A stretch of DNA of 64,000 nucleotides, taken from contig NZ_CADDWI010000013.1 of NCBI RefSeq assembly GCF_902809845.1, forward strand, positions 1 through 64,000. Direction: 5' to 3'. A model generated the notes under the pieces. It was not told where the DNA came from. It did not search any database and worked only from the letters and a program-made list of their open reading frames with translations. Every line of letters starts with the position of its first letter. Position 1 is the stretch's first letter. A program made the translations under genes and the position numbers. The stretch is from Chelativorans sp. Marseille-P2723 (lineage in GTDB: Bacteria; Pseudomonadota; Alphaproteobacteria; Rhizobiales; Rhizobiaceae). Below are positions 1 to 64,000 of this stretch, one piece after another.

Positions 1-857
1 CCACCCGCAAGCACCATGCCACCGGCGGCGAGCCCGGTGCCGACAGCCGAGCCGGCGCCGAGCTGCGGGCCGCCCGAGACAAGGCCCGAGGCGATACCGG
101 GGCCGAAGATGCCGAGACCGAGAAGGGAGAGAGCGGCCAGCACGATCGCCATGGCATCGTCGATGGTAGGCGTCGCGCCGCCGAAACCGGCGGTGAACTG
201 GGAAAACAGCGTCGAGCCGATGCCGATGATGACGGCGAGGACGAGCACCTTGATGCCGGAGGAGACGACGTTGCCGAGCACACGCTCGGCCATGAAGGCG
301 GTCTTGCCGAACAGGCCGAAGGGAATGAGGACGAACCCGGCAAGCGTCGTCAGCTTGAACTCGATCAGCGTGACGAAGAGCTGGATCGCAAGGATGAAGA
401 AGGCGAGCAGCACCAGCGCCCAGGCGAACAGCAGGCAGGCGATCTGGATGAAATTCTCGAAGAAGGAAACGAAGCCCATCAGATCCGAGATCGCGTCGAG
501 CAGCGGTCGGCCTGCATCGAGGCCTGTCTGCGCGACGCGGCCGGGGCGCATCAGATCGGCCGCGGAAAAACCGGTTCCGGAGGCTTGCAGGCCGAGTCCC
601 GCAAAGCTGTCGAAAACGATCTTAGCGAGATTGTTCCAGTTGCCGATCAGGTAGGCGAAGACACCTACGAAGAGTGTCTTCTTCACCAGCCGGGCGATGA
701 TGTCGTCGTCGGCACCCCAGCTCCAAAACAGAGCCGCGAGCGTCACATCGATGACGATCAGCGTAGTCGCGATGAAGGCGACTTCGCCGCCGAGCAACCC
801 GAATCCGCTGTCGATATAGCTCGTGAAGACGCCGAGAAAATTGTCGATGACCCCCAT
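1..857 (-). CDS. trbL: Conjugal transfer protein TrbL (VirB6-like), partial
   Basis: Reading the minus strand from an ATG at 857 gives an open frame of 285 codons that runs off the left edge, so the C-terminus is missing. The protein starts MGVIDNFLGVFTSYIDSGFG and has at least five hydrophobic stretches, then a Gly/Ala-rich segment. This is the pattern of TrbL/VirB6, the polytopic inner-membrane component of P-type type IV secretion systems used in conjugation. The start lies 12 bases after the trbK stop, consistent with one operon trbJ-trbK-trbL. Because the operon's 5' side is broken at trbJ, expression from a native promoter is doubtful. The long plus-strand frames over this stretch are shadows. 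Confidence 0.85.
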   Translation of the reverse strand, partial: MGVIDNFLGVFTSYIDSGFGLLGGEVAFIATTLIVIDVTLAALFWSWGADDDIIARLVKKTLFVGVFAYLIGNWNNLAKIVFDSFAGLGLQASGTGFSAADLMRPGRVAQTGLDAGRPLLDAISDLMGFVSFFENFIQIACLLFAWALVLLAFFILAIQLFVTLIEFKLTTLAGFVLIPFGLFGKTAFMAERVLGNVVSSGIKVLVLAVIIGIGSTLFSQFTAGFGGATPTIDDAMAIVLAALSLLGLGIFGPGIASGLVSGGPQLGAGSAVGTGLAAGGMVLAG

Positions 858-869
858 CCCGCCCACGGC

Positions 870-1157
870 TCATCGCTCCCCTTCGACTGCCGGGGCGGCG
901 GGCGCCGGAGAGCGGCCAAGGAAGCGGTCGCGGGACTCTGCCCATGCCGAAAGGCACTCGGCCTCGCTGGTGGCGGCTTCTCCGAGTCGCTGGCATCGCC
1001 GAAGCGTCAGGCGCAGAGGATCCACCTCGGGCTGGCGCTCCGGCGCGGACCTCACCCGCGCCGGTTCCTCCTCCCGGGTCATCTCGATCACGGTGGCGGT
1101 GATCGCTATGGCGATGAATATGATCGCCCCGTTCCGGGCCAGCACTTTCCCATCCAT
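870..1157 (-). CDS. trbK: TrbK-like entry exclusion protein (TrbK-alt type)
   Basis: A 95-residue frame starts at ATG 1157 behind a GGGAGGG ribosome site and lies between trbJ and trbL, the normal place of trbK. It begins MDGKVLARNGAIIFIAIAIT, one N-terminal hydrophobic helix, followed by a charged region. A conserved-looking LRRCQ...ECLSAWAESRDRFLG segment carries two cysteines, as in the small TrbK-alt proteins of alphaproteobacterial trb operons. TrbK proteins sit in the inner membrane and block redundant conjugative entry. The assignment rests on position, size and this cysteine segment; exclusion activity is inferred. Confidence 0.7.
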   Translation of the reverse strand: MDGKVLARNGAIIFIAIAITATVIEMTREEEPARVRSAPERQPEVDPLRLTLRRCQRLGEAATSEAECLSAWAESRDRFLGRSPAPAAPAVEGER

Positions 1158-1174
1158 GGGACACCCTCCCGGGA

Positions 1175-1650
1175 TCAGTTGCCGCCGTTGAACATCTGCG
1201 CGTTGCCCGGCTGGTAGCCCGAGCCAGGTGTCAGAAAGCGCTCGCGCTGGATGCGGCCCTGTTCGGCGGCCGTCGCCCGGTCGGCCTCGAGCATGGCTGT
1301 GGCGCGGCCATTGGCGGAGATCACCGCGATGAGGTCCGAAAGCTGCTGCGATTGCAGTGCGAGAAGCTGGTTGCCCGCCTGCGTGGCTTGCAGCGCACCG
1401 ACCGCATTCTGGCTCTGATCGACCAGCGCAGACATCGCGCTGCGATTGCTGTCGATATTGCCGACCACGCCGGCCTGGACGCGCATGGCGTCCTGCAGCC
1501 CGCCGACGGTGTTTTCCCAGCGCGAACGGGCATCGGCGATCAGCTGCGCGTCGGTGGCCGAGATCGAGAGCTTGCCGTAGTCCTGCTGGAACCTCCGGTC
1601 GATCTGCTGGACGTCGAAGGCGATCTTCTTTCGGTGCATGCAGTTGCGGG
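1175..1650 (-). pseudogene. trbJ: trbJ, 5'-truncated
   Basis: The minus-strand frame ending at 1175 carries the C-terminal part of TrbJ, the periplasmic conjugative-transfer protein encoded first in trbJ-trbK-trbL. Recognisable segments are KIAFDVQQIDRRF near the break, then RVQAGVVGNIDSNRS, AGNQLLALQSQQLSDLIAV and the terminal FLTPGSGYQPGNAQMFNGGN. A full TrbJ is roughly 240-260 residues with a signal peptide. Here only about 150 residues remain, and homology stops near 1630-1650, where unrelated sequence with a transposase scrap begins. An in-frame ATG at 1669 exists but lies in the foreign sequence and gives no signal peptide, so a functional product is unlikely. Confidence 0.75.
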
Positions 1651-1652
1651 CC

Positions 1653-1730
1653 AGGGCAAGCCATATCAAGCGACGGGTGCGGCCGCTCCCCGTTGAACTC
1701 GCTGACGAATCGATCGAAGCGATCCTGCTC
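1653..1730 (-). mobile_element. IS481-like transposase C-terminal scrap
   Basis: On the minus strand, after a TAG at 1733-1731, the frame reads DRFDRFVSEFNGERPHPSLD and then MACPG. This matches the end of the integrase-core (rve) domain of IS481/IS3-type transposases, where a (Y/F)N-x-ERPH-x-(A/S)L motif precedes a short proline-containing tail. Only about 25 codons survive, and upstream sequence shows no further transposase. It directly abuts the truncated end of trbJ, so an insertion followed by deletion probably broke the trb operon. Family assignment between IS481 and IS3 is tentative. Confidence 0.55.
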
Positions 1731-1733
1731 CTA

Positions 1734-2147
1734 GCGCACCGGCCGCCGAGACCGCCCGGTGCGCGCCTCCCCTCCCTACTGCCGGTAGCGGCCCCAGATC
1801 TTGTAGTCAGTCTTGCGAAGAATCCCCAACGCCCGGCACATGTATTTGCGAGGCATTATCCGGCGTTGCTTGCCGTCAGGCGCTGAGGATGAATGGGCGC
1901 TGAACGCCAGAAGCGCATGCCAGGCATAGACGTCCGTCCGCGGATTTGAAACCGGGTGTCTGCGTCAATCCGGCATGAGTGGGATGAGTGTGACGGCTTC
2001 AACTATTGCGGAATGCTGCCTATTTGAGGCAAAGAGAACAAAATTTTCCGGCCCCCGCAGCCTCGGCCACCAGTGCCTTGCAGAAGAGGGCCATTAGCCG
2101 GACAATCCGGTGTCCCAGGTGTAGCCCGCTCTTTCAGGATCTATTCC
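1734..2147. other. Gene-free stretch between IS scrap and M20 gene
   Basis: About 410 bases without a recognisable gene. The left half continues the rearranged sequence next to the broken trb operon. The right half must hold the promoter of the M20 amidohydrolase gene. The only clear local structure is the dyad at 2017-2031. Confidence 0.5.
2017..2031. promoter_or_regulatory. Dyad TGCCT-N5-AGGCA upstream of M20 gene
   Basis: A perfect 5-bp inverted repeat with a 5-base A/T-rich centre, about 120 bases upstream of the M20 start codon. T-N11-A style dyads are typical LysR targets, and the LysR gene following the M20 gene is now a pseudogene, so this could be its orphan operator. Short dyads occur by chance, so support is weak. 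Confidence 0.25.
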
Positions 2148-3335
2148 ATGTCATCCCGTTCCTTTCCGGTCGAGATCGAAACACATCTTTCTAAAATCCT
2201 CCCCTCTCTGGTCGAACTGCGCCGAGACCTGCACCGGCATCCCGAGATCGGCTTCAAGGAGGTACGCACAGCGGGGATCGTTGCGCAGCGACTGCGGAAG
2301 TTGGGCCTTGAAGTAACGGAAGGTGTGGGCGGAACCGGAGTGGTGGGCACACTGCGTGCCGGCACGGGTAACCGGGCCATAGGTTTTCGCGCTGACATGG
2401 ACGCGCTCGCGATGAACGAGGCGACAGGACTGCAGCACGCCTCGCAGGTGCCGGGCATGATGCATGCCTGCGGCCATGATGGCCACACGACTATGCTGCT
2501 GGGGGCAGCGGAAGTGCTGGCGAAGAACCCGGTTTTTTCCGGAACGATCCACTTCATCTTCCAGCCCGCCGAGGAAGGTCTCGGCGGCGCTCCGGCGATG
2601 ATACGCGACGGGCTGTTCGAGCGTTTCCCCGTCGATGCCGTCTATGGGCTGCACAACAAGCCGAACTTGCCGGAAAACACGTTCCACGTCACGATCGGCG
2701 CCATGCTGGCGGCGGCCGATACCTTTACGGTTACTTTCGGAGGTCAGGGCGGGCATGGCGGTTCGGGCGCTCACCTGTCGGTGGACCCGACGATGGCGGC
2801 AGCACAGTTCGTCACGAATCTGCAGGCGATCATTGGCCGCAACATCTCGCCCTTCGACCAGGGGGTCATCAGCGTCGGTCATATCGGCGGCGGCAACTAT
2901 GATGCCCCCAATGTCATCCCCTCGCGCGTGGTGGTGCGCGGAACGGTGCGCAGCTTCGCGCCCGAGACCCGCGATCTGCTGGAGCGACGGCTCAAGGAGG
3001 TTGCCCAGGCAGCGGCCAATGCCTTCAACACCACGCTGGAAGTCAACTACGAGCGGCTTTTTCCGTCCTTGCACAATCCCGAGGACACCACCTCCAGGAT
3101 CGTGTCGGCTCTACGCAAGCGCTTCGGCGATGAGCAGGTGGACGACAAGATGGTGCCGGTGGGTGGGGCAGAGGATTTTGCCTACATGCTGGAACAATCT
3201 ACCGGCTGCTTCTTCTTCATCGGTGCTGGAAAAGGCCCCGCGCTTCATTCCGACCGCTACGACTTCAATGACAATCTGATCGCCGACGGCGTAAGATATT
3301 GGATAACGATCGCGCAGGAGGAACTGCCATCGTGA
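2148..3335 (+). CDS. M20 family amidohydrolase (hippurate hydrolase-like)
   Basis: The 395-residue protein is a cytosolic M20D-type aminoacylase/amidohydrolase that cleaves N-acyl amino acid or similar amide bonds with a dinuclear metal site. Visible family motifs are LRRDLHRHPEIGF near the N-terminus, FRADMDAL, MHACGHDGHTTMLLG with its metal-binding Cys/His/Asp, and FIFQPAEEGLGGA containing the catalytic Glu. The dimerisation domain with GGHGGSGAHLSVDP follows, then VGGAEDFAYM near the end. ATG 2148 is chosen because the protein then starts just before the conserved region; an upstream in-frame ATG at 2073 would add a non-conserved tail. It heads a plus-strand run including a lyase, an SDR, a metallopeptidase and a peptide-type importer, so an imported amide is a plausible substrate. 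Confidence 0.85.
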   Translation: MSSRSFPVEIETHLSKILPSLVELRRDLHRHPEIGFKEVRTAGIVAQRLRKLGLEVTEGVGGTGVVGTLRAGTGNRAIGFRADMDALAMNEATGLQHASQVPGMMHACGHDGHTTMLLGAAEVLAKNPVFSGTIHFIFQPAEEGLGGAPAMIRDGLFERFPVDAVYGLHNKPNLPENTFHVTIGAMLAAADTFTVTFGGQGGHGGSGAHLSVDPTMAAAQFVTNLQAIIGRNISPFDQGVISVGHIGGGNYDAPNVIPSRVVVRGTVRSFAPETRDLLERRLKEVAQAAANAFNTTLEVNYERLFPSLHNPEDTTSRIVSALRKRFGDEQVDDKMVPVGGAEDFAYMLEQSTGCFFFIGAGKGPALHSDRYDFNDNLIADGVRYWITIAQEELPS

Positions 3336-3660
3336 ACCAACGCCAGCTCATGGCGTTCCAGGCAACGATGGTGCTCGGCTCGTAACCGGCTGCTAAGAGC
3401 ATCTCACAGCCTGCCGTGAGTCGCCTTATTCCCGACCTGGAGTTCACGCTGGAATTTGCTACCGCTGCGTGTGCGTGATGGAGCCGCAACATCCAAAGGC
3501 GGATGCAGAGAGCTAAGCCACCGAGAATTGCAGGACGAACCGCTGCCTTCTTGGTGCGGCACACGGCTCGATGAGCTGTACCCGCCAACGCGTTTGCGGA
3601 TTACGATTCGATATCCGCGTCATGAAGCCGCGCGACCTGCCAATTTTTACTGGCGGCCGA
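3332..3660 (+). pseudogene. LysR-family regulator, degraded
   Basis: A GTG at 3332 overlaps the M20 stop codon and opens VNQRQLMAFQATMVLGS, then TAA, then PAAKSISQPAVSRLIPDLEF. That is the LysR winged-helix start, in which the segment between the Gly-Ser and the SISQPAVSR recognition helix is shortened and holds a stop. After a second stop at 3476-3478, only scattered LysR-like fragments remain. The effector-binding domain is missing, so this is a dead regulator. Its translational overlap with the M20 gene suggests it once controlled the amidohydrolase. The right boundary is approximate; from about 3660 to 3840 nothing is recognisable apart from the promoter region of the next gene. Confidence 0.7.
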
Positions 3661-3840
3661 CGCTCTGTTCAACGAAATAGAAAACGGTATAAGCACGGCG
3701 CTGAAGCAAGCAGCCGAAGTTCATAATTTTCCGAATGACTCTTTCCGGATTTTGATACTTGCCGTAAAGGTCCGGGATCTTCAAAGTCATTCGCAAAAAG
3801 CTTACAGAGACCGTACAGGCTGCCATAGCAGGAGAATGTC

Positions 3841-4779
3841 ATGGCCCACAAGAAACCCGAAGGATCTTTCGTCGCGCTCGTCACCCCCATGAACGAGGAC
3901 GGCAGCATCGACTACGAAGGTTTCCGCACGCTCCTGAACTGGCATCACGACCATGGCACTTCAGCGGTGCTGATCATGGGCTCAACGGGCGAAGTCTCGA
4001 TGCTGTCGGCGGAAGAGCGGCGCGAGATTGTCGAGAAGACGGTTAAGATGCGCCCGGGCGACATGCAGATGTTTTACGGATGCACAGGCAACAACACCGA
4101 AACGACTATCGGCTATGTCCGTCATGCCAAGGCGGCGGGGGCGGACGGGGCAATCGTCGCGGCTCCGGCCTATATCGGCGCAGATAATGAAGCGATCACC
4201 GACTTCATGTTCGAGGTGTTGGACAGTGCCGACCTGGCGATGGGTTTCTACAACAATCCGCCGCGTGTGAAGACGGACCTGCACTGGACCGACCTGCTCA
4301 AGCTTGCCCGCCACGACAATATGGTGGTGCTGAAGGAATCCACCACGCGCGTCGGTCAAGTGGCGCAGATATGCGCGGCCAAGCCGGACATGTCGATCAT
4401 GTGCTGCTGCTCGCCCAATCTGGGGCTCGTCGTGCCGACCATGGCGCTTGGCGGTCATGGCACCGCGAACATGACCGGGAACATCATTCCCGAAGAAATG
4501 GTCACCATTTCGACGCCCTGGCGCAAGGAAGGAGCGGCGGATGCTTTTCGCGAGGCATATCTACGCAACCTGCCGATCCTGCATTTCGTCTATTCGGCAA
4601 TCAATCCGGTGGCAACCAAGACGATCATGCGCGCGCTCGGCCTGCCTTCGGGACCGCTGCGCAAGCCTTTGAAGCCGCTTGCGCCGACAGCGCTCGAAGC
4701 CGGGCTCAACGCCTATCGCGAGTTGGAACTTGACCGCAAATACGGCCTGAACATCCGGCCGGCGCTGGCCGCTGAGTGA
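3841..4779 (+). CDS. Dihydrodipicolinate synthase/N-acetylneuraminate lyase family protein
   Basis: The 312-residue product belongs to the class I aldolase superfamily of DapA and NanA, TIM-barrel enzymes that form a Schiff base between a 2-oxo acid and a lysine. It shows the N-terminal FVALVTPMNEDGSID, the pyruvate-binding MGSTGEVSMLS, FYNNPPRV, and VVLKEST with the Schiff-base lysine. The tyrosine region reads APAYIGAD rather than the PYY motif of true DapA. Together with its place in a catabolic/uptake cluster, this points to a catabolic aldolase or dehydratase rather than lysine biosynthesis. It is preceded by an AGGAGA ribosome site. The true substrate cannot be read from the sequence. 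Confidence 0.8.
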   Translation: MAHKKPEGSFVALVTPMNEDGSIDYEGFRTLLNWHHDHGTSAVLIMGSTGEVSMLSAEERREIVEKTVKMRPGDMQMFYGCTGNNTETTIGYVRHAKAAGADGAIVAAPAYIGADNEAITDFMFEVLDSADLAMGFYNNPPRVKTDLHWTDLLKLARHDNMVVLKESTTRVGQVAQICAAKPDMSIMCCCSPNLGLVVPTMALGGHGTANMTGNIIPEEMVTISTPWRKEGAADAFREAYLRNLPILHFVYSAINPVATKTIMRALGLPSGPLRKPLKPLAPTALEAGLNAYRELELDRKYGLNIRPALAAE

Positions 4780-4839
4780 GAATGAAAAATATGGGGTACC
4801 GCCCCGATGAAGGGCCGGCGCACCTTTAAGGGGCAAGCA

Positions 4840-5619
4840 ATGGATCTTGGTATACGCGGACGCAAGGCGCTGTTGAGCGGCGCGAGCAAGGGCATGGGCA
4901 AGGCCTGCGCCCTGGCGGTTGCACGCGCTGGCGTCGATGTGACGCTGGTTGCGCGCAACGAGGCAGCGCTTCTCGCCACAGCCGAGGAAATCAGGAAGGA
5001 AACCGGGGTGGAGGTAACCACCGTCGTGGCTGACATCACGACGGAAGAAGGCCGTGCCGCAGCGATAGCAGCCTGTCCGGAACCGGACATCCTGCTCAAC
5101 AATGCAGGAGGCATGCCGCCGGGCGACTTTCGCGACTGGACGCGGGATGACTGGATCAAAGCCATCGATCTGATGATGCTGCCGCCGATCTTCATGATGA
5201 AGGCAACGGTGGACGGCATGATGGAGCGGGGTTTCGGGCGCATTGTCAACATCGCCTCGCGCAGCGTGAAAATCGCACATGCCGAGCTTGGGCTTTCCAA
5301 CGGCGCACGTTCCGGGCTGGTGGGCTTCACCGGCGGGCTGGCGCGGCAGACGGTCGGGCGGAACGTCACGATCAACAACCTGCTGCCCGGCATCTTCGAT
5401 AGTGACGGCCAGCGTGAGCACGTCGCCAAGCTGAGCGAGGCCACCGGCCGGCCTTACGATGAAATCTGGGCAGAGCGGGCAAGAAAGAACCCGGCAGGCC
5501 GCTACGGAGATCCATCGGAGATCGGCTCCTATTTCGCATTCCTTGTCAGCGAGCATGCCGGGTTCATCACCGGGCAGAACCTTCTGATTGACGGTGGCGA
5601 ATATCCGGGCACCTTTTAA
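4840..5619 (+). CDS. SDR family protein with altered active site
   Basis: A 259-residue short-chain dehydrogenase/reductase-fold protein, starting at ATG 4840 behind AAGGGG. The Rossmann nucleotide loop is clear (LSGASKGMGKA), as is LLNNAGG, and the catalytic-serine region reads NIASRS. Where classical SDRs carry YxxxK, this protein reads LGLSNGARSGL: the tyrosine position is Leu and the lysine position is not Lys, with an Arg just after. An LSNGAR signature occurs, as I recall, in a subgroup annotated as SDR oxidoreductases, so it is probably an inherited variant and not a local mutation. It may use different chemistry or bind without reducing. It lies between the lyase and metallopeptidase genes, with an 18-base gap to the latter. 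Confidence 0.8.
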   Translation: MDLGIRGRKALLSGASKGMGKACALAVARAGVDVTLVARNEAALLATAEEIRKETGVEVTTVVADITTEEGRAAAIAACPEPDILLNNAGGMPPGDFRDWTRDDWIKAIDLMMLPPIFMMKATVDGMMERGFGRIVNIASRSVKIAHAELGLSNGARSGLVGFTGGLARQTVGRNVTINNLLPGIFDSDGQREHVAKLSEATGRPYDEIWAERARKNPAGRYGDPSEIGSYFAFLVSEHAGFITGQNLLIDGGEYPGTF

Positions 5620-5637
5620 GGCGCGGCAGGGGCAGGC

Positions 5638-7137
5638 ATGAAGATAGCCATCGCCGGTTTCCAGCACGAGACGAACAGCTTTGCAGGCACCCTTGCCAGG
5701 CGGGCTGATTTCGACCGGCCGGGTGGCTGGCCGCCTTTCTGCGTGGGCGAGGAGATGATGGCCATCATCTCCAGGGCTGGTACACCGGCATCCGGAGCCA
5801 TTGCTGCCGCCACCGAAGCGTCCGTTCAGCTCCTGCCCTTGCTCTGGTGCATCGGACTGCCCTCCGGCCCGGTCGAAGATGACGCTTTCGAGGATATTGC
5901 TGGCGATATCTGCGAATATTTCCGAGAGGCGCTCGCCGATGGCGCCGAAGCGCTTTATCTCGACCTGCATGGCGCGATGGCAACGCCGTCCTGGCCGGAT
6001 GCGGAAGGGGAATTGCTGGCGCGCTTGCGACGCATTGCCCCCGCCCCCTTCCCCATAGCCGCCTCGTTCGACCTGCACGGCAATATTTCAGAAGCCATGG
6101 TGCGCGACTGCACCCTGCTTGATTGCTACCGCACCTATCCGCATACGGATCTGAAGGAAACGGGCGCGCGGGTGATGAAGCGGCTCATCCAAGTGCTGAA
6201 GGGAGCTCCTCCGCCCGTTCTGGGCTACAGGCCGGTGCCATATCTGGCCTCCATCAACGACCAGTGCACGCTCGTGGAGCCGACCCGCTCGCTGCTTGCA
6301 TTTGGACGCAGGCTCGAGGACGCCGATGGCGTCGACTGCGTGAGCCAGTTCTTCGGCTTTCCGCTGGCGGATATTCCCGATTCTGGCCCTTCGATCATCG
6401 TACAGGGCAGTGACGCGGCCGCGGTGGAGTGTGCAGCAGACGCAATGCTGGCAGAATGGATCAAGGCCGAGCCACAATTCGCCACCAGTCTGTTTCCTGC
6501 CGATGAAGCGGTGGCGGAAGCCATGCAGCTTGCCGCTGACGAGAATGGCTCCGGCCCAGTTGTGATCGCAGATACCCAGGACAATCCAGGCGGCGGAGGG
6601 ACTGGCGACACGACTGGCATGCTGCACGCCTTACTGAAGGGCAGGGCCAAGGGCGCCGTCCTGGTTCATATTGCCGATGCGGCTGCATGCAAGGCAGCAC
6701 ACAAGGCAGGTGAAGGCAACCGGATCGACATTGCGATCGGCGCCTCGCTTTCAGCACATTACGGCGCGCCGGTGGAAGGACCCTGGAAGGTCCTGCGTCT
6801 GGGGTCCGGCAGCTTTACCGGCATCGGCCCCATGTATCGTGACAACCCGATTGCGCTCGGACCGGTCGCCCTTCTGGAGCGCGAGGGTGTGATGGTGATC
6901 GTTGCTCCGCGCAAGATGCAAGCGTCCGAACCCGGACTCCTGTTGCATCTGGGATTGGTTCCTGAAAAATTGCCAGTTCTGGTAGTAAAAAGCTCCGTAC
7001 ATTTTCGCGGTGCGTACCAGACGATGGCCCGCGCCATCATTCCTGCGCTTGCGCCGGGGGCGGTTGAGGCGGATTTGTCGCGACTTCCCTACCGCCACGC
7101 TTTGCGCAAGCCGGCGCGTTCGGTTCACCAGCCTTGA
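5638..7137 (+). CDS. M81 family metallopeptidase (MlrC-like)
   Basis: The 499-residue protein matches the M81/MlrC family, zinc enzymes named after microcystinase C, which cleaves linearised microcystin and short products. Family signatures are the N-terminal IAGFQHETNSF, YLDLHGAM, FDLHGN with presumed metal-binding Asp and His, YRTYPHTD with another His, and the C-terminal domain with DTQDNPGGGGTGDTT and VKSSVHFRGAY. Most M81 members in soil alphaproteobacteria sit next to peptide-type ABC importers, as here, and their natural substrates are unknown. It follows the SDR by 18 bases and precedes the importer genes by 13 bases, so cotranscription is likely. Microcystin degradation should not be assumed. 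Confidence 0.88.
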   Translation: MKIAIAGFQHETNSFAGTLARRADFDRPGGWPPFCVGEEMMAIISRAGTPASGAIAAATEASVQLLPLLWCIGLPSGPVEDDAFEDIAGDICEYFREALADGAEALYLDLHGAMATPSWPDAEGELLARLRRIAPAPFPIAASFDLHGNISEAMVRDCTLLDCYRTYPHTDLKETGARVMKRLIQVLKGAPPPVLGYRPVPYLASINDQCTLVEPTRSLLAFGRRLEDADGVDCVSQFFGFPLADIPDSGPSIIVQGSDAAAVECAADAMLAEWIKAEPQFATSLFPADEAVAEAMQLAADENGSGPVVIADTQDNPGGGGTGDTTGMLHALLKGRAKGAVLVHIADAAACKAAHKAGEGNRIDIAIGASLSAHYGAPVEGPWKVLRLGSGSFTGIGPMYRDNPIALGPVALLEREGVMVIVAPRKMQASEPGLLLHLGLVPEKLPVLVVKSSVHFRGAYQTMARAIIPALAPGAVEADLSRLPYRHALRKPARSVHQP

Positions 7138-7150
7138 AGAGGTCAGTTGC

Positions 7151-8686
7151 ATGATGGAAATACGAAAGTTCTCCCGCATACTCGGCCTGTGCGCCGCCCT
7201 AGGGGCAAGCACGGCCATGGCCGTTCCGGCCTATGCCGGCCCGGAAGATCAATCCATCACCCTTGGTATGGGCGAAGATTTCCCGACGCTGGACGGCTAT
7301 ATCAACACCGCCCGCGACGGCGTGGTGATCACCATGCATATCTACGACATGCTGATTTACCGCAACCCGAAGACCTTTGAATACGAACCGCTGCTGGCGA
7401 CCTCTTGGGAGCGGATTGACGACAGAACCATCGAGTTCAAGCTGCGCGAAGGCGTTACTTTCCATGACGGATCACCGCTCACGGCGGAAGACGTCGCCTT
7501 CACTTACAATTACTGGGCTGACCCGGCCAATGGCGCACGTTCACAGGGCTCCGTGTCTTGGATCGAACGTGCCGAAGTGGTCGATGATTACACCGTGCGC
7601 GTCATCGCCAAGGGCGCCGCGCCCGCCGCGCTCGAATTCGTCGCCGGCTCGCTGCCGATCTATCCTTCGGATTACTTCCAGTCTGTCGGCCCGGAAGAAT
7701 TCGGTCAAAAGCCAATCGGCGCGGGCCCCTATAAGGTCGAATCCTTCGGTGACGGCCTCGTCAAGCTTGTCGCCTATGAGGGCTATTATGAGGGCGGCGC
7801 CAAGCGCACGCCTTCGATCAAGACCATCAACTGGCGGATCATCCCCGACACCGCGACCCGTATCGCCGAAGTCATTAGCGGCGGCGTCGACTGGGTCTGG
7901 AACATTCCGTCCGACCAGGTCGAGCAGCTTCAGGCGGTTCCGACCCTGGATGTGGCTCTGGCTTCCACCCTGCGCATCGCGATGGTCGCGCTCGATGCCG
8001 CCGGACGCACGGGCGCCGACAACCCGCTTACGGATGTACGCGTCCGTCAGGCCGTCAACCACGCCATTGACCGTGAAACCATCGTCGCCAATCTGGTGGG
8101 GGGCGATGGCGAAATCCTCAATGCGCCTTGCCATCCGGTGCAGTTCGGCTGCGATCAATCGGCGGCGGTGATCTACGAATATAACCCCGAGAAGGCCAAG
8201 GAGCTTCTGGCTGAAGCGGGCTATGCGGACGGCTTCTCACTGAAGCTCGGCAGCTATCGTGACCGTTCCCGTGCCGAAGCCGTGCAGTCCTATCTGGCTG
8301 CGATCGGCATTAACGCCGAGCTGGAAATGCTCCAGGCCAGCGCATCCTTCTCAAGCTGGCGCGAAGGCAAGGTCGGTGCATGGTATGGCGACTGGGGCTC
8401 CTTCTCGCTCGCCGATAGTTCCGCCTCGCTTGGAACCATGTTCGACGGTTCGAGCAATGACGGCGCGCGCGACGAAACCGTGATCCAGCTTATCAAGGAA
8501 GCAGGCTCTGTCATGGATCCGGAAGAGCGCAAGGCCAAGTATGCCGAAGCCATCAGGATCATCACAGAAAAGGCGTATTGGGTGCCGATGCACACCATCG
8601 TGATGGGCTATGCCTATACCAATGCGCTCGACTTCGAACCCACCCTTGACGAACTTCCGCGTTTCTACGACGCAAGCTGGAAGTAG
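7151..8686 (+). CDS. Peptide-type ABC transporter substrate-binding protein (family 5)
   Basis: A 511-residue periplasmic binding protein of the DppA/OppA family. ATG 7151, 9 bases after an AAGAGG site, gives an N-terminal signal peptide ending near AVPAYAGPEDQ. Family 5 markers include the early PTLDGYINT-type segment, EPLLATSWE, FKLREGVTFHDGSPLTAEDV, PIGAGPYKVE, VRQAVNHAIDRETI and LLAEAGYADGFSLKL. It captures a ligand, most often a peptide but sometimes an opine, sugar or other small molecule, and delivers it to the two permeases encoded next. The preceding amidohydrolase and metallopeptidase genes suggest an amide or peptide ligand. Confidence 0.92.
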   Translation: MMEIRKFSRILGLCAALGASTAMAVPAYAGPEDQSITLGMGEDFPTLDGYINTARDGVVITMHIYDMLIYRNPKTFEYEPLLATSWERIDDRTIEFKLREGVTFHDGSPLTAEDVAFTYNYWADPANGARSQGSVSWIERAEVVDDYTVRVIAKGAAPAALEFVAGSLPIYPSDYFQSVGPEEFGQKPIGAGPYKVESFGDGLVKLVAYEGYYEGGAKRTPSIKTINWRIIPDTATRIAEVISGGVDWVWNIPSDQVEQLQAVPTLDVALASTLRIAMVALDAAGRTGADNPLTDVRVRQAVNHAIDRETIVANLVGGDGEILNAPCHPVQFGCDQSAAVIYEYNPEKAKELLAEAGYADGFSLKLGSYRDRSRAEAVQSYLAAIGINAELEMLQASASFSSWREGKVGAWYGDWGSFSLADSSASLGTMFDGSSNDGARDETVIQLIKEAGSVMDPEERKAKYAEAIRIITEKAYWVPMHTIVMGYAYTNALDFEPTLDELPRFYDASWK

Positions 8687-8699
8687 AACTAACCTAGTT

Positions 8700-8733
8700 C
8701 GGGCGGCCTCCGGTTACATCCGGCGGCCGCCCG
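8700..8733. other. Stem-loop between binding protein and permease genes
   Basis: A long G+C-rich inverted repeat: CGGGCGGCC at 8700-8708 pairs with GGCCGCCCG at 8725-8733, with an inner CCGG/CCGG pairing around a small loop. It lies 14 bases after the binding-protein stop and has no T run. Such hairpins commonly protect the binding-protein mRNA or attenuate read-through so that it outnumbers the permeases. Confidence 0.6.
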
Positions 8734-8756
8734 TACCATGAAGAAACGACACACGA

Positions 8757-9680
8757 ATGCTGAGCTTTCTGTTGAAGCGGGCCACCATGGCGGTGGTGGT
8801 CATGGTGAACGTTTCGATCATCTGCTTTGTGCTGAGCAACGTTGCCTATGATCCAGCCATCGGCATCGCCGGCGCGCAGGCCACGGACGAGGACCTGGCG
8901 CTGATCCGCCAGACATACGGCCTCGACCGGCCTTTGCTGGTGCGTTATGGCGAGTATATCGGCAACATCGCCCAAGGCGATTTCGGTGTGTCATACCTGA
9001 CGAAGCGCCCGGTTCTGGACATGATCGTGGAACGGCTGCCAGTCACTGCATTGCTTGCCATTCTATCGATGGCGCTCGCGCTGGCAATCGCCCTGCCGCT
9101 TGGAAGCGCCGCAGCCCTGTGGCCGGACACCATCATCGACAGACTGGCCCAACTGCTTGCCGTCGCGGGCCAGGCCATTCCGAACTTCTGGGCGGGACTA
9201 CTCCTGATCGTCCTGTTTGGCGTACAGTTGCGATGGCTTCCCATCTCCGGCTCGGAAAGTGTTGCGCATTTCGTCCTGCCTTCCATAACGCTCGGCACCT
9301 TCGCCATGCCGCCGCTCATACGCCTGATCCGCGCCGGAATGATCGAGGTCCTGGCTTCCGATTACATACGCACGGCGAAGGCCATGGGTATCCGGCCGTT
9401 CCAGATCACCTTCAAATATGCTCTGAAGAACGCGGTTCTGCCCGTTGTCTCGCTTTCGGCTGTGCAACTGGGCTTCATGCTGGGCGGGTCCATCGTCGTT
9501 GAATCGATCTTTGCGCTCAACGGGGTCGGCTATCTTGCCTGGCAATCCATGTCGCGTTCCGACATGCCGGTGATTCAGGCGATCGTGTTACTGATTTCGC
9601 TAATCTATATCGTGCTGACACTGCTGGCGGATCTTCTCAACGCGTATATGGATCCTAGGCTGCGGAGCGCCCGCAAATGA
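8757..9680 (+). CDS. Peptide-type ABC transporter permease (DppB-like)
   Basis: The 307-residue inner-membrane permease has an N-terminal membrane helix, a periplasmic segment containing DLALIRQTYGLDRPLLVRYGEY, and then about five more helices. The binding-protein-dependent transport signature is readable as DYIRTAKAMGIRPFQITFKYALKN in two adjacent pieces (EAA loop), which contacts the ATPases. FGVSYLTKRPV and GGSIVVESIFALNGVG are typical DppB-family segments. Its stop overlaps the start of the second permease by four bases (ATGA), showing tight translational coupling. Confidence 0.92.
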   Translation: MLSFLLKRATMAVVVMVNVSIICFVLSNVAYDPAIGIAGAQATDEDLALIRQTYGLDRPLLVRYGEYIGNIAQGDFGVSYLTKRPVLDMIVERLPVTALLAILSMALALAIALPLGSAAALWPDTIIDRLAQLLAVAGQAIPNFWAGLLLIVLFGVQLRWLPISGSESVAHFVLPSITLGTFAMPPLIRLIRAGMIEVLASDYIRTAKAMGIRPFQITFKYALKNAVLPVVSLSAVQLGFMLGGSIVVESIFALNGVGYLAWQSMSRSDMPVIQAIVLLISLIYIVLTLLADLLNAYMDPRLRSARK

Positions 9681-10579
9681 CGATACCGGCTCTCACCACT
9701 CCTTCACTGCCTGAGGAAGAGACGCTGACCGTCCGCCTTGGCTTCTGGCGCAAGGCGATTGCCCACCGCACCTTCCTTTTCTCAGGCGCAATCCTGCTGG
9801 CGATAACGCTGGTCGCGATCTTCGCGCCGATGCTCGCACCGTACGATCCGTATGCGCAGAACATCGCCATGCGGCTGAAGCCACCCTTCTGGCACGACGC
9901 CAACGTGGCCGAACACCTGCTGGGCACCGACCAGCTTGGGCGCGACTATCTCAGCCGGCTCATCTACGGCGCGCGAATCTCGATGACGATCGCCATCGGC
10001 GCCACGTTGATGTCAGCGATCATCGGCATCACGCTCGGTCTTGTGGCAGGCTATTTTGGCGGCTGGATCGACACTGCGATCTCGACAATCATCACCACAC
10101 GTCTGTCGATGCCGATCATTCTGATCGCGCTCGCGGTCGTCGCGCTCATCGGACCGTCGCTGCAGGTCGTCATCGTGGTTTTGGGGCTTCTCCTGTGGGA
10201 CCAGTTCGCGGTCGTGACGCGCGTCGCAACGCAGCAGGTGGCCGCGCGTGACTATGTGACGGCCGCGCGCGTGCTCGGCAGCTCGCTTGCGCATATCCTG
10301 TTTCGCGAAATTCTTCCCAATATCCGCGCACCGCTGATGGTGGTCGCAACGGTCGAGATGGCTCATGCGGTGCTGCTGGAAGCTGCCCTTTCCTTTCTCG
10401 GCCTTGGTGTCCAAGCGCCCCTGCCCTCCTGGGGATTGATGCTGTCCGAGGCCAAGACATCCATGTTCTTCAGCCCTTGGCTGATCGTACTGCCCGGCGC
10501 GTGTCTGTTCATCCTTGCGCTTGCGATCAACCTAGTGGGAGATGCCTTGCGGGACCTCACCGCAGGAGGACGGGGCTGA
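9677..10579 (+). CDS. Peptide-type ABC transporter permease (DppC-like)
   Basis: A 300-residue second permease of the importer. The N-terminal cytoplasmic stretch is followed by a helix and the DppC hallmark HLLGTDQLGRDYLSRLIYGAR. The EAA loop is DYVTAARVLGSSLAHILFREILPN, read across two short pieces, and the family's SFLGLGVQAPLPSWGLML segment is present. About six membrane helices are expected. Its last base is the first base of the following ATPase start (TGATG arrangement), so the five transporter genes form one operon. Confidence 0.92.
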   Translation: MTIPALTTPSLPEEETLTVRLGFWRKAIAHRTFLFSGAILLAITLVAIFAPMLAPYDPYAQNIAMRLKPPFWHDANVAEHLLGTDQLGRDYLSRLIYGARISMTIAIGATLMSAIIGITLGLVAGYFGGWIDTAISTIITTRLSMPIILIALAVVALIGPSLQVVIVVLGLLLWDQFAVVTRVATQQVAARDYVTAARVLGSSLAHILFREILPNIRAPLMVVATVEMAHAVLLEAALSFLGLGVQAPLPSWGLMLSEAKTSMFFSPWLIVLPGACLFILALAINLVGDALRDLTAGGRG

Positions 10580-11568
10580 TGCTGCTGCAAGTACGCGATC
10601 TCAAGGTGACCCTACAGGATCAGGGCCAGCGCCTGCGTGCGGTGCGCGGCGTCGATCTCGACCTTGCTGCCGGGGAAACGCTTTGCGTGGTTGGCGAATC
10701 GGGCTGCGGCAAATCGATGACGGCTCTGGCGCTGATGCAGCTTCTGCCGCGGGGGGCCGAACTGTCCTCATCGAAGCTGCAATTTGACGGAATCGAGCTT
10801 TCGAAGCTATCGAGACACAAGCTTTCGGCGCTGCGCGGGCGGCGAATCTCGATGATCTTTCAGGAGCCCATGACGGCGCTGAACCCTGTATTCACTATTG
10901 GGGATCAGCTTCGTGCCGTCTACCGCCGCCATACCGGCGTCAGTTCGGCCGAAGCGCAGGCGCGCGCGATCGAGGTGCTTGAGAGCGTCGGCCTAACCAA
11001 CGCCGAACTGCGCATGAAACAGTTTCCGCATCAGCTTTCCGGAGGCCTGCGTCAGCGTGTGCTGATTGCCATGGCCCTGATGTGCGAACCGGAGATGATA
11101 ATCTGCGACGAGCCGACGACCGCGTTGGACGCGACAACCCAGGCGCAGATCCTGCGCATTCTGAAGGAGGCGCAAAGCGCCCGGAAGATGGGCATGCTCT
11201 TCATCACGCACGATCTGGGCGTGGTGGCGCGGATCGCAGACCGGGTTGCGGTCATGTATGCTGGGCGTATCGTCGAACACGGATCCCGCGCCGCTGTTCT
11301 GCGCAGCCCCGCACATCCCTATACGAAGGGGCTGATCGCGTCGGTGCCACGGCCGCAGGATGGCGGGACCGGCTCCAAGCGCCTTGCCAGCATTCCCGGC
11401 AATGTGCCAGCCTTCCATCATGAGGACCCGCGCTGCCCGTTCCTGTCGCGCTGTCCGAAGCGCATGAGCATCTGCACCAGGGAAGCGCCGCCCGTGCGGC
11501 AGACGGAAGCTGGACAGCAGGTTGCCTGTCACCTCCCTCTCGATGCACAGGAGGCGCTGACGGCATGA
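10579..11568 (+). CDS. Peptide-type ABC transporter ATP-binding protein (DppD-like)
   Basis: A 329-residue cytoplasmic ATPase. It has Walker A GESGCGKSMT, the signature SGGLRQRV, Walker [13 protein letters not shown] and the H-loop ITHDLGVV. A C-terminal oligopeptide/dipeptide extension carries the cysteine-rich CPFLSRCPKRMSIC, which in DppD/OppD proteins can hold an iron-sulfur cluster. ATG 10579 overlaps the permease stop; an upstream in-frame start at 10477 would add an unrelated tail inside the permease gene. It pairs with the next ATPase to energise import. Confidence 0.92.
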   Translation: MLLQVRDLKVTLQDQGQRLRAVRGVDLDLAAGETLCVVGESGCGKSMTALALMQLLPRGAELSSSKLQFDGIELSKLSRHKLSALRGRRISMIFQEPMTALNPVFTIGDQLRAVYRRHTGVSSAEAQARAIEVLESVGLTNAELRMKQFPHQLSGGLRQRVLIAMALMCEPEMIICDEPTTALDATTQAQILRILKEAQSARKMGMLFITHDLGVVARIADRVAVMYAGRIVEHGSRAAVLRSPAHPYTKGLIASVPRPQDGGTGSKRLASIPGNVPAFHHEDPRCPFLSRCPKRMSICTREAPPVRQTEAGQQVACHLPLDAQEALTA

Positions 11569-12548
11569 GCAAGCCTCTTCTCGAAGCACGCAGTCTCAGC
11601 CACATCTACCAGCTACGCCGGGGTCTGCTTGGAAAAACGATCCCCCTGAGGGCGCTGAACGAAGTTTCGCTCAACATAGGCGATGGCGAAATCCTTGGCG
11701 TGGTCGGCGAATCCGGCTGCGGAAAGAGCACCCTTGCCAAAATCCTCTTGGGTCTTGAGAAGCCTACTGAGGGCGAAGTACTGCTGAATGGACGTCCTTT
11801 ATCGGACTATCCGCGGCACGAGCGCGCAATGGCGGTTCAGCCGGTCTTTCAGGACCCTTACGGTTCGCTCAACCCGTCCATGTCTGTCGAGGACCTGATC
11901 GCTCTGCCGCTGCACATCCACAAGATCGGTACACGGCCGGAACGGAGGCAGAAAGCAGCGAAAATGGCGGACCAGGTGGGGCTACCGCGCCGCACCCTGT
12001 CCGCCAATCCGAGCCAGCTTTCCGGCGGGCAGCGCCAGCGCGTCGCCATCGCAAGGGCGCTGGTGGCTGGTCCGAAGCTGGTAATCTGCGACGAGCCGAC
12101 ATCTGCGCTCGACGTGTCGGTGCAGGCACAGATTCTGAACCTACTGCTTGACCTGCGGGCAGAGCATGACGTCGCCATGCTGTTCATCTCGCACGATCTG
12201 TCGGTGATCCAGCACATGGCGGACAGAATGATGGTGATGTATCTCGGCCGGGTCGTGGAAGAAGGCGGGACGCAGAGCATCTTTGCCAATCCCGATCACC
12301 CCTATACGCTTGTGCTGCGGAATGCGATGTTTACCCCGAGCGACGAAAGCGGGGTTCCGGACCTTGGCTTGCGCGGCAATTTTCCCAATCCGATGGATAT
12401 TCCTTCAGGCTGCGTGTTCCACCCGCGCTGCCCCATGGCGCGCCCTGAATGCGCCAGAACAAGCCCCGCATTGGAACGGCGTGGCAATGACGACCGCCGC
12501 AGCGCTTGCCTCTTTCCGCTGACGGCACCTGAAAACGTTCCTGCGTGA
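11565..12548 (+). CDS. Peptide-type ABC transporter ATP-binding protein (DppF-like)
   Basis: A 327-residue ATPase, partner of the preceding one, with a four-base ATGA overlap. Motifs are Walker A GESGCGKSTL, the Q-loop VFQDPYGSLNP, signature SGGQRQRV, Walker B LVICDEPTSALDVSVQAQ, H-loop ISHDLSVI and a C-terminal Cys-containing GCVFHPRCPMARPEC. SLNP plus DVSVQAQ are typical of the DppF/OppF branch. It completes the importer whose binding protein and permeases precede it. Confidence 0.92.
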   Translation: MSKPLLEARSLSHIYQLRRGLLGKTIPLRALNEVSLNIGDGEILGVVGESGCGKSTLAKILLGLEKPTEGEVLLNGRPLSDYPRHERAMAVQPVFQDPYGSLNPSMSVEDLIALPLHIHKIGTRPERRQKAAKMADQVGLPRRTLSANPSQLSGGQRQRVAIARALVAGPKLVICDEPTSALDVSVQAQILNLLLDLRAEHDVAMLFISHDLSVIQHMADRMMVMYLGRVVEEGGTQSIFANPDHPYTLVLRNAMFTPSDESGVPDLGLRGNFPNPMDIPSGCVFHPRCPMARPECARTSPALERRGNDDRRSACLFPLTAPENVPA

Positions 12549-12572
12549 TCAGGCCAAGCGGGCGGCGGCGCG

Positions 12573-13307
12573 ATGAGCATGATCGATACCCTCTGGTCAT
12601 GGCCAGGTCTTGCGGCGGCAATCGCCCTTGTGCTGGCGGGGGCCATTCAAGGCTCAACCGGCTTTGGCTTCAACATGCTGGCCGCGCCGCTGCTTGCAAT
12701 TTTGGACCCGGCCTTTGTGCCCGGGCCGATGATCACCGTTGCAACGCTGGTGTGCATCGGTGGGATGATGAGCGAGCTTCACGCGCTCAACCGGCAGGAT
12801 CTTGCCTATGCGCTGAGCGGGCGGGTGGTCTCCGCTACGGTGGCGGCGCTGATTGTCGGCCTGATGAGCCCGGAAGCATTTTCGGCCCTATTCGGCTTTG
12901 CGGTTCTGTTGAGCGTGGGATTGAGCCTAAGTGGCTTGCGCATTCCGGCCCGCCCTTCCACGCTGCTTGCAGCCGGCACGATCTCTGGCTTCATGGGCAC
13001 GCTCACTTCCATTGGAGCGCCGCCCATGGCAATGGTCTATCAGGACACGGGAGGTGCGCGCATGCGTGCTACCCTCAACGCGTTCTTCGTCTTCGGCGGG
13101 CTCATATCGATATTGGCTTTATGGCTGGCCGGCCGTTTTGGAACGCATGATTTATGGCTTGCCATGCTGATGACGCCCTTCGCCTTCGCCGGCCTGCTCA
13201 TGTCGGCATGGGGCCGGAAGTTCGTGGATCGGGGTGGGGTCAAGGCGGTCGTGCTGACCGTCTCCTCCATTTCGGGACTGGTGCTTATCCTGCGCGCATT
13301 TGGCTGA
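12573..13307 (+). CDS. Sulfite exporter TauE/SafE family membrane protein
   Basis: A 244-residue polytopic membrane protein of about eight helices in two halves, the TauE/SafE architecture. The N-terminal GAIQGSTGFGFNMLAAPLLAIL and the second-half segment ISGFMGTLTSIGAPPMAMVYQ are the paired family signatures. Family members export organic or inorganic acids such as sulfite or sulfoacetate, but substrates vary. It follows the ATPase gene by 24 bases and probably belongs to the same transcript, where it could export an end product. The xsc gene 30 kb away would generate sulfite, but nothing in the sequence links the two. Confidence 0.8.
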   Translation: MSMIDTLWSWPGLAAAIALVLAGAIQGSTGFGFNMLAAPLLAILDPAFVPGPMITVATLVCIGGMMSELHALNRQDLAYALSGRVVSATVAALIVGLMSPEAFSALFGFAVLLSVGLSLSGLRIPARPSTLLAAGTISGFMGTLTSIGAPPMAMVYQDTGGARMRATLNAFFVFGGLISILALWLAGRFGTHDLWLAMLMTPFAFAGLLMSAWGRKFVDRGGVKAVVLTVSSISGLVLILRAFG

Positions 13308-13334
13308 CAAAGGCGGCTCTGGAGCGTCTCTGCG

Positions 13335-14171
13335 TCAGGGCAGTGAAACGGCGACGGCAGGCGTTTTCATAAAGATCGCGAACAACTCGCGCTGCGAGGA
13401 AATGCGCATCTTTGCATAGATGTTTTTTCGATGGATACGCACCGTGCCTGCCGCAATCCCGAGGATGTTTGCAATCGATTCGGAAGAATGCCCCTCTAGC
13501 ACCAAACCGACGACTTCCATCTCGCGGGGTGTTAGCGCAGGTATACCTCTTGATTTCAGAGCCTCCTGCACCGTCCTTTCCAGCACCGCTTTTTCGTTCT
13601 GCTCGGAGCCAGGCCCCTTCAGGCGTTCATCGGTCCGCCAGTGCAGCTCGGCGAACTTGCGTAACAGCGGCTCGACACAACGCAAAATTCGCAGGTCATG
13701 TGCCTTGAAACCGGGCTGGCTCGGCGAACGCATCAGTGAAGTGACAATCGTCCAGTTTGCATTGCCGGGAATGAAGAAGGCGATCTCGTCAACCGGCCCT
13801 GTCTGCACGTAATAGGAGCGATAGTACTCGCTTTTGTAGAACTGGTCTGGCGCCAGATCGGCGAGGCGGTACAGGCCGGATCGCGTTCCGTTGGCGGCCG
13901 CCTTGTAGAACGGGTCGAGCAGGTAAGGTCCTACCTCATAATCCTTGACATGAATGTGAAACCGCTGTGGCTGGAATGTGTGGTGAAGGCAAACGGGAAT
14001 ATCCGGGCCATTGTAGGCGAATGTGACCGTGTAGTCGAAATGTGCAAGCGAATGCACTGCATCGGCGAACGCCTGCGGGAAGGACGGATCACCTGCCACC
14101 GCCAGCAGATTGCTGAGCGAGGTATACCACTCCGGCGTGGATAGGAACTTCTTGGCGCTGGCCGTCCGCAT
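13335..14171 (-). CDS. LuxR-family transcriptional regulator
   Basis: A 278-residue protein with an N-terminal region of about 200 residues and a C-terminal LuxR/GerE helix-turn-helix. The HTH reads ALTPREMEVVGLVLEGHSSE, then IANILGIAAGTVRIHRKNIYAKM. The N-terminal domain (FDYTVTFAYNGPDIPVCLHH) resembles a ligand-binding sensor domain, but the residues of classic acyl-homoserine-lactone receptors are not obvious. No luxI gene is nearby, so it is better viewed as a LuxR-type metabolite sensor. It is convergent with the TauE gene and divergent from the polyol ABC/diol dehydratase operon, which it most likely controls through the repeats at 14201-14335. Confidence 0.85.
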   Translation of the reverse strand: MRTASAKKFLSTPEWYTSLSNLLAVAGDPSFPQAFADAVHSLAHFDYTVTFAYNGPDIPVCLHHTFQPQRFHIHVKDYEVGPYLLDPFYKAAANGTRSGLYRLADLAPDQFYKSEYYRSYYVQTGPVDEIAFFIPGNANWTIVTSLMRSPSQPGFKAHDLRILRCVEPLLRKFAELHWRTDERLKGPGSEQNEKAVLERTVQEALKSRGIPALTPREMEVVGLVLEGHSSESIANILGIAAGTVRIHRKNIYAKMRISSQRELFAIFMKTPAVAVSLP

Positions 14172-14200
14172 TATCTCACCCCCCCAGGATTACCCCAAAA

Positions 14201-14335
14201 GGAATATGCCTACTAGCCTATTCCCTGCAGGAAATATCCCTTGAACATGGCGATAATATAAGATTTCCTTCATATCAGAAATATGCCTGCATAAGGAGGA
14301 GGAAGGGAAAAGGCTGCCTGAAACGGCATATTTCC
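14201..14335. promoter_or_regulatory. Repeated GGAAATATGCC-like motifs, candidate LuxR operators
   Basis: The gap between the LuxR gene and the ABC operon holds four related words: GGAATATGCC (14201-14210), GGAAATATCCC (14230-14240), GAAATATGCC (14278-14287) and the inverse GGCATATTTCC (14325-14335). The first is part of a 24-base dyad with arms GGAATA and TATTCC (14201-14224). An ATTTC-N10-GAAAT dyad spans 14263-14282. Their position between divergent genes fits operators of the adjacent regulator. Confidence 0.45.
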
Positions 14336-14362
14336 CGCAGCAGGATCCTGGAGGAGGAGAAG

Positions 14363-14479
14363 ATGAACTTTCATCGCGCTGCCGGCTTCGGCAGCACTGG
14401 TACGCATCGCCTGCACGGCTACGCCGTTGCGTTCAGGGCCCGGCACCTGCCTGTTATCCATACGCATCAGTACCTGTAA
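14363..14479 (+). CDS. Possible 38-residue leader peptide
   Basis: A short frame starts at ATG 14363 directly behind a very strong Shine-Dalgarno run, GGAGGAGGAGAAG, and ends at TAA 14477-14479. The product starts MNFHRAAGFGSTGTHRLHGY and has six His and four Arg among 38 residues, with no membrane segment. It lies in the 5' leader of the polyol ABC/diol dehydratase operon, about 105 bases before the binding-protein start. A perfect TTCCGG-CAT-CCGGAA hairpin follows it. Translation of a leader peptide or a false site are both possible. No homologue is recognised. Confidence 0.3.
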   Translation: MNFHRAAGFGSTGTHRLHGYAVAFRARHLPVIHTHQYL

Positions 14480-14492
14480 TTGCCTGACCAGT

Positions 14493-14507
14493 TTCCGGCA
14501 TCCGGAA
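14493..14507. other. Short perfect hairpin in operon leader
   Basis: TTCCGG and CCGGAA flank a three-base CAT loop, 14 bases after the candidate leader peptide and 78 bases before the binding-protein gene. No T run follows. It could be a weak attenuator stem. Confidence 0.35.
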
Positions 14508-14585
14508 CCGGCCTGCCGATGACAGCCTGAGCTTTCGCTTTCATTGGCTAGCGTGGTTCAGAGAAAACCACACAAGGGGAGTGCT

Positions 14586-15974
14586 ATGCCTAGATCCAAC
14601 GGGAATTTCCGCGCGCTTTCAATGACAGCCGCCTTTGCCACCGCGGCGCTACTCATCCAGACCGCAGCCGGGAACGCGTGGTCTCTTGAGGAGGCGGCTG
14701 CACCCTACAAGGGGGTGACGATCCGCACGATCGGCGAAGCGCTCCCTCCCCTGGAGGCCATGAGCGCGCTTGCGCCCGAGTTCGAGGAGCGAACAGGCAT
14801 CAAGGTCGAGATCGAGATGTACGAGCATTCCGAAGCCGTAAGCAAGGTAATGCTCGACCTGAACTCCCGGCGCGGCCGCTACGATTTCATCATCCAGCCG
14901 CATCGCGAACTTGGAAAATTCGTAACCAACGGCAACGTCCAGCCGGTCGACGCTTTCCTGGAAAGCCCGGAACTGCGTGATCCGGAGTTCAAGCCCGAAG
15001 AGCAGCTCTACCAGGGACTTTGGAAAGAGATCTCCTGGTATGACCAAAAGGCATTCGGTTTTCCCTTTACCGCGCTCAGCATGTATATGTGGTATCGTTC
15101 AGATCTGCTGACGGACGAGAAGGAGAAGGAAGGCTTTAAGGCCAAGTATGGCTACGAGCTGGCGCCGGCGAAGAACTGGGATGAGTATCGCGACATCGCC
15201 GAATGGTTTACGCGAGCGGAAGAGGGGCTGTACGGGACCGCTCTGCAGGGCAAGCGGCACGAAGCGCTTTGGTACGAATGGCTCAACTTCCTCTATTCCT
15301 TCGGCGGCGACATGCTGGAGGCCAACTCGGGCTCGGAATGCGGACCGGTAATTGTCAACAGCCCCCAGGCGATCGCGGCCACGGAATATTACAAGAGCCT
15401 TAAGGAATTTTCCCCGCCCGACACGCTGAACTACTTCTGGGATGATGTCATGGCGTTGATGCAGCAGGGCACCGTCACCCAGCTCATCATGTGGAACGAC
15501 GCTACCTATGCCGTCGCCGTGGACGAATCCGTTTCGACGGTGGTGGGCAAGATGGGATTTGACATGGTCCCCGAAGGCGAAGGTGGCAGGGTGGCCCAGG
15601 CAGAGGGCTGGACCTACCTCATTCCCACCGCATCCAAGAACAAGGAGGCAGCCTATCTCTTCATTCAGTGGATGATGGATTACGATCAGCAGCTTCGCCA
15701 GCATCTGAACGGCGGCGCGACCGCACGGCCTGACGTTTATGCTTCGCCCGAGGTGCAAGAACTGCCTTATGCAAAAGCCTCGATGGCTGCGAACGAAGTG
15801 GCAAAGCCAAAGCCGACGCTGCCGCAATCGGCCCAGATGACGGATATTCTGGTGCGTGAGCTTTCCTCATTCCTGGCTGACGAGAAAACCGCCAAGGAAG
15901 CCCTCCACCGTTCGGCACAGGAAATTTCCGCGCTTCTGGGCTCCTGCGCACCAATGAAATATCCGGTGGAATGA
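14586..15974 (+). CDS. Sugar/polyol-type ABC transporter substrate-binding protein (family 1)
   Basis: A 462-residue extracellular solute-binding protein. ATG 14586 follows AAGGGGAGTG and gives a signal peptide (hydrophobic SMTAAFATAALLIQTAAGNA). The mature part shows VKIRT-type family 1 features: EERTGIKVEIEMYEHSEAV, YDFIIQPHRELGKFV, PFTALSMYMWYRSDLL and GWTYLIPTASKNKEAAYLF. Such proteins bind sugars, sugar alcohols or glycerol derivatives. Downstream diol dehydratase, dehydrogenase and aldehyde dehydrogenase genes suggest a vicinal-diol ligand. Confidence 0.9.
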   Translation: MPRSNGNFRALSMTAAFATAALLIQTAAGNAWSLEEAAAPYKGVTIRTIGEALPPLEAMSALAPEFEERTGIKVEIEMYEHSEAVSKVMLDLNSRRGRYDFIIQPHRELGKFVTNGNVQPVDAFLESPELRDPEFKPEEQLYQGLWKEISWYDQKAFGFPFTALSMYMWYRSDLLTDEKEKEGFKAKYGYELAPAKNWDEYRDIAEWFTRAEEGLYGTALQGKRHEALWYEWLNFLYSFGGDMLEANSGSECGPVIVNSPQAIAATEYYKSLKEFSPPDTLNYFWDDVMALMQQGTVTQLIMWNDATYAVAVDESVSTVVGKMGFDMVPEGEGGRVAQAEGWTYLIPTASKNKEAAYLFIQWMMDYDQQLRQHLNGGATARPDVYASPEVQELPYAKASMAANEVAKPKPTLPQSAQMTDILVRELSSFLADEKTAKEALHRSAQEISALLGSCAPMKYPVE

Positions 15975-15978
15975 CAAA

Positions 15979-16971
15979 GTGTCGTCTCAGCGCATAAGCA
16001 GAATTGCTCCCCGTGAGAGTGCAACCCTTCACCGGGAGCATGTTCCGGACAAGCCATTGCAAAGGCCACGTGGGCGTTTTCTCCTGGATCGGGGGGCGTC
16101 TCTTCCCCTGATCCTACCGGCAACCATTCTCGTCCTTATATTCCTGGTTGGACCGTTCGGATACATGACCTACACGGCCATGACCGACCTCAGTTACGCC
16201 AATCCAGACCAGAATGGCGCCTTTGTCGGTCTCGACAATTTCCGACACCTCGTCCGCAATGACCCGATCTTCTGGCATTCGTTCTGGCTGACGATCCGTT
16301 TCGTGCTTGTGGCGGTCGGCCTTGAATTCGTGTTCGGCTTTGCCATCGCCTGGCTTATCTGGCGCTTCGTTGAGCGCCAGCGGCTGCTGACGACGCTGTT
16401 TCTGGTGCCGATGATGCTCGCGCCCGTGGCCGTTGGCCTGATCTGGCGGCTTCTGCTACAGGGCGATTTTGGCATGGTCACCCATTACCTTCACAAAGTT
16501 GGCCTGCTTTCCCAGTCTTCCGCGGTCTTCTCATCGCCTTCACTGGTGATGCCTACCATCATCGCCATCGATGTTTGGCAATGGACGCCCTTTGTCACCC
16601 TGATCATCCTCGCTGGCCTGATGAGCCTGCCGAAGCCGCCCTTCGAGGCAGCCACGATGGACGGCGCAGGACCGTGGCGGCAGTTCGTGGATATCCTGCT
16701 GCCCCTGCTAAGACCCATTATCGCGCTGGTGCTCCTGTTGAGGGCTATCGATGCATTCAAAGAATTCGACAAGGTATTCATCCTAACCGGAGGCGGGCCG
16801 GGCACGATCTCCGAACTGCTGTCGATCTACGCCTACCGGGTCAACTTCAAGAACTGGGACCTTGGATACGGCGCTGCGGTCGCCTTCATGGTCTACCTCG
16901 TCGTCCTGATCATGTGCTCTGTCTTCTACAAGGCCGTATACTGGAAATCTGCTGGGGCAGCAGGGCGATGA
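15979..16971 (+). CDS. Sugar/polyol-type ABC transporter permease (MalF/UgpA-like)
   Basis: A 330-residue inner-membrane permease starting at GTG 15979, four bases after the binding-protein stop. After a basic cytoplasmic tail it has about six helices. The EAA loop PPFEAATMDGAGPWRQFVDILLP, read in two pieces, marks the family that docks on a MalK-type ATPase. TGGGPGTISELLSIYAYR is a typical MalF-side segment. The GTG start has only a weak ribosome site (GGTGGA), so coupling to the preceding gene is likely; a slightly later start is possible. Confidence 0.88.
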   Translation: MSSQRISRIAPRESATLHREHVPDKPLQRPRGRFLLDRGASLPLILPATILVLIFLVGPFGYMTYTAMTDLSYANPDQNGAFVGLDNFRHLVRNDPIFWHSFWLTIRFVLVAVGLEFVFGFAIAWLIWRFVERQRLLTTLFLVPMMLAPVAVGLIWRLLLQGDFGMVTHYLHKVGLLSQSSAVFSSPSLVMPTIIAIDVWQWTPFVTLIILAGLMSLPKPPFEAATMDGAGPWRQFVDILLPLLRPIIALVLLLRAIDAFKEFDKVFILTGGGPGTISELLSIYAYRVNFKNWDLGYGAAVAFMVYLVVLIMCSVFYKAVYWKSAGAAGR

Positions 16972-17795
16972 GCGAAATGAACAGATCCTATAAAATACTG
17001 GCGGTCGGCGTTCTTGCCTGCATCCTGGTCATCGCCCTAACGCCCTACATTTGGATGCTGCTTACTTCCTTCAAAGGCCGGCTGGATATCTTGTCGCCGG
17101 AACCGCGCTGGTTCTTCACGCCCACCTTCGACAACTATCCGGCAGTGTTCATTGACAAGGCGTATCTGCCGCTCGTGATGAACTCGCTGGTCATTTCCAT
17201 CGCGACCACCGTTCTTTCGATCTGCATCGGCGCGCCAGCGGCCTATGTGTTTGCGCGCAACGATTTCCCCGGCAAGGAAGATCTGTTCTTCTTCTTCCTC
17301 ACAACCCGCATGGCGCCTCCCATCTCCATAGCAGTCCCTCTGTTCATGTTCTTCACACTGATTGGGCTCACGGACACGATCTATTCCGTGGTTATCGCCC
17401 ATACGACATTCAACCTGTCGCTGGTGGTGTGGATGATGCGCGGCTTCTTTGCGGAGATTCCGAAAGAGATCGACGAAGCAGCCATGATGGACGGGCGCTC
17501 CAGGCTGGGGGCCTTCGTCCGTGTCATCATTCCAATGGCGGCACCGGGCCTGGCTGCGACGGCAGTGCTGTGCTTCATCCTGTCATGGAACGAGTTCCTC
17601 TACGCCTTCATCCTCGTCGCCTTTGAGGGACGTCCACTTACCGTCGGCATTCCGGGCCTGATCACGCCGCACGGAACCTTGTGGGGCCAGGTGGCCGCCG
17701 TGGCAGTAGTCGCCACCTTGCCGATCCTCATCTTCACATTCCTAGTACAGAAGCATCTGGTGCGTGGGCTGACCTTTGGGGCCGTGAAAGGCTGA
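16968..17795 (+). CDS. Sugar/polyol-type ABC transporter permease (MalG/UgpE-like)
   Basis: A 275-residue second permease, overlapping the first by four bases (ATGA). It has an N-terminal helix with TPYIWMLLTSFKG, the MalG-family opening, then NSLVISIATTVLSICIGAPA. The EAA loop is IDEAAMMDGRSRLGAFVRVI, followed by FILSWNEFLYAFIL. About six helices are expected. Together with the preceding permease it forms the channel of the importer. Confidence 0.9.
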   Translation: MSEMNRSYKILAVGVLACILVIALTPYIWMLLTSFKGRLDILSPEPRWFFTPTFDNYPAVFIDKAYLPLVMNSLVISIATTVLSICIGAPAAYVFARNDFPGKEDLFFFFLTTRMAPPISIAVPLFMFFTLIGLTDTIYSVVIAHTTFNLSLVVWMMRGFFAEIPKEIDEAAMMDGRSRLGAFVRVIIPMAAPGLAATAVLCFILSWNEFLYAFILVAFEGRPLTVGIPGLITPHGTLWGQVAAVAVVATLPILIFTFLVQKHLVRGLTFGAVKG

Positions 17796-17901
17796 GTTTG
17801 CAGGTGTTCGCTTTCCACAAGGCATAGTTCGGGCCAATTCATTAAGCCGTGCCGGTGGCATGCAATCGATCCCGTCAGGCAGGAACATACGGAGCATTTT
17901 G

Positions 17902-18954
17902 ATGGCAGTTTCCTTTGCAGATGTGACCAAGCGCTTTGCCGATGGCACGACCGCACTGGACGGGCTCAACCTGGAGTTCGAGCTCGGCGAATTTGTTGTG
18001 CTGCTGGGTCCGTCCGGTTCGGGAAAGACGACCGCATGCCGGCTGCTGGCAGGTCTGGAGATGCCGACGGAAGGGCGTATCGAAATTGGGGGCACCGATA
18101 TAACCGGCCTCCCTCCGCGCTTTCGCGACATCGGGATGGTGTTCCAGAACTATGCGCTCTACAGCCACAAAAGCGTCTATGAGAACATCGCTTACCCACT
18201 ACGAATCCGCAAGATCGCCGCTGCTGAACTGGACCAGCGGGTAAAACAGGTTGCCGATCTGTTGCAGATCGGCAGCTATCTGCACCGCCGCCCGAGCCAA
18301 TTATCCGGCGGCCAGGCGCAGCGTGTAGCGGTCGCCCGGGCATTGGTGTGGGAACCCACTATCTGCCTCATGGACGAGCCGCTTTCCAATCTTGACGCTT
18401 TGCTGCGCCTCCATATGCGCACCGAGCTCAACCGCTTGCACAAACGCCTCAACAGGACCTTCGTTTTTGTGACGCACGACCAGGAAGAGGCGATGACGCT
18501 TGCCACGCGCATCGCCGTTCTGAAGGACGGGAAACTGGTTCAGTTCGATGAGCCTCGCGCTATCTACCGCCAGCCGTCCAATCGGTTTGTGGCGGAATTT
18601 ATGGGTCGGCCAGCCATGAATACGATGGATGGCATGGTCGAGGACGGCGTGTTCCGTGCAGGTGGGGTGACCTGCAAGGTCGAATGCCGCGACGGACCGG
18701 TCACGCTTGGCATACGCCCAGAGCAGATCGGGTTCGGACAAATTGGGAGCGAGGACGGATTCTCCCTGACGCTGGATGTGAAGGAGACGGTCGAACCGGA
18801 TACACTTCTGATCTTTGCCAACGATGAGGGAACGATCACCGTCAGGACTCAGCGGGACTGTGATGACCTGGCTGCGGGGCAGCCTGTCAATCTTCGTTTT
18901 CCGATGGAGGCTCTGCATTACTTCGACGCCAGAACCGGGGAGAGGCTGCGGTGA
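17902..18954 (+). CDS. Sugar/polyol-type ABC transporter ATP-binding protein (MalK/UgpC-like)
   Basis: A 350-residue ATPase with Walker A GPSGSGKTTA, Q-loop MVFQNYALYSHKS, signature LSGGQAQRV, Walker B CLMDEPLSNLDA and H-loop VTHDQEEAMTLA. A C-terminal TOBE-like regulatory domain (VTLGIRPEQIGF) is typical of the MalK/UgpC group. ATG 17902 lies 8 bases after GGAG; the 106-base gap from the permease gene shows no obvious terminator. The stop overlaps the GTG of a small membrane protein gene. Confidence 0.92.
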   Translation: MAVSFADVTKRFADGTTALDGLNLEFELGEFVVLLGPSGSGKTTACRLLAGLEMPTEGRIEIGGTDITGLPPRFRDIGMVFQNYALYSHKSVYENIAYPLRIRKIAAAELDQRVKQVADLLQIGSYLHRRPSQLSGGQAQRVAVARALVWEPTICLMDEPLSNLDALLRLHMRTELNRLHKRLNRTFVFVTHDQEEAMTLATRIAVLKDGKLVQFDEPRAIYRQPSNRFVAEFMGRPAMNTMDGMVEDGVFRAGGVTCKVECRDGPVTLGIRPEQIGFGQIGSEDGFSLTLDVKETVEPDTLLIFANDEGTITVRTQRDCDDLAAGQPVNLRFPMEALHYFDARTGERLR

Positions 18955-19112
18955 ACGTCGCCAGCTTTGGTCCCTTATTGCTGGCCGCCATGGTGTGGTT
19001 GGGCTTCTGGCGCGTCAATAGCCGGCGCAGATGGTTCACCACCGGCGAAGTGATCTTCTGGGACGTGATCGCACTGATTGTGATTCAGCTCATTTGGCTG
19101 CGGTGGTTCTGA
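18951..19112 (+). CDS. Small membrane protein, 53 residues
   Basis: A GTG at 18951 overlaps the ATPase stop (GTGA), and the frame continues 53 codons to TGA 19110-19112. It encodes two hydrophobic segments, FGPLLLAAMVWLGFW and VIALIVIQLIWLRWF, separated by a basic, Trp-rich turn (NSRRRWFTTGEVIFW). Translational coupling, two-helix character and location between transporter and dehydratase genes argue that it is real. No family is recognised; it may be an accessory subunit of the importer. It is unlike the dehydratase reactivase proteins expected in such loci. Confidence 0.65.
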   Translation: MNVASFGPLLLAAMVWLGFWRVNSRRRWFTTGEVIFWDVIALIVIQLIWLRWF

Positions 19113-19166
19113 TCAATCCGGAAGATGCCTGGATCGGACACGAGCGAGCAGGAAAGGAGACTTGCA

Positions 19167-21431
19167 ATGACAACTCCCCCTCGTTGGCGACGCTTCGATG
19201 AATGGGATACGCGCGCCCTTCGTCACGACCAGTTCGCCGCTCAGAATTCCGAAGCAGGCTTCTCCACTTTCCAAAGTCCATGGGATCCGGCTCCCTCAGC
19301 CCGGCTGGAAAATGGACGGATCGTCGAAATCGACGGCAAGCCTGAAGCCGAGTTCGATATCATCGATTCCTTCATCGCAACGCATTTTCTCGATCCGGAC
19401 ATTGTCGAGGAAGCAATGGCGATGGATTCAACCGAGGTGGCCCGCCTGCTGGTCGACATAAATGTGCCGCGCGAGCGCCTCGAGCGGCTAGCCTGCGGCA
19501 TGACGCCAGCCAAGCTCGTTTCGGTCGTATCCGTCATGTCGGCGCTGGAGATCACCTTCGCCTATGCGAAAATGCGACAGCGCCGCACGCCAGGCAATCA
19601 GGCCCATGTCACCAACGCCAAGGACGATCCGCTGCAACTAGCCGCCGACGCAGCGACGGCGGTAGCGCTTGGTTTCGACGAGATCGAGACGACTATGCGC
19701 GTCGCTTCCAATTCCTGGGCCAACGCCATGGCCTGCGCGGTAGGAGCGGCTGTCGGGCGCGGCGGTGTCCTGTTCCAGTGCTCGATCGAAGAGGCCGAGG
19801 AACTCCAGATCGGGATGGCTGGCTTCACATCCTATGCCGAGACGGTTTCGGTCTACGGCACGGAAGCGGCCTTCGTGGACGGCGACGACACGCCCTGGTC
19901 GAAGGCGTTCCTGACAGCAGCCTATGCCTCACGTGGCATCAAGACACGCTGCACATCGGGAGCCTCCGCAGAACTGCTGATGGGCTTTCATGAGCGCAAG
20001 TCTGTTCTTTACCTGGAGGCGCGTTGCCTTTGCCTGCAAAGCGCAATGGGGGTCCAGGGAACACAGAATGGCGGCATAGACGGGGCACCGCTCACCGCAT
20101 CCATGGCAAGCGGCATGCGCGAGTTGATGGCGGAGAACCTAATTGCCGTCTGGCTGGGCCTGGAATGCGCTTCCGGCAACGACACTCGTGTGAGCGAATC
20201 GGAGATCCGGGTCGGCGCTAAGATCACTCCTTATCTGCTCGCAGGCTCAGATCTTCTGTGCTCGGGTTTCGGCTCAATCAAGAAATACGACAACTCCTTC
20301 AACCCGTCCTTGTTCAACGGAGAAGAGATCGAGGACTATCTTGCCCTGCAGCGGGACTTTGAAGTCGATGGCGGACTAACGCCGCTCGATGAGGAAGAAA
20401 CGGGCCGTTTGCGCATGCGGGCCATCGAGGCAGTCGCGGCCGTTTTCGATGAGCTGGGGCTTGCCGAGGTCAAGCCCGAGTGGATGTCTTCCGTGGCCGC
20501 TGCTTCCGGCTCGCTGGAAACGGAGACGTTCAGCCCGGGCGAGGTGACGAGGATCAGCAACAAGATCCGCGACCGGCGCCTTACAGCGCTAGATGTGGTG
20601 CGCGCGCTGGCCCGGCGCGGGTTCGAGCAGGAGGCGGAGAATCTCATGCTCATGCTGCGCCAGCGCATTTCCGGAGACTACCTGCAGACATCCGCGATCC
20701 TGCGTGACGGCAAGGTGATCAGTGCCATCAACGATCCAAACCACTATAGCGGCCCCGCTACCGGCTACAACATGACGCCGGAACGTTGGGAGAAGGTGCA
20801 GAATGTGCGCGACCTGCAAACGATTGAAAAGGTCATGGAACACGAGGCGCCGGTCGATCCGACGGCCAAAGCTTGGCTCGTGCCAGTTGGCACCGCTGGC
20901 AAAGGGAAAGACGCTCATGAGGTGGTGGTGGGCCTGAGCCCGGCATTCGGCGTTGAATTAACCCGCACGACCGCCGGGCACGATCTGATCGATGTTGTGC
21001 TGGCGCTGACCGAGGGCATCCGCGATGGCGGCGGGGTGCCACGTCTCGTCAGGATACGCCATACGGCCGACACCTCCTTCCTCGGGCTAACTGCCGCGCG
21101 TCTTTCCGGATCGGGCTATGGCATCGGGATCCAGGCCAAAGGCACTGCGGTCATCCATAAGGCAGACCGGCTGCCGCATCTGAATGTGGAGCTGTTTTCA
21201 AACTCCCCTGTCACGACGCTCGATCACTATCGGGCCATGGGACGCAACGCTGCCCTCTATACCCATGGAGAAAGTCCGGAGCCGGTGCTGGTTCCGGTCG
21301 ATGGACGATCATTGGCCGCCCGCTACCACGTGCGGGTGTCGATGCTCTATGCGATCGAGACGTCCCTGGTGGAAGCTGACGCCTCCCCGGTCGAGGTGGT
21401 GATGGAACTAGGGCAGGGAGCAATGCGATGA
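19167..21431 (+). CDS. B12-dependent diol/glycerol dehydratase, fused large and medium subunits
   Basis: A 754-residue protein. Residues 1 to about 560 match the large (alpha) subunit of adenosylcobalamin-dependent diol dehydratase, which converts 1,2-diols or glycerol to aldehydes by radical rearrangement. Active-site segments known from the Klebsiella enzyme are present: AHVTNAKDDP (His), DEIETTMRVA (Glu), YAETVSVYGTE (Glu), GVQGTQNGGI (Gln) and SGNDTRVS (Asp). From about residue 590 the protein continues into the medium (beta) subunit, with SGSGYGIGIQAKGTAVIHKA and LELF-type NVELFSNSPVTTLDHYR. The two subunits are thus one polypeptide, whereas enteric pduC and pduD are separate. ATG 19167 follows AAGGAGA. 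The small subunit gene overlaps its stop. No reactivase genes adjoin. Confidence 0.9.
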   Translation: MTTPPRWRRFDEWDTRALRHDQFAAQNSEAGFSTFQSPWDPAPSARLENGRIVEIDGKPEAEFDIIDSFIATHFLDPDIVEEAMAMDSTEVARLLVDINVPRERLERLACGMTPAKLVSVVSVMSALEITFAYAKMRQRRTPGNQAHVTNAKDDPLQLAADAATAVALGFDEIETTMRVASNSWANAMACAVGAAVGRGGVLFQCSIEEAEELQIGMAGFTSYAETVSVYGTEAAFVDGDDTPWSKAFLTAAYASRGIKTRCTSGASAELLMGFHERKSVLYLEARCLCLQSAMGVQGTQNGGIDGAPLTASMASGMRELMAENLIAVWLGLECASGNDTRVSESEIRVGAKITPYLLAGSDLLCSGFGSIKKYDNSFNPSLFNGEEIEDYLALQRDFEVDGGLTPLDEEETGRLRMRAIEAVAAVFDELGLAEVKPEWMSSVAAASGSLETETFSPGEVTRISNKIRDRRLTALDVVRALARRGFEQEAENLMLMLRQRISGDYLQTSAILRDGKVISAINDPNHYSGPATGYNMTPERWEKVQNVRDLQTIEKVMEHEAPVDPTAKAWLVPVGTAGKGKDAHEVVVGLSPAFGVELTRTTAGHDLIDVVLALTEGIRDGGGVPRLVRIRHTADTSFLGLTAARLSGSGYGIGIQAKGTAVIHKADRLPHLNVELFSNSPVTTLDHYRAMGRNAALYTHGESPEPVLVPVDGRSLAARYHVRVSMLYAIETSLVEADASPVEVVMELGQGAMR

Positions 21432-21847
21432 AAGATGTTCTGGAGCAATATCCAATCTCCGAAAAATGCCCAGAGCAGGCGGTTTCAGCCTCCGGAAAAA
21501 CCATCAACGACCTGACGCTCAGCGAGGTTCTTTCCGGCCGTATAGACGCGGAAGACATCCGCATTTCGGCCGATGTGCTGCAATTGCAGGCACGGATCGC
21601 GCGCGCTGCGGGGCGGGAAGGGCTGGCGCGAAATCTCGAGCGCGCCGCCGAACTGGTAGCCGTTCCGCAGGATATCGTCCTGGAGACTTACGAGATGCTG
21701 CGCCCGGGCAGGCTGGAGAACCCCGAGCCCCTGCGCGCCCGGGCGGAAATGCTGCGGCGGGACTATGGCGCGCACACCATTGCCGCCTTCATTGAAGAGG
21801 CAGTCGCCGTTTACCAGAGCCGCAAGCTTTTTCGCCGTCGTTACTGA
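21428..21847 (+). CDS. Diol/glycerol dehydratase small subunit
   Basis: A 139-residue protein overlapping the fused large/medium gene by four bases (ATGA). It shows the small-subunit pattern: N-terminal DVLEQYPISEKCPEQAVSAS, the TINDLTLSEVLSGRI segment, IRISADVLQLQARIA, and a C-terminal IPQ-like VPQDIVLETYEMLRPGR with AFIEEAVAVYQSR. In diol dehydratases this gamma subunit completes the alpha-beta-gamma unit. Its length is near that of the enteric homologue minus the N-terminal microcompartment-targeting part, so encapsulation in a shell is not suggested. Confidence 0.88.
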   Translation: MKDVLEQYPISEKCPEQAVSASGKTINDLTLSEVLSGRIDAEDIRISADVLQLQARIARAAGREGLARNLERAAELVAVPQDIVLETYEMLRPGRLENPEPLRARAEMLRRDYGAHTIAAFIEEAVAVYQSRKLFRRRY

Positions 21848-21864
21848 AATGGAAAGGGATAAGC

Positions 21865-22677
21865 ATGATTCTTCGCGGCAAAACCGCTATCGTGACTGCT
21901 GCGGGTTCCGGCATCGGTAGGGCCGGTTCTCTTGTAATGGCCCGTGAGGGCGCCTTCGTGGTCGTGACCGACCGCAACCTGGAGGCGGCCGAGGAAACTG
22001 TTCAGCTTATTACCCAAGCGTCAGGCAGGGCGGAAGCGCGCAGGTTGGACGTATCCGACGACGCTGCCATTAATTCGCTGATTGAGAGCGTAGCCAGCGC
22101 CCATGACCGGATCGATATCCTGCACAATCATGCCGGCGTGCAGGTTGCCGGCAGCATCGAGCAGGTGGGGAGCGAGGGGTTTGACCGCTCATGGGCAATC
22201 AATGTCCACGCTCAATTTGTCGCCTGCAAGGCGGTCATTCCAATCATGAAGCGGCAGAAGAGCGGCGTCATTCTCAACACCGCCTCCAATTCCGGCGTAT
22301 TTCTGGACCGTGAGATGACAGCCTACATAACCAGCAAGGCCGCCTCCATTACAATGACACGGCAGATCGCGCTGGATGTGGCCAGCTATGGCATCCGGGT
22401 AAACGCGCTTTGTCCGGGCTGGGTCGATACGCCTTTCAACGACCCTTACACACGACAGCTTGGCGGAAGGGCGGCGCTTGAGCATTCCATCAAGAACGTG
22501 GTGCCGATGGGACGATTTGCAACGCCGGAAGAAATCGCCGAAGTCATATTGTTCATGGTATCCGACCGCTCCTCCTACATGACCGGCCACGCACTGGTTG
22601 CCGATGGCGGTGAATCGCTTGCGGGGGGAACCAACGCAGGTTCGGCGCTACCGGAGGAAGCGGCGGCGCTCGTATAA
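21865..22677 (+). CDS. SDR family oxidoreductase
   Basis: A 270-residue classical short-chain dehydrogenase with intact motifs: TAAGSGIGRAG at the nucleotide loop, NHAGVQV, catalytic-site TASNSG and YITSK. The C-terminal VADGGESLAGG is typical. It starts 17 bases after the dehydratase small subunit behind AAAGGG, so it is cotranscribed. It probably oxidises a hydroxyl of the imported polyol or reduces the aldehyde from the dehydratase. The order cannot be decided from sequence. Confidence 0.85.
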   Translation: MILRGKTAIVTAAGSGIGRAGSLVMAREGAFVVVTDRNLEAAEETVQLITQASGRAEARRLDVSDDAAINSLIESVASAHDRIDILHNHAGVQVAGSIEQVGSEGFDRSWAINVHAQFVACKAVIPIMKRQKSGVILNTASNSGVFLDREMTAYITSKAASITMTRQIALDVASYGIRVNALCPGWVDTPFNDPYTRQLGGRAALEHSIKNVVPMGRFATPEEIAEVILFMVSDRSSYMTGHALVADGGESLAGGTNAGSALPEEAAALV

Positions 22678-22718
22678 GCAGGCAGCGATGGTCGATTGTT
22701 GGGATAGGGAGCAGGAAA

Positions 22719-24194
22719 TTGCGGTCCAAACTCTATATCGATGGCCAATGGATCAGGCCTGTTCACGGGAAAACCTTTTCCGTCATCAATCCCGCAACCG
22801 AGGAGACGATTCACGCCATCGCCGCAGCAACGGCAGAGGATGTGGAGCTTGCCGTTGCAGCGGCACGCCGAGCCTTCGACAAGGATGGCTGGCCCAGAAT
22901 CGACGGGCAGAGTCGTGGCTGCTATTTGAGGGCAATTGCGGCGGGAATCCGTGCCAGGCACGACGAACTTGCGCGCCTGGAAGTCATCGACAATGGCAAG
23001 CCTCTCCCGGAAGCACTGGGTGATATTGAGGATTCGGCTGGCTGCTTCGAGTATTATGCCGACCTCGCCGAGAAGCTCGACAACAACCCCGTCGAAGAAA
23101 TCGCCGTTTCCGACAATCGTTTCACTTCGAAAGTGGTCAGGGAGCCCGTGGGAGTGGCAGGAGCGATCATCCCATGGAATTATCCGCTGCTAATGGCCTC
23201 GTGGAAAGTTGCGCCGGCCCTTGCCGCTGGCTGCACCGTTGTTCTCAAGCCTTCGGAACTGACCTCGCTGACGGCGCTGGAATTGGCGGCGATCGCGATG
23301 GAAGCCGGCCTGCCTGCTGGAGTCCTCAACATCGTAACCGGTACCGGAGCGGAAGCCGGACAGGCGATCATCGACCATCCGCTGATCGACAAGCTAGCCT
23401 TTACAGGCTCCGTTCCAACCGGTTCCAAGATCATGTCCGCAGCCGCTCGCGACATTAAACGGATCAGCCTCGAACTTGGCGGGAAGTCGCCATTCGTGAT
23501 CTTTTCCGACGCCGACATCGAGCAGGCTGTGGAATGGATCATGTTCGGCATCTTCTGGAACCAGGGACAGGTGTGCTCGGCAACCTCGCGTGTCCTCATC
23601 GAGGCGCCCATCTATGACCGGGTGATGGCTCGTCTTTGCCAGGCCGCGAAGGAGATCAGGATCGGCAACGGGCTTGACGACGGCGTGCTGCTAGGTCCGC
23701 TTGTGTCACGCGGCCAGTACGATAAGGTGGTGGCAGCGATCGAGGCTGCCGTAAAGGCGGGGGCGAGGATTGCCATTGGCGGCAAACGACCAGAGGGGCT
23801 GGACAAAGGCTATTATCTGGAGCCTACCATCCTTACCGAGGTTCCCTTGGACAGCGCCGCATGGCGCGAGGAAATATTCGGTCCCGTTCTCTGCGTCAGG
23901 CCCTTCGAAACCGAAGCCGAAGCCATTGAACTCGCCAACGACAGCCGCTTCGGCCTTGCGGCAGCCGTCATGTCGCAGGACGAGGCGCGCGCGGAACGGG
24001 TGGCGGCAGCGTTCCGGGCAGGCATCGTATGGATCAACTGTTCTCAGCCCACATTTACCGAAGCGCCCTGGGGAGGCTACAAGACATCAGGTATCGGCCG
24101 TGAACTTGGCCGCTGGGGGCTGGAGAACTATCTGGAAGTCAAGCAGATCACCAGATATGCCAGCAAAAAGCGATGGGGCTGGTATCTGAAATAA
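22719..24194 (+). CDS. NAD(P)-dependent aldehyde dehydrogenase
   Basis: A 491-residue aldehyde dehydrogenase of the classical (non-acylating) superfamily. It starts at TTG 22719 after AGGGAGCAGGA; a later ATG would remove conserved N-terminal sequence. Key elements are PWNYPLLMASWKVAPALAAG, FTGSVPTGSKI, the catalytic Glu in LELGGKSPF, the catalytic Cys in NQGQVCSATSR and EEIFGPVLCVRPF. The sequence resembles betaine-aldehyde/phenylacetaldehyde-type enzymes. Being last in the diol dehydratase operon, it likely oxidises the aldehyde produced there to the acid. Nothing indicates CoA acylation. Confidence 0.9.
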   Translation: MRSKLYIDGQWIRPVHGKTFSVINPATEETIHAIAAATAEDVELAVAAARRAFDKDGWPRIDGQSRGCYLRAIAAGIRARHDELARLEVIDNGKPLPEALGDIEDSAGCFEYYADLAEKLDNNPVEEIAVSDNRFTSKVVREPVGVAGAIIPWNYPLLMASWKVAPALAAGCTVVLKPSELTSLTALELAAIAMEAGLPAGVLNIVTGTGAEAGQAIIDHPLIDKLAFTGSVPTGSKIMSAAARDIKRISLELGGKSPFVIFSDADIEQAVEWIMFGIFWNQGQVCSATSRVLIEAPIYDRVMARLCQAAKEIRIGNGLDDGVLLGPLVSRGQYDKVVAAIEAAVKAGARIAIGGKRPEGLDKGYYLEPTILTEVPLDSAAWREEIFGPVLCVRPFETEAEAIELANDSRFGLAAAVMSQDEARAERVAAAFRAGIVWINCSQPTFTEAPWGGYKTSGIGRELGRWGLENYLEVKQITRYASKKRWGWYLK

Positions 24195-24270
24195 CCGAAT
24201 ACAAGAAACGGGCGGTTTGCCCGCCACCGGCGCCAAGGTGTGGAATGACTTTGCGCTTGGCCGTATTCGG
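24195..24270. other. Nested inverted-repeat structure after ALDH gene
   Basis: Immediately after the ALDH stop, CCGAATAC (24195-24202) pairs with GTATTCGG (24263-24270). Inside are a small GGCGG/CCGCC hairpin near 24210-24225 and GCCAAG (24232-24237) pairing with CTTGGC (24256-24261). On paper this gives a closed outer stem with two inner hairpins over 76 bases. It could be a transcript end structure or a structured RNA; no tRNA features fit. Confidence 0.4.
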
Positions 24271-24312
24271 CAAACGAGCCGGCAGGCGAGCAGGAGGGGT
24301 GCTTCTCAGCTT

Positions 24313-24344
24313 CGCAGGGCGACTGAAATATCCGTCACCCTGCG
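24313..24344. terminator. Stem-loop between convergent ALDH and mutase genes
   Basis: CGCAGGG-c-GAC (24313-24323) pairs with GTC-a-CCCTGCG (24334-24344) around a 10-base loop, a 10-bp stem with one mismatch. It lies 25 bases past the methylmalonyl-CoA mutase stop on the minus strand. No T run follows on either strand, so it is only a candidate terminator or 3'-end stabiliser. Confidence 0.45.
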
Positions 24345-24368
24345 ATGCGAGGTCCTCGCGACGATGAA

Positions 24369-26504
24369 TTACACGTTGCGGCGCTTACCTTCCATGAGGT
24401 CCAGTACGGCGCGGGCGGCGTCGAGAACGTTGGTGCCCGGGCCGAAAACGGCCGCAACCCCATTGTCCAGCAGGAATTGATAATCCTGCCGCGGGACCAC
24501 TCCACCGACAACCACGATGATGTCAGCGCCCTTTTGCTTCAGCGCTTCCACAAGTTGCGGGGCCAACACCTTGTGCCCAGCCGCCAGCGAAGACATGCCC
24601 ACCACATGCACCTTCTTTTTGACCGCAAGATCGGCGGCCTCGTCCGGCGTCTGGAACAAGGGACCGGTGACGACGTCGAAGCCTATGTCGCCGAAGGCGG
24701 ACGCAATGACCTTGGCGCCGCGATCATGGCCGTCCTGGCCAAGCTTGGCGACCATCACCCGTGGTCGTTCGCCGAGTGCCTTGGCGAATTGGTCAAGCCG
24801 CTCGACCAACGTCTTGTATTCCGGCTCATCCTTGTAGGCCGGACCGTAGACCTTGCGCACCACCTGAGGCACCGCGGCATGGTCGCCGAACGCGTCGCGC
24901 AGCGTATCGGAAATCTCGCCAACGGAAGCGCGTGCTCGCGCTGCTTCGACGGCGGCCTCAAGGATGTTGCCTTGCCCTGAGCGTGCGACCTCGGCCAGCA
25001 GTCCAAGCGTCTCGGCGACGCGCTTTGGATCGCGCTGACGACGGATCCGTTCGAGCCGCTTCACCTGAGCCTCGCGCACCGCCGCATTGTCGATGTCGAG
25101 GATCTCAATGTCGTCCTCATTCTCGAGCCGATACTTATTGACACCAACTACCACCTCATCGCCCCGATCGACAGCCGCCTGTTTCCTGGTGGCAGCTTCC
25201 TCGATCAGGCGCTTGGGCAAGCCTTCGATGACGGCCTTGGTCATCCCGCCCATTGCCTCGATCTCTTCGATCAACTTCCAGGCGGCATCGGCAAGCTCGT
25301 TGGTAAGATTCTCGACATAGTAGGAACCCGCCAATGGATCGACGACCTTCGTCACACCCGTCTCGTGCTGGAGTATGAGTTGCGTGTTGCGGGCGATGCG
25401 AGCGGAAAATTCCGTCGGCAGCGCGATTGCCTCGTCGAAGGAATTGGTATGCAGCGACTGCGTGCCGCCAAGCACGGCAGCCAGCGCCTCATAGGCGGTG
25501 CGCACGATGTTGTTGTAGGGGTCCTGCTCCTGCAGCGATACTCCGGAGGTCTGGCAATGGGTGCGCAGCATCAGCGAAGAAGGCTTCTTTGGCTCGAACT
25601 CCTCCATGATGCGCGACCAGAGTAACCGCGCGGCGCGCAGCTTGGCGGCCTCCATGAAAAAATTCATGCCGATGGCAAAGAAGAACGAAAGTCTCCCGGC
25701 GAAAGCGTCAACGTCGAGACCTTTTTGCAGCGCGGCGCGGACATATTCCCTACCGTCAGCAAGCGTGAAGGCAAGCTCCTGCACCAGCGTCGCGCCCGCC
25801 TCTTGCATGTGATAGCCAGAGATGGAGATGGAGTTGAACTTCGGCATCTCCTTCGCCGTGTATTCGATGATGTCGGCGACGATCCGCATGGAGGGTTCGG
25901 GCGGGTAGATATAGGTATTGCGGACCATAAACTCCTTCAGGATGTCATTCTGGATGGTCCCGGAAAGCTGCGCCCGCGGCACGCCCTGCTCTTCGCCGGT
26001 CACGATGAAGCTGGCGAGGATCGGGATCACCGCGCCGTTCATGGTCATCGATACAGAGATCTTTTCCAGCGGGATGCCGTCGAACAGGATCTTCATGTCC
26101 TCGACAGAATCGATGGCGACGCCCGCCTTCCCAACGTCGCCTACGACACGCGGATGGTCGCTGTCATAGCCGCGATGCGTCGCAAGGTCGAAGGCAACCG
26201 AGACACCCTGCTGGCCAGCCGCAAGTGCCTTACGATAGAAGGCATTCGACTCTTCGGCTGTTGAGAATCCGGCATATTGGCGGATTGTCCAAGGCCGGCC
26301 CGCATACATCGTTGCGCGTGGCCCGCGAACGAACGGCTTGTGCCCAGGAAGCGAGTCGAGATGATCAATTCCCTCAAGATCCTTGGCCGTGTAGAGCGGC
26401 TTGATCGGAATGCCTTCCGGCGTTTGCCAGACGAGGCTGTCGGGGTCTCGCTTCACTTCCTTCTCGGCGAGCGCGCGCCATTGTTCCAGTTCGTTATCGC
26501 TCAT
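24369..26504 (-). CDS. scpA: Methylmalonyl-CoA mutase
   Basis: A 711-residue B12-dependent mutase converting methylmalonyl-CoA to succinyl-CoA, the last step of propionyl-CoA assimilation. The N-terminal TIM-barrel substrate domain holds [33 protein letters not shown] and [20 protein letters not shown]. The C-terminal B12 domain carries the cobalt-ligating [15 protein letters not shown], followed by [14 protein letters not shown] and [12 protein letters not shown]. The length matches the homodimeric or large-subunit type. ATG 26504 shares one base with the upstream pccA stop (TGATG); a GTG one codon earlier is possible. It ends the minus-strand operon pccB-pccA-scpA. No MeaB chaperone gene is adjacent. 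Confidence 0.95.
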
Positions 26505-28513
26505 CACTCGAATTCCATTATCGGCTCGTCGACTGCCAGGCTCGCGCCAGGATCGACGGCTATCCGCTTCACCGTAGCCCGCCTTTCGGCGCGCAGCACG
26601 TTTTCCATCTTCATGGCTTCCACGGTAGCGAGGATCTGTCCAGCTTCAACGGCGTCGCCTTCGCTAACAGCAATCACCGTCACCACACCCGGCATGGGAC
26701 AAAGCAGCATCTTGGAGGTGTCAGGGGGCAGCTTCTTCGGCATCAGTCGCGCCAGTTCAGCAACGCGCGGACGGCGCACGTGAGCGACAATGTCCATTCC
26801 TCGCCAGCGCAGACGATAACCGGTTCCGGAACGAGCAATCTTGACCGACAAGCTTTCGCCATCGATTGCGAAAGAAGCGTGTGTCCGTCCGGGAACCCAA
26901 TCGCTCGTGACTGTCAGGCACACGCCGTTCCCGTCTTCAAACGAAACGGCCGTTCCGTCCTCTTCGTCACGCACGCTGACTGCGAATGCATGATTGTCGA
27001 GCGTGACTACCCAAGCGGAGGAGACCTTACGGCGGTGATTGTCCATCGCACCCGAAATCTGTATGTCGCGGTGCTGGACTTTCCAGTTAATGTGGGCGGC
27101 GACAGAAGCAAGGGTCCGCGCATCTACATCATCCGGCGCCACGCCGGAAAAGCCATCCGGAAATTCCTCCGCGATGAAGGCGGTGCTGAGCCGGCCCTCC
27201 CTAAAACGCGGATGCTCCATGACGGCGGAGAGGAATGGCAGGTTGTGGCCGATGCCTTCCACCTCGAAATCGTCGAGTGCTGCTCCCATGGACCTGATGG
27301 CCGAAAGGCGATCCGGCCCCCAGGTGCAGAGCTTGGCGATCATCGGGTCGTAGTACATCGAGATTTCCGAACCTTCGACGACTCCGGTGTCGTTGCGGAT
27401 GATACCGCCACATGAGCGCGCGCCTTCCGCGGGCGGCCTATAACGAGTCAGCCGTCCGATCGAGGGCAGGAAGTTACGGTAGGGATCTTCAGCATAAAGC
27501 CGGCTTTCAATTGCCCAGCCATTCAGCCTGACCTCATCCTGGGCGACACGAAGCTTCTCGCCGGCAGCTATGCGGATCATCTCCTCGACCAGGTCGATGC
27601 CGGTGACCAGCTCCGTGACCGGGTGCTCCACCTGAAGCCGGGTATTCATCTCGAGGAAATAGAAGTTGCGGTCGCGGTCCACGATGAACTCGACCGTGCC
27701 TGCCGAGTGGTAGCCGACCGCGGCAGAAAGGGCGATTGCCTGCTCGCCCATTGCGCGCCGAGTCGCCTCGTCGAGGAACGGAGATGGCGCCTCCTCGATG
27801 ATCTTCTGATTGCGGCGCTGGATCGAGCACTCGCGCTCGCCAAGATGGATGATGTTGCCGTGCTTGTCCCCAAGCACCTGTATTTCGATGTGGCGGGGCT
27901 CGACGATGAATTTCTCGATGAAGATTCGGTCGTCGCCGAAGGAGTTCCTCGCTTCGTTCTGTGATGATTGAAACCCTTCGCGCACTTCCTCCTCGTTCCA
28001 GGCTATGCGCATGCCCTTGCCACCGCCGCCTGCGGAAGCTTTGATCATAACGGGGAAGCCGATCTCCTGGGAGATGTGCACTGCCTCCTCTGCGTTTTCG
28101 ATCAGCCCCATATGACCGGGGACCGTGCTGACCCCGGCGGAGGCGGCGATCTTCTTCGACGTGATCTTGTCGCCCATCGCCTCAATGGCGGCCGGCGGCG
28201 GCCCGATAAAAGTTACGTCTATTGCCTTGAGCGCTTCGGCAAAGTGCGCATTCTCCGACAGGAAACCATAGCCCGGATGAACGGCATCTGCACCGGTCTC
28301 CTTCAGGGCATTAAGGATATTTGCGATGTTGAGATAGGACTGGGAGGGCGCGGCAGGGCCGATATGGACAGCCTCGTCGGCCTGCCTGACATGCAGTGCG
28401 TCCCGGTCGGCGTCGGAATAAACAGCGACTGTTGGAATGCCGAGCTTCTTCGCCGTCTTGATCACGCGGCACGCGATCTCGCCACGATTGGCAATCAGAA
28501 TTTTCTTGAACAT
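26504..28513 (-). CDS. pccA: Propionyl-CoA carboxylase alpha subunit (biotin carboxylase + BCCP)
   Basis: A 669-residue protein. Residues 1 to about 450 form the biotin carboxylase with [20 protein letters not shown], the ATP-grasp Gly-rich [13 protein letters not shown], and [21 protein letters not shown] middle linker domain follows. The C-terminal biotinyl domain has [13 protein letters not shown], with the biotinylated lysine about 35 residues before the end. It ATP-dependently carboxylates biotin for transfer to propionyl-CoA by the beta subunit. The gap to pccB is 10 bases, and its stop overlaps the mutase start. Confidence 0.95.
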
Positions 28514-28523
28514 TATTACGGCC

Positions 28524-30056
28524 TCAAAGCGGAATATTGTCGTGCTTCTTCCAGCGCGTTTCGACGCGCTTTCCGCGCAGGGCGGCGAAGGCGCGCGCGA
28601 TGCGTTTGCGTGAGGAATGGGGCATGATCACCTCATCGATGAAGCCACGTTCGGCCGCGATGAAGGGATTGGCAAAACGTTCCTCGTACTCCTTAGTGCG
28701 CTGCGCTATCTTGGCCGGGTCGCCCAGGTCGGAGCGATAAAGAATTTCGGCAGCGCCCTTGGCACCCATCACGGCGATTTCAGCGGTCGGCCAGGCGTAA
28801 TTGACGTCGGCTCCGATATGCTTCGAAGCCATTACATCATAGGCGCCGCCATAAGCCTTGCGAGTGATGAGAGTGACCATCGGCACGGTCGCCTGGCTAT
28901 AGGCAAACAGCAGCTTGGCACCATGCTTGATGACGCCTCCATATTCCTGCGCTGTGCCCGGCAGGAATCCCGGCACGTCGACCAGCGTCAGGATCGGAAT
29001 GTCGAACGCGTCGCAAAAACGCACGAAGCGTGCCGCCTTGCGCGATGAGTCGATATCGAGGCAGCCTGCAAGCACCATCGGCTGGTTGGCTACCACACCG
29101 ATGGTCCGCCCCTCGATGCGCATGAAACCGATTATGATGTTCTTAGCGAAAGCTGCTTGAAGCTCGAAGAAATCGCCTTCGTCGGCAATCGCCGTAATCA
29201 GCTCCTTCATGTCATAGGGCTTGTTGGCGCTTTCAGGGACCAGAGTGTCCAAGCGCATCTCCAGCCGTTCCGGATCGTCATAAAATGGCCGGACCGGAGA
29301 CTTTTCGCGATTGTTGAGCGGCAGGAAATCGAACAGGCGCCTGACCTCTTCCAGCGCCTCGATGTCGTTCTCGAATGCACCATCAGCGACCGACGATTTT
29401 TGCGTGTGGGTCGATGCGCCGCCAAGCTCTTCCGCCGTTACAATCTCGTTCGTCACCGTCTTCACCACGTCGGGCCCGGTGACGAACATGTAGGAGGAAT
29501 CCCGCACCATGAAGATGAAATCCGTCATGGCCGGCGAGTAGACTGCACCGCCCGCACATGGGCCCATGATCACTGAAAGCTGCGGAATTATGCCCGATGC
29601 TTCAGCATTGCGCTTGAAGACTTCGGCATACCCCGCAAGCGAGGCCACGCCCTCCTGGATGCGAGCACCGCCTGAATCGTTCAAACCGATTACCGGTGCA
29701 CCATTGCGAAGAGCCATGTCCATGATCTTGCAGATCTTCTGGGCATGGCTCTCCGATAGCGAGCCCCCGAGGACCGTGAAATCCTGGGAAAAAACATAGA
29801 CCAGCCGGCCATTGATCGTGCCCCACCCGGTTACCACGCCATCGCCTGCGATTTTTTGGGACGCCATGCCGAAATCTGTCGCGCGATGCGTGACATACAT
29901 GTCGTATTCCTCGAACGAGCCCTCGTCGAGAAGCACCTCAATCCGCTCGCGCGCCGTCAGCTTGCCTTTCGCATGCTGTCCGTCGATACGCTTCTGTCCA
30001 CCGCCGAGACGGGCCTCCGCCCGGCGAGCCTCAAGTTGTTCGAGTACCGCGCGCAT
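28524..30056 (-). CDS. pccB: Propionyl-CoA carboxylase beta subunit (carboxyltransferase)
   Basis: A 510-residue carboxyltransferase. It shows [40 protein letters not shown], the acyl-CoA-binding [35 protein letters not shown], and the biotin-side [20 protein letters not shown] with the Asp-Val-Pro-Gly-Phe motif. It is the first gene of the pccB-pccA-scpA operon. It is divergent from a PccR-type regulator across a 195-base gap that contains a candidate operator. Confidence 0.95.
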
Positions 30057-30218
30057 CAGCGCACCCCCTTTACTTCGAGCGGTCCCGCCGTGCCGGCCCG
30101 CCGTCGTGTATCAATGGTCATGTTCATAGCCCCGGCCCCACGAGCCGCATCATCGGAGTGTAAACATGTCCGGCTGGCAACAGAAGTGTTGAAAAGGTAC
30201 AGAAGCATAATGTACCAA

Positions 30219-30240
30219 TACGCAAAAGCAAATTTGCGAA
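30219..30240. promoter_or_regulatory. Candidate PccR operator
   Basis: An inverted repeat TACGCAAA-N6-TTTGCGAA, centred on the perfect palindrome GCAAATTTGC, lies 12 bases before the regulator's start codon and about 165 bases upstream of pccB. As I recall, the PccR regulator of Rhodobacter sphaeroides recognises paired TTTGCAAA-like half sites, which these resemble. A GGTAC-N11-GTACC inverted repeat lies just upstream (30196-30216). Confidence 0.5.
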
Positions 30241-30251
30241 GTTGTAAAAAA

Positions 30252-31664
30252 ATGGCACGCGGGAAACTTTATATCGGACGTAAAGTTCGTGAGATCCGAG
30301 AGGCGAACAGGGCAACCCAAGCTGCGTTTGCAGAGCGGCTTGGCATTTCCACGAGTTATCTCAACCAGATCGAGAACAATCAGCGCCCCGTTTCCGCAGC
30401 AGTGCTACTTGCACTAGCGGAAAAATTCCAGATCGATATCGGCTCGATCTCGGCCGGCGATAGTGACCGCCTGCTGTCAGCACTCCTGGAAGCGTTGGCT
30501 GATCCCGTCTTTGACGGGTACTCGCCGAACCTTCAGGAACTAAAGCTTGTCATCCAGAATGCGCCCGGTTTCGCTCAATCCCTGATTGCCTGCCATCAGG
30601 CGTTCCGCCGGAACAGCGAACAGCTTGCGAGCTTCAACGACCAGCTTGGCCGAGCCAGCAACCTGGCGGAGCCGACGGCCTATGAAGAAGTCCGCGACTT
30701 TTTCCATTTCATCGACAACTACGTACACGATCTCGATGTTGCGGCTGAACGTGTTGCGATGAAACTCGGCGTTCCCGAAAGGGATGCGGGTGCTGCCCTT
30801 ACTGAATATCTGGAAGGCGAACACGGCATCCGCATCATGCGAGCCGAGCCCGGTGAAGCGCTTCTGAGGCGATATGATCCCGCTTCGAAGGCGCTGTATC
30901 TCAACTCATACTCGCCAGCGGCCACCAGAACGTTCCAGATGGCATACCAGATTGCGGCACTGGAGCAGCAGGCCGAGGTAGAGCGGATAACCACGCAAGC
31001 CGGGTTTCGGACGGAAGAAGCAGCGGAAATTTGTAAGATCGGGCTGCAAAACTACTTCGCGGGTGCACTAATATTGCCGTACCAAATCTTCATGTCCACC
31101 GCAAAGGATCTGCGCCACGATCTTGAACTGCTCGCGGCCCGCTTTGGAGCCAGCCTAGAACAGGTGGCTCATCGCCTCTCCACTCTGCAGCGGCCGGGAC
31201 TAAAGGGCATTCCGGTATTCTTCGCAACGATAGATCGCGCGGGAAACATTACGAAGCGGCACAGCGGAGCCAAGCTGCAATTTGCCCGTTTCGGCGCGGC
31301 CTGTCCGCTCTGGAACGCCCATCAGGCATTCGAGGTGCCCGGGCGAATCATTCGACAGCTCGCAGAGACACCCGACGGGGTACGCTATCTTTCAATCGCT
31401 ACAGAAGTCACCAAGAAGGGGGGTGGTTACTACGCGCCGCACCGACGGTACGCCATCGCTCTCGGCTGCGAAATCTCCTATGCGCAACACTTCGTCTATG
31501 CTGACGGACTAGACCTGACGAACCGCGTCGCATTCGACCCGATCGGCATATCCTGCCGGATTTGCGAGCGAGCCAACTGTCCGCAACGGGCAGTGCCCCC
31601 CTTGAAGACGCGGCTCAAGGTCAACCATGAGCACCGCTCCATATTGCCCTATGTGATTACGTGA
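30252..31664 (+). CDS. pccR: Short-chain fatty acyl-CoA regulator, PccR-like
   Basis: A 470-residue regulator. The N-terminal XRE-type HTH (KLYIGRKVREIREANRATQA, then GISTSYLNQIENNQRP) is followed by an ImmA/IrrE-like domain of unknown role and a C-terminal domain. The latter has conserved cysteines in GISCRICERANCPQRAVPP. This is the architecture of the ScfR family (PccR, RamB, MccR), which sense short-chain acyl-CoA or related metabolites. ATG 30252 gives the usual family N-terminus; longer in-frame starts extend across the candidate operator. Divergent placement next to pccB strongly suggests control of propionyl-CoA assimilation. Confidence 0.88.
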   Translation: MARGKLYIGRKVREIREANRATQAAFAERLGISTSYLNQIENNQRPVSAAVLLALAEKFQIDIGSISAGDSDRLLSALLEALADPVFDGYSPNLQELKLVIQNAPGFAQSLIACHQAFRRNSEQLASFNDQLGRASNLAEPTAYEEVRDFFHFIDNYVHDLDVAAERVAMKLGVPERDAGAALTEYLEGEHGIRIMRAEPGEALLRRYDPASKALYLNSYSPAATRTFQMAYQIAALEQQAEVERITTQAGFRTEEAAEICKIGLQNYFAGALILPYQIFMSTAKDLRHDLELLAARFGASLEQVAHRLSTLQRPGLKGIPVFFATIDRAGNITKRHSGAKLQFARFGAACPLWNAHQAFEVPGRIIRQLAETPDGVRYLSIATEVTKKGGGYYAPHRRYAIALGCEISYAQHFVYADGLDLTNRVAFDPIGISCRICERANCPQRAVPPLKTRLKVNHEHRSILPYVIT

Positions 31665-31698
31665 GGTTTGCAGCCGCGCTCGGGAAGCCGATGCGCCG

Positions 31699-31884
31699 CT
31701 ACTTGATGCCAGTCTGTTCAGCTTCATCATAAAGGGGGGCGCTGTGGGCGGTTGGCAATTCAACCGGCGGAGGAGAGGCAGCAAAACGCTTCAGGGCAGG
31801 GGCCGACTGAAGCAAGACAAACATGCCGAACCACACGGCGAAGAACAGCATCAGCCAACGCACATCGCCCTCCCCCATAGCCAA
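31699..31884 (-). CDS. Hypothetical small membrane protein, 61 residues
   Basis: A 61-residue frame whose ATG at 31884 follows GAGGGG at a suitable distance. It has one hydrophobic helix, VRWLMLFFAVWFGMFVLLQS, and a Pro-rich acidic tail ending EAEQTGIK. It follows the larger membrane protein gene on the same strand by 80 bases. The composition looks like a genuine single-pass protein, but no family is recognised. Confidence 0.45.
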   Translation of the reverse strand: MAMGEGDVRWLMLFFAVWFGMFVLLQSAPALKRFAASPPPVELPTAHSAPLYDEAEQTGIK

Positions 31885-31964
31885 GCCCCTCAGCTTTACA
31901 GGAGTAAAGAGGATAGGACCTAACAGGGTAGAAGAGCAAGGAGGAATTCAACCTGCGGTACACG

Positions 31965-32738
31965 TCACAGGGCGTCACTCCGGATTTTCGGCCGGTTTCG
32001 GGTAGGAAACGCCGCGAAAGTCGCAATGGAAAGAAAGATCGGAATGCCGAGTTCCAGCACCTCCTCGATCACCACCGAAGTGTAGGTGCTCGTGACGTGA
32101 ATTCCTAGAAATTGGAGGTTCGATTGAGCTCCGTCGAGGACTTTCGAAAAAACGACGCAGCCAATCGCAGCCAGGATGGCGACGGGGGTGGCATCGAGGC
32201 GGCGAAGCCCCGAGACAAAGCTGCGGAAGTTCTGCTTTACGAGGAAATAGATCGAAGTTCCCACGCCCAGAAAAGCAAGGGCAGCCATAGACTTTTCCAG
32301 AAGAGGAACGTTGGGCGAAACGTAAAAACTCGTCTTGGTTATGCTATAAGTTGTGAAATGCACGTGGAAGTCCAGTTCGCGCAGGCACATGGCGATTGGC
32401 AGAACGAGAAAGTACCAGTGCTTCAGGAGGTCCTCATACGACATCTCACGAACAAGCGTCGAGACGACAATCAGATATCCGGCAGCTGAAAGGACCTGTA
32501 TGAAGCCTCCTTCATCAACGTAGAGCCTTTTCATTTCCTCAGAAAGAAAGGTTTGCGGCAGGACAATGAGAACAGCAAGGAGAAAAACCGCAAGAGCCAT
32601 GTGGTTGAAATACGCCGCGCTATTGCGATTGACCGTCTCGCGGTAGAGTTGTGAAGACATTCCCGCCCTCGCGCTTAGCGATACATTTACGAAATTCTTG
32701 CTTTCCTGCAGCTCAGGATTGCTCATCAGCCCTTGCAT
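31965..32738 (-). CDS. Conserved hypothetical polytopic membrane protein
   Basis: A 257-residue protein with about six hydrophobic helices after a 45-residue cytoplasmic N-terminus: ALAVFLLAVLIVLPQTFL, FIQVLSAAGYLIVVSTL, WYFLVLPIAMCL, SMAALAFLGVGTSIYFLV, VAILAAIGCVVFSKVL and LGIPIFLSIATFAAF. Between helices three and four is a charged, aromatic RELDFHVHFTTYSITKTSFY. A similar RE(L/M)D...SI.K..FY pattern occurs, as I recall, in uncharacterised membrane proteins of other Proteobacteria. No function can be assigned. A start four codons later (ATG 32726) is an alternative. Confidence 0.75.
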   Translation of the reverse strand: MQGLMSNPELQESKNFVNVSLSARAGMSSQLYRETVNRNSAAYFNHMALAVFLLAVLIVLPQTFLSEEMKRLYVDEGGFIQVLSAAGYLIVVSTLVREMSYEDLLKHWYFLVLPIAMCLRELDFHVHFTTYSITKTSFYVSPNVPLLEKSMAALAFLGVGTSIYFLVKQNFRSFVSGLRRLDATPVAILAAIGCVVFSKVLDGAQSNLQFLGIHVTSTYTSVVIEEVLELGIPIFLSIATFAAFPTRNRPKIRSDAL

Positions 32739-33007
32739 ATGCCGGAATCACGAAATTTGCTGATGAGCATAATCAACCCCTTATCAGTACTTAAAGGAGC
32801 TGTCACAGACAGTCTGACGCAGCATTGTCAAAACTTGTTGATGTGTCATTGAACGCTCGCTGCGTACCGCCCGCGCGCAGAGCGCTTGCCAAGCGTTGCG
32901 GGTCCGTATGGATTGCAGGGCGAACTTATGGGATAGCGTAGCGCTGCCAGCCGGGACTGAAGTTAGCAAACACCGGCGCTCAAGATCAAAAGCCGCTGAG
33001 GGATAGG

Positions 33008-33526
33008 ATGCAGGAACTGGATGCGCGTTTGCCGAATACGCCGGAAAAGCTGATGCACTATCTTGCGCGGTTGAATATCGAAGTGACCACCTTCACCCAC
33101 CCGCCGCTTTTCACGGTGGAAGAGTCGCGGAGCCTGCGCGGGATGATTCCGGGCGCACATACCAAGAACCTGTTCCTGAAGGACCGAAAGGGTCGATATT
33201 TCCTGGTAACGGTGGAGGAGGATGCCACCGTGGATCTGAAGACAATCCATCAGACGATCGGCGCCTCAGGTAGGGTGTCCTTCGGTCGGCCAGATGAGTT
33301 GATGAACCTTTTGGGCGTTGCGCCGGGTGCCGTCACCGTTTTCGGCGCAGTCAATGATGTGGCCGGGAAAGTGACGGTGGTGCTGGACGAGTTTCTGGTC
33401 AGTCAGGAAATTATCAATGCCCATCCACTTCATAACGAAGCGACGGTTTCCATCCGCAATGCAGATCTTCTACGCTTTCTGGAAGCGACGGGGCATAGCC
33501 CGCTCGTCTTGAAAGTTGCGCAATGA
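33008..33526 (+). CDS. Prolyl-tRNA deacylase, ProX/YbaK family
   Basis: A 172-residue single-domain YbaK/aminoacyl-tRNA-associated protein. It shows THPPLFTVEESRSLRGMIPG, HTKNLFLKDRKGRYFLVTV with the conserved Lys, and the ligand-pocket GVAPGAVTVFGAVND. Free-standing members hydrolyse mischarged Ala- or Cys-tRNA(Pro), acting in trans to bacterial-type prolyl-tRNA synthetase. Alphaproteobacterial ProRS enzymes often lack the INS editing domain, which gives ProX its role. It is followed by a CnoX-type gene, a neighbourhood I recall as conserved in Rhizobiales. Confidence 0.9.
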   Translation: MQELDARLPNTPEKLMHYLARLNIEVTTFTHPPLFTVEESRSLRGMIPGAHTKNLFLKDRKGRYFLVTVEEDATVDLKTIHQTIGASGRVSFGRPDELMNLLGVAPGAVTVFGAVNDVAGKVTVVLDEFLVSQEIINAHPLHNEATVSIRNADLLRFLEATGHSPLVLKVAQ

Positions 33527-33604
33527 TCGCCACATTTCGCACTTGGCAGTTTTTTGCCGGTGCGTTTCGAGTAATGCCGTTCCGGCAGCAATGAAGGGGC
33601 AAAT

Positions 33605-34582
33605 ATGAGCAATCGCGAAAACCCGTATGGCGGCGAAACGGCCAGCCAGGTGAACGTCACCTTCGGGAACGGAGCAGCAGGCGCCACTCCCGGATTGGCG
33701 GAAGCCCCGTCGCTAGCCGACCTCATCAAGGACACAACCACCGCATCCTTTGCAACTGACGTGATCCAGGAATCACGTCGCCAACCGGTGCTGGTCGATT
33801 TTTGGGCACCTTGGTGCGGCCCCTGCAGACAGCTTACGCCGGTGCTTGAGAAGATAGTGCAGGAGGCCGGCGGGCAGGTAAGGCTCGTGAAACTCAACAT
33901 TGATGATCATCCGGCCATTCCCGGCCAGCTCGGCATTCAGTCCATCCCCGCTGTCATCGCCTTCAAGGACGGGCAGCCGGTCGACGGATTTATGGGAGCA
34001 GTGCCGGAAAGCCAGATTCGCGATTTCATCAAGCGCATCGCTGGCGATAATGGCGGGAAGTTGGAAGAAGCGCTGGCAGCCGCCACAGAGGCGCGCGAAG
34101 CCGGTGACAGGCAGACGGCCGCGCAGATTTATTCCGCCGTACTGCAACAGCAGCCGGAGCATGTCGAAGCCTTGGCTGCCCTTGCCGACCTCCTTTTCGA
34201 GGCCGGACAGACGGACGAAGCCAAGGCAGTGTTGGATCGTGTGCCAGAAGCCAAGAAGGATATGGCCGCAGTCGCGGCGGTGCGTGCGCGGATGGCGCTT
34301 TCCGAACAGGTAGCTGGATTGGGCGATGCGGCAGAACTGGAAAGGCGCCTTGCGGAAAATCCGGCTGACCATCAGGCCCGGTTCGATCTAGCGCTTATCC
34401 AGAACGCACGCGGCGAGCGAGAAGCCGCAGCGGAGAACCTGCTGGCGATCGTCAAGGCTGATCGCAGTTGGAACGACGATGGCGCGCGGACAAAGCTGCT
34501 GGAGCTTTTCGATGCCTGGGGCATGACCGAGCCGGTAACGCTGGCCGCCAGGCGCAAGCTTTCCTCACTGCTGTTTTCGTGA
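33605..34582 (+). CDS. cnoX: Thioredoxin-TPR protein, CnoX/YbbN-like
   Basis: A 325-residue protein with an N-terminal unstructured stretch and a thioredoxin domain at about residues 35-150, containing the active-site WAPWCGPCRQL. Three to four TPR-like helical repeats follow (AAQIYSAVLQQQPEHVEALA, then ARFDLALIQNARGEREAAAE). This is the CnoX/YbbN arrangement, a redox chaperone that hands substrates to GroEL or DnaK. E. coli CnoX lacks a full CxxC, but this protein keeps CGPC and so may also act as an oxidoreductase. An ATG lies 7 bases behind AAGGGG. Confidence 0.85.
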   Translation: MSNRENPYGGETASQVNVTFGNGAAGATPGLAEAPSLADLIKDTTTASFATDVIQESRRQPVLVDFWAPWCGPCRQLTPVLEKIVQEAGGQVRLVKLNIDDHPAIPGQLGIQSIPAVIAFKDGQPVDGFMGAVPESQIRDFIKRIAGDNGGKLEEALAAATEAREAGDRQTAAQIYSAVLQQQPEHVEALAALADLLFEAGQTDEAKAVLDRVPEAKKDMAAVAAVRARMALSEQVAGLGDAAELERRLAENPADHQARFDLALIQNARGEREAAAENLLAIVKADRSWNDDGARTKLLELFDAWGMTEPVTLAARRKLSSLLFS

Positions 34583-34621
34583 ACTGCCGGCGGGTGAGCG
34601 GGGTGCGGAGGTTCAAGAACG

Positions 34622-34837
34622 ATGGTTGAGCCGGGACGTCGGGAACATCTGGTGGATCCAAAGCTCCTTGAGCTTCTGGTGTGCCCCATCACCAAAGGAC
34701 CACTCAGATGGGACCCAGCGAATAACGAACTCATCTCGCCGGGAGCGCGGCTTGCCTATCCCGTGCGCGACGGCGTTCCGATCATGTTGCCTTCGGAGGC
34801 GCGGCCGCTGGAGTCGGAAGAGGATTTCAAGTCGTGA
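34622..34837 (+). CDS. Trm112 family protein
   Basis: A 71-residue protein with the Trm112 signature [37 protein letters not shown] and a short acidic tail. Only one of the zinc-type cysteines is present, as in most bacterial YcaR-like members. Trm112 proteins are small partners that stabilise methyltransferases. The gene lies 39 bases after cnoX and may share its transcript. The sequence immediately after it is a degraded transposase. Confidence 0.88.
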
Positions 34838-34879
34838 ATTGAGATTCCTCCGCCCGCAGAGGCGGATGGATGAAGCTTT

Positions 34880-35255
34880 GATGGCAGCAGATTAATGGCG
34901 CCTTGCGTCCTCGATGGGCGAGAACGGCCAATTGCTCCGCGCCTATGTCGAGCAGCATCTGGTGCCGGTTCTTCAGCCGGGGACATCGTCATCAAGGACA
35001 ATCTGAGAGCTCACAAGTCTGCCGCCGTCAGGCAGATGATCCGCGCCGCTGGCGCCAGGCTCTGGTAGCTGTCGCCTATTCCCAGCCTTAACCCATTGAG
35101 CAGGCTTGCACCAAGATCAAGCACTGGATGCATGTGGAACAGAAGTGCCCCATCGAGGTGAGGCGCCACATCGACGGCCTCGTTTCCTCAATGCAACCGG
35201 GTGAATGCAGAAAACTACTTCGTCAATGCAGACTATGCTTCCGGCAAAACCTGAA
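34880..35255 (+). mobile_element. IS630-family transposase remnant
   Basis: Plus-strand fragments in shifting frames spell the C-terminal catalytic part of an IS630-type DDE transposase: LMAPCVLDG, GENGQLLRAYVEQHLVPVLQ, then after a one-base shift DIVIKDNLRAHKSAAVRQMI and RAAGARLW followed by a stop. Degenerate NPIEQ-like and KIKHWM sequence and SSMQPGEC...NYFVNADYAS complete it. At least two frameshifts and one stop are visible, and the N-terminal half is absent. It ends within about 10 bases of the dnaE2 stop codon. No terminal repeats were identified. Confidence 0.75.
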
Positions 35256-35261
35256 AGGTTC

Positions 35262-38200
35262 CTAGTGGAAGTTCCGCCCCTTGGGCATGACCGAAGCAGC
35301 GGAAGCCCGCGCTTCCGATGCTTGTCTCGATCCGTCGAGAGGAACGGAACGGGCAGGTAGGCCGGCAGCAGGTTCTGCCTTATCGCTCGCATCCATGGCG
35401 ATGGCCGGTTCTTCCCTCAACAGTGTGTCGAGCCTGCTGCTCAGATCGTCGATCCGCTCGGCTACGACGTGGATGACATCAGACGCTTTCTGCAGGCGAC
35501 CGGTGATACGCGCGAAACGGGCACCCAGCACCTGCGGCCGGAAGCGCTCAAACACCTTGTTCCAGACAATGGCGTTGGAGGTACCGGTTTCATCCTCCAA
35601 AGTCATGAAGATAACTCCTTTGGATGTGTCCGGACGCTGGCGGATTAGCACGAGCCCGGCAATAGAGACGCGCGAGCCATCGGCCAGTTCGGCCAGGCAT
35701 TCATTCGCAAGCACGCCTTCCGCATCGAGCGTCTCGCGAAGGAAGGATACCGGATGCGCTTTGAGCGAAAGTCCCATGGCACGGTAATCTTGCACCACGT
35801 GACTTCCTAGCGGCATAGGCGCCAGCCGCATCTCCGGCTCGTGCTCGAAAAGCCCCAGATGTGGCTTGTCGAGGAGCGGCAGACGTTGCGAACCCGTCCC
35901 TTCCAGCGCATGGACCGCCCAAAGCGCGGCGCGCCGGTCAAGCCCCAAGGAACGGAAAGCGTCCGCTTCGGCAAGACGGGTGATCACGCTCTTGCTGAGT
36001 CCGGAACGCAGCCACAGATCGCGCACGGAATCGTAGCCGGCACCCCGTTTCTGCACGAGCCGTTCCATATCGTCCTCCGATAATCCCTTGATCTGGCGAA
36101 AGCCCAGGCGAACAGCATGTCGTGTCTTGATGACGGTGCGCATCTGCGCATGCTTCTTTGCTACCTGAGCAGGAGCGAAGGAGGCTTTCTCCAGGGTGCA
36201 ATCCCACTCGGAAAAATTGATATCCACAGACCGCACTTCCACGCCATGCTCGATGGCATCCCGCACAAGCTGTGCCGGAGCATAAAAACCCATAGGTTGG
36301 GAATTTAGGATCGCCGCGCAAAACACGTCCGGATAGAAGGTTTTGAACCAGCAGGAAGCGTAGACGAGATGCGCAAAGGCGGCGGCATGGCTTTCCGGAA
36401 AACCATACTCGCCGAAACCTTCAATCTGCCGGAAGCAGCGACGGGCGAACTCTTCCGGATAGCCCTTGGCGACCATGCCTTCCACCATCCGCTGCCTGTA
36501 ATTACTGATCGTGCCAGTGCGCCTGAAGGTGGCCATGGCGCGCCGCAACTGGTCGGCCTCGCCAGCGGAGAAGCCGCCTGCCTCTATCGCGATCCGCATC
36601 GCCTGCTCCTGGAAGAGCGGAACGCCAAGCGTCTTCTTCAGGATCGCTTCAAGCTCCGGCCGTATATATTCGGGCTTCTCAATTCCTTTCCGACGACGCA
36701 GATAGGGATGCACCATGTCACCCTGAATGGGGCCTGGCCGCACGATCGCCACCTCGATGACAAGATCATAGAACTCACGTGGCTTGAGACGCGGCAGCAT
36801 CGACATCTGCGCTCGGGATTCGATCTGGAAGACGCCCACTGTGTCGGCTCGGCAGATCATATCATAGACGCGCGAATCCTCAGCAGGGATCGTGGCCAGT
36901 TCAAGCGGCCGGCCATAATCGTCACGAACGTCGTAGTGCTCCTTCAAAAGCTCGAGCGAGCGGCGCAAGCAGGAAAGCATGCCAAGCGCCAGAACGTCTA
37001 CTTTAAGCATCTTGACAGCGTCGAGATCGTCCTTGTCCCACTCGATCATTTTGCGTTCGTCCATCGCCGTCTTGACAATGGGCACGATCTCGTCGAGCCG
37101 GTCTCTGGTGATGACGAAGCCACCCACATGCTGGGAGAGATGGCGCGGGAAGCCAAGGATCTCATTGGCTTTATCTATGAGATGCTTCGTTCGCGCATCG
37201 AGCCCGTCGAGGCCAGCGGCTCTGGTTTCCGTCTCGCCCAGCCTGGCGCTCGATGTACCCCAGACAGAGCCGGAAAGCGCGCTCATCGCATCTTCAGAAA
37301 AGCCGAGCGCCTTGGCCACCTGCCGGAGAGCCGAACGACCACGATAAGTAACCACCGAAGCGGCTAGCGCCGTGCATTTCAGGCTGTACTTCTCGTAAAT
37401 ATAGGCGATCACCTCGTCACGGCGTTCATGCTCGAAATCGACATCGATATCCGGCGGCTCATTTCTCTCCCTGGAAATGAAACGCTCGAAAAGCGTGTCG
37501 ATGATATCCGGTCCTATTTCAGTGATACGCAGGCAGTAGCAGATAAGGGAATTGGCTGCCGAACCTCGTCCCTGGCAGAGAATGCCCCTAGAGCGGGCGA
37601 AATTCATGATGTCATAAACCGTAAGAAAATATCGGGCATATCCAAGCTCACTTACCGTATCGAGTTCGTGCCGAATTATCGCTTCCACCTTTGGCGGCAT
37701 GCCGTCGGGAAAACGTGAGCGCGCGCCTTCCCAGGTGAGGCGCTCTAGTTCCTCCTGTGGCGGCAATCCAGATTCCGTCGGCTCGTCGGGATAGTTGTAT
37801 TCAAGCTCGCCAAGCGAAAAGGAGAGCTCCTGGCCGAAGCGGATGGTCTCGGCAAGCGCGTCGGGATAATGGCGGAAAAGACGCGCCATCTCATCCGGCG
37901 GCTTCATGTGACGTTCGGCATTCGCTTCCAATGCAAAACCTGCCTGTGCCACCGGCACATTCATCCGGATCGCAGTCAACACATCCTGAAGCGAGCGCCT
38001 CCCTTTCGCGTGGTAAAGCACATCGTTGACGGCCATCAGCCGGATGCCCGCAGCCTCCGCAATCGCCGACGCCTGCGCCAGCCTGAAGCGGTCATCACCG
38101 GAATAGGACGCTGCAACGGCAAGGCGGACTGCATTGCCGAATCGGTCCTCCAGGCGCTTGGTGAAGGTGAGTGTCTCCTGCGAAGATCTCTCAAGCCTCG

Positions 38201-38591
38201 GCAAAATGGCGAGCGACATGCGGTCGCCCCACTCGATCAGATCAGCGGCAAAAAGGACAGGCGCTCCCTTCTGGCTTTCCTCACGCAGATTTGCCTGCGT
38301 AAGCATGCGGCATAGATGACCCCACCCCTGGCGGTCTCGTGGATAGGCGAGAATGTCAGGCGTGCCATCGGAAAAGACGAGCCGGCAGCCTGGATGATAG
38401 GCAAGCCCCTCCACCTTAGCCTGGCTCCAGGCGCGAACCACGCCCGCCACGGTATTGCGATCCGCAAGCCCTAGGGCACGGAAGCCATAAAGCTTTGCGG
38501 TCACAGCAAGCTCTTCCGGATGCGAGGCGCCGCGCAGAAAGGAGAAATTCGACTGCACGGCGAATTCCGCATAGGCTGGAACGGTATTCAT
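35262..38591 (-). CDS. dnaE2: Error-prone DNA polymerase DnaE2
   Basis: A 1109-residue C-family polymerase. The N-terminal PHP domain (FAVQSNFSFLRGASHPEELA, GLADRNTVAGVVRA) is followed by the polymerase core with CQGRGSAANSLICYCL and the catalytic PPDIDVDFEHERRDEVI. FPESHAAAFAHLVYASCW and a C-terminal OB fold (VSIAGLVLIRQRPDTSKGVI) follow. DnaE2 lacks the replicative beta-binding and tau-binding tails and carries out SOS-induced translesion synthesis with ImuA and ImuB. It is the last gene of imuA-imuB-dnaE2, overlapping imuB by four bases. The IS630 remnant lies at its 3' end but does not damage it. Confidence 0.95.
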   Translation of the reverse strand: MNTVPAYAEFAVQSNFSFLRGASHPEELAVTAKLYGFRALGLADRNTVAGVVRAWSQAKVEGLAYHPGCRLVFSDGTPDILAYPRDRQGWGHLCRMLTQANLREESQKGAPVLFAADLIEWGDRMSLAILPRLERSSQETLTFTKRLEDRFGNAVRLAVAASYSGDDRFRLAQASAIAEAAGIRLMAVNDVLYHAKGRRSLQDVLTAIRMNVPVAQAGFALEANAERHMKPPDEMARLFRHYPDALAETIRFGQELSFSLGELEYNYPDEPTESGLPPQEELERLTWEGARSRFPDGMPPKVEAIIRHELDTVSELGYARYFLTVYDIMNFARSRGILCQGRGSAANSLICYCLRITEIGPDIIDTLFERFISRERNEPPDIDVDFEHERRDEVIAYIYEKYSLKCTALAASVVTYRGRSALRQVAKALGFSEDAMSALSGSVWGTSSARLGETETRAAGLDGLDARTKHLIDKANEILGFPRHLSQHVGGFVITRDRLDEIVPIVKTAMDERKMIEWDKDDLDAVKMLKVDVLALGMLSCLRRSLELLKEHYDVRDDYGRPLELATIPAEDSRVYDMICRADTVGVFQIESRAQMSMLPRLKPREFYDLVIEVAIVRPGPIQGDMVHPYLRRRKGIEKPEYIRPELEAILKKTLGVPLFQEQAMRIAIEAGGFSAGEADQLRRAMATFRRTGTISNYRQRMVEGMVAKGYPEEFARRCFRQIEGFGEYGFPESHAAAFAHLVYASCWFKTFYPDVFCAAILNSQPMGFYAPAQLVRDAIEHGVEVRSVDINFSEWDCTLEKASFAPAQVAKKHAQMRTVIKTRHAVRLGFRQIKGLSEDDMERLVQKRGAGYDSVRDLWLRSGLSKSVITRLAEADAFRSLGLDRRAALWAVHALEGTGSQRLPLLDKPHLGLFEHEPEMRLAPMPLGSHVVQDYRAMGLSLKAHPVSFLRETLDAEGVLANECLAELADGSRVSIAGLVLIRQRPDTSKGVIFMTLEDETGTSNAIVWNKVFERFRPQVLGARFARITGRLQKASDVIHVVAERIDDLSSRLDTLLREEPAIAMDASDKAEPAAGLPARSVPLDGSRQASEARASAASVMPKGRNFH

Positions 38592-40225
38592 GGGAAAATC
38601 CCGTGCAGGAACCAGCGGGGCGAAGCTACCTCCCCGTAAAGCCCCTCCCTGAAAAGCCAGTAGCGGCGGCCTTCCACATCCTCGACACAGAAATAATCAC
38701 GCGTCGGCGCCTCCCTGTCCTCCTGCCACCATTCGGGAGCGATGCGTTCCGGCCCTTCGGCGCGGGCCACGCGATAAAGCGCCCGCCGCCAGCGGAAGGA
38801 CAGGGGCGGGCCTTCCGGAACCTCGGCTGAAGCCTCTACCGGCTCCGGCGTCTCCAGAAGACGTATGGGACGGATTTTTCCCGGAGGAGCGTCGTTCCTG
38901 GCAGGCATCGACCCTCCTGCAAGAGCCTCTTCCCCGAAGGGAACAAGACGTACAGCCCGTTCGGGAACATGGCTTTCGCGCAGGGATGGAACAAGAATGG
39001 CACCCTTCCCAAGTCGAGCGCGAATACGGTCTGCCAGGAGCGAAATGGCCTCAGCTTCCTGAAGCGCGGAGCCGGAAAGATCCGTCTGACGGGCGGTGAA
39101 AGGCGCAGTGACGGCAGCCGAAAGACGTACCATATCGAAACCGTATCCGGCATCGAGCTTGCCTTCGAGAGCGGCGAGTTTCTCACGGAAAAGCTGCAGT
39201 ATCACCGGAGGCTCACGCAAGGGACGCGAAGCGCCCACTCCGAGGCGCATCACGGCACCATCGACACGGAACAGGGAAAGACTGAGACGTCTTGCGCCCT
39301 CGTCCCGGCGTTCCAGCTCTTGACGCAAAGTTCCAGCCAGCAAGAGTATCAGCCGCTCTATATCCTCCGTCATGCCGATCGGCTCCGGAAGCCGGCGCTC
39401 GGCCGATAGCGGAGATACAGGAAGGCGAGGCGAGATCACCTCTTCGGCAAGCCCGATGGCCTGATCAAGACGCGCGACCAGCATAGTTCCGAAACGGCGG
39501 ACAAGCGGCGCACGGGGAGCCCCGATGAGCGCGCCGACATGGCGGATGCCCACGCTTTCCAGCCCGGCCCGGATTTTTTCTTCCAGGCGCAGGGCTGCCA
39601 AAGGCATGGGAGCAAGAAACTCCTCTTCCTCGCCCTGAGGCACGTTCCGCCTCTGTCCCTCCAGAAACCGCGCCGCGGCCCAGGCCATGCCCGGCGTAGA
39701 AGCGAGGCCAGCACGTGCATCAAAGCCCTGATGCGCGAGCCGTCGGACAATCTCTGCGAGCATTGCATCTTCCCCGCCGAACAGATGGGCACAGCCGCTG
39801 ATATCCAGGAAGAGACCGTTCGTTCCTTCAAGCGCAACCAGAGGGGTATAGCGATCACACCAGTCGGCAAGGCTTTCCAGAAGCCGCCTGTCAGCCTCCG
39901 GCTCTTCCTCGACCACCTCGATGCCCGGATGCATGGCACGCGCATCGGCAATGCCAATGCCGGGTCTCAGGCCGAGAGCCTCGGCCTGTTCGTCAAGGGC
40001 CGCGATGTGCTGCGCATTGGCTTCGCGGCGGCTAACGACAAGGGGAGGAAACTCAACTGGCTTTCCCTCCTTTCCGCCCCGCCTCCACTCCGCTCCATGC
40101 CTGCGTCGCAAAAGCCGATCTGTCGAAAGATGCGGCAGCCAGACCGCCAGAATCCTGTTTTCTTCCGCCACTCTGCCGAACAGGCCGCACTGCGAGGGCA
40201 TTTCTTTCCCGAAAAGCGAAGTCAT
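38588..40225 (-). CDS. imuB: Y-family polymerase-like protein ImuB
   Basis: A 545-residue Y-family polymerase homologue. It shows ILAVWLPHLSTDRLLRRRHG, ADARAMHPGIEV, GLFLDISGCAHLFGGEDAML and the helix-hairpin-helix region. The catalytic acidic residues of true Y-family enzymes are not evident, as usual for ImuB, which acts as the hub linking ImuA, DnaE2 and the sliding clamp. ATG 40225 gives 23 residues before the conserved core; ATG 40201 is an alternative. Either way its 5' end overlaps the 3' end of imuA out of frame. The 3' end overlaps dnaE2 (ATGA). Confidence 0.93.
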   Translation of the reverse strand: MTSLFGKEMPSQCGLFGRVAEENRILAVWLPHLSTDRLLRRRHGAEWRRGGKEGKPVEFPPLVVSRREANAQHIAALDEQAEALGLRPGIGIADARAMHPGIEVVEEEPEADRRLLESLADWCDRYTPLVALEGTNGLFLDISGCAHLFGGEDAMLAEIVRRLAHQGFDARAGLASTPGMAWAAARFLEGQRRNVPQGEEEEFLAPMPLAALRLEEKIRAGLESVGIRHVGALIGAPRAPLVRRFGTMLVARLDQAIGLAEEVISPRLPVSPLSAERRLPEPIGMTEDIERLILLLAGTLRQELERRDEGARRLSLSLFRVDGAVMRLGVGASRPLREPPVILQLFREKLAALEGKLDAGYGFDMVRLSAAVTAPFTARQTDLSGSALQEAEAISLLADRIRARLGKGAILVPSLRESHVPERAVRLVPFGEEALAGGSMPARNDAPPGKIRPIRLLETPEPVEASAEVPEGPPLSFRWRRALYRVARAEGPERIAPEWWQEDREAPTRDYFCVEDVEGRRYWLFREGLYGEVASPRWFLHGIFP

Positions 40226-41018
40226 GAGGGTTCCATTCCAGCACGAAATCTCCGATCCTCCCGGTTCTGCTCTTGATCAGGTTAAGAGCGAAGGCCGGTG
40301 GGCCGAGAGAGCGGGGGAGCCGGCCGACAAGCGTTTCCCGCAGAGCGGTCGGAGCAGCGGTGACGAAGATGCGGGTGATGGCCGCGGTTGCTTCGGCCTT
40401 TGCGGAATGACGAATGAGGAAAATCGGCTGGCCCGCCCGGCTGGCCCGGTTATGGAGGCGCCGGGAGGCAGTAAGATCGAGCTTTGTCGGATTACCCCGA
40501 AGTTCCAGAAAGATCGCCGAAAAGCCGCCCGTCTTCGCAGCTTCTTCCGTAGCCCAGAGCGCGTCTTCGAGCCGAACTGTCCGGGCGAGAAGCAACTGGT
40601 CGGGAGCAAAGCCAAAAAAACGTTCCAATCCCAGCGCATAGGGTAGGCCAGCTTCCGCAAGCATGTGGGAAGTGGAAACCCAGAAAACCGGCCGGCGGCC
40701 CTCACCAGAGTTTTCCTTTCGTGCCGCAATGGCGGCCAGTGCCAGGGCGAAACCAGCAACGATGCCTCCATCGCGGGTTTCCCGACTGGTAATTTCCGTC
40801 AGGGCCGCTGCGGGAAGACCGCCGCCCAGAGCAGCATCGAAGCGCCAAGCCCCCGTCTTCAGATAGGCGAATTTTTCCATTTCAGGCCGACTGTGGCGGC
40901 CGGCTACGGCTCTATTTTCACCCGGTACGGCTAACCGCTCGGGCAAGGTCCCCTCGATCCTGGCGATTTCCCGGCGCAGGGCAGAAAGCCTCCCTTGCGA
41001 CACGGCAGGCCGAGCCAT
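40053..41018 (-). CDS. imuA: Mutasome protein ImuA
   Basis: A 321-residue RecA-like protein of the ImuA/SulA-related family. It shows the N-terminal LSALRREIARIEG, RFDAALGGGLPAAALTEITS (a degenerate Walker-like region), VFWVSTSHMLAEAGLPYALG and the C-terminal IGDFVLEWNPHDF. ImuA binds RecA and ImuB in the translesion mutasome. It is the first gene of the operon. Its promoter region carries a canonical LexA box 25 bases upstream of the start. Its last 173 bases overlap imuB. Confidence 0.92.
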   Translation of the reverse strand: MARPAVSQGRLSALRREIARIEGTLPERLAVPGENRAVAGRHSRPEMEKFAYLKTGAWRFDAALGGGLPAAALTEITSRETRDGGIVAGFALALAAIAARKENSGEGRRPVFWVSTSHMLAEAGLPYALGLERFFGFAPDQLLLARTVRLEDALWATEEAAKTGGFSAIFLELRGNPTKLDLTASRRLHNRASRAGQPIFLIRHSAKAEATAAITRIFVTAAPTALRETLVGRLPRSLGPPAFALNLIKSRTGRIGDFVLEWNPHDFAFRERNALAVRPVRQSGGRKQDSGGLAAASFDRSAFATQAWSGVEAGRKGGKAS

Positions 41019-41042
41019 GACGTTTCACTCCGATTGCATTTT

Positions 41043-41057
41043 GTTCATGTTATGTTC
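41043..41057. promoter_or_regulatory. LexA (SOS) box of imuA-imuB-dnaE2
   Basis: GTTCATGTTATGTTC is an exact GTTC-N7-GTTC, the alphaproteobacterial LexA target, placed 25 bases before the imuA start codon. Repression by LexA and induction by DNA damage follow from established knowledge of this operon. Confidence 0.9.
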
Positions 41058-41249
41058 CTATGGATTCCAGAGCCCCTTCCGAGAGTCAAGGAGGAATTTA
41101 TTCTTTGCTTATTGACGACGGAAAACTTCAGCTAACACCATTGCAGACGTTCGTCATTCCATGAGGGAGGGAGAACTGCGCCTCTGCGCCGTTCTCAGCC
41201 GCACATTAGTGTCACTGCTGCATCTCCGCGACTGGCGGATAGTTCCTGT

Positions 41250-42713
41250 CTAGCCAGGCAGCGCATTTTGCAGGATGGCCGCAATCCGGGAAATTCCTTC
41301 GTGGATGCGCTCCTCCGGGATCGAACTGAATGCCAGCCGATAATAGTTACGTGGACAAACTCCGGCAAAAAAGGGATGACCAGCCTCGATCAGAACGCTT
41401 TGATCATAGAGTTGCCGCGCGACCATACTGGTGTCGATGCGCTCATCAGTCTGAAGCCATAAGCTCGAGCCTCCCTCCCCCTCCACCGTGAGCCCATGCT
41501 CATTTATGGCTTCCAGCGCTACCCGCTTGCGCTCTGCAAAGGTGTTCCCGAGGCGGCGGATCAGCGCGTCATAATACCCAAGAGACAGGAAATAGGCGGC
41601 TGCCCGCTGCATCAGTCCAGGAGGATGCCTCAGCACGGTTCCGCGCAGCGCCCGCGCCTCTCGGACGAAAGGCTCGGGGCCTACGAGATAGCCGAGGCGC
41701 AGGCCCGGAAACAGCGATTTCGAGAAGCTCCCGATGTAGATCACCCGCCCCTCCACGTCGAGCGACTTCAGCGCCGGGAACGGTGCCCTGCGATATGCCA
41801 TCTCGAAATCGTAATCATCCTCCACGATCAGGAAATCACGTCGCGAGGCAAGCGAGAGCAGCGTCTGACGCTGGCGCATGGGCATCGTTCTGCCTGTCGG
41901 GCAATGATGGCTTGGCGAACAGAAAAGCACGTCGATGCCATCCGGTAGAGCTTCGGGATCGAGCCCTTCGCGGCCGATGGGAATCGGCAGCACGCGGCAG
42001 CGGCTCTGGTTCAGAATATCGCGAAGGCCAGGATAGCCGGGCTCCTCAATTGCCGAAGTCCGCCTTTGATTGAGAAGCACCTGCGCTGAAAGCCACAGCG
42101 CATTCTGCGCTCCCAATGTTACGAGGATCTCTTCCGGGCGCGCGCGGATGCCGCGCCGCGGCAAGGTATGACGCGCGATATACTCGACAAGCTCGGGATC
42201 ATCGCGCTCGAAATGATCGTCCGTCAGGACATCAAAATCCTTCTGCCCCAGCGCCATCATGGTACAACCACGCCAGTTCTGGTGATCGAAGAGCGAAGGA
42301 TCTGCCTGACCGTAGACGAAGGGAAAGCGAAAACGGCGCCAGTTTTCCGGCTTTCCCATGCTGGTGACGCCTCCGCTGAAGCGTTGCCCCAGCGCCCGTG
42401 ACCAATCTACCCCATCGACACGCGAGCGGCTCCGGTATGTATGGATCTGCGGCCGAGGCGCAGTTTGCGATACGAAAAAGCCGGAACGATTCCGCGCAAC
42501 GAGGTAATCATCCGCCACAAGGTCGGAATAGGCCATGACCACGGTGATGCGGCTGACTCCCAGACGGGTGGCAAGCATACGGCTTGATGGCATCCGCTCT
42601 CCGGGACGAAAACGCCCCTCCAAAATACCTTCGATCACAAGCTGCCGGATCTGATTTTGGAGCGTACCCCGATAAGCTGGGTTTAGGAAAAAATTGTCGA
42701 CTGAGATAGGCAT
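41250..42713 (-). CDS. tauR: MocR-type GntR/aminotransferase regulator, TauR-like
   Basis: A 487-residue MocR-family regulator. An N-terminal GntR winged helix (GRFRPGERMPSSRMLATRLG, then VSRITVVMAYSDLV) is fused to a class I aminotransferase-like domain. That domain has the PLP lysine in YIGSFSKSLFPGLRLGYLV and FCSPSHHCPTGRTMP. TauR activates taurine genes in response to taurine in Rhodobacter. The assignment here rests on divergence from xsc. ATG 42713 lies 5 bases after GGGAG and matches the usual family N-terminus; a start at 42764 would add 17 residues. Confidence 0.82.
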   Translation of the reverse strand: MPISVDNFFLNPAYRGTLQNQIRQLVIEGILEGRFRPGERMPSSRMLATRLGVSRITVVMAYSDLVADDYLVARNRSGFFVSQTAPRPQIHTYRSRSRVDGVDWSRALGQRFSGGVTSMGKPENWRRFRFPFVYGQADPSLFDHQNWRGCTMMALGQKDFDVLTDDHFERDDPELVEYIARHTLPRRGIRARPEEILVTLGAQNALWLSAQVLLNQRRTSAIEEPGYPGLRDILNQSRCRVLPIPIGREGLDPEALPDGIDVLFCSPSHHCPTGRTMPMRQRQTLLSLASRRDFLIVEDDYDFEMAYRRAPFPALKSLDVEGRVIYIGSFSKSLFPGLRLGYLVGPEPFVREARALRGTVLRHPPGLMQRAAAYFLSLGYYDALIRRLGNTFAERKRVALEAINEHGLTVEGEGGSSLWLQTDERIDTSMVARQLYDQSVLIEAGHPFFAGVCPRNYYRLAFSSIPEERIHEGISRIAAILQNALPG

Positions 42714-42746
42714 GCCACCACGCTCCCACGTGGGCAGCGTAGCAAT

Positions 42747-42779
42747 TTGGCTATACCAATGCAAATGATCTGGACCTAC
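42747..42779. promoter_or_regulatory. Candidate TauR/MocR operator region
   Basis: In the tauR-xsc gap, a TTGG-N5-CCAA dyad (42747-42759) with a TATACCA core is followed 10 bases later by CTGGACCTAC (42770-42779). As I recall, TauR of Rhodobacter capsulatus binds repeats resembling CTGGACYTAA. Only one clear copy is visible, so this is a suggestion. The rest of the gap to 43040 shows no recognisable gene. Confidence 0.35.
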
Positions 42780-43040
42780 TCAAACCGCCGCTCGAACCCA
42801 TGCTTCCGGCGGCGCTACAAGCGAGGCTGCTGTCGCTTGCGTCTGTCAGAAATGCGACGATCTTTCGGACGTATCGCAGCGGGATCGTACGAATGTCTGA
42901 CACCACCTGACGCAGCACAAGAAGGGTACCATCAGACATCAAGGTCGCTGTCAGGGAAGGATCGAGCTTGATACTGACGTGCCGGAATATCTTTCTGGTT
43001 TGTCGCAACGCCGCCAACAAATTCGGGAGGAGATAACGAC

Positions 43041-44819
43041 ATGAGGATGACGACGGAGGAAGCCTTCGTTAAGGTACTCCAAAGGCATGGAATCGAACAT
43101 GCCTTTGGCATTATCGGCTCCGCCTTCATGCCGATTTCCGACCTATTCCCCAAGGCTGGCATTACATTCTGGGACGTGGCCCACGAGTGCAATGGGGGCT
43201 TTATGGCGGACGGCTATACGCGCGCGACCGGCAAAATAGCGATGTGCATTGCCCAGAATGGACCGGGCATCACCAATTTTGTCACGGCCATCAAGACAGC
43301 GTATTGGAACCATACGCCTCTCCTTCTCGTCACGCCGCAAGCTGCGAACAGGACAATCGGCCAGGGCGGCTTTCAGGAAGTGGAGCAGATGGCGCTCTTC
43401 AGCGATATGGTTGCCTATCAGGAGGAAGTGCGCCATCCTGCACGCGTCGCCGAGGTGTTGAATCGCTGCCTTATGAAGGCGCGGCGTCTGTCCGCACCGG
43501 TGCAAATAAATATGCCACGCGATTTCTGGTGCCAGGAAATCGACATCGACCTCCCGGAAGCCGTCGCGTTCGAGCGCCACGCTGGCGGCGCAGAGGCTAT
43601 TGCCGAGGCCGCGCGCCTGTTGTCAGAAGCAAAGTTTCCGGCACTGCTGAACGGGGCCGGCGTCATCCTGGCAGGAGCCATTCCGGCATCGGTCCGCCTT
43701 GCGGAGCGGCTTGATGCTCCGGTTTGCTGCAATTACCAGCACAACGATGCCTTTCCAGGCTCGCACCCACTTTTCACCGGTCCCCTCGGCTATAACGGCT
43801 CAAAAGCCGCGATGGAGTTGATCTCGAAGGCAGATGTTGTGCTCGCACTCGGCACGCGCCTAAACCCGTTCTCGACACTGCCCGGATATGGCATCGACTA
43901 TTGGCCGCGCGAGGCAAAGCTCATCCAGGTGGACGTCAATCCCGACCGGATCGGCCTTACCAAGCCAGTTACGGTAGGGATCGCCGGAGATGCGAAACTC
44001 GTCGCAGAAGCCATCCTGGATAACCTTTCCGAAGCCGCTGGCGAGTATCGCCGGGATGAACGCCGTGCGCTGATCGCAAAAACGAAATCTGCCTGGGCGC
44101 AGCAGCTCACTTCCATGGACCACGAGGAGGATGACCCAGGCACAAGTTGGAACAGGCGCGCTCGTGAGCACGAGCCCGAACGTATGTCACCGCGCATGGC
44201 TTGGCGCGCGATCATGGCAGCCCTGCCGAAGGAAGCCATCATCTCCTCAGACATCGGCAATAATTGCGCCATCGGCAATGCTTATCCGACCTTCGATCAG
44301 GGTCGGAAATATCTGGCTCCCGGTCTTTTCGGCCCCTGCGGCTATGGCCTTCCCGCGATCATTGGGGCCAAGATCGGCCAACCGGACGTGCCAGTAGTCG
44401 GCTTTGCCGGGGACGGTGCAATCGGCATTTCACTCAACGAACTGACCGCGATCGGGCGCGAGGAATGGCCGGCGATCACCATGGTCGTGTTCCGCAACTA
44501 CCAATGGGGAGCGGAGAAACGCAACACGACGCTCTGGTACGACGACAATTTCGTGGGCACTGAGCTTAATCCCAAAGTCTCCTATGCTGCGATCGCACGC
44601 GCCTGCGGACTGGAAGGAGTGCAGGCGCGGAAAATGGAGGAGCTGACAAGCACGTTGGACAATGCCATCGACTCGCAGATGAAGGAACGAAGAACCACGC
44701 TGATCGAGGTCATCCTCAATCAGGAGCTTGGCGAACCGTTCCGACGCGACGCGATGAAGAAGCCCGTCGTTATCGCAGGGATCGACCCGAATGACATGCA
44801 TCCCCAGCAGGTGTCCTGA
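43041..44819 (+). CDS. xsc: Sulfoacetaldehyde acetyltransferase
   Basis: A 592-residue thiamine-diphosphate enzyme that converts sulfoacetaldehyde and phosphate to acetyl phosphate and sulfite, the desulfonation step of taurine and isethionate breakdown. The N-terminal FVKVLQRHGIEHAFGIIGSA, HECNGGFMADGYTRATGKI with the catalytic Glu, AQNGPGITNFVTAIKTAYWN, and the TPP/Mg site GFAGDGAIGISLNE...FRNYQWGAEKRN are typical Xsc rather than acetolactate synthase sequence. ATG 43041 lies behind GGGAGGAG. It is divergent from tauR and converges with pta, six bases apart. No taurine importer or taurine dehydrogenase genes are in the window. Confidence 0.93.
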   Translation: MRMTTEEAFVKVLQRHGIEHAFGIIGSAFMPISDLFPKAGITFWDVAHECNGGFMADGYTRATGKIAMCIAQNGPGITNFVTAIKTAYWNHTPLLLVTPQAANRTIGQGGFQEVEQMALFSDMVAYQEEVRHPARVAEVLNRCLMKARRLSAPVQINMPRDFWCQEIDIDLPEAVAFERHAGGAEAIAEAARLLSEAKFPALLNGAGVILAGAIPASVRLAERLDAPVCCNYQHNDAFPGSHPLFTGPLGYNGSKAAMELISKADVVLALGTRLNPFSTLPGYGIDYWPREAKLIQVDVNPDRIGLTKPVTVGIAGDAKLVAEAILDNLSEAAGEYRRDERRALIAKTKSAWAQQLTSMDHEEDDPGTSWNRRAREHEPERMSPRMAWRAIMAALPKEAIISSDIGNNCAIGNAYPTFDQGRKYLAPGLFGPCGYGLPAIIGAKIGQPDVPVVGFAGDGAIGISLNELTAIGREEWPAITMVVFRNYQWGAEKRNTTLWYDDNFVGTELNPKVSYAAIARACGLEGVQARKMEELTSTLDNAIDSQMKERRTTLIEVILNQELGEPFRRDAMKKPVVIAGIDPNDMHPQQVS

Positions 44820-44825
44820 GCCGGT

Positions 44826-45704
44826 TCAGGCCATCGCCATGGTCAAGGCGGCAGCGGCAACGATATCGTCCGTACTCGCGCCTCGCGATAGATCGCAGAC
44901 TGGCCTTGCGAAGCCCTGCAGGAAAGGCCCGACGGCCTGCGCTCCTCCCAACTCCTGCAGGAGCTTATAAGCAATGTTGCCGGCATCGAGAGAAGGAAAG
45001 AGGAGGACGTTGGCGGCTTTAACCTCGCCAAGCCCTTTGCGAGCCGCAGTTTCCGGATTGAGTGCGGCGTCAGCCTGGATCGGCCCCAGCGCTGGTACGC
45101 CCTCTGCCGCCAAGCGCGTCTGCGCGTTTCGGACCAGATCGACCGAGGCGCCTGCCCCGGAACTCCCGGTAGAGAAGGAAAGTAGAGCGATTCGCGCGGT
45201 ACCGAACAGAGCCACGGCAGAATGCATGGTGGCTCGTGCAATGTCGCAAAGCTCGTCCACGGAAGGGGCCACATTGACCGCGCAATCAGCCAGGATCAGC
45301 TCGCGGCCATTGGGCATGCGCAAAAGGAAGAAGCTCGACGGCGTCGCTATACCTTCGGCCATGCCCACCGTCATTGCCGCTGCCTCGATCACGCGCCGGG
45401 TCGGCGCTAGTGCGCCGGCGATCAGCGCGTCAGCATCGCCTGCCGCCACCATCGCCGCTGCCTTGAAAAGAGGCTTTTCCAGAAGCTTGAGGGCAAGCGT
45501 CGGTTTTAGCCCAGGGCGCGCACGCTCGAGAACCTCCAGATATTCCTCCGCCGGCCGCGCCGCCGTCAGGTCGAGAGGCTCGGCCAGCGCTTGTTCACGC
45601 AGCCGCTCTGCCGCTTGGGCTATACGTTCATCCTCCATCTCGGGCATGACGATTCTGCCGCGACGCTGACGTGCCATTGCAAAGGCTTTTTCGATGCAGC
45701 CCAT
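44826..45704 (-). CDS. pta: Phosphate acetyltransferase
   Basis: A 292-residue protein of the Pta/phosphate acyltransferase domain, without the long N-terminal extension of enteric Pta. It shows GRIVMPEMEDERIAQAAERL, DALIAGALAPTRRVIEAAAM, the SFSTGSSGAGASVDLVRNAQ substrate region and VLLFPSLDAGNIAYKLLQ near the end. It converts the acetyl phosphate made by Xsc to acetyl-CoA. Unusually it is on the strand opposite xsc. Its start, behind GGGAGGAAT, is only 35 bases from the start of the divergent citrate synthase gene. Confidence 0.9.
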   Translation of the reverse strand: MGCIEKAFAMARQRRGRIVMPEMEDERIAQAAERLREQALAEPLDLTAARPAEEYLEVLERARPGLKPTLALKLLEKPLFKAAAMVAAGDADALIAGALAPTRRVIEAAAMTVGMAEGIATPSSFFLLRMPNGRELILADCAVNVAPSVDELCDIARATMHSAVALFGTARIALLSFSTGSSGAGASVDLVRNAQTRLAAEGVPALGPIQADAALNPETAARKGLGEVKAANVLLFPSLDAGNIAYKLLQELGGAQAVGPFLQGFARPVCDLSRGASTDDIVAAAALTMAMA

Positions 45705-45739
45705 ATTCCTCCCTCATCAGCTGCAAGGAGTTCAACGAA

Positions 45740-46876
45740 ATGAGCGAAGGCGTCAAGATTCATCGTGGACTCAAAGGTATCTATTTCGAGCGTTCAGGAG
45801 TTTCCTTTATCGACGGCTCCAAAGGCGAGTTGAGATATCGCGGTTATTCAATCCACGACCTTGCTGAGCAGTCCAGTTTCGAAGAAACTGCCTATCTACT
45901 GATATATGGAGAGTTGCCTACGGCAGCGGAACTTTCCCGATTCGATGTTGCACTGAAGGAGGCGCGGGAGCTTCCGGAGGCAATTTATAACATCATCGCC
46001 ACCATTGCCCGCGGACATCCGATGGATGTGCTGCGTACCGCTGTATCGGCTCTTGCCGCGTTGGAGCCGCAAGGCCGCAATGTCAGCGAGGATGCATTCA
46101 TCGCCAACGGCATCCGGCTGATAAGCCAGATACCCATGATCGTCGCCGCCCATGAGGCAATCCGGAACGGGCGCCCGCCCGTAGCGCCCGATCCGGAAGC
46201 ATCCCACGCAGCTAACTGGTTGTGGATGCTGAAGGGCCAGAAACCATCGGAGGAAGCGGCGCGGTTAACCGATGTGGATTTCATCCTGCATGCCGAGCAT
46301 GGGTCAAATGCATCTTCCTTTGCATCGCGTGTCACTGTCAGCACTGATGCCGACCTCTATGGGGCGATCACGACGGCGCTGGCGACGCTAGCGGGTCCAG
46401 CCCATGGCGGAGCGGCGGAAGACGTCATGCGGATGGTCGAGGAGATCGGGAAACCTGAGAATGCGCTTGCTTATGTGAAGGCACTGCGCGCGGCAAGAAA
46501 ACCCGTTACCGGTTTCGGACACCGGGTCTACCGCACCGAGGACCCGCGGGCAAAGCACATGCGTCAGGGCGTGGAGAAGCTATCGCGAGAGATGGGCCAG
46601 CCCCGCTGGTTTGAGATCCTTCAGGCAGTTGTAGAAGGGATGAAGCCGTATGCGCGCCATGGGTTGAATGTGAATGTCGACTTTTACTCCGGCGTGATCT
46701 ATCAGCTTCACGGCATCCCCCGCGATCTCTACGTACCTATATTCGCCATCGGCCGTCTACCCGGCTGGGTGGCGCAATGCTTGGAACAACTCCGCTCCAA
46801 CATACTTATCCGCCCGCTCACGCTTTATGATGGACCCGAGCCGCGGCCCTACGTTCGGTTGGAAAAGAGGATGTAA
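45740..46876 (+). CDS. Citrate synthase family protein (citrate/2-methylcitrate synthase)
   Basis: A 378-residue small-type citrate synthase. Key features are FIDGSKGELRYRGYSIHDLA, the substrate histidines in DFILHAEHGSNASSF and AGPAHGGAAEDVM, the GFGHRVYRTEDPRA segment, and NVDFYSGVIYQ containing the catalytic Asp. ATG 45740 follows AAGGAG; an in-frame start at 45671 would add a non-conserved tail within the pta gene. The length fits the short citrate/2-methylcitrate synthase group, and citrate versus 2-methylcitrate specificity cannot be decided by eye. Next to pta it could draw Xsc-derived acetyl-CoA into the TCA cycle. Confidence 0.88.
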   Translation: MSEGVKIHRGLKGIYFERSGVSFIDGSKGELRYRGYSIHDLAEQSSFEETAYLLIYGELPTAAELSRFDVALKEARELPEAIYNIIATIARGHPMDVLRTAVSALAALEPQGRNVSEDAFIANGIRLISQIPMIVAAHEAIRNGRPPVAPDPEASHAANWLWMLKGQKPSEEAARLTDVDFILHAEHGSNASSFASRVTVSTDADLYGAITTALATLAGPAHGGAAEDVMRMVEEIGKPENALAYVKALRAARKPVTGFGHRVYRTEDPRAKHMRQGVEKLSREMGQPRWFEILQAVVEGMKPYARHGLNVNVDFYSGVIYQLHGIPRDLYVPIFAIGRLPGWVAQCLEQLRSNILIRPLTLYDGPEPRPYVRLEKRM

Positions 46877-47174
46877 GCGCCTGGACAAGCCGTGCGACGT
46901 TACATCATGTTACCGGAAAACCGGAGAGATGCCGTTGGCTGTCGTAGGATCCCGGTCTCGATGCGACCATTCACTATAGATCCGGCAAGGTCCCCAAATT
47001 AACTTCGCAAGCTTTGTACTGGTGGAATCGGCGCGCATTTTGAGAATGGAGGTGGTGGAATACGGAAAGCGGTGATTGCAGATATGTGCGAGGCGCGCGG
47101 ATCACATATTCGGAATGATCACCAACTGTAATTCACCAGAAGATGCCGCAGGGGCTGCGTAATTTCCAACGTAT

Positions 47175-47250
47175 ACTCATGCAGCACTTCACCCTGCGCG
47201 GATTGTCCTGATGGAACACTACAACCGCGGGGGTGAAGCCGTACAGGAGT
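47175..47250. repeat. Long imperfect inverted repeat / hairpin
   Basis: CTTCACCC (47187-47194) pairs with GGGTGAAG (47231-47238), CGCGG (47197-47201) with CCGCG (47225-47229), and TTGT with ACAA inside. The match continues outward imperfectly to ACTC at 47175 and GAGT at 47250. About 17 core base pairs with one- or two-base bulges surround a 14-base loop. It could be a structured RNA, a palindromic repeat or a MITE-like relic. Confidence 0.5.
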
Positions 47251-47316
47251 TGCAAAGATGATACTTTCCGGCGCGCTGAAGTGAAAAGATCACATTAGCG
47301 GTGGCCTGGAAAATGC

Positions 47317-47339
47317 ACCGGAGGCTCTTGGTCTCCGGT
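47317..47339. terminator. Short stem-loop downstream of SDR gene
   Basis: ACCGGAG (47317-47323) and CTCCGGT (47333-47339) form a 7-bp stem around a 9-base loop. It lies 88 bases beyond the stop of the minus-strand SDR. The flanking T content is low, so it is a weak terminator candidate. Confidence 0.35.
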
Positions 47340-47426
47340 TTAGCGGCGAAATGAGAGTAAGCTAATTGGCCGTGTGTCCTAATACATCCATTTCCGGAAC
47401 GTGGCGGAATATCGGCCTGTCACCAT

Positions 47427-48230
47427 TCAGTGCGTGATCAGACCGCCGTTCAGATTGAATGCCTGTCCCGTAATATAGGCTGCCTCCCCAGAAACGAGAA
47501 AGGCCACCAACGCGGCGACATCATGCGGCGTTCCAAGACGGCCAAGGGGCACCTTTTCCTCAAGCGCTTTGCGAGCGTCCTTCTCCGGACCAACTTCGAG
47601 GTCATAAGCGCGCACAAACGTTTCCGGATACCGTTCCAGCATTTTGGCTGAAAGCGGCGTATCAATGACACTGGGGCAGACGGAGTTAACCCTGATCCCG
47701 TGGTGGGCAAGCTCACGGGCAAATACCTCCGTCAGCCGGATTACACCGGCCTTAGAAACCGCATAAGGGCCAAGCAGCGGAGTGCCAAGCTTGCCGCTGA
47801 TTGATGCAATGTTGACAACATTACCCGCCCAACCGTTCTTTAAGCAGTTGCGGGCGAATTCCTGTGTGCACAGAAAAGAGCTGGTAAGATTGTTAGCTAT
47901 CGAACCGGACCAATGCGTCTCTTCAAGCTCAAGCAGCGATGTTGCAGGGCTTCCGCCGCCTCCCACATTATTAATCAGGATGTTCACACGGTGAAATTCA
48001 TCGATAATCTGACTGAAAACGCGCTGCACATCAGCCTTTATAGTCATGTCGCCTACAAAGCAGGAGAATTCGGCTGTGGCGGAAGATTTCCGAAGATCGA
48101 CCACTGCGACTGTCGCGCCCTCGGACATCAGCCGCCGGGCGATCGCGTTGCCGAGCCCTCCGCCTCCCCCGGTTACCACCGCGACTTGCCCGCTAAGCCG
48201 TTCAACCTTGAACGGGTTGATCTTGTTCAT
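47427..48230 (-). CDS. SDR family oxidoreductase
   Basis: A 267-residue classical SDR with VVTGGGGGLGNAIARRL at the cofactor loop, ILINNVGGGGSP, NIASISGKLG and the catalytic YAVSK, ending in GQAFNLNGGLITH. It is divergent from the tetR gene, and the gap of about 170 bases contains the palindrome TTAACTA-ACGG-TAGTTAA, so it is probably controlled by that repressor. It likely oxidises a hydroxyl, perhaps a 3-hydroxyacyl-CoA, in the pathway of the island. Confidence 0.85.
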   Translation of the reverse strand: MNKINPFKVERLSGQVAVVTGGGGGLGNAIARRLMSEGATVAVVDLRKSSATAEFSCFVGDMTIKADVQRVFSQIIDEFHRVNILINNVGGGGSPATSLLELEETHWSGSIANNLTSSFLCTQEFARNCLKNGWAGNVVNIASISGKLGTPLLGPYAVSKAGVIRLTEVFARELAHHGIRVNSVCPSVIDTPLSAKMLERYPETFVRAYDLEVGPEKDARKALEEKVPLGRLGTPHDVAALVAFLVSGEAAYITGQAFNLNGGLITH

Positions 48231-48287
48231 GGAACACCTTCTTGGGCTTCGCCAGTATATGCGCGCTTGATTTTCCGTCCTAGTTGT

Positions 48288-48305
48288 TTAACTAACGGTA
48301 GTTAA
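48288..48305. promoter_or_regulatory. TetR operator palindrome between SDR and tetR
   Basis: A perfect 7-bp inverted repeat TTAACTA-ACGG-TAGTTAA in the middle of the divergent gap. Its core AACTAACGGTAGTT (48290-48303) fits the pattern AACNANYGNTNGNT also found at 57317-57330, 57340-57353 (one mismatch) and 63662-63675. Confidence 0.7.
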
Positions 48306-48401
48306 CAGTCAAGTGGCAGCTCACTTCGCGGTTCTTTATGGACAGCGCGGACTGACTTTCAGCGGTCAAGCTTGCGAAGCTGCGAGAAGGAAGGTGTTGT
48401 T

Positions 48402-49073
48402 ATGGACAGGCCGCGCGCAAAAAGGGAAACACGACGGAAGACAGCCGCACCTCCCAAGCGCTGGAACGCGGTTGACCGTAAGAAGCATATTATCCTCGAG
48501 GCCGCCCGCCTCTTCGCAATGAAGGGGTTCGATGCCACGTCGATGCGGGAAGTGGCCGGACGTACAGGCGTGCTCGCCGGATCCCTTTATTACTATTTCG
48601 AGTCTAAGGAACAACTCTTCCTCGAAGTACACACCGAGGGGATGAAAGTCCTTTCGAAGAACGTTGATGAAGCAATAAAGGAACTCAGCGACCCGTGGGA
48701 CAAACTTGAGGCAGCTGCAATCGCGCATTGCCGGGCACTTGTCGAGGAACGGGAGATGCTCATGCTCGTGGTGCCTACCCTGCCGGTAACCCTGGCGCCA
48801 TACCGGGAAGAGCTGGTACGGCAGCGCGACGAGTATGAGAAGAAATTTGCGCAGATTATTGCCGAATGTGATCTTCCCGACCGGATTAACCGAGATGTCC
48901 TGCGTCTTCACCTTCTCGGCGCGCTCAATTGGACGCAAGTCTGGTATCGCCCAGGGACGAAGCTGAGCATAGACGAGGTCGCCAGGCAGATAGTCCGGTC
49001 TTTGCAGCCTTGTGCTAACGAGACAACTGCCCTGCCTGAAGCATCCGGCAAGACTGCTGGTAAGACGCATTAA
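48402..49073 (+). CDS. TetR family transcriptional regulator
   Basis: A 223-residue TetR protein. After a basic 30-residue tail, the HTH reads KKHIILEAARLFAMKGFDAT, then SMREVAGRTGVLAGSLYYYF. A C-terminal ligand domain follows, with VVPTLPVTLAPYREELVRQR and LLGALNWTQVWYRPGTKLS. The LNWT.VWYRP segment and overall shape resemble KstR2-type TetR proteins that respond to CoA esters. ATG 48402 follows AAGGAAGG; an upstream TTG would add ten residues. It probably represses its own gene, the divergent SDR and the rest of the island. Confidence 0.88.
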   Translation: MDRPRAKRETRRKTAAPPKRWNAVDRKKHIILEAARLFAMKGFDATSMREVAGRTGVLAGSLYYYFESKEQLFLEVHTEGMKVLSKNVDEAIKELSDPWDKLEAAAIAHCRALVEEREMLMLVVPTLPVTLAPYREELVRQRDEYEKKFAQIIAECDLPDRINRDVLRLHLLGALNWTQVWYRPGTKLSIDEVARQIVRSLQPCANETTALPEASGKTAGKTH

Positions 49074-49199
49074 CAACGAGCTTCCTGTCAACCGCAGCAG
49101 TCATCCCGGCCGCGGCACACCACAGCAGAGGCATCGCAAACGAGCTCGGCGGCTGAAGCTCCCGGTAAAGTCCCTATAGTCCTGTCTGCTGGCAGGCGC

Positions 49200-50021
49200 T
49201 TACGCCGCCTGCCGATGCATCGAAATTCCCCTCGGCACGGCAGCCAGAAGAGCACGTGTATAGGCCGTCTTTGGAGACCGGAATAGCTCGTCCGTACTTC
49301 CCTTCTCAACAAGTTCGCCGCCGCGCATAACTGCCACTTCATCGGCAATATGGCGGACGACAGCCATGTCGTGGCTGATAAACAGGTAAGTCAATCCACG
49401 CTCCTTCTGAATGTCTTTCAGCAGGTTTACAATCTGTGCCTGCACGGAAACATCCAGCGCCGAAACCGCCTCGTCGCAAACCAGCACCTTAGGCTCCAGC
49501 GACAGCGCACGTGCTATTGCTATACGCTGTTTCTGCCCGCCACTGAACTCGTGGGGGAACTTGGAGGCAGCCTTAGCACCCAGTCCCACCGAGTCCAGCA
49601 ATTCCTCCACCCGCATTTTGACGCTGCTCGGGTCCACGATCTTGTGGACAAGCAAGGGCTCAGCGATGATCGACCCCACCCGCTGCCTCGGATTCAGCGA
49701 AGCTGCCGGATCCTGAAACACCATCTGGATCGCGCGCCGTATTTCAAAGTCCCGGAAGGAGGCTTTCGAGAGCCGCTTGCCACAGTAAAATATGTCACCC
49801 TCGGTCGGCTCATAGAGCCCTACGATGCACCGACCCAACGTCGTTTTGCCGGAGCCGGATTCGCCAACAATCGCTAGGGTGGTACCGCTTCTCACGTCGA
49901 GCGATATGTTGGACAGAGCGACAACTGACTTCATGGATCCTGCAAACAGGCCCATACCAGCAGAAAAGATCTTGCCGACATTGGCAATGCGAAGAATAAC
50001 CTGCGGGTCTTCAGCCGACAT
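49200..50021 (-). CDS. Peptide-type ABC transporter ATP-binding protein (DppF-like)
   Basis: A 273-residue ATPase with Walker A GESGSGKTTL, Q-loop MVFQDPAASLNPRQRV, signature SGGQKQRI, Walker B VLVCDEAVSALDVSVQAQ and H-loop ISHDMAVV. Walker B has an Ala-Val where most family members have Pro-Thr, but the catalytic Glu is kept. The oligopeptide C-terminal extension is short. ATG 50021 overlaps the upstream ATPase gene by 11 bases behind AGGAAACA. It is the last gene of the minus-strand transporter operon. Confidence 0.9.
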   Translation of the reverse strand: MSAEDPQVILRIANVGKIFSAGMGLFAGSMKSVVALSNISLDVRSGTTLAIVGESGSGKTTLGRCIVGLYEPTEGDIFYCGKRLSKASFRDFEIRRAIQMVFQDPAASLNPRQRVGSIIAEPLLVHKIVDPSSVKMRVEELLDSVGLGAKAASKFPHEFSGGQKQRIAIARALSLEPKVLVCDEAVSALDVSVQAQIVNLLKDIQKERGLTYLFISHDMAVVRHIADEVAVMRGGELVEKGSTDELFRSPKTAYTRALLAAVPRGISMHRQAA

Positions 50022-51006
50022 TGTTTCCTGCTTCTTTCGATGAATGATTGCTGAACCAGCAAGCCACTGCCCTGCCACTGTCCTCCATTAATGGCTCCCG
50101 CTCCCTGCAAATGCCTTCCGCTCGCGCACAACGCGGATGGTAGGGGCAACCGTTTGGAAGCGCGCCGGGTTGCGGCGGCTGTCCGCCTATCGCGCGGAAG
50201 CGTGTGATCTGCTCTGCGTCGATGTCTGGAACTGCATCGATCAGGTCATTGGTGTAGGGATGACGCGGGGTCTGCACGAGTTGCCCCGTTGAAGCGCTCT
50301 CCACGATCCTCCCGGCATACATGACGCACACCCGGTCACAGTACTCGGCAACGAGATCGAGACTGTGCGAGATGAATATGACGGAGGTTTCCTCCTGCGC
50401 CGTAAGTTCCTGTAGCAGTGCGATGACTTCTGCCTGGACGGTCACGTCGAGCGCAGTTGTCGGCTCGTCGGCGATGAGCAGCTTTGGGCGGCAGGACAGA
50501 GCCATTGCGATCGCCACGCGCTGGCGCATACCGCCGCTTAGCTGATGTGGATAACTGGCTAGCACCTGCGCTGCGCGCGGGACTTTGACCCGTTCGAGAA
50601 GTTCAAGTGCACGCCGGCGCGCATCCGCATGCGTTAGCCCCCGATGATACTCCATGCCATCGGTCAATTGCCGCTCTATCTTGAGAAGCGGATTGAGCGA
50701 CGTCATGGGATCCTGGAACACCATGCCGATTGCCGACCCTCTGATGGGCGCGAGATCCTGAGCTGAAATCGAGGAGATGTCTTGCCCATTGAACAGAATG
50801 CGCCCGCTGCGGATGCTGGCAGCCCGGGGCAGAAGCCGCATGATGGAAAGGGCTGTCATGCTCTTGCCCGACCCGCTCTCACCCACAATCCCAAGGCGCT
50901 CGCCAACATTGAGATGAAAGGATACGCCACGCAGCACATCGAAAGTGCGACCGCCAGCCGAAATCTCGGTGTAAAGGCGGTCGACTTCTATTAGTGGCCT
51001 CGACAT
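50011..51006 (-). CDS. Peptide-type ABC transporter ATP-binding protein (DppD-like)
   Basis: A 331-residue ATPase with Walker [27 protein letters not shown], signature SGGMRQRV, Walker [19 protein letters not shown] and H-loop ISHSLDLV. The C-terminal extension holds [14 protein letters not shown], the Cys-rich DppD/OppD feature. ATG 51006 is preferred over the track-like upstream start at 51042 because the latter adds a basic non-conserved tail. The gene is 109 bases downstream of the double hot-dog gene, which is inserted between the permease and ATPase genes. Confidence 0.9.
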
Positions 51007-51115
51007 TGACTCAGTCGTCAACTGCCTTCTCCTGGCAAACACGTCGCGCTAAGCGAGTTATGGAGCCACAGCCAGTGCTGAGCAGATGTTGCTGCGTGGT
51101 GCTCAGCATCTCTCC

Positions 51116-52207
51116 TCACTTGCTCCTTGCCGTCCAGAGGCGTGATGCCGGACCCACCGGAGCATCTGTCCAGCGCCGGACCGTGAATACGCCTGTGTTG
51201 CGGATGCGGTTCTGGTCATCGACCAGCCAAGCCTCGACGACCACCCGGTCAGGGTCTTCCGTAGGCTTCGAGAAGCCATAGGTGGTCAATACATCGCCCG
51301 GGTTCACCTGACGGCGCTGGATGTGGCGGAACTCCTCGATCCACCCATTCCGGCCGGCCCATGCTACAAGCGGTGCCAGCATCGCAGCTCCCATTTGTGG
51401 ACCGGCAGTGATGGGAACCCCGCCTGGAAAACCGCGCTCCCGGGCGTAATCCCAATCATAATGCGTTTTCGCATAGTCATCGACCGCACCCATCCACTGA
51501 ATCATCGAAGTCCAGGTAATTGGGCCGAGTTCCTGGCGGTAGGCATGTTCTTTCCCGTCGAAGAGGTCGACAACGCTGTCTGGATGATCCCATGCACGCC
51601 TGGGGAGCGTCTTGACCTCGCACCTTGTTTTCTCCGCGAGATCGGGGCCGAAGTCAGGCTTGGGCTGGGGCGACGTGCCCTCGGCATAGATCGTAACCGC
51701 CTTGCGCACGAGATCGCCAACGAGAACGTTGCGCTGGTTGCGGAACTCCCAGATATCCTCAATGAACTTCATGCGGCCCTGGCGGCCCTGTTTCTCGTAC
51801 ACTTTCGAGAGCTCGCAAACCACGGTGATTGTATCGCCGACCGTAATCGGCTCGTAGTAGCGGTAATCGTCGCCCGTATGCAGATGAGCATCATTTTGCT
51901 TCATGACGTCGCCCATGACGTATGTCGTCTCATAGGCACGATAGGTCGGCGTATTGTTCACAAGGTACCAGTAAAAGGGGATTGCGGCGATCGGCTGCAC
52001 CACGTTCCCGTTTGAGAGCTGCTCGGCGCTCGTATGCCATGGCACCGCGCATCCCGATGCATATGCGACCTTCTCGACCGCGCTTTGATCCACCTTAGTC
52101 ATGAAAGGCTCGGAGCGGCGCCCGATATGGCTCTCATCGTAGTCGCTGATCGCAAACTCGGATAGTATGCTTGAGATGCCGGTTAGATCGCGGCCTAGGC
52201 AGTACAT
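51116..52207 (-). CDS. FAS1-like/MaoC double hot-dog dehydratase
   Basis: A 363-residue protein made of two hot-dog domains. The N-terminal part (about 50-200) resembles the FAS1-like dehydratase domain, with HTGDDYRYYEPITVGDTITV. The C-terminal half (about 225-355) is MaoC-like, with LGPITWTSMIQWMGAVDDYA and NPGDVLTTYGF. Such proteins hydrate enoyl-CoA or dehydrate 3-hydroxyacyl-CoA, as in mesaconyl-CoA hydratase or steroid side-chain hydratases. It starts behind AAGGGG. Its insertion between transporter genes ties import to CoA-ester chemistry. The exact substrate is unknown. Confidence 0.75.
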   Translation of the reverse strand: MYCLGRDLTGISSILSEFAISDYDESHIGRRSEPFMTKVDQSAVEKVAYASGCAVPWHTSAEQLSNGNVVQPIAAIPFYWYLVNNTPTYRAYETTYVMGDVMKQNDAHLHTGDDYRYYEPITVGDTITVVCELSKVYEKQGRQGRMKFIEDIWEFRNQRNVLVGDLVRKAVTIYAEGTSPQPKPDFGPDLAEKTRCEVKTLPRRAWDHPDSVVDLFDGKEHAYRQELGPITWTSMIQWMGAVDDYAKTHYDWDYARERGFPGGVPITAGPQMGAAMLAPLVAWAGRNGWIEEFRHIQRRQVNPGDVLTTYGFSKPTEDPDRVVVEAWLVDDQNRIRNTGVFTVRRWTDAPVGPASRLWTARSK

Positions 52208-52243
52208 CGATTTTTTCCCCTTCTCAGGTACATCAGAAAACAG

Positions 52244-53140
52244 TTACCGCAGATGATCCAGTTCCGGATCGAAGCGATCGCGGAGCCAATCCCCAATGAC
52301 GTTGCAGGACAACACCATCAAACCCAGAGCAATAGCTGGCATCACCACGAGGTGAGGTGCGAATGTTATGTAATCACGCGAGTTGGCCAGCATCAGTCCC
52401 CATTCTGGGAGCGGCTCGGGCACACCGAGCCCAAGGAAACTCAACGATGATGCGAGAATAATCGTGTTGCCGATCTGCAGGGAAGCCATAACCAGCAAAG
52501 GTGTGAACACATTGGGCAGGATATGCCTCAACAGAATGCGCCGTTGCGGGAAGCCAGCTATCTCTGCCGCCTTGATGTAATCCAACTCACGAATGTGCAG
52601 CACCTCGCCCCGAACAAGCCTTGCGAAGAAGGCCCAGGTTACCGCGGTCGTCACGAAGATAACGTTGACCACTCCGGCTCCGGTCGCCGCGGCGAGCGCC
52701 AGTCCAAGGACCAACATGGGAATCGCCAGCATTGCGTCGGTTATGCGCATCAGAATTGTATCAATTAATCCCCCGAGGTAACCAGCCAGAAGGCCGATCG
52801 ACGTGCCCACTATGGCGGAGACAAACACTCCCGCTATCGCGATGATGACTGTGATGCGGGCGCCCACGATCAATCGTGAAAGTATGTCACGGCCGAGTTG
52901 ATCGGTGCCAAGCGGATAAGACCAGCTCCCCCCCTCCATCCATACCGGCCGCTTGAGCGCCGTCATCAACGTTCCCGAAAAGGCATCCAGCGGAAGAATA
53001 AGCGGCCCAGCCACTCCTACCAGCACAACTGAGACGAGGAAAATAAAGGCAAGAACAGGAAAATTCCGGCCGCGCAACTTTCTGCGTTCGGTGGTGGGGC
53101 TGCTTTCGGCGCCTTGCCGAATCTGATCGGCCGCTGCCAT
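52244..53140 (-). CDS. Peptide-type ABC transporter permease (DppC-like)
   Basis: A 298-residue permease with the DppC signature YPLGTDQLGRDILSRLIVGAR, the EAA loop DYIKAAEIAGFPQRRILLRH, and SSLSFLGLGVPEPLPEWGLM near the C-terminus. About six helices are expected. ATG 53140 shares a base with the stop of the other permease gene; a GTG one codon upstream is possible. It follows dppB-like in the operon. Confidence 0.92.
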   Translation of the reverse strand: MAAADQIRQGAESSPTTERRKLRGRNFPVLAFIFLVSVVLVGVAGPLILPLDAFSGTLMTALKRPVWMEGGSWSYPLGTDQLGRDILSRLIVGARITVIIAIAGVFVSAIVGTSIGLLAGYLGGLIDTILMRITDAMLAIPMLVLGLALAAATGAGVVNVIFVTTAVTWAFFARLVRGEVLHIRELDYIKAAEIAGFPQRRILLRHILPNVFTPLLVMASLQIGNTIILASSLSFLGLGVPEPLPEWGLMLANSRDYITFAPHLVVMPAIALGLMVLSCNVIGDWLRDRFDPELDHLR

Positions 53141-54066
53141 CACGAACGCCTGGTCAGTACGATGCGGGGATCGACTACGGCGTAAAGTATGTCGGTAAGC
53201 AGGTTCACGAGTATTGCGGTGAACGCGGCAACGATGACTACACCCTGAACGAGGGCATAGTCGCGCGCAAAAGCGCCCTGCACCATCAGAAGTCCGATCC
53301 CCGGCCAGTCGAAAATGGCTTCAGTAATTACTGCTCCGCTTGCGAGGAGCACGAACTGTAATGCCGTCAAGCTCATGATCGTCGTTAACGCATTGGGAAA
53401 AGCATAACGCATGACGATGGTCCACTCGGGTAACCCCTTGGCTCGTGCCACGGTTATGTAGTTGGAATTCAAGGCTTCCAGCATGCTCGAGCGAGCCATG
53501 CGCGTAATCGCCGCCGTCGAGAACCACCCGAGCGTGATTGCGGGCAGAACCAAATGGGAGAAGCTGCCTGTTCCTCCGGAAGGGAAAATTCGGAACTGAA
53601 CCGAAAACACCAGCACGAGGATAACCCCGACCACAAAGGTCGGAATACTCTGGCCTGAAACAGCCAATGTACGTCCAATCCTGTCGATGATGCTACCGGG
53701 CCATCGTGCCGCCATGATCCCTACCGGCAAGCCTACGACCAGCGCGATAAAAATGGCGACGAATGCCAGCAGCAGGCTGTTCGGGGCACGTTCGAGCAAA
53801 AGGTCGGCGACTGGCTGGTTGTAGCGGAAAGAGCGTCCAAGGTCCCCTTGTGCAAGGTTTGCCAGGAAGGTTCCAAGCTGTGACAGGATGTTGCGATCCA
53901 GGCCTAATTGCTGCCGAAGGATTTCACGCTCTGCCGCTGTCGCTTCGACTGGCAACATCGTGTCAATCGGATCGCCCGATATGCGGCTGAGGAAAAACAC
54001 CACGACCGCGACGACTACGAGGCTTACCGCCGATTGCAGGACCCGGAAAGCAATGTACCGTTTCAT
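53140..54066 (-). CDS. Peptide-type ABC transporter permease (DppB-like)
   Basis: A 308-residue permease. The N-terminal helix (VLQSAVSLVVVAVVVFFLSR) precedes a periplasmic EREILRQQLGLDRNIL and DLGRSFRYNQPVADLLLERA, then five more helices. The EAA loop reads NYITVARAKGLPEWTIVMRY. Its start overlaps the acyl-CoA ligase stop (ATGA), so ligase and transporter genes are co-translated. Confidence 0.92.
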   Translation of the reverse strand: MKRYIAFRVLQSAVSLVVVAVVVFFLSRISGDPIDTMLPVEATAAEREILRQQLGLDRNILSQLGTFLANLAQGDLGRSFRYNQPVADLLLERAPNSLLLAFVAIFIALVVGLPVGIMAARWPGSIIDRIGRTLAVSGQSIPTFVVGVILVLVFSVQFRIFPSGGTGSFSHLVLPAITLGWFSTAAITRMARSSMLEALNSNYITVARAKGLPEWTIVMRYAFPNALTTIMSLTALQFVLLASGAVITEAIFDWPGIGLLMVQGAFARDYALVQGVVIVAAFTAILVNLLTDILYAVVDPRIVLTRRS

Positions 54067-55667
54067 GCGCGCTGCCGCTCAGCCACCGTTTCCCTGTCAT
54101 AGGCGTCGGGGCTGAGGCCTGCCTTCACAAGCTTATACTTCTCGATCCTTTCCGTCGGCGTTTTCGGAAATTCATCGATAAACTGAACGTACCGCGGCAC
54201 GGCATATCTCGGTAGCCGTTGCTCGCAGAAGGCGATGAGTTCGGCGGCATCTATCGGAGCGCCCTGGCGCGGAACCACCACCACCCACAGATCGTCCTCT
54301 CCAACTGGCGAGGGATAGGGCAGCACAGCCGATTCCAGAACATGATCATGCGTATTGATGACCTGCTCGACTTCGAAGCAGGACACGTTCTCGCCGCGGC
54401 GCCGGACGCTGTCCTTGATCCTGCCGATGAAATGGATGTAGCCGTTCTCGTCGAGAAATGCCCTATCGCCAGTATGGAACCATAGATTCCGGAAAGCCTC
54501 GGATGTTGCCTCTGGCATTCCCCAGTAATGGATAAAGGTTGCCCACGGCACCTTGGGGCGGACAAGGATTTCACCGGGAGCGCCTGCCGGAACCGGCCGA
54601 TCCAGCTCATCCGCGATCATCACTTCCCGCCTTGGCGAGGGCACACCGCAAGAGCCCTCCACACTTGCCTGAATAGGATTGGAGGAGATGACCCCCATCT
54701 CGCTCATGCCGTACAAATCTACGACCGGAACACCGAACCGCTCCTCCAGCGGACGCTTGAGGCCTTTGGGAATTGGCACGGCGCAAATTACCCGCAGATT
54801 GTGCGATCGATCATTCGGAGATGGTGGCTGCTTCAGCACGAGACCTGCCGCACCAATAAGGAAAGCCGTGGTGATTCCGTATTGCACGACGTCCTTGATA
54901 AAGCCTGACGCACTGAAGGACCGGCGCATATGAACGGGGATGTTTGCAACCATCGCGGCTGCAACCGCCTGACCCTGCGAATGAGCGTGGTAAAGCGGAT
55001 GAGCATCATAAAGAATGTCATCCGGCCCCATCGCAAGAAGCTCTATCGTATCGATGGCAAGACCAAGCAGGTGGCCATAAGGGCAAACGACACCTTTGGA
55101 GGGCCCGGTGGTTCCCGAAGTGTAGATGATCGCTGCGGGATCTGCTATCGTGAGCTCTGCATCCTCATAGCCCTTCCCGTCAGTCGTAACAACGTTACGA
55201 AAGGGAACCACCTGAATATCCCGGTAGGAAGAAACGAGCTCCGCACCCCCGCTCTCCTCGACAACAACGAGCATGCGTAGGGCCTCGGGAAGCTCGATAC
55301 CTGCCAGCAAAGGCAGATATTTCTGCTCCATAACGAGAACACACATCCCGCAATTCTGGATAATGTATTGGAGATGATCGCCCCTTAGCGCGGTATTGAG
55401 CGGGACCTCAATTGCACCGTTACGATTAATGCCGAACCAGGTCGCAATAAAGTTAGGACCATTATCGAGCATGATGCCGACACGGTCATGCTTGCTAACG
55501 CCAGCACCGCGAAGAAAGGCCGCCACCGACCGTGACGCCCTTTCGGCATCGCGGTATGTCAGGCCCTGCCCCTCAAACGAGACGAAGGCCTTATCGGGGT
55601 CAGTCTGTACGCGCCGGGCGAGCAACTGGGGGAGCGGCAGCTCACAATCCTTGATCATGATAGGCAC
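54063..55667 (-). CDS. AMP-dependent acyl-CoA ligase
   Basis: A 534-residue ANL-superfamily enzyme that activates a carboxylic acid to its CoA thioester with ATP. Core motifs are present: AIIYTSGTTGPSKGVVCPYG (A3), VVDLYGMSEMG (A5), WFHTGDRAFLDENGYIHFIG (A7) and the C-terminal FPKTPTERIEKYKLVKAG, which carries the A10-type lysine. It resembles crotonobetaine/carnitine-CoA ligase-type proteins but the acid is not predictable. The displayed start is GTG 55667; ATG 55658 three codons later is equally possible. It is sandwiched between the binding-protein gene (4 bases) and permease genes (overlap), so the imported molecule or its product is probably the acid. Confidence 0.87.
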   Translation of the reverse strand: MPIMIKDCELPLPQLLARRVQTDPDKAFVSFEGQGLTYRDAERASRSVAAFLRGAGVSKHDRVGIMLDNGPNFIATWFGINRNGAIEVPLNTALRGDHLQYIIQNCGMCVLVMEQKYLPLLAGIELPEALRMLVVVEESGGAELVSSYRDIQVVPFRNVVTTDGKGYEDAELTIADPAAIIYTSGTTGPSKGVVCPYGHLLGLAIDTIELLAMGPDDILYDAHPLYHAHSQGQAVAAAMVANIPVHMRRSFSASGFIKDVVQYGITTAFLIGAAGLVLKQPPSPNDRSHNLRVICAVPIPKGLKRPLEERFGVPVVDLYGMSEMGVISSNPIQASVEGSCGVPSPRREVMIADELDRPVPAGAPGEILVRPKVPWATFIHYWGMPEATSEAFRNLWFHTGDRAFLDENGYIHFIGRIKDSVRRRGENVSCFEVEQVINTHDHVLESAVLPYPSPVGEDDLWVVVVPRQGAPIDAAELIAFCEQRLPRYAVPRYVQFIDEFPKTPTERIEKYKLVKAGLSPDAYDRETVAERQRA

Positions 55668-55671
55668 TTAC

Positions 55672-57258
55672 TCACTGGGCAATTTCGACAGCAGCCAGAT
55701 TGCTCGGGTAACCAACGCCCGGAATCGGCTGCCAACTGGCTACGGATTCACCAACGGCGAACAAAGAGTCGGCATAGTAGAGCGGCATGATTGCATTGAT
55801 TTCGGCGGCTCGACGGAGGATGTTCTCAATCAGTTCCTTCCGCTTGTCCGGATCAGGCGTACCAGTCTGATCAATCACCCACTGAGAGAGCTCTTCATCG
55901 CCATGTGGCTGGTTAAATGGCTGCCCCAATACAAAATATGTATGCAGCAAACCGCCCGTGTCTGCCCGAGCGCCAGAACCGGTCGCACCGTAGATGAGCA
56001 CGAGCCGCGGCTGCTGCTTACCTGCTTCATTCCGCGCCTCCGCCAAGGTTTGCGAAATCTCGCGCACGTCCATCTTCACCCTGACCCCGACGGCCTCAAG
56101 ATACTGAGCTATTGCTTGCGCAAAATCGCGCCCCTCCGTCGCCGCAAACAGTGTGATGTCAAATCCGTCGGGATAGCCGGCCTCCGCTAAGAGAGTCTTC
56201 GCGCCTTCCGGGTCGTACTCAACCACGTACTTGCCCGCATCGGCCGGCCAACCAAAGGCAAACGGGAAGCCAAAGACGTGAGCTGCATCACCCTGTCCGA
56301 ACAGCAGATGCTGGACGATAGCCTGACGATCGATGGCCATGCTGAGAGCCTGCCTGACCTCGGGCTTAGCAAACGGGGTGTCGCTCATCATGCCGCCAAT
56401 GATCATATAAACAATGTGCCCCTTCTCGGCAGGCACGACTTTCAACGAAGGGTCTGCCTGTACCTGGGGAATCGCGGGACCAACGATACCAGAGACGATG
56501 TCAGCCTCACCGGACCTTAGCTGAGCCATACGGGCGGCGAGCTCTGGCACGATGCGCAATGAAAGGCGCTCATAGGACGGCGCGCCGTTCCAGTAATCAG
56601 GGTTTGCCTCAAACTCCATATTGCGCCCGAGATCCTGACGAACGAAGCGGAAAGGCCCAGTGCCGATCGGCTTCCTGTTGAACTCTTCCGCACCCACTTT
56701 CGCGATATAATCGCGCGGCACCACATAACCGGCGGCAGTGCCGGGCTCATAAGCAGCAAGATCAAACGGAATTGTCGGCGCACCGGTTTCGCTGCGGATG
56801 ACGATGGTATAATCGTCGACGATATCGACCGACGAGATCATGCTCGCGATCCGCTCCGACGAGGTGGCGGCTGACGGACCGTGCTTGCCGATGTAGCGAT
56901 CTATCGTGAACTTTGCGTCCTCAGCCGTGAAGTCGCTGCCGTCGTGAAACTTCACCCCTTGGCGCAACTTGAACACCCATGACTTGCCATCAGCGTCCAA
57001 AGACCAGGACTCGGCCAGGCCAGGCGCCAGCTCCCCGGTCTGCGGGTCTTTCGTGATAAGGGCATCGAACACCAGCGGATAGTAGGTCGTCTGCCCTGCG
57101 GAGCGGAAGAGCATCGGATCCATGTCCTCGCCATCCACGCTGGCAACCACGACATCCAGCCGCTCCATCTGGGCATATGCCGGATAGGAGAAGGCAACAA
57201 GAGAAGCCGCCGTCAGCGCGATAAACGACTTACCCAAAATTTTACCGAGAAACGTCAC
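55672..57258 (-). CDS. Peptide-type ABC transporter substrate-binding protein (family 5)
   Basis: A 528-residue periplasmic binding protein. GTG 57258 lies 6-8 bases after GGGGAGGGAG and starts a good signal peptide (GKSFIALTAASLVAFSYPAYA); an ATG five codons earlier lies inside that ribosome site. Family 5 markers are ELAPGLAESWSLD, FKLRQGVKFHDGSDFTAED, KPIGTGPFRFVRQD, VRQALSMAIDRQAIVQHLL and LLAEAGYPDGFDITLF. It is the first gene of the operon binding protein-ligase-permeases-dehydratase-ATPases. Despite the peptide-type family, the neighbouring acyl-CoA ligase suggests a non-peptide acid. Confidence 0.9.
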   Translation of the reverse strand: MTFLGKILGKSFIALTAASLVAFSYPAYAQMERLDVVVASVDGEDMDPMLFRSAGQTTYYPLVFDALITKDPQTGELAPGLAESWSLDADGKSWVFKLRQGVKFHDGSDFTAEDAKFTIDRYIGKHGPSAATSSERIASMISSVDIVDDYTIVIRSETGAPTIPFDLAAYEPGTAAGYVVPRDYIAKVGAEEFNRKPIGTGPFRFVRQDLGRNMEFEANPDYWNGAPSYERLSLRIVPELAARMAQLRSGEADIVSGIVGPAIPQVQADPSLKVVPAEKGHIVYMIIGGMMSDTPFAKPEVRQALSMAIDRQAIVQHLLFGQGDAAHVFGFPFAFGWPADAGKYVVEYDPEGAKTLLAEAGYPDGFDITLFAATEGRDFAQAIAQYLEAVGVRVKMDVREISQTLAEARNEAGKQQPRLVLIYGATGSGARADTGGLLHTYFVLGQPFNQPHGDEELSQWVIDQTGTPDPDKRKELIENILRRAAEINAIMPLYYADSLFAVGESVASWQPIPGVGYPSNLAAVEIAQ

Positions 57259-57316
57259 GGACTCCCTCCCCATTACAGAATGCGTTAGCAAAGCTGAACT
57301 TCGCTGAAATTAGTCT

Positions 57317-57353
57317 AACAATCGTTTGCTTGCAAGAGAAACAATCGAAAGTT
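57317..57353. promoter_or_regulatory. Two candidate TetR operators between binding protein and TPP enzyme genes
   Basis: AACAATCGTTTGCT (57317-57330) and AACAATCGAAAGTT (57340-57353) are spaced 23 bases start to start, about two helical turns, in the divergent gap of roughly 156 bases. The first fits AACNANYGNTNGNT, the pattern of the palindrome next to the tetR gene; the second fits except for one position. They could control both flanking transcripts. Confidence 0.6.
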
Positions 57354-57414
57354 AAGCGTAATTTGAAGAGGGATAAGGCACAGCGAGAGACGCTGGAAAA
57401 ATGGGAAACCACGC

Positions 57415-59094
57415 ATGGTAGCAGTGTATGAGGCCATAGCCCGCGCGGTCGAACGGGAGGGCATCGATGCTCACTTTACCCTCATTGGCAACGGCAACAT
57501 GTTTCTCGCCTACGCCCTTGATAAAGGCGGTAAGGTTAAAACTTATCACGCGCGCCACGAGCATTGCGCCGTCGCGATGGCGGAAGGTTACGCCCGGGCG
57601 ACAGGCGGTGCCGGCTTTGCTTCGGTGACTTGTGGAGCAGGCTTCACGCAGATCATGACGGCCCTGACAGCTGCATCCCGCGCATCGGTTCCCATGGTCG
57701 TGTTTGCTGGTGAAGCGCCGATTACGCCCAACTTTCATATACACCGCATCAACCAGAGCATGCTCACGGCTGCAACTGGGGCACATTTCATCACTGCCGA
57801 CACCATGGCGCGGCTGCCTCACGACATCCGGGAAGCGTTCTACATAGCACGAACCCAATCCCGGCCCGTGGTACTGAGCGTGCCGGAGGATTTCCAGCAG
57901 GAGCCGTATCAGGGTCCTGACATCTACACACCTTCGACTGCCCTGACCCTGAAGCTCGAGCCGTTGCCTCCCGGACCAGCCACACTCGCAGAAGTAGCCA
58001 AGTTGCTCCGGTCGGCGCGCCAACCCATCATTATCGCCGGCCGTGGCGCTGTGGAAAGCGACGCAGCCTCAGCGCTTTCACGGCTTGCAGAACTATCGGG
58101 GGCTTTCCTCGCAACGTCCCTGATGGCAAAAGGCCTTTTTGATAGCGACGCGCTGGAAATCGGAATAGCGGGGGGCTTTGCCTCACAAGCGGCCCGGGAA
58201 CTTTATGCGGACGCCGACCTCGTCCTCGCCTTTGGAGCGCGGCTTGGCTACTTCACGACGGACGGTGGTACCTTGTTTCCACGCGCACGCGTCGTGCTAA
58301 TCAATCTGGCTCCGGAGGGCCTTTGGGAAGGCCTTCGGACAGGCGACGTTCATCTTAGGGCAGATGCGAAGCTGACGGCTGAAGCCCTCCTTGAAGAACT
58401 TAAGGACGAACGTTTATGTAAGCCGCTTGATTGGGCCTTGAACTCGGCTAAGGCAGTTCAAGACACAGAACCTGACAACCGCTCCTTTGAAATTCCCCCT
58501 GGCCTTCTTGATCCGCGCATCGTCATGCGTGAGCTTGATGAGGTCGTGCCTAAAGATTGGGATATCGTCTGCGGTGGCTCGCATTTCTTCTATTTCGCAC
58601 TCACCTATTTAAGTGGCAGGCACCCCAAGCGAATACATATCATAAACGAGTTCGGGGCGATCGGTTCTGCCTTCCCAGCCGCAATGGGCGTGGCTGCCGC
58701 ACGCGGCGACGGCAAAGTCCTCCTGATCGAGGGGGATGGTAGCTTCCTGATGCATGCCCAGGAACTGGAGACTGTATCCCGCCATAAGCTGCAGCTTGCG
58801 ATCTGCACGGTCAACGATGGGGGATATGCTTCCGAATTCCACAAGTTCCGCCTCAAAAACATGGATGATTCCATCGCCATGCATGGCCGAGCGAACCTCG
58901 CAGCGATAGCTAAGGGCTTCGGACTAGTTGGAAGGACGGTCAGCACCTATGGTAGCCTTCGCAATGCTCTGGAGGCTTACGAAAATGGGCGGACAGCCGC
59001 TCTATGGGACCTGCAAGTTGCCGATATTCCGGCTCGTCAATTCGCAGAGGTGAACATGAAGCTGGCTGGACCTGGGCCAGGAGGCAAAGTTTGA
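57415..59094 (+). CDS. Thiamine-diphosphate-dependent enzyme (acetolactate synthase-like fold)
   Basis: A 559-residue TPP enzyme of the POX/ALS fold. The N-terminal Pyr domain has VYEAIARAVEREGIDAHFTL, the conserved Glu in YHARHEHCAVAMAEGYARAT, and SVTCGAGFTQIMTALTAA. The central domain follows (residues about 190-330), then the PP domain with NEFGAIGSAFPAAMGVA and the TPP/Mg motif IEGDGSFLMHAQELETVS...CTVNDGG. It is not Xsc or clearly acetolactate synthase; the second subunit is absent. A decarboxylase or C-C lyase on a 2-oxo acid or 2-hydroxyacyl-CoA is plausible from the neighbours. ATG 57415 has only a weak ribosome site. Confidence 0.75.
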   Translation: MVAVYEAIARAVEREGIDAHFTLIGNGNMFLAYALDKGGKVKTYHARHEHCAVAMAEGYARATGGAGFASVTCGAGFTQIMTALTAASRASVPMVVFAGEAPITPNFHIHRINQSMLTAATGAHFITADTMARLPHDIREAFYIARTQSRPVVLSVPEDFQQEPYQGPDIYTPSTALTLKLEPLPPGPATLAEVAKLLRSARQPIIIAGRGAVESDAASALSRLAELSGAFLATSLMAKGLFDSDALEIGIAGGFASQAARELYADADLVLAFGARLGYFTTDGGTLFPRARVVLINLAPEGLWEGLRTGDVHLRADAKLTAEALLEELKDERLCKPLDWALNSAKAVQDTEPDNRSFEIPPGLLDPRIVMRELDEVVPKDWDIVCGGSHFFYFALTYLSGRHPKRIHIINEFGAIGSAFPAAMGVAAARGDGKVLLIEGDGSFLMHAQELETVSRHKLQLAICTVNDGGYASEFHKFRLKNMDDSIAMHGRANLAAIAKGFGLVGRTVSTYGSLRNALEAYENGRTAALWDLQVADIPARQFAEVNMKLAGPGPGGKV

Positions 59095-59125
59095 AACGTT
59101 AAGCGGCAGGCGCTGCCCCGCCTCG

Positions 59126-59911
59126 TCAGCCAGCAAGCCATCCGCCATCAACGACAATCGTTTGGCCAGTCATATAACTGCTTAGCGGGGAGGCAAGGAA
59201 CACGGCCGCTCCGCCCAGTTCCGAGGGAGCCCCGTAGCGGCGCATTGGGATCTTGGCACGCAACCATGAATCGACCTTTGGGTTGCTCCGCATGGTCTCG
59301 GTGATGGCGGTCTCGAAAGTTCCCGGCGCCAGATTGTTCACACGCACGCCGCGCGATGCCCAATCAAGTGCTAAAGCCCGCGTCATGATCTCCACGCCTC
59401 CTTTAGCAGCACAATAAGCGACGCCCCTTTCGATTCCGACGATACCCGAGACTGAAGAAATATTGATTATGCTGCCCGACCCGCGCTCCAGCATGCGCCG
59501 TCCAAAAGCCATGCAGCAGAGGAAAACGCCGGTCAGGTTGACGCTAATGATCTCGTTCCAGAAAGCGAGGTCTGTATTTTCGGCCCGCGGCGCGGGAGGG
59601 CTGATGCCGGCGTTATTGACAAGCACATCAATGCGGCCGAATTCACTTGCGATCCATTCGTCCAGTGCGGCAATGGAATCGGGTTGGCTTACATTAAGCT
59701 GACGGTAGCTGACTTTTCCTGCGTTGGGAAACATCTGAGCCGCCGCCTTCAGTCTTTCCTCGTCGCGGCCCGCTATAACAACCCTGGCATCATGTTCGAC
59801 CAAGGCTTGCGCAATTGCCAGACCAATACCGCGCCCGCCTCCAGTAACGACGGCTACCATCCCCTTGAGAGAGAAATCCGCGATCCTTTGCGTTGTCATA
59901 CCCGGTTCCAT
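59126..59911 (-). CDS. SDR family oxidoreductase
   Basis: A 261-residue SDR with [40 protein letters not shown] and the catalytic tyrosine-lysine in VAYCAAKGG, ending [12 protein letters not shown] 59911 follows GGAAGGGG; an upstream start at 59959 would add a non-conserved tail. It converges with the TPP-enzyme gene and lies 153 bases downstream of the oxidoreductase gene on the same strand, so it may be cotranscribed with it. The substrate is unknown. Confidence 0.85.
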
Positions 59912-60064
59912 TTGCAGCCCCTTCCAACTTACTGCCCATGTCGCGATAGGTCGCCTCATTCAACGAACAGCGGGCGACCGCCTCTGGAGAGACGAGGAGA
60001 TCGCAGAACAGCGCCGATTTTTTTGGCTACGACATTCCCACCGATGAGCCTTCCGTGGCGCAGC

Positions 60065-63000
60065 TTAAGCGGCCCGGCCGACTACCGGCGCTTCTGCTTC
60101 AGGCATCGGCGCAGCAACCCCGAGTTCTGCCTTTGCCGCGGAAAGCCTGACGGAATATGTTTTCACCGCGTCCAGCTTGACATCCTCATAGCCGCGCACG
60201 ATGTCTGGGAGTTCTGCCATCTTTACTATGGCTGCATGATTTTCGGTCGACAGCACACCCAGCGCGGCCTCGATTACCTCCCGATATTCCTTCATCAAAG
60301 CACGCTCCGTCCGGCGAACTTCGCCAATGCCGAAGAAGTCGAACGGTCCTCCCCGCAGACGCTTCATTCCACGAACGATGCGCAGCAGCGGCGCAAGCCA
60401 CGATCCGAACTTTACTTTGTTCTTGACGCCAAGAGAGCGTAGAAATGTGGGGTGAAGATGCCAGTAATAGCGGACACCCTTACCGAACATCTCCTCAATC
60501 TCCCCGTTATCACGTTGAGCGAGAAGGAGACGCGCCACTTCGTATTCATCCTTGTAGGCCATGAACTTATAAAGGTATCGAGCCACCGCCTCGGTCAATC
60601 GCGTGCTGCCTGGAACAACGTCCTGCTCAACGCTCAGGACCTTGCCGACGAATTCCGCGTAGCTGCGCGCATAGCGGAGGTTCTGGTAAGCTTCCAGCTC
60701 AGCAACCCTGATCTGCAGCAAACGCTTGAGTTCGCCGGTCGCGGCGGTGGCGTCGACAATCCGCTGAACCTCTGCACTCGGGATCAGCGTGGCCTCGGGC
60801 TTTCCGCTCCGCTCCTCCATCAATGCGTTCAGCCGGGCAGGGTCGGCAACGCTCAGCCGACCAAGGCGGAACGCCAGTAGGTTCATTTCGACTGCTGCCC
60901 CGTTGAGACGTATTGCTTGGGCTATTGCCTCTTCCGAGAGCGGAAGCCTGCCCGTCTGGTAAGCAGCGCCGATGACAATCATGTTGCCGGCCATGTGATC
61001 GCCTATCAGAGTCGCTGCTATCCGTTGCGCGTCGAGATACACATTATCGCTGGCACGGGTGGACTTCTCGATGCGCCGTCGAAGCAGAGTCTGGTCAGGA
61101 TAGCGCGTATTGATGTCGGCTACCATGCGCCCCGTCGGCACCTTGCTCATGGAAACGACGGCCACTGTGCCTTCAGGGCTGGTCTTTGCAAGATTTGCGG
61201 CATCAACTCCGACAAGTGGATCGAAGACCAGGTACAGATCGGCGCTTCCAGCCGACAGGGTGTTGGAGCGGGCTACATCGCCATCACGGAATAATTGCAT
61301 CTCGGAGACAACCGGGCCTGCCTTCTGGCTGAAACCGGTGAGATCGAGTCCGCGAACGTTAAAGCCGTCAATGACGGCCGCCGTGCATAATATCTGATTG
61401 GCAGTCACCACGCCCGTTCCGCCTATGCCGCACATGCGCAGTCCGAAAGTTTCTCCGGATGAGTGCGGAACCGGATCGGGTAATTTGTCGTCGAACCTTA
61501 TAGCAGGTCGGCTCGCCGGCTGTTTTGCGACCGCCCCTTCTACGGTCAAGAACGAAGGACAATCGCCACGGATACAAGAAAAGTCCTTGTTGCAGGAAGA
61601 CTGCTCGATCTGCGTTTTCCGGCCGAATTCCGTTTCGACCGGCTGCACGCTCAGGCAGTTCGACTTACGGCCGCAATCACCACAGCCCTCGCAGACACGT
61701 TCGTTTATGAGAATCGACTTCTCCGGCGCAGCGAGCTTACCTCTTTTGCGCAACCGCCGCTTTTCCGCGGCACATTGCTGATCGTGAATGAGAACTGTGA
61801 CGCCCGGAACCTTCGCCAGCTCCTTTTCTACCTCGAGAATCTCGCCGCGGGGCCGGACCGAAGCCGAGGCCGGCAGAGAGACACCCTTGTAGCGACTAAT
61901 GTCATCTGTAGTGATGACGATCCGTCTGACGCCCTCGGCGTCGAGCATGCGAACGATCTGTTCGACCGTCATGCCTCCCTGAATGGACTGGCCGCCGGTC
62001 ATCGAGATCGCTTGATTGTAGAGCAGCTTGTAAGTGATGTTAGCGCCTGAAGAGATGGCAAAGCGGATTGCGAGACTGCCGGAATGGGTAAAGGTACCGT
62101 CGCCCAGGTTCTGGAAAAAGTGCTGATGTTCCGTGTAAGGAGATAAGCCGACGAACTGCGCGCCTTCACCACCCATCTGGGTGTAGCCGATGACGTTGCC
62201 AAAATTCTCCTTGCCCATATAGAGCGCCATGACATGGCAGCCGATACCCGCGCCGACGATCGCACCGTCCGGCGCAACCAGCGATGTGCTGTGCGGGCAA
62301 CCGGAACAGAAATAGGGTGCGCGGGCCGTCGATAGCTGAATAGGCTGCTGGCGGTTCTTGTCCAGGAACTCAATGCGGCGGGCTGCGGATGGGAGTTCAA
62401 AACGACGCTGTAGCCGCTTTGCCAACGCTCTGGCGATAAGATCAGCATCAAGATCGCCAAATGCCTGAACTAAGGTCGTCCCATCCTCCTCGGACTTGCC
62501 CACCACTATCGGGCGATGCGGCCCCGAATAGAGAGCCTCCTTGATGAAGGCCTCCAGAAACGACCGCTTTTCCTCGATGACAATGATCTCTTCCAGCCCC
62601 TCGGCGAATTCGTCGATCGTCCGCTGGTCAAGCGGGAAGAGCATCCTAACCTGCAGCAGCCGAATGCCGAGTCGCTTCAGTTCCGATTCGTCCAATCCCA
62701 GATCGCGCAATGCCTGCCGCAAGTCGAAATAGGTCTTTCCGGCAGCAACGATGCCAATCTTCGCATCCGGTACATCATAAACAATGCGGTTCAACTTGTT
62801 CTCGTAGCCGTAGCGACGAGCTATTTCGAGACGCGCATAATGCAGATCGCGTTCCGCGTCGCGCATCGGCGCCCCAGCCTCGTTCAAACGCAAGACAGGC
62901 TTGTAGGGGCGGCCATCCAATTCCACGGACGGGATGATCGGCACGATGCGGTCAGGGCTCACAAGAGCGGTGCCGGCACTATCAGCGAGGCTTGCCACAA

Positions 63001-63613
63001 TCTTGAAGCCAACCCATAATCCTGCCGCGCGCGACAACGCATAACCATGCAGACCGAGATCGATGATTTCCTGAACGTCTCCCGGAAACAGGAGCGGCAT
63101 CTTCAAGTCAACGAACATGCCGTTGGAGTCGGAAGGGAACATGGAGGAGTTGGGTTGGGGGTCGTCCCCCGCCACCACCAGCACCCCGCCCTTTTCGGCT
63201 GTGCCGCGTATGTTGCCGTGCCGCAACGCATCGGCAGACCGGTCAACCCCCGGAGCCTTGCCGAACCACATCGCATAGACGCCGTCATACTTAGCCTTAT
63301 CGACGGCCTGCACCATCTGGGAACCCCACAGCGCCGTTGCGGCAAGGTCCTCATTGAGTCCGGGGAGAAGGCGCACATGATGCTCCTCCAGCAGCTTAGT
63401 ACGCCGGTTCAGCTCAATATCGAAGCCGCCGATCGGAGAGCCGGGATAGCCGGAAATAAGTCCCGCAGTGTTTAGACCACGTCGCTGGTCTGTGCGGCGC
63501 TGATCGAGCGCAAGCCGTACCAGCGCCTGGATGCCAGTGAGGTAGATCGGCCCCTGCTCTGTGATGAAGCGATCTTCAAGGGAAAATTGTCTGGGCGGCT
63601 GGGCGATGGTCAT
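60065..63613 (-). CDS. Indolepyruvate ferredoxin oxidoreductase family protein (fused IorA/IorB)
   Basis: A 1182-residue single-chain 2-oxo acid oxidoreductase. It opens FSLEDRFITEQGPIYLTGIQ, with GYPGSPIGGFD and GLNEDLAATALWG in the first TPP-associated domain. The middle contains YFCSGCPHSTSLVAPDGAIVGAG and IGYTQMGGEGAQFVG, and a Cys-rich region with CEGCGDCGRKSNC...CNKDFSCIRGDC for iron-sulfur clusters. The C-terminal gamma-type domain has MCGIGGTGVVTANQIL, followed by a long tail. It oxidatively decarboxylates aryl- or branched 2-oxo acids to acyl-CoA in relatives. ATG 63613 follows GGAGAGG. A candidate TetR site lies 49 bases upstream. It may be induced with the rest of the island. Confidence 0.9.
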   Translation of the reverse strand: MTIAQPPRQFSLEDRFITEQGPIYLTGIQALVRLALDQRRTDQRRGLNTAGLISGYPGSPIGGFDIELNRRTKLLEEHHVRLLPGLNEDLAATALWGSQMVQAVDKAKYDGVYAMWFGKAPGVDRSADALRHGNIRGTAEKGGVLVVAGDDPQPNSSMFPSDSNGMFVDLKMPLLFPGDVQEIIDLGLHGYALSRAAGLWVGFKIVASLADSAGTALVSPDRIVPIIPSVELDGRPYKPVLRLNEAGAPMRDAERDLHYARLEIARRYGYENKLNRIVYDVPDAKIGIVAAGKTYFDLRQALRDLGLDESELKRLGIRLLQVRMLFPLDQRTIDEFAEGLEEIIVIEEKRSFLEAFIKEALYSGPHRPIVVGKSEEDGTTLVQAFGDLDADLIARALAKRLQRRFELPSAARRIEFLDKNRQQPIQLSTARAPYFCSGCPHSTSLVAPDGAIVGAGIGCHVMALYMGKENFGNVIGYTQMGGEGAQFVGLSPYTEHQHFFQNLGDGTFTHSGSLAIRFAISSGANITYKLLYNQAISMTGGQSIQGGMTVEQIVRMLDAEGVRRIVITTDDISRYKGVSLPASASVRPRGEILEVEKELAKVPGVTVLIHDQQCAAEKRRLRKRGKLAAPEKSILINERVCEGCGDCGRKSNCLSVQPVETEFGRKTQIEQSSCNKDFSCIRGDCPSFLTVEGAVAKQPASRPAIRFDDKLPDPVPHSSGETFGLRMCGIGGTGVVTANQILCTAAVIDGFNVRGLDLTGFSQKAGPVVSEMQLFRDGDVARSNTLSAGSADLYLVFDPLVGVDAANLAKTSPEGTVAVVSMSKVPTGRMVADINTRYPDQTLLRRRIEKSTRASDNVYLDAQRIAATLIGDHMAGNMIVIGAAYQTGRLPLSEEAIAQAIRLNGAAVEMNLLAFRLGRLSVADPARLNALMEERSGKPEATLIPSAEVQRIVDATAATGELKRLLQIRVAELEAYQNLRYARSYAEFVGKVLSVEQDVVPGSTRLTEAVARYLYKFMAYKDEYEVARLLLAQRDNGEIEEMFGKGVRYYWHLHPTFLRSLGVKNKVKFGSWLAPLLRIVRGMKRLRGGPFDFFGIGEVRRTERALMKEYREVIEAALGVLSTENHAAIVKMAELPDIVRGYEDVKLDAVKTYSVRLSAAKAELGVAAPMPEAEAPVVGRAA

Positions 63614-63661
63614 GGCACCTCTCCTATTAGGGACGCAACAGCGCGCGCGCCCATCGTACAC

Positions 63662-63675
63662 AACAAATGTTTGGT
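63662..63675. promoter_or_regulatory. Candidate TetR operator upstream of oxidoreductase gene
   Basis: AACAAATGTTTGGT matches AACNANYGNTNGNT. The flanking TTGCAA also follows the site at 57317, giving a longer shared stretch AACAA-NN-GTTTG-S-TTGCAA. It lies 49 bases before the start codon of the minus-strand oxidoreductase gene, and its separation from the MaoC-like gene implies a promoter here. Confidence 0.55.
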
Positions 63676-63749
63676 TGCAAATGATGAGTCAGAGAGCCGG
63701 CTTGTGCCTCCCGCGCGATGCCGATGACACCATCGACCCTCAGGCGTAC

Positions 63750-64000
63750 TCAGCTTGTTTCACGGCGCCTGATCAGGATGGCCGCCCCCGTCCGCAGCAC
63801 CACGGTTCCATCTTCCTTCACAGCCTCAAGCTCCCAGCTAGCAATTCCCCTGTCCGGCTTGGATTTTGATTCACGCTTCTCCGTCCACGTCGCCATAAGC
63901 CGTATAGGCGTGTCGGGCACAGTGGGCGCCGGCAGTTCAATCCCGTGAAATTTAAGTGCAGCTATCACCTGGCATTCTTTCGCAGCTCGAGCGAAGATGC
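63750..64000 (-). CDS. MaoC-like hot-dog protein, partial (C-terminal end)
   Basis: The minus-strand frame entering from the right edge is open to its stop at 63750 and covers at least 82 codons. The C-terminal end reads HGIELPAPTVPDTPIRLMAT, then WTEKRESKSKPDRGIASWELE and VVLRTGAAILIRR, the last strands of a MaoC/(R)-hydratase hot-dog fold. An internal GTG at 63968 is not needed because the frame continues beyond the window. It is probably an enoyl-CoA hydratase or 3-hydroxyacyl-CoA dehydratase of the same catabolic island, on the oxidoreductase strand. The N-terminus is outside the window. Confidence 0.65.
   Translation of the reverse strand, partial: IFARAAKECQVIAALKFHGIELPAPTVPDTPIRLMATWTEKRESKSKPDRGIASWELEAVKEDGTVVLRTGAAILIRRRETS

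Follow-up and report, generated by a model that had tools for sequence, protein, structure and literature searches.

The TetR-controlled edc (oestrogen) cluster of Novosphingobium/Caenibius tardaugens is the closest precedent for the gene island described here. According to the accessible parts of its published descriptions, it contains the fused indolepyruvate-type ferredoxin oxidoreductase (IOR) EdcC, the TetR repressor EdcR, an acyl-CoA dehydrogenase and two MaoC proteins, organised in TetR-repressed divergent operons feeding beta-oxidation (PMC7793797, PMC8700777), and a single-step reaction is proposed there for EdcC, in which a free 2-oxo acid loses CO2 and is joined to CoA (PMC7793797). 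In the azelaic acid system of Phycobacter (azeTSLR), a TRAP importer, an acyl-CoA ligase and beta-oxidation genes are co-induced; its regulator is of the IclR type, and the accessible text makes no mention of an IOR, a ThDP enzyme or an Opp importer (PMC10945470).

We analysed a window of 64,000 nucleotides, representing positions 1 to 64,000 of contig 13 of the Chelativorans sp. Marseille-P2723 genome, with a focus on the genes from position 47427 onwards (Table 1). All genes named in a previous sequence-only reading of this region were present, i.e. an importer operon enclosing a ligase and a dehydratase, a TPP enzyme, an SDR, a fused IOR and a MaoC-like gene, while the TetR gene had been missed and the island does not stop at position 64000. 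The minus-strand importer operon runs from 57291 down to 49200 in the order SBP_bac_5, acyl-CoA ligase, OppB, OppC, FAS1_DH/MaoC protein, OppD and OppF, and with its family 5 solute-binding protein, two permeases and two ATPases in a single operon it has the composition of an oligopeptide/dipeptide ABC importer; the ThDP enzyme gene is divergent from it. The MaoC-like gene crosses the window end, and hence its C-terminal part alone falls inside the window. The island continues on contig 13 from approximately 47.4 to 83.7 kb (about 36 kb), with genes for two TRAP importers and two further CoA ligases, and for an acyl-CoA dehydrogenase, FadJ and a thiolase, of which the beta-oxidation genes are located downstream of TRAP 2-ligase 3 on the same strand. 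This gives three importers in total, each adjoining its own CoA ligase. The island appears to be assembled from known enzyme types and probably imports and degrades organic acids, and we consider it reasonably probable that the window holds the left half of one TetR regulon which catabolises related organic acids through CoA thioesters.

Table 1. Genes and operator-like sites of the island within the window
Feature	Position	Strand	Remarks
SDR1, NAD(P)-dependent short-chain dehydrogenase	47427..48230	-	PF13561/PF00106; TGxxxGLG and YxxxK; divergent from TetR across site at 48290
Operator-like palindrome AACTAACGGTAGTT	48290..48303		between SDR1 and TetR
TetR-family regulator (TetR_N and TetR_C_24)	48372..49073	+	PF00440, PF17932
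OppF/DppF-like ATPase	49200..50078	-	PF00005; PRK11308 below cut-off
OppD-like ATPase	50011..51042	-	PF00005 and PF08352
HD, 363-aa FAS1_DH/MaoC dehydratase-like protein	51116..52207	-	PF13452; D244...H249 motif
OppC-like permease	52244..53143	-	PF00528
OppB-like permease	53140..54066	-	PF00528, PF19300
ACS1, AMP-forming acyl-CoA ligase	54063..55667	-	nearest NCBIfam PRK06155, 491 bits (cut-off 722)
Solute-binding protein family 5 (SBP_bac_5)	55672..57291	-	PF00496; first gene of importer operon
Operator-like site 1, SBP/ThDP-enzyme divergent promoter	57317..57330		motif match
Operator-like site 2, SBP/ThDP-enzyme divergent promoter	57340..57353		motif match
ThDP enzyme (TPP), pyruvate-oxidase family	57415..59094	+	E49 and GDG...ND cofactor motifs; E474; H110 replaces Gln
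SDR2, short-chain dehydrogenase	59126..59959	-	PF13561
Fused indolepyruvate-type ferredoxin oxidoreductase (IOR)	60065..63661	-	PRK13030, 1451 bits (cut-off 816); tree
Weaker operator-like site	63662..63675		2 mismatches; directly upstream of IOR
MaoC-like hydratase, 167 aa	contig 63750..64253 (window part 63750..64000)	-	PF01575

As in the edc cluster, a fused IOR, an acyl-CoA dehydrogenase and two MaoC genes are found together with a TetR regulator and beta-oxidation genes, but here they are scattered over several operons, and the TetR protein encoded here would control the divergent operons through a shared site. This likeness to edc, as far as the latter is covered by the accessible text of PMC7793797 and PMC8700777, would fit a module for oestrogen/steroid-like or polycyclic rings, in which the IOR, like EdcC, would handle a meta-cleavage product ahead of beta-oxidation. 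We regard this as improbable, as the genes scanned between 47.4 and 90.9 kb included no recognisable ring dioxygenase, P450 or TonB receptor, and the island instead adds three ligases, the ThDP enzyme and importers of the ABC and TRAP type, unlike EdcT. The TetR protein has a TetR_C_24 domain versus TetR_C_11 in edc, and the operator differs as well: the EdcR operator TnnCnnTACnAnTnGTAnnGnnA was not found with up to two mismatches in the window or in the contig from 78 to 98 kb, while its two matches between 60 and 80 kb are both within the FadJ gene. Like the Phycobacter system, going by the accessible text of PMC10945470, the island joins a TRAP importer to an acyl-CoA ligase and genes for beta-oxidation.

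The palindrome AACWAWCGWTWGTT is common to three island promoters, and gene groups with such a switch-like DNA sequence in common look like one coordinated system, rather than like independent catabolic operons adjacent by chance, with a palindrome that is coincidental or belongs to one or two of them only. The best 14-mer common to the three promoters, AACAATCGTTAGTT, was equalled in 0/500 shuffled sets (0/500 at k=16 and 14/500 at k=12), while two control sets were at chance for k=14 (65/200 and 200/200). With a single mismatch allowed, the 3.77 Mb genome contains the palindrome just five times, each time within the 36-kb span on contig 13 (48290-83717), with sites past the window at 65151 and 83704. 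The fifth, which was not used in defining the motif, precedes the gene of a TRAP binding protein by approximately 80 bp; at the same stringency the palindrome was absent from the 1.18 Mb surrounding 74 relatives of the ThDP enzyme. The reversed pattern used as control also has four chance sites genome-wide, and therefore rarity by itself says little. When the TetR/SDR1 palindrome was used as the sole pattern with up to three mismatches, there were five matches between 47 and 84 kb (itself included), one of them inside SDR2, versus a mean of 1.17 and a maximum of five for its shuffled versions. Sites with up to two mismatches were also present in 7/22 stretches upstream of TetR homologues elsewhere, versus 3.6% of 5000 control stretches, which were drawn from the same loci and hence contain true sites; two of the 22 (L187 and L191) show the same two neighbouring genes, one is just 156 bases long, and the 15 stretches without a site at this stringency include that of the closest homologue. 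The chance sites of the reversed pattern, and the greater likelihood of AT-rich motifs between genes, are points for chance adjacency of the operons, which we nevertheless consider unlikely given the shuffled promoter sets and the control sets, the confinement of all five sites to the island and the sites upstream of TetR homologues.

Most likely, the TetR protein would repress four promoter regions via the predicted operator AACWAWCGWTWGTT, these being SDR1/TetR, the importer operon/ThDP enzyme, the MaoC-IOR-SDR2 operon/ligase 2-TRAP 1-MaoC-like genes, and TRAP 2-ligase 3, with an acyl-CoA intermediate as the putative signal releasing it. On this reading, a list of orphan enzymes becomes a defined regulon, for which the repressor, the operator sites and the boundaries are predicted, and the substrate can be sought via what releases a single TetR protein.

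The conservation of the gene set, which the sequence-only reading had proposed to check by neighbourhood comparison, was not borne out: the complete set did not co-occur in any other neighbourhood examined, these being stretches of 3 to 45 kb and not whole genomes. In one of these comparisons, matches were counted if they spanned at least 40% of the query. In another, with identity of at least 35%, more than one of 20 markers was present in 7/98 loci of at least 9 kb from other genomes, and none of the 98 holds the FAS1_DH/MaoC protein, or the ThDP enzyme with either the IOR or ACS1. In one comparison set, 5 of the 38 first-listed sequences were omitted (L024, L025, L051, L058 and L082). The closest TetR homologue found (48% identity) is encoded on Haematobacter massiliensis plasmid pOT1-1, together with a thiolase (66%), FadJ (44%) and acyl-CoA dehydrogenase (55%), and with CoA ligases and a TRAP importer in the vicinity, whereas the IOR, ThDP enzyme, FAS1_DH protein and Opp importer were unmatched in the 36.5 kb seen. 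While the lack of a shared set would also fit operons adjacent by chance, it points to a locally assembled regulon, and not against co-function in this genome. The earlier reading named no described pathway for this gene set, and our search of the open-access literature found no paper with it.

In the regulon as we read it, the three importers with adjoining CoA ligases would take up and activate related acids, and the acyl-CoAs would enter a beta-oxidation core of acyl-CoA dehydrogenase, MaoC-type hydratases and FadJ, an SDR or FadJ as dehydrogenase, and thiolase. A second entry would be via 2-oxo acids, which an SDR may form from 2-hydroxy acids, and which the IOR would convert to acyl-CoA and CO2 with reduction of ferredoxin. 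As an EdcC-type IOR is proposed to act on the free 2-oxo acid and to add CoA in one step, the ligase and IOR more likely feed one acyl-CoA pool in parallel. The earlier reading as an acid-catabolism island thus holds up with respect to the genes forming one unit, which is supported by the shared operator-like site, while its single-file order of reactions is weakened, and the beta-oxidation core past the window had not been seen. It is possible, though on balance doubtful, that this represents an undescribed type of regulon, in which one TetR repressor controls three importer-plus-CoA-ligase modules, an aerobic fused 2-oxo acid oxidoreductase and a re-modelled ThDP lyase/decarboxylase, with chain shortening via 2-oxo acids (alpha-oxidation-like) beside beta-oxidation of the same substrate family.

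The ThDP enzyme would cleave or decarboxylate a 2-oxo acid or 2-hydroxyacyl-CoA, with Glu474 protonating the carbanion before an aldehyde leaves. It was compared with 74 relatives, kept from 88 loci for having >480 aligned residues and being free of stops and duplicates, and its active site is unlike those of all 74: E474, aligned with the carbanion-protonating Glu, is conserved in 74/74, whereas position 110 is His in our enzyme and Gln in 74/74. Other active-site changes are His for Tyr at 108 and Asn for Asp at 26, the latter at what we take to be the PDC Asp27 position. All ThDP family scores are below cut-off, and the structure does not separate the subfamilies; the acetolactate synthase family TIGR00118 scores 221.9 bits (cut-off 538). 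In a 2-hydroxyacyl-CoA lyase route, activated acids would be split by this enzyme into an aldehyde or ketone and formyl-CoA, as by AcHACL, with which it shares the pyruvate-oxidase-family ThDP fold and the equivalent of Glu493 (E474) at approximately 25% identity. Such a route seems rather unlikely, since the AcHACL Gln128 position is occupied by H110, NF058623 (AcHACL-type) scores 150.9 bits versus a cut-off of 600, and the genes scanned included no recognisable formyl-CoA enzyme. The E474 and H110 residues match the Glu473/His114 pair of 2-oxo acid decarboxylases (PDC/indolepyruvate type; Table 1 of PMC13327070), but N26 stands where this family has Asp, again with no family score over cut-off.

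With regard to the FAS1_DH/MaoC protein, previously described as a double hot-dog dehydratase, the first half passes the Pfam cut-off (PF13452, 55.9 bits versus 22), while the second half remains below it (PF01575, 20.7 bits versus 27) with a predicted fold of low, unusable confidence (pLDDT 34.6), so that a double hot-dog protein is only likely; no close relative was found among the loci compared.

Finally, the IOR matches PRK13030/NF009589 over its full length (1451.4 bits versus the curated cut-off of 816), and is by family membership a predicted 2-oxo acid:ferredoxin oxidoreductase. In the phylogenetic tree it groups with five accessory-type IORs of a plasmid collection with 100% SH-aLRT support (IOR matches occur in 159 plasmid records, and these five were picked from the best listed), and apart from 59 other rows, among them the genome's own second IOR copy. 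Besides oestrogen degradation, the island is apparently a second setting in which a fused 2-oxo acid:ferredoxin oxidoreductase takes part in accessory catabolism.

All of the genes named in the sequence-only reading, which had proposed an acid-catabolism island here, were recovered with Pfam and NCBIfam (see table). Adjacent genes of the importer operon overlap or are closely spaced (widest gap 73 bases), the gene for the ThDP enzyme, in which the ThDP residues were identified computationally, diverges from this operon, and the minus-strand set to its right comprises, in this order, SDR3, a MaoC-like gene, the fused indolepyruvate-type ferredoxin oxidoreductase (IOR) and SDR2. The island extends beyond the window (bases 1-64000), which belongs to a 1.36 Mb contig in a genome of 3.77 Mb: the next 20 kb contain acyl-CoA ligase 2, TRAP importer 1, two further small genes, of 159 aa (MaoC match in Pfam) and 154 aa (no MaoC match), acyl-CoA dehydrogenase, FadJ, a thiolase exceeding the PRK08242 cut-off, an MBL-fold protein, TRAP importer 2, an epimerase-like gene, ligase 3 and a second DctP. 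The best NCBIfam model for SDR3 has 295 positions, of which SDR3 matches the first 173; its gene may be truncated.

Features of the island and neighbouring loci (contig NZ_CADDWI010000013.1 unless stated)
Feature	Position	Strand	Remarks
SDR1	47427-48230	-	
TetR	48372-49073		left of importer operon, with SDR1; absent from the sequence-only reading
Importer operon	57291 to 49200	-	SBP_bac_5, ACS1 (acyl-CoA ligase), OppB, OppC, HD (363-aa FAS1_DH/MaoC protein), OppD, OppF; Pfam/NCBIfam
ThDP enzyme	57415-59094	+	pyruvate-oxidase family
SDR2	59126-59959	-	
SDR3	64868-64269 (L004:4269-4868)	-	short SDR heading IOR operon; 199 aa
Right-hand set	83938-90904 (L161:5938-12904)		two SDRs, TRAP importer, third SDR, APH-family phosphotransferase
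Dehydratase locus	19125-24194		diol/glycerol dehydratase, large and medium subunits in a single ORF (768 aa); aldehyde dehydrogenase at 22719
Propionyl-CoA locus	24369-31664		propionyl-CoA carboxylase-type carboxyltransferase and biotin subunits, methylmalonyl-CoA mutase, ScfR short-chain acyl-CoA regulator
Polymerase locus	35262-41018		DNA polymerase III alpha-type gene (1109 aa), two genes upstream of it
Xsc locus	41250-46876		GntR/aminotransferase regulator, Xsc, phosphate acetyltransferase, citrate synthase; adjoins island
ThDP-like frame	contig 7, 344942-345487 (L006)		187-aa frame; 51% match to C-terminal third only of ThDP enzyme

Comparison of intergenic regions revealed related palindromic words common to the SDR1/TetR, SBP/ThDP and SDR3/ligase 2 promoters. 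When these three promoters were tested for shared words without a preset motif, the best 14-mer was AACAATCGTTAGTT, and the best shared word was equalled in 0/500 shuffles at k=14, 0/500 at k=16 and 14/500 at k=12; two control promoter sets were at chance at k=14 (65/200 and 200/200). With a fourth promoter, picked for having a site, this was 0/300 at each of four word lengths. Genome-wide, five places matched with at most one mismatch, all on this contig (48290, 57317, 57340, 65151 and 83704), the last being ~80 bp upstream of the second DctP gene and not used in defining the motif. The reversed pattern occurs at four places genome-wide, and hence the weight of the motif rests on clustering rather than on count. 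At up to two mismatches the window holds four matches (shuffle mean 0.73; four reached in 2/100 shuffles), including a weaker site, with two mismatches, that lies immediately upstream of IOR. A stricter search of 47-84 kb with the SDR1/TetR palindrome alone (≤3 mismatches) gave five hits, itself included (shuffle mean 1.17, maximum 5), four of them intergenic (intergenic DNA makes up 9.9% of this sequence) and one within SDR2.

We therefore somewhat favour control of the island by this one TetR, and have clearly less confidence in any given order of steps. TetR would repress the island promoters and be released by an acyl-CoA; the three importers would take up acids, the adjoining ligases would activate these, beta-oxidation would follow, and 2-oxo acids would enter via IOR. 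The sequence-only reading had tentatively placed ligation ahead of 2-oxo acid oxidation, but as IOR forms the thioester itself, ligase and IOR more likely act in parallel than in sequence.

IOR is at most 46% identical to fused IORs of related genomes and others of the class, which were found in 67/100 and 29/346 genomes respectively (at differing E-value limits), and ~50% identical to plasmid IORs of Novosphingobium, Rhodococcus and Streptomyces. A quick tree was built from 65 rows, with 5 of 159 plasmid records among them; in it, IOR grouped with these five rows at 100% SH-aLRT, apart from the remaining 59, the second IOR copy of this genome among them. Its exact place is unsure because the sister row (L154) is long-branched, and one of the five, from Tsukamurella, adjoins recA and may be chromosomal. 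EdcC of the oestrogen pathway is a member of the same IOR family, and its edc cluster also encodes an acyl-CoA dehydrogenase, a TetR repressor and a pair of MaoC proteins (PMC7793797, PMC8700777, PMC12507874, PMC8281962); this cluster is the nearest precedent for the island, although no ring-cleaving enzyme was recognised in the island and no EdcR operator was found at its promoters.

The beta-oxidation core looks like a recurring module, since a Haematobacter TetR locus also carries thiolase (66%), FadJ (44%), acyl-CoA dehydrogenase (55%) and CoA ligases, and the thiolase-FadJ-dehydrogenase set recurs with a MaoC gene on Novosphingobium plasmid pSA2. Unlike this core, the left-hand genes do not look like one. 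Around ThDP relatives (74 loci, each 3-22 kb long and many of them cut short by contig ends) no match to IOR, HD or TetR was found, and ACS1 had a weak match in two. At least two of 20 island markers (35% identity, 60% coverage) occurred in 7/98 loci of 9 kb or more, including L037 of Reyranella soli with three Opp genes and a ThDP relative; none of the 98 contained HD, or the ThDP enzyme with IOR or ACS1. The 1.18 Mb around ThDP relatives contained no operator-like site at ≤1 mismatch. Upstream of TetR homologues, sites at ≤2 mismatches were present in 7/22 stretches, vs 3.6% of 5000 random stretches from the same loci. They were present for the 45% homologues and one 44% homologue, and absent for another at 44% and for the closest (48%, Haematobacter), where a related palindrome was seen by eye.

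Just past the last operator-like site, the right-hand set had no such site of its own at ≤2 mismatches, and none was found in the Xsc locus. There Xsc (sulfoacetaldehyde acetyltransferase) exceeds the TIGR03457 cut-off and the regulator is TauR-like; the locus is a unit of taurine/sulfonate type. The propionyl-CoA route could take island products. The two genes upstream of the polymerase gene had no Pfam match at 1e-10; we take this locus to resemble an imuA-imuB-dnaE2 mutasome. The frame on contig 7 is a partial second copy of the ThDP enzyme within this genome. On two roseobacter plasmids (L174 and L175) 44% relatives adjoin TcuAB, 4-oxalomesaconate tautomerase and tricarboxylate transporters, a hint that polycarboxylate 2-oxo acids are substrates for other branches of the family.
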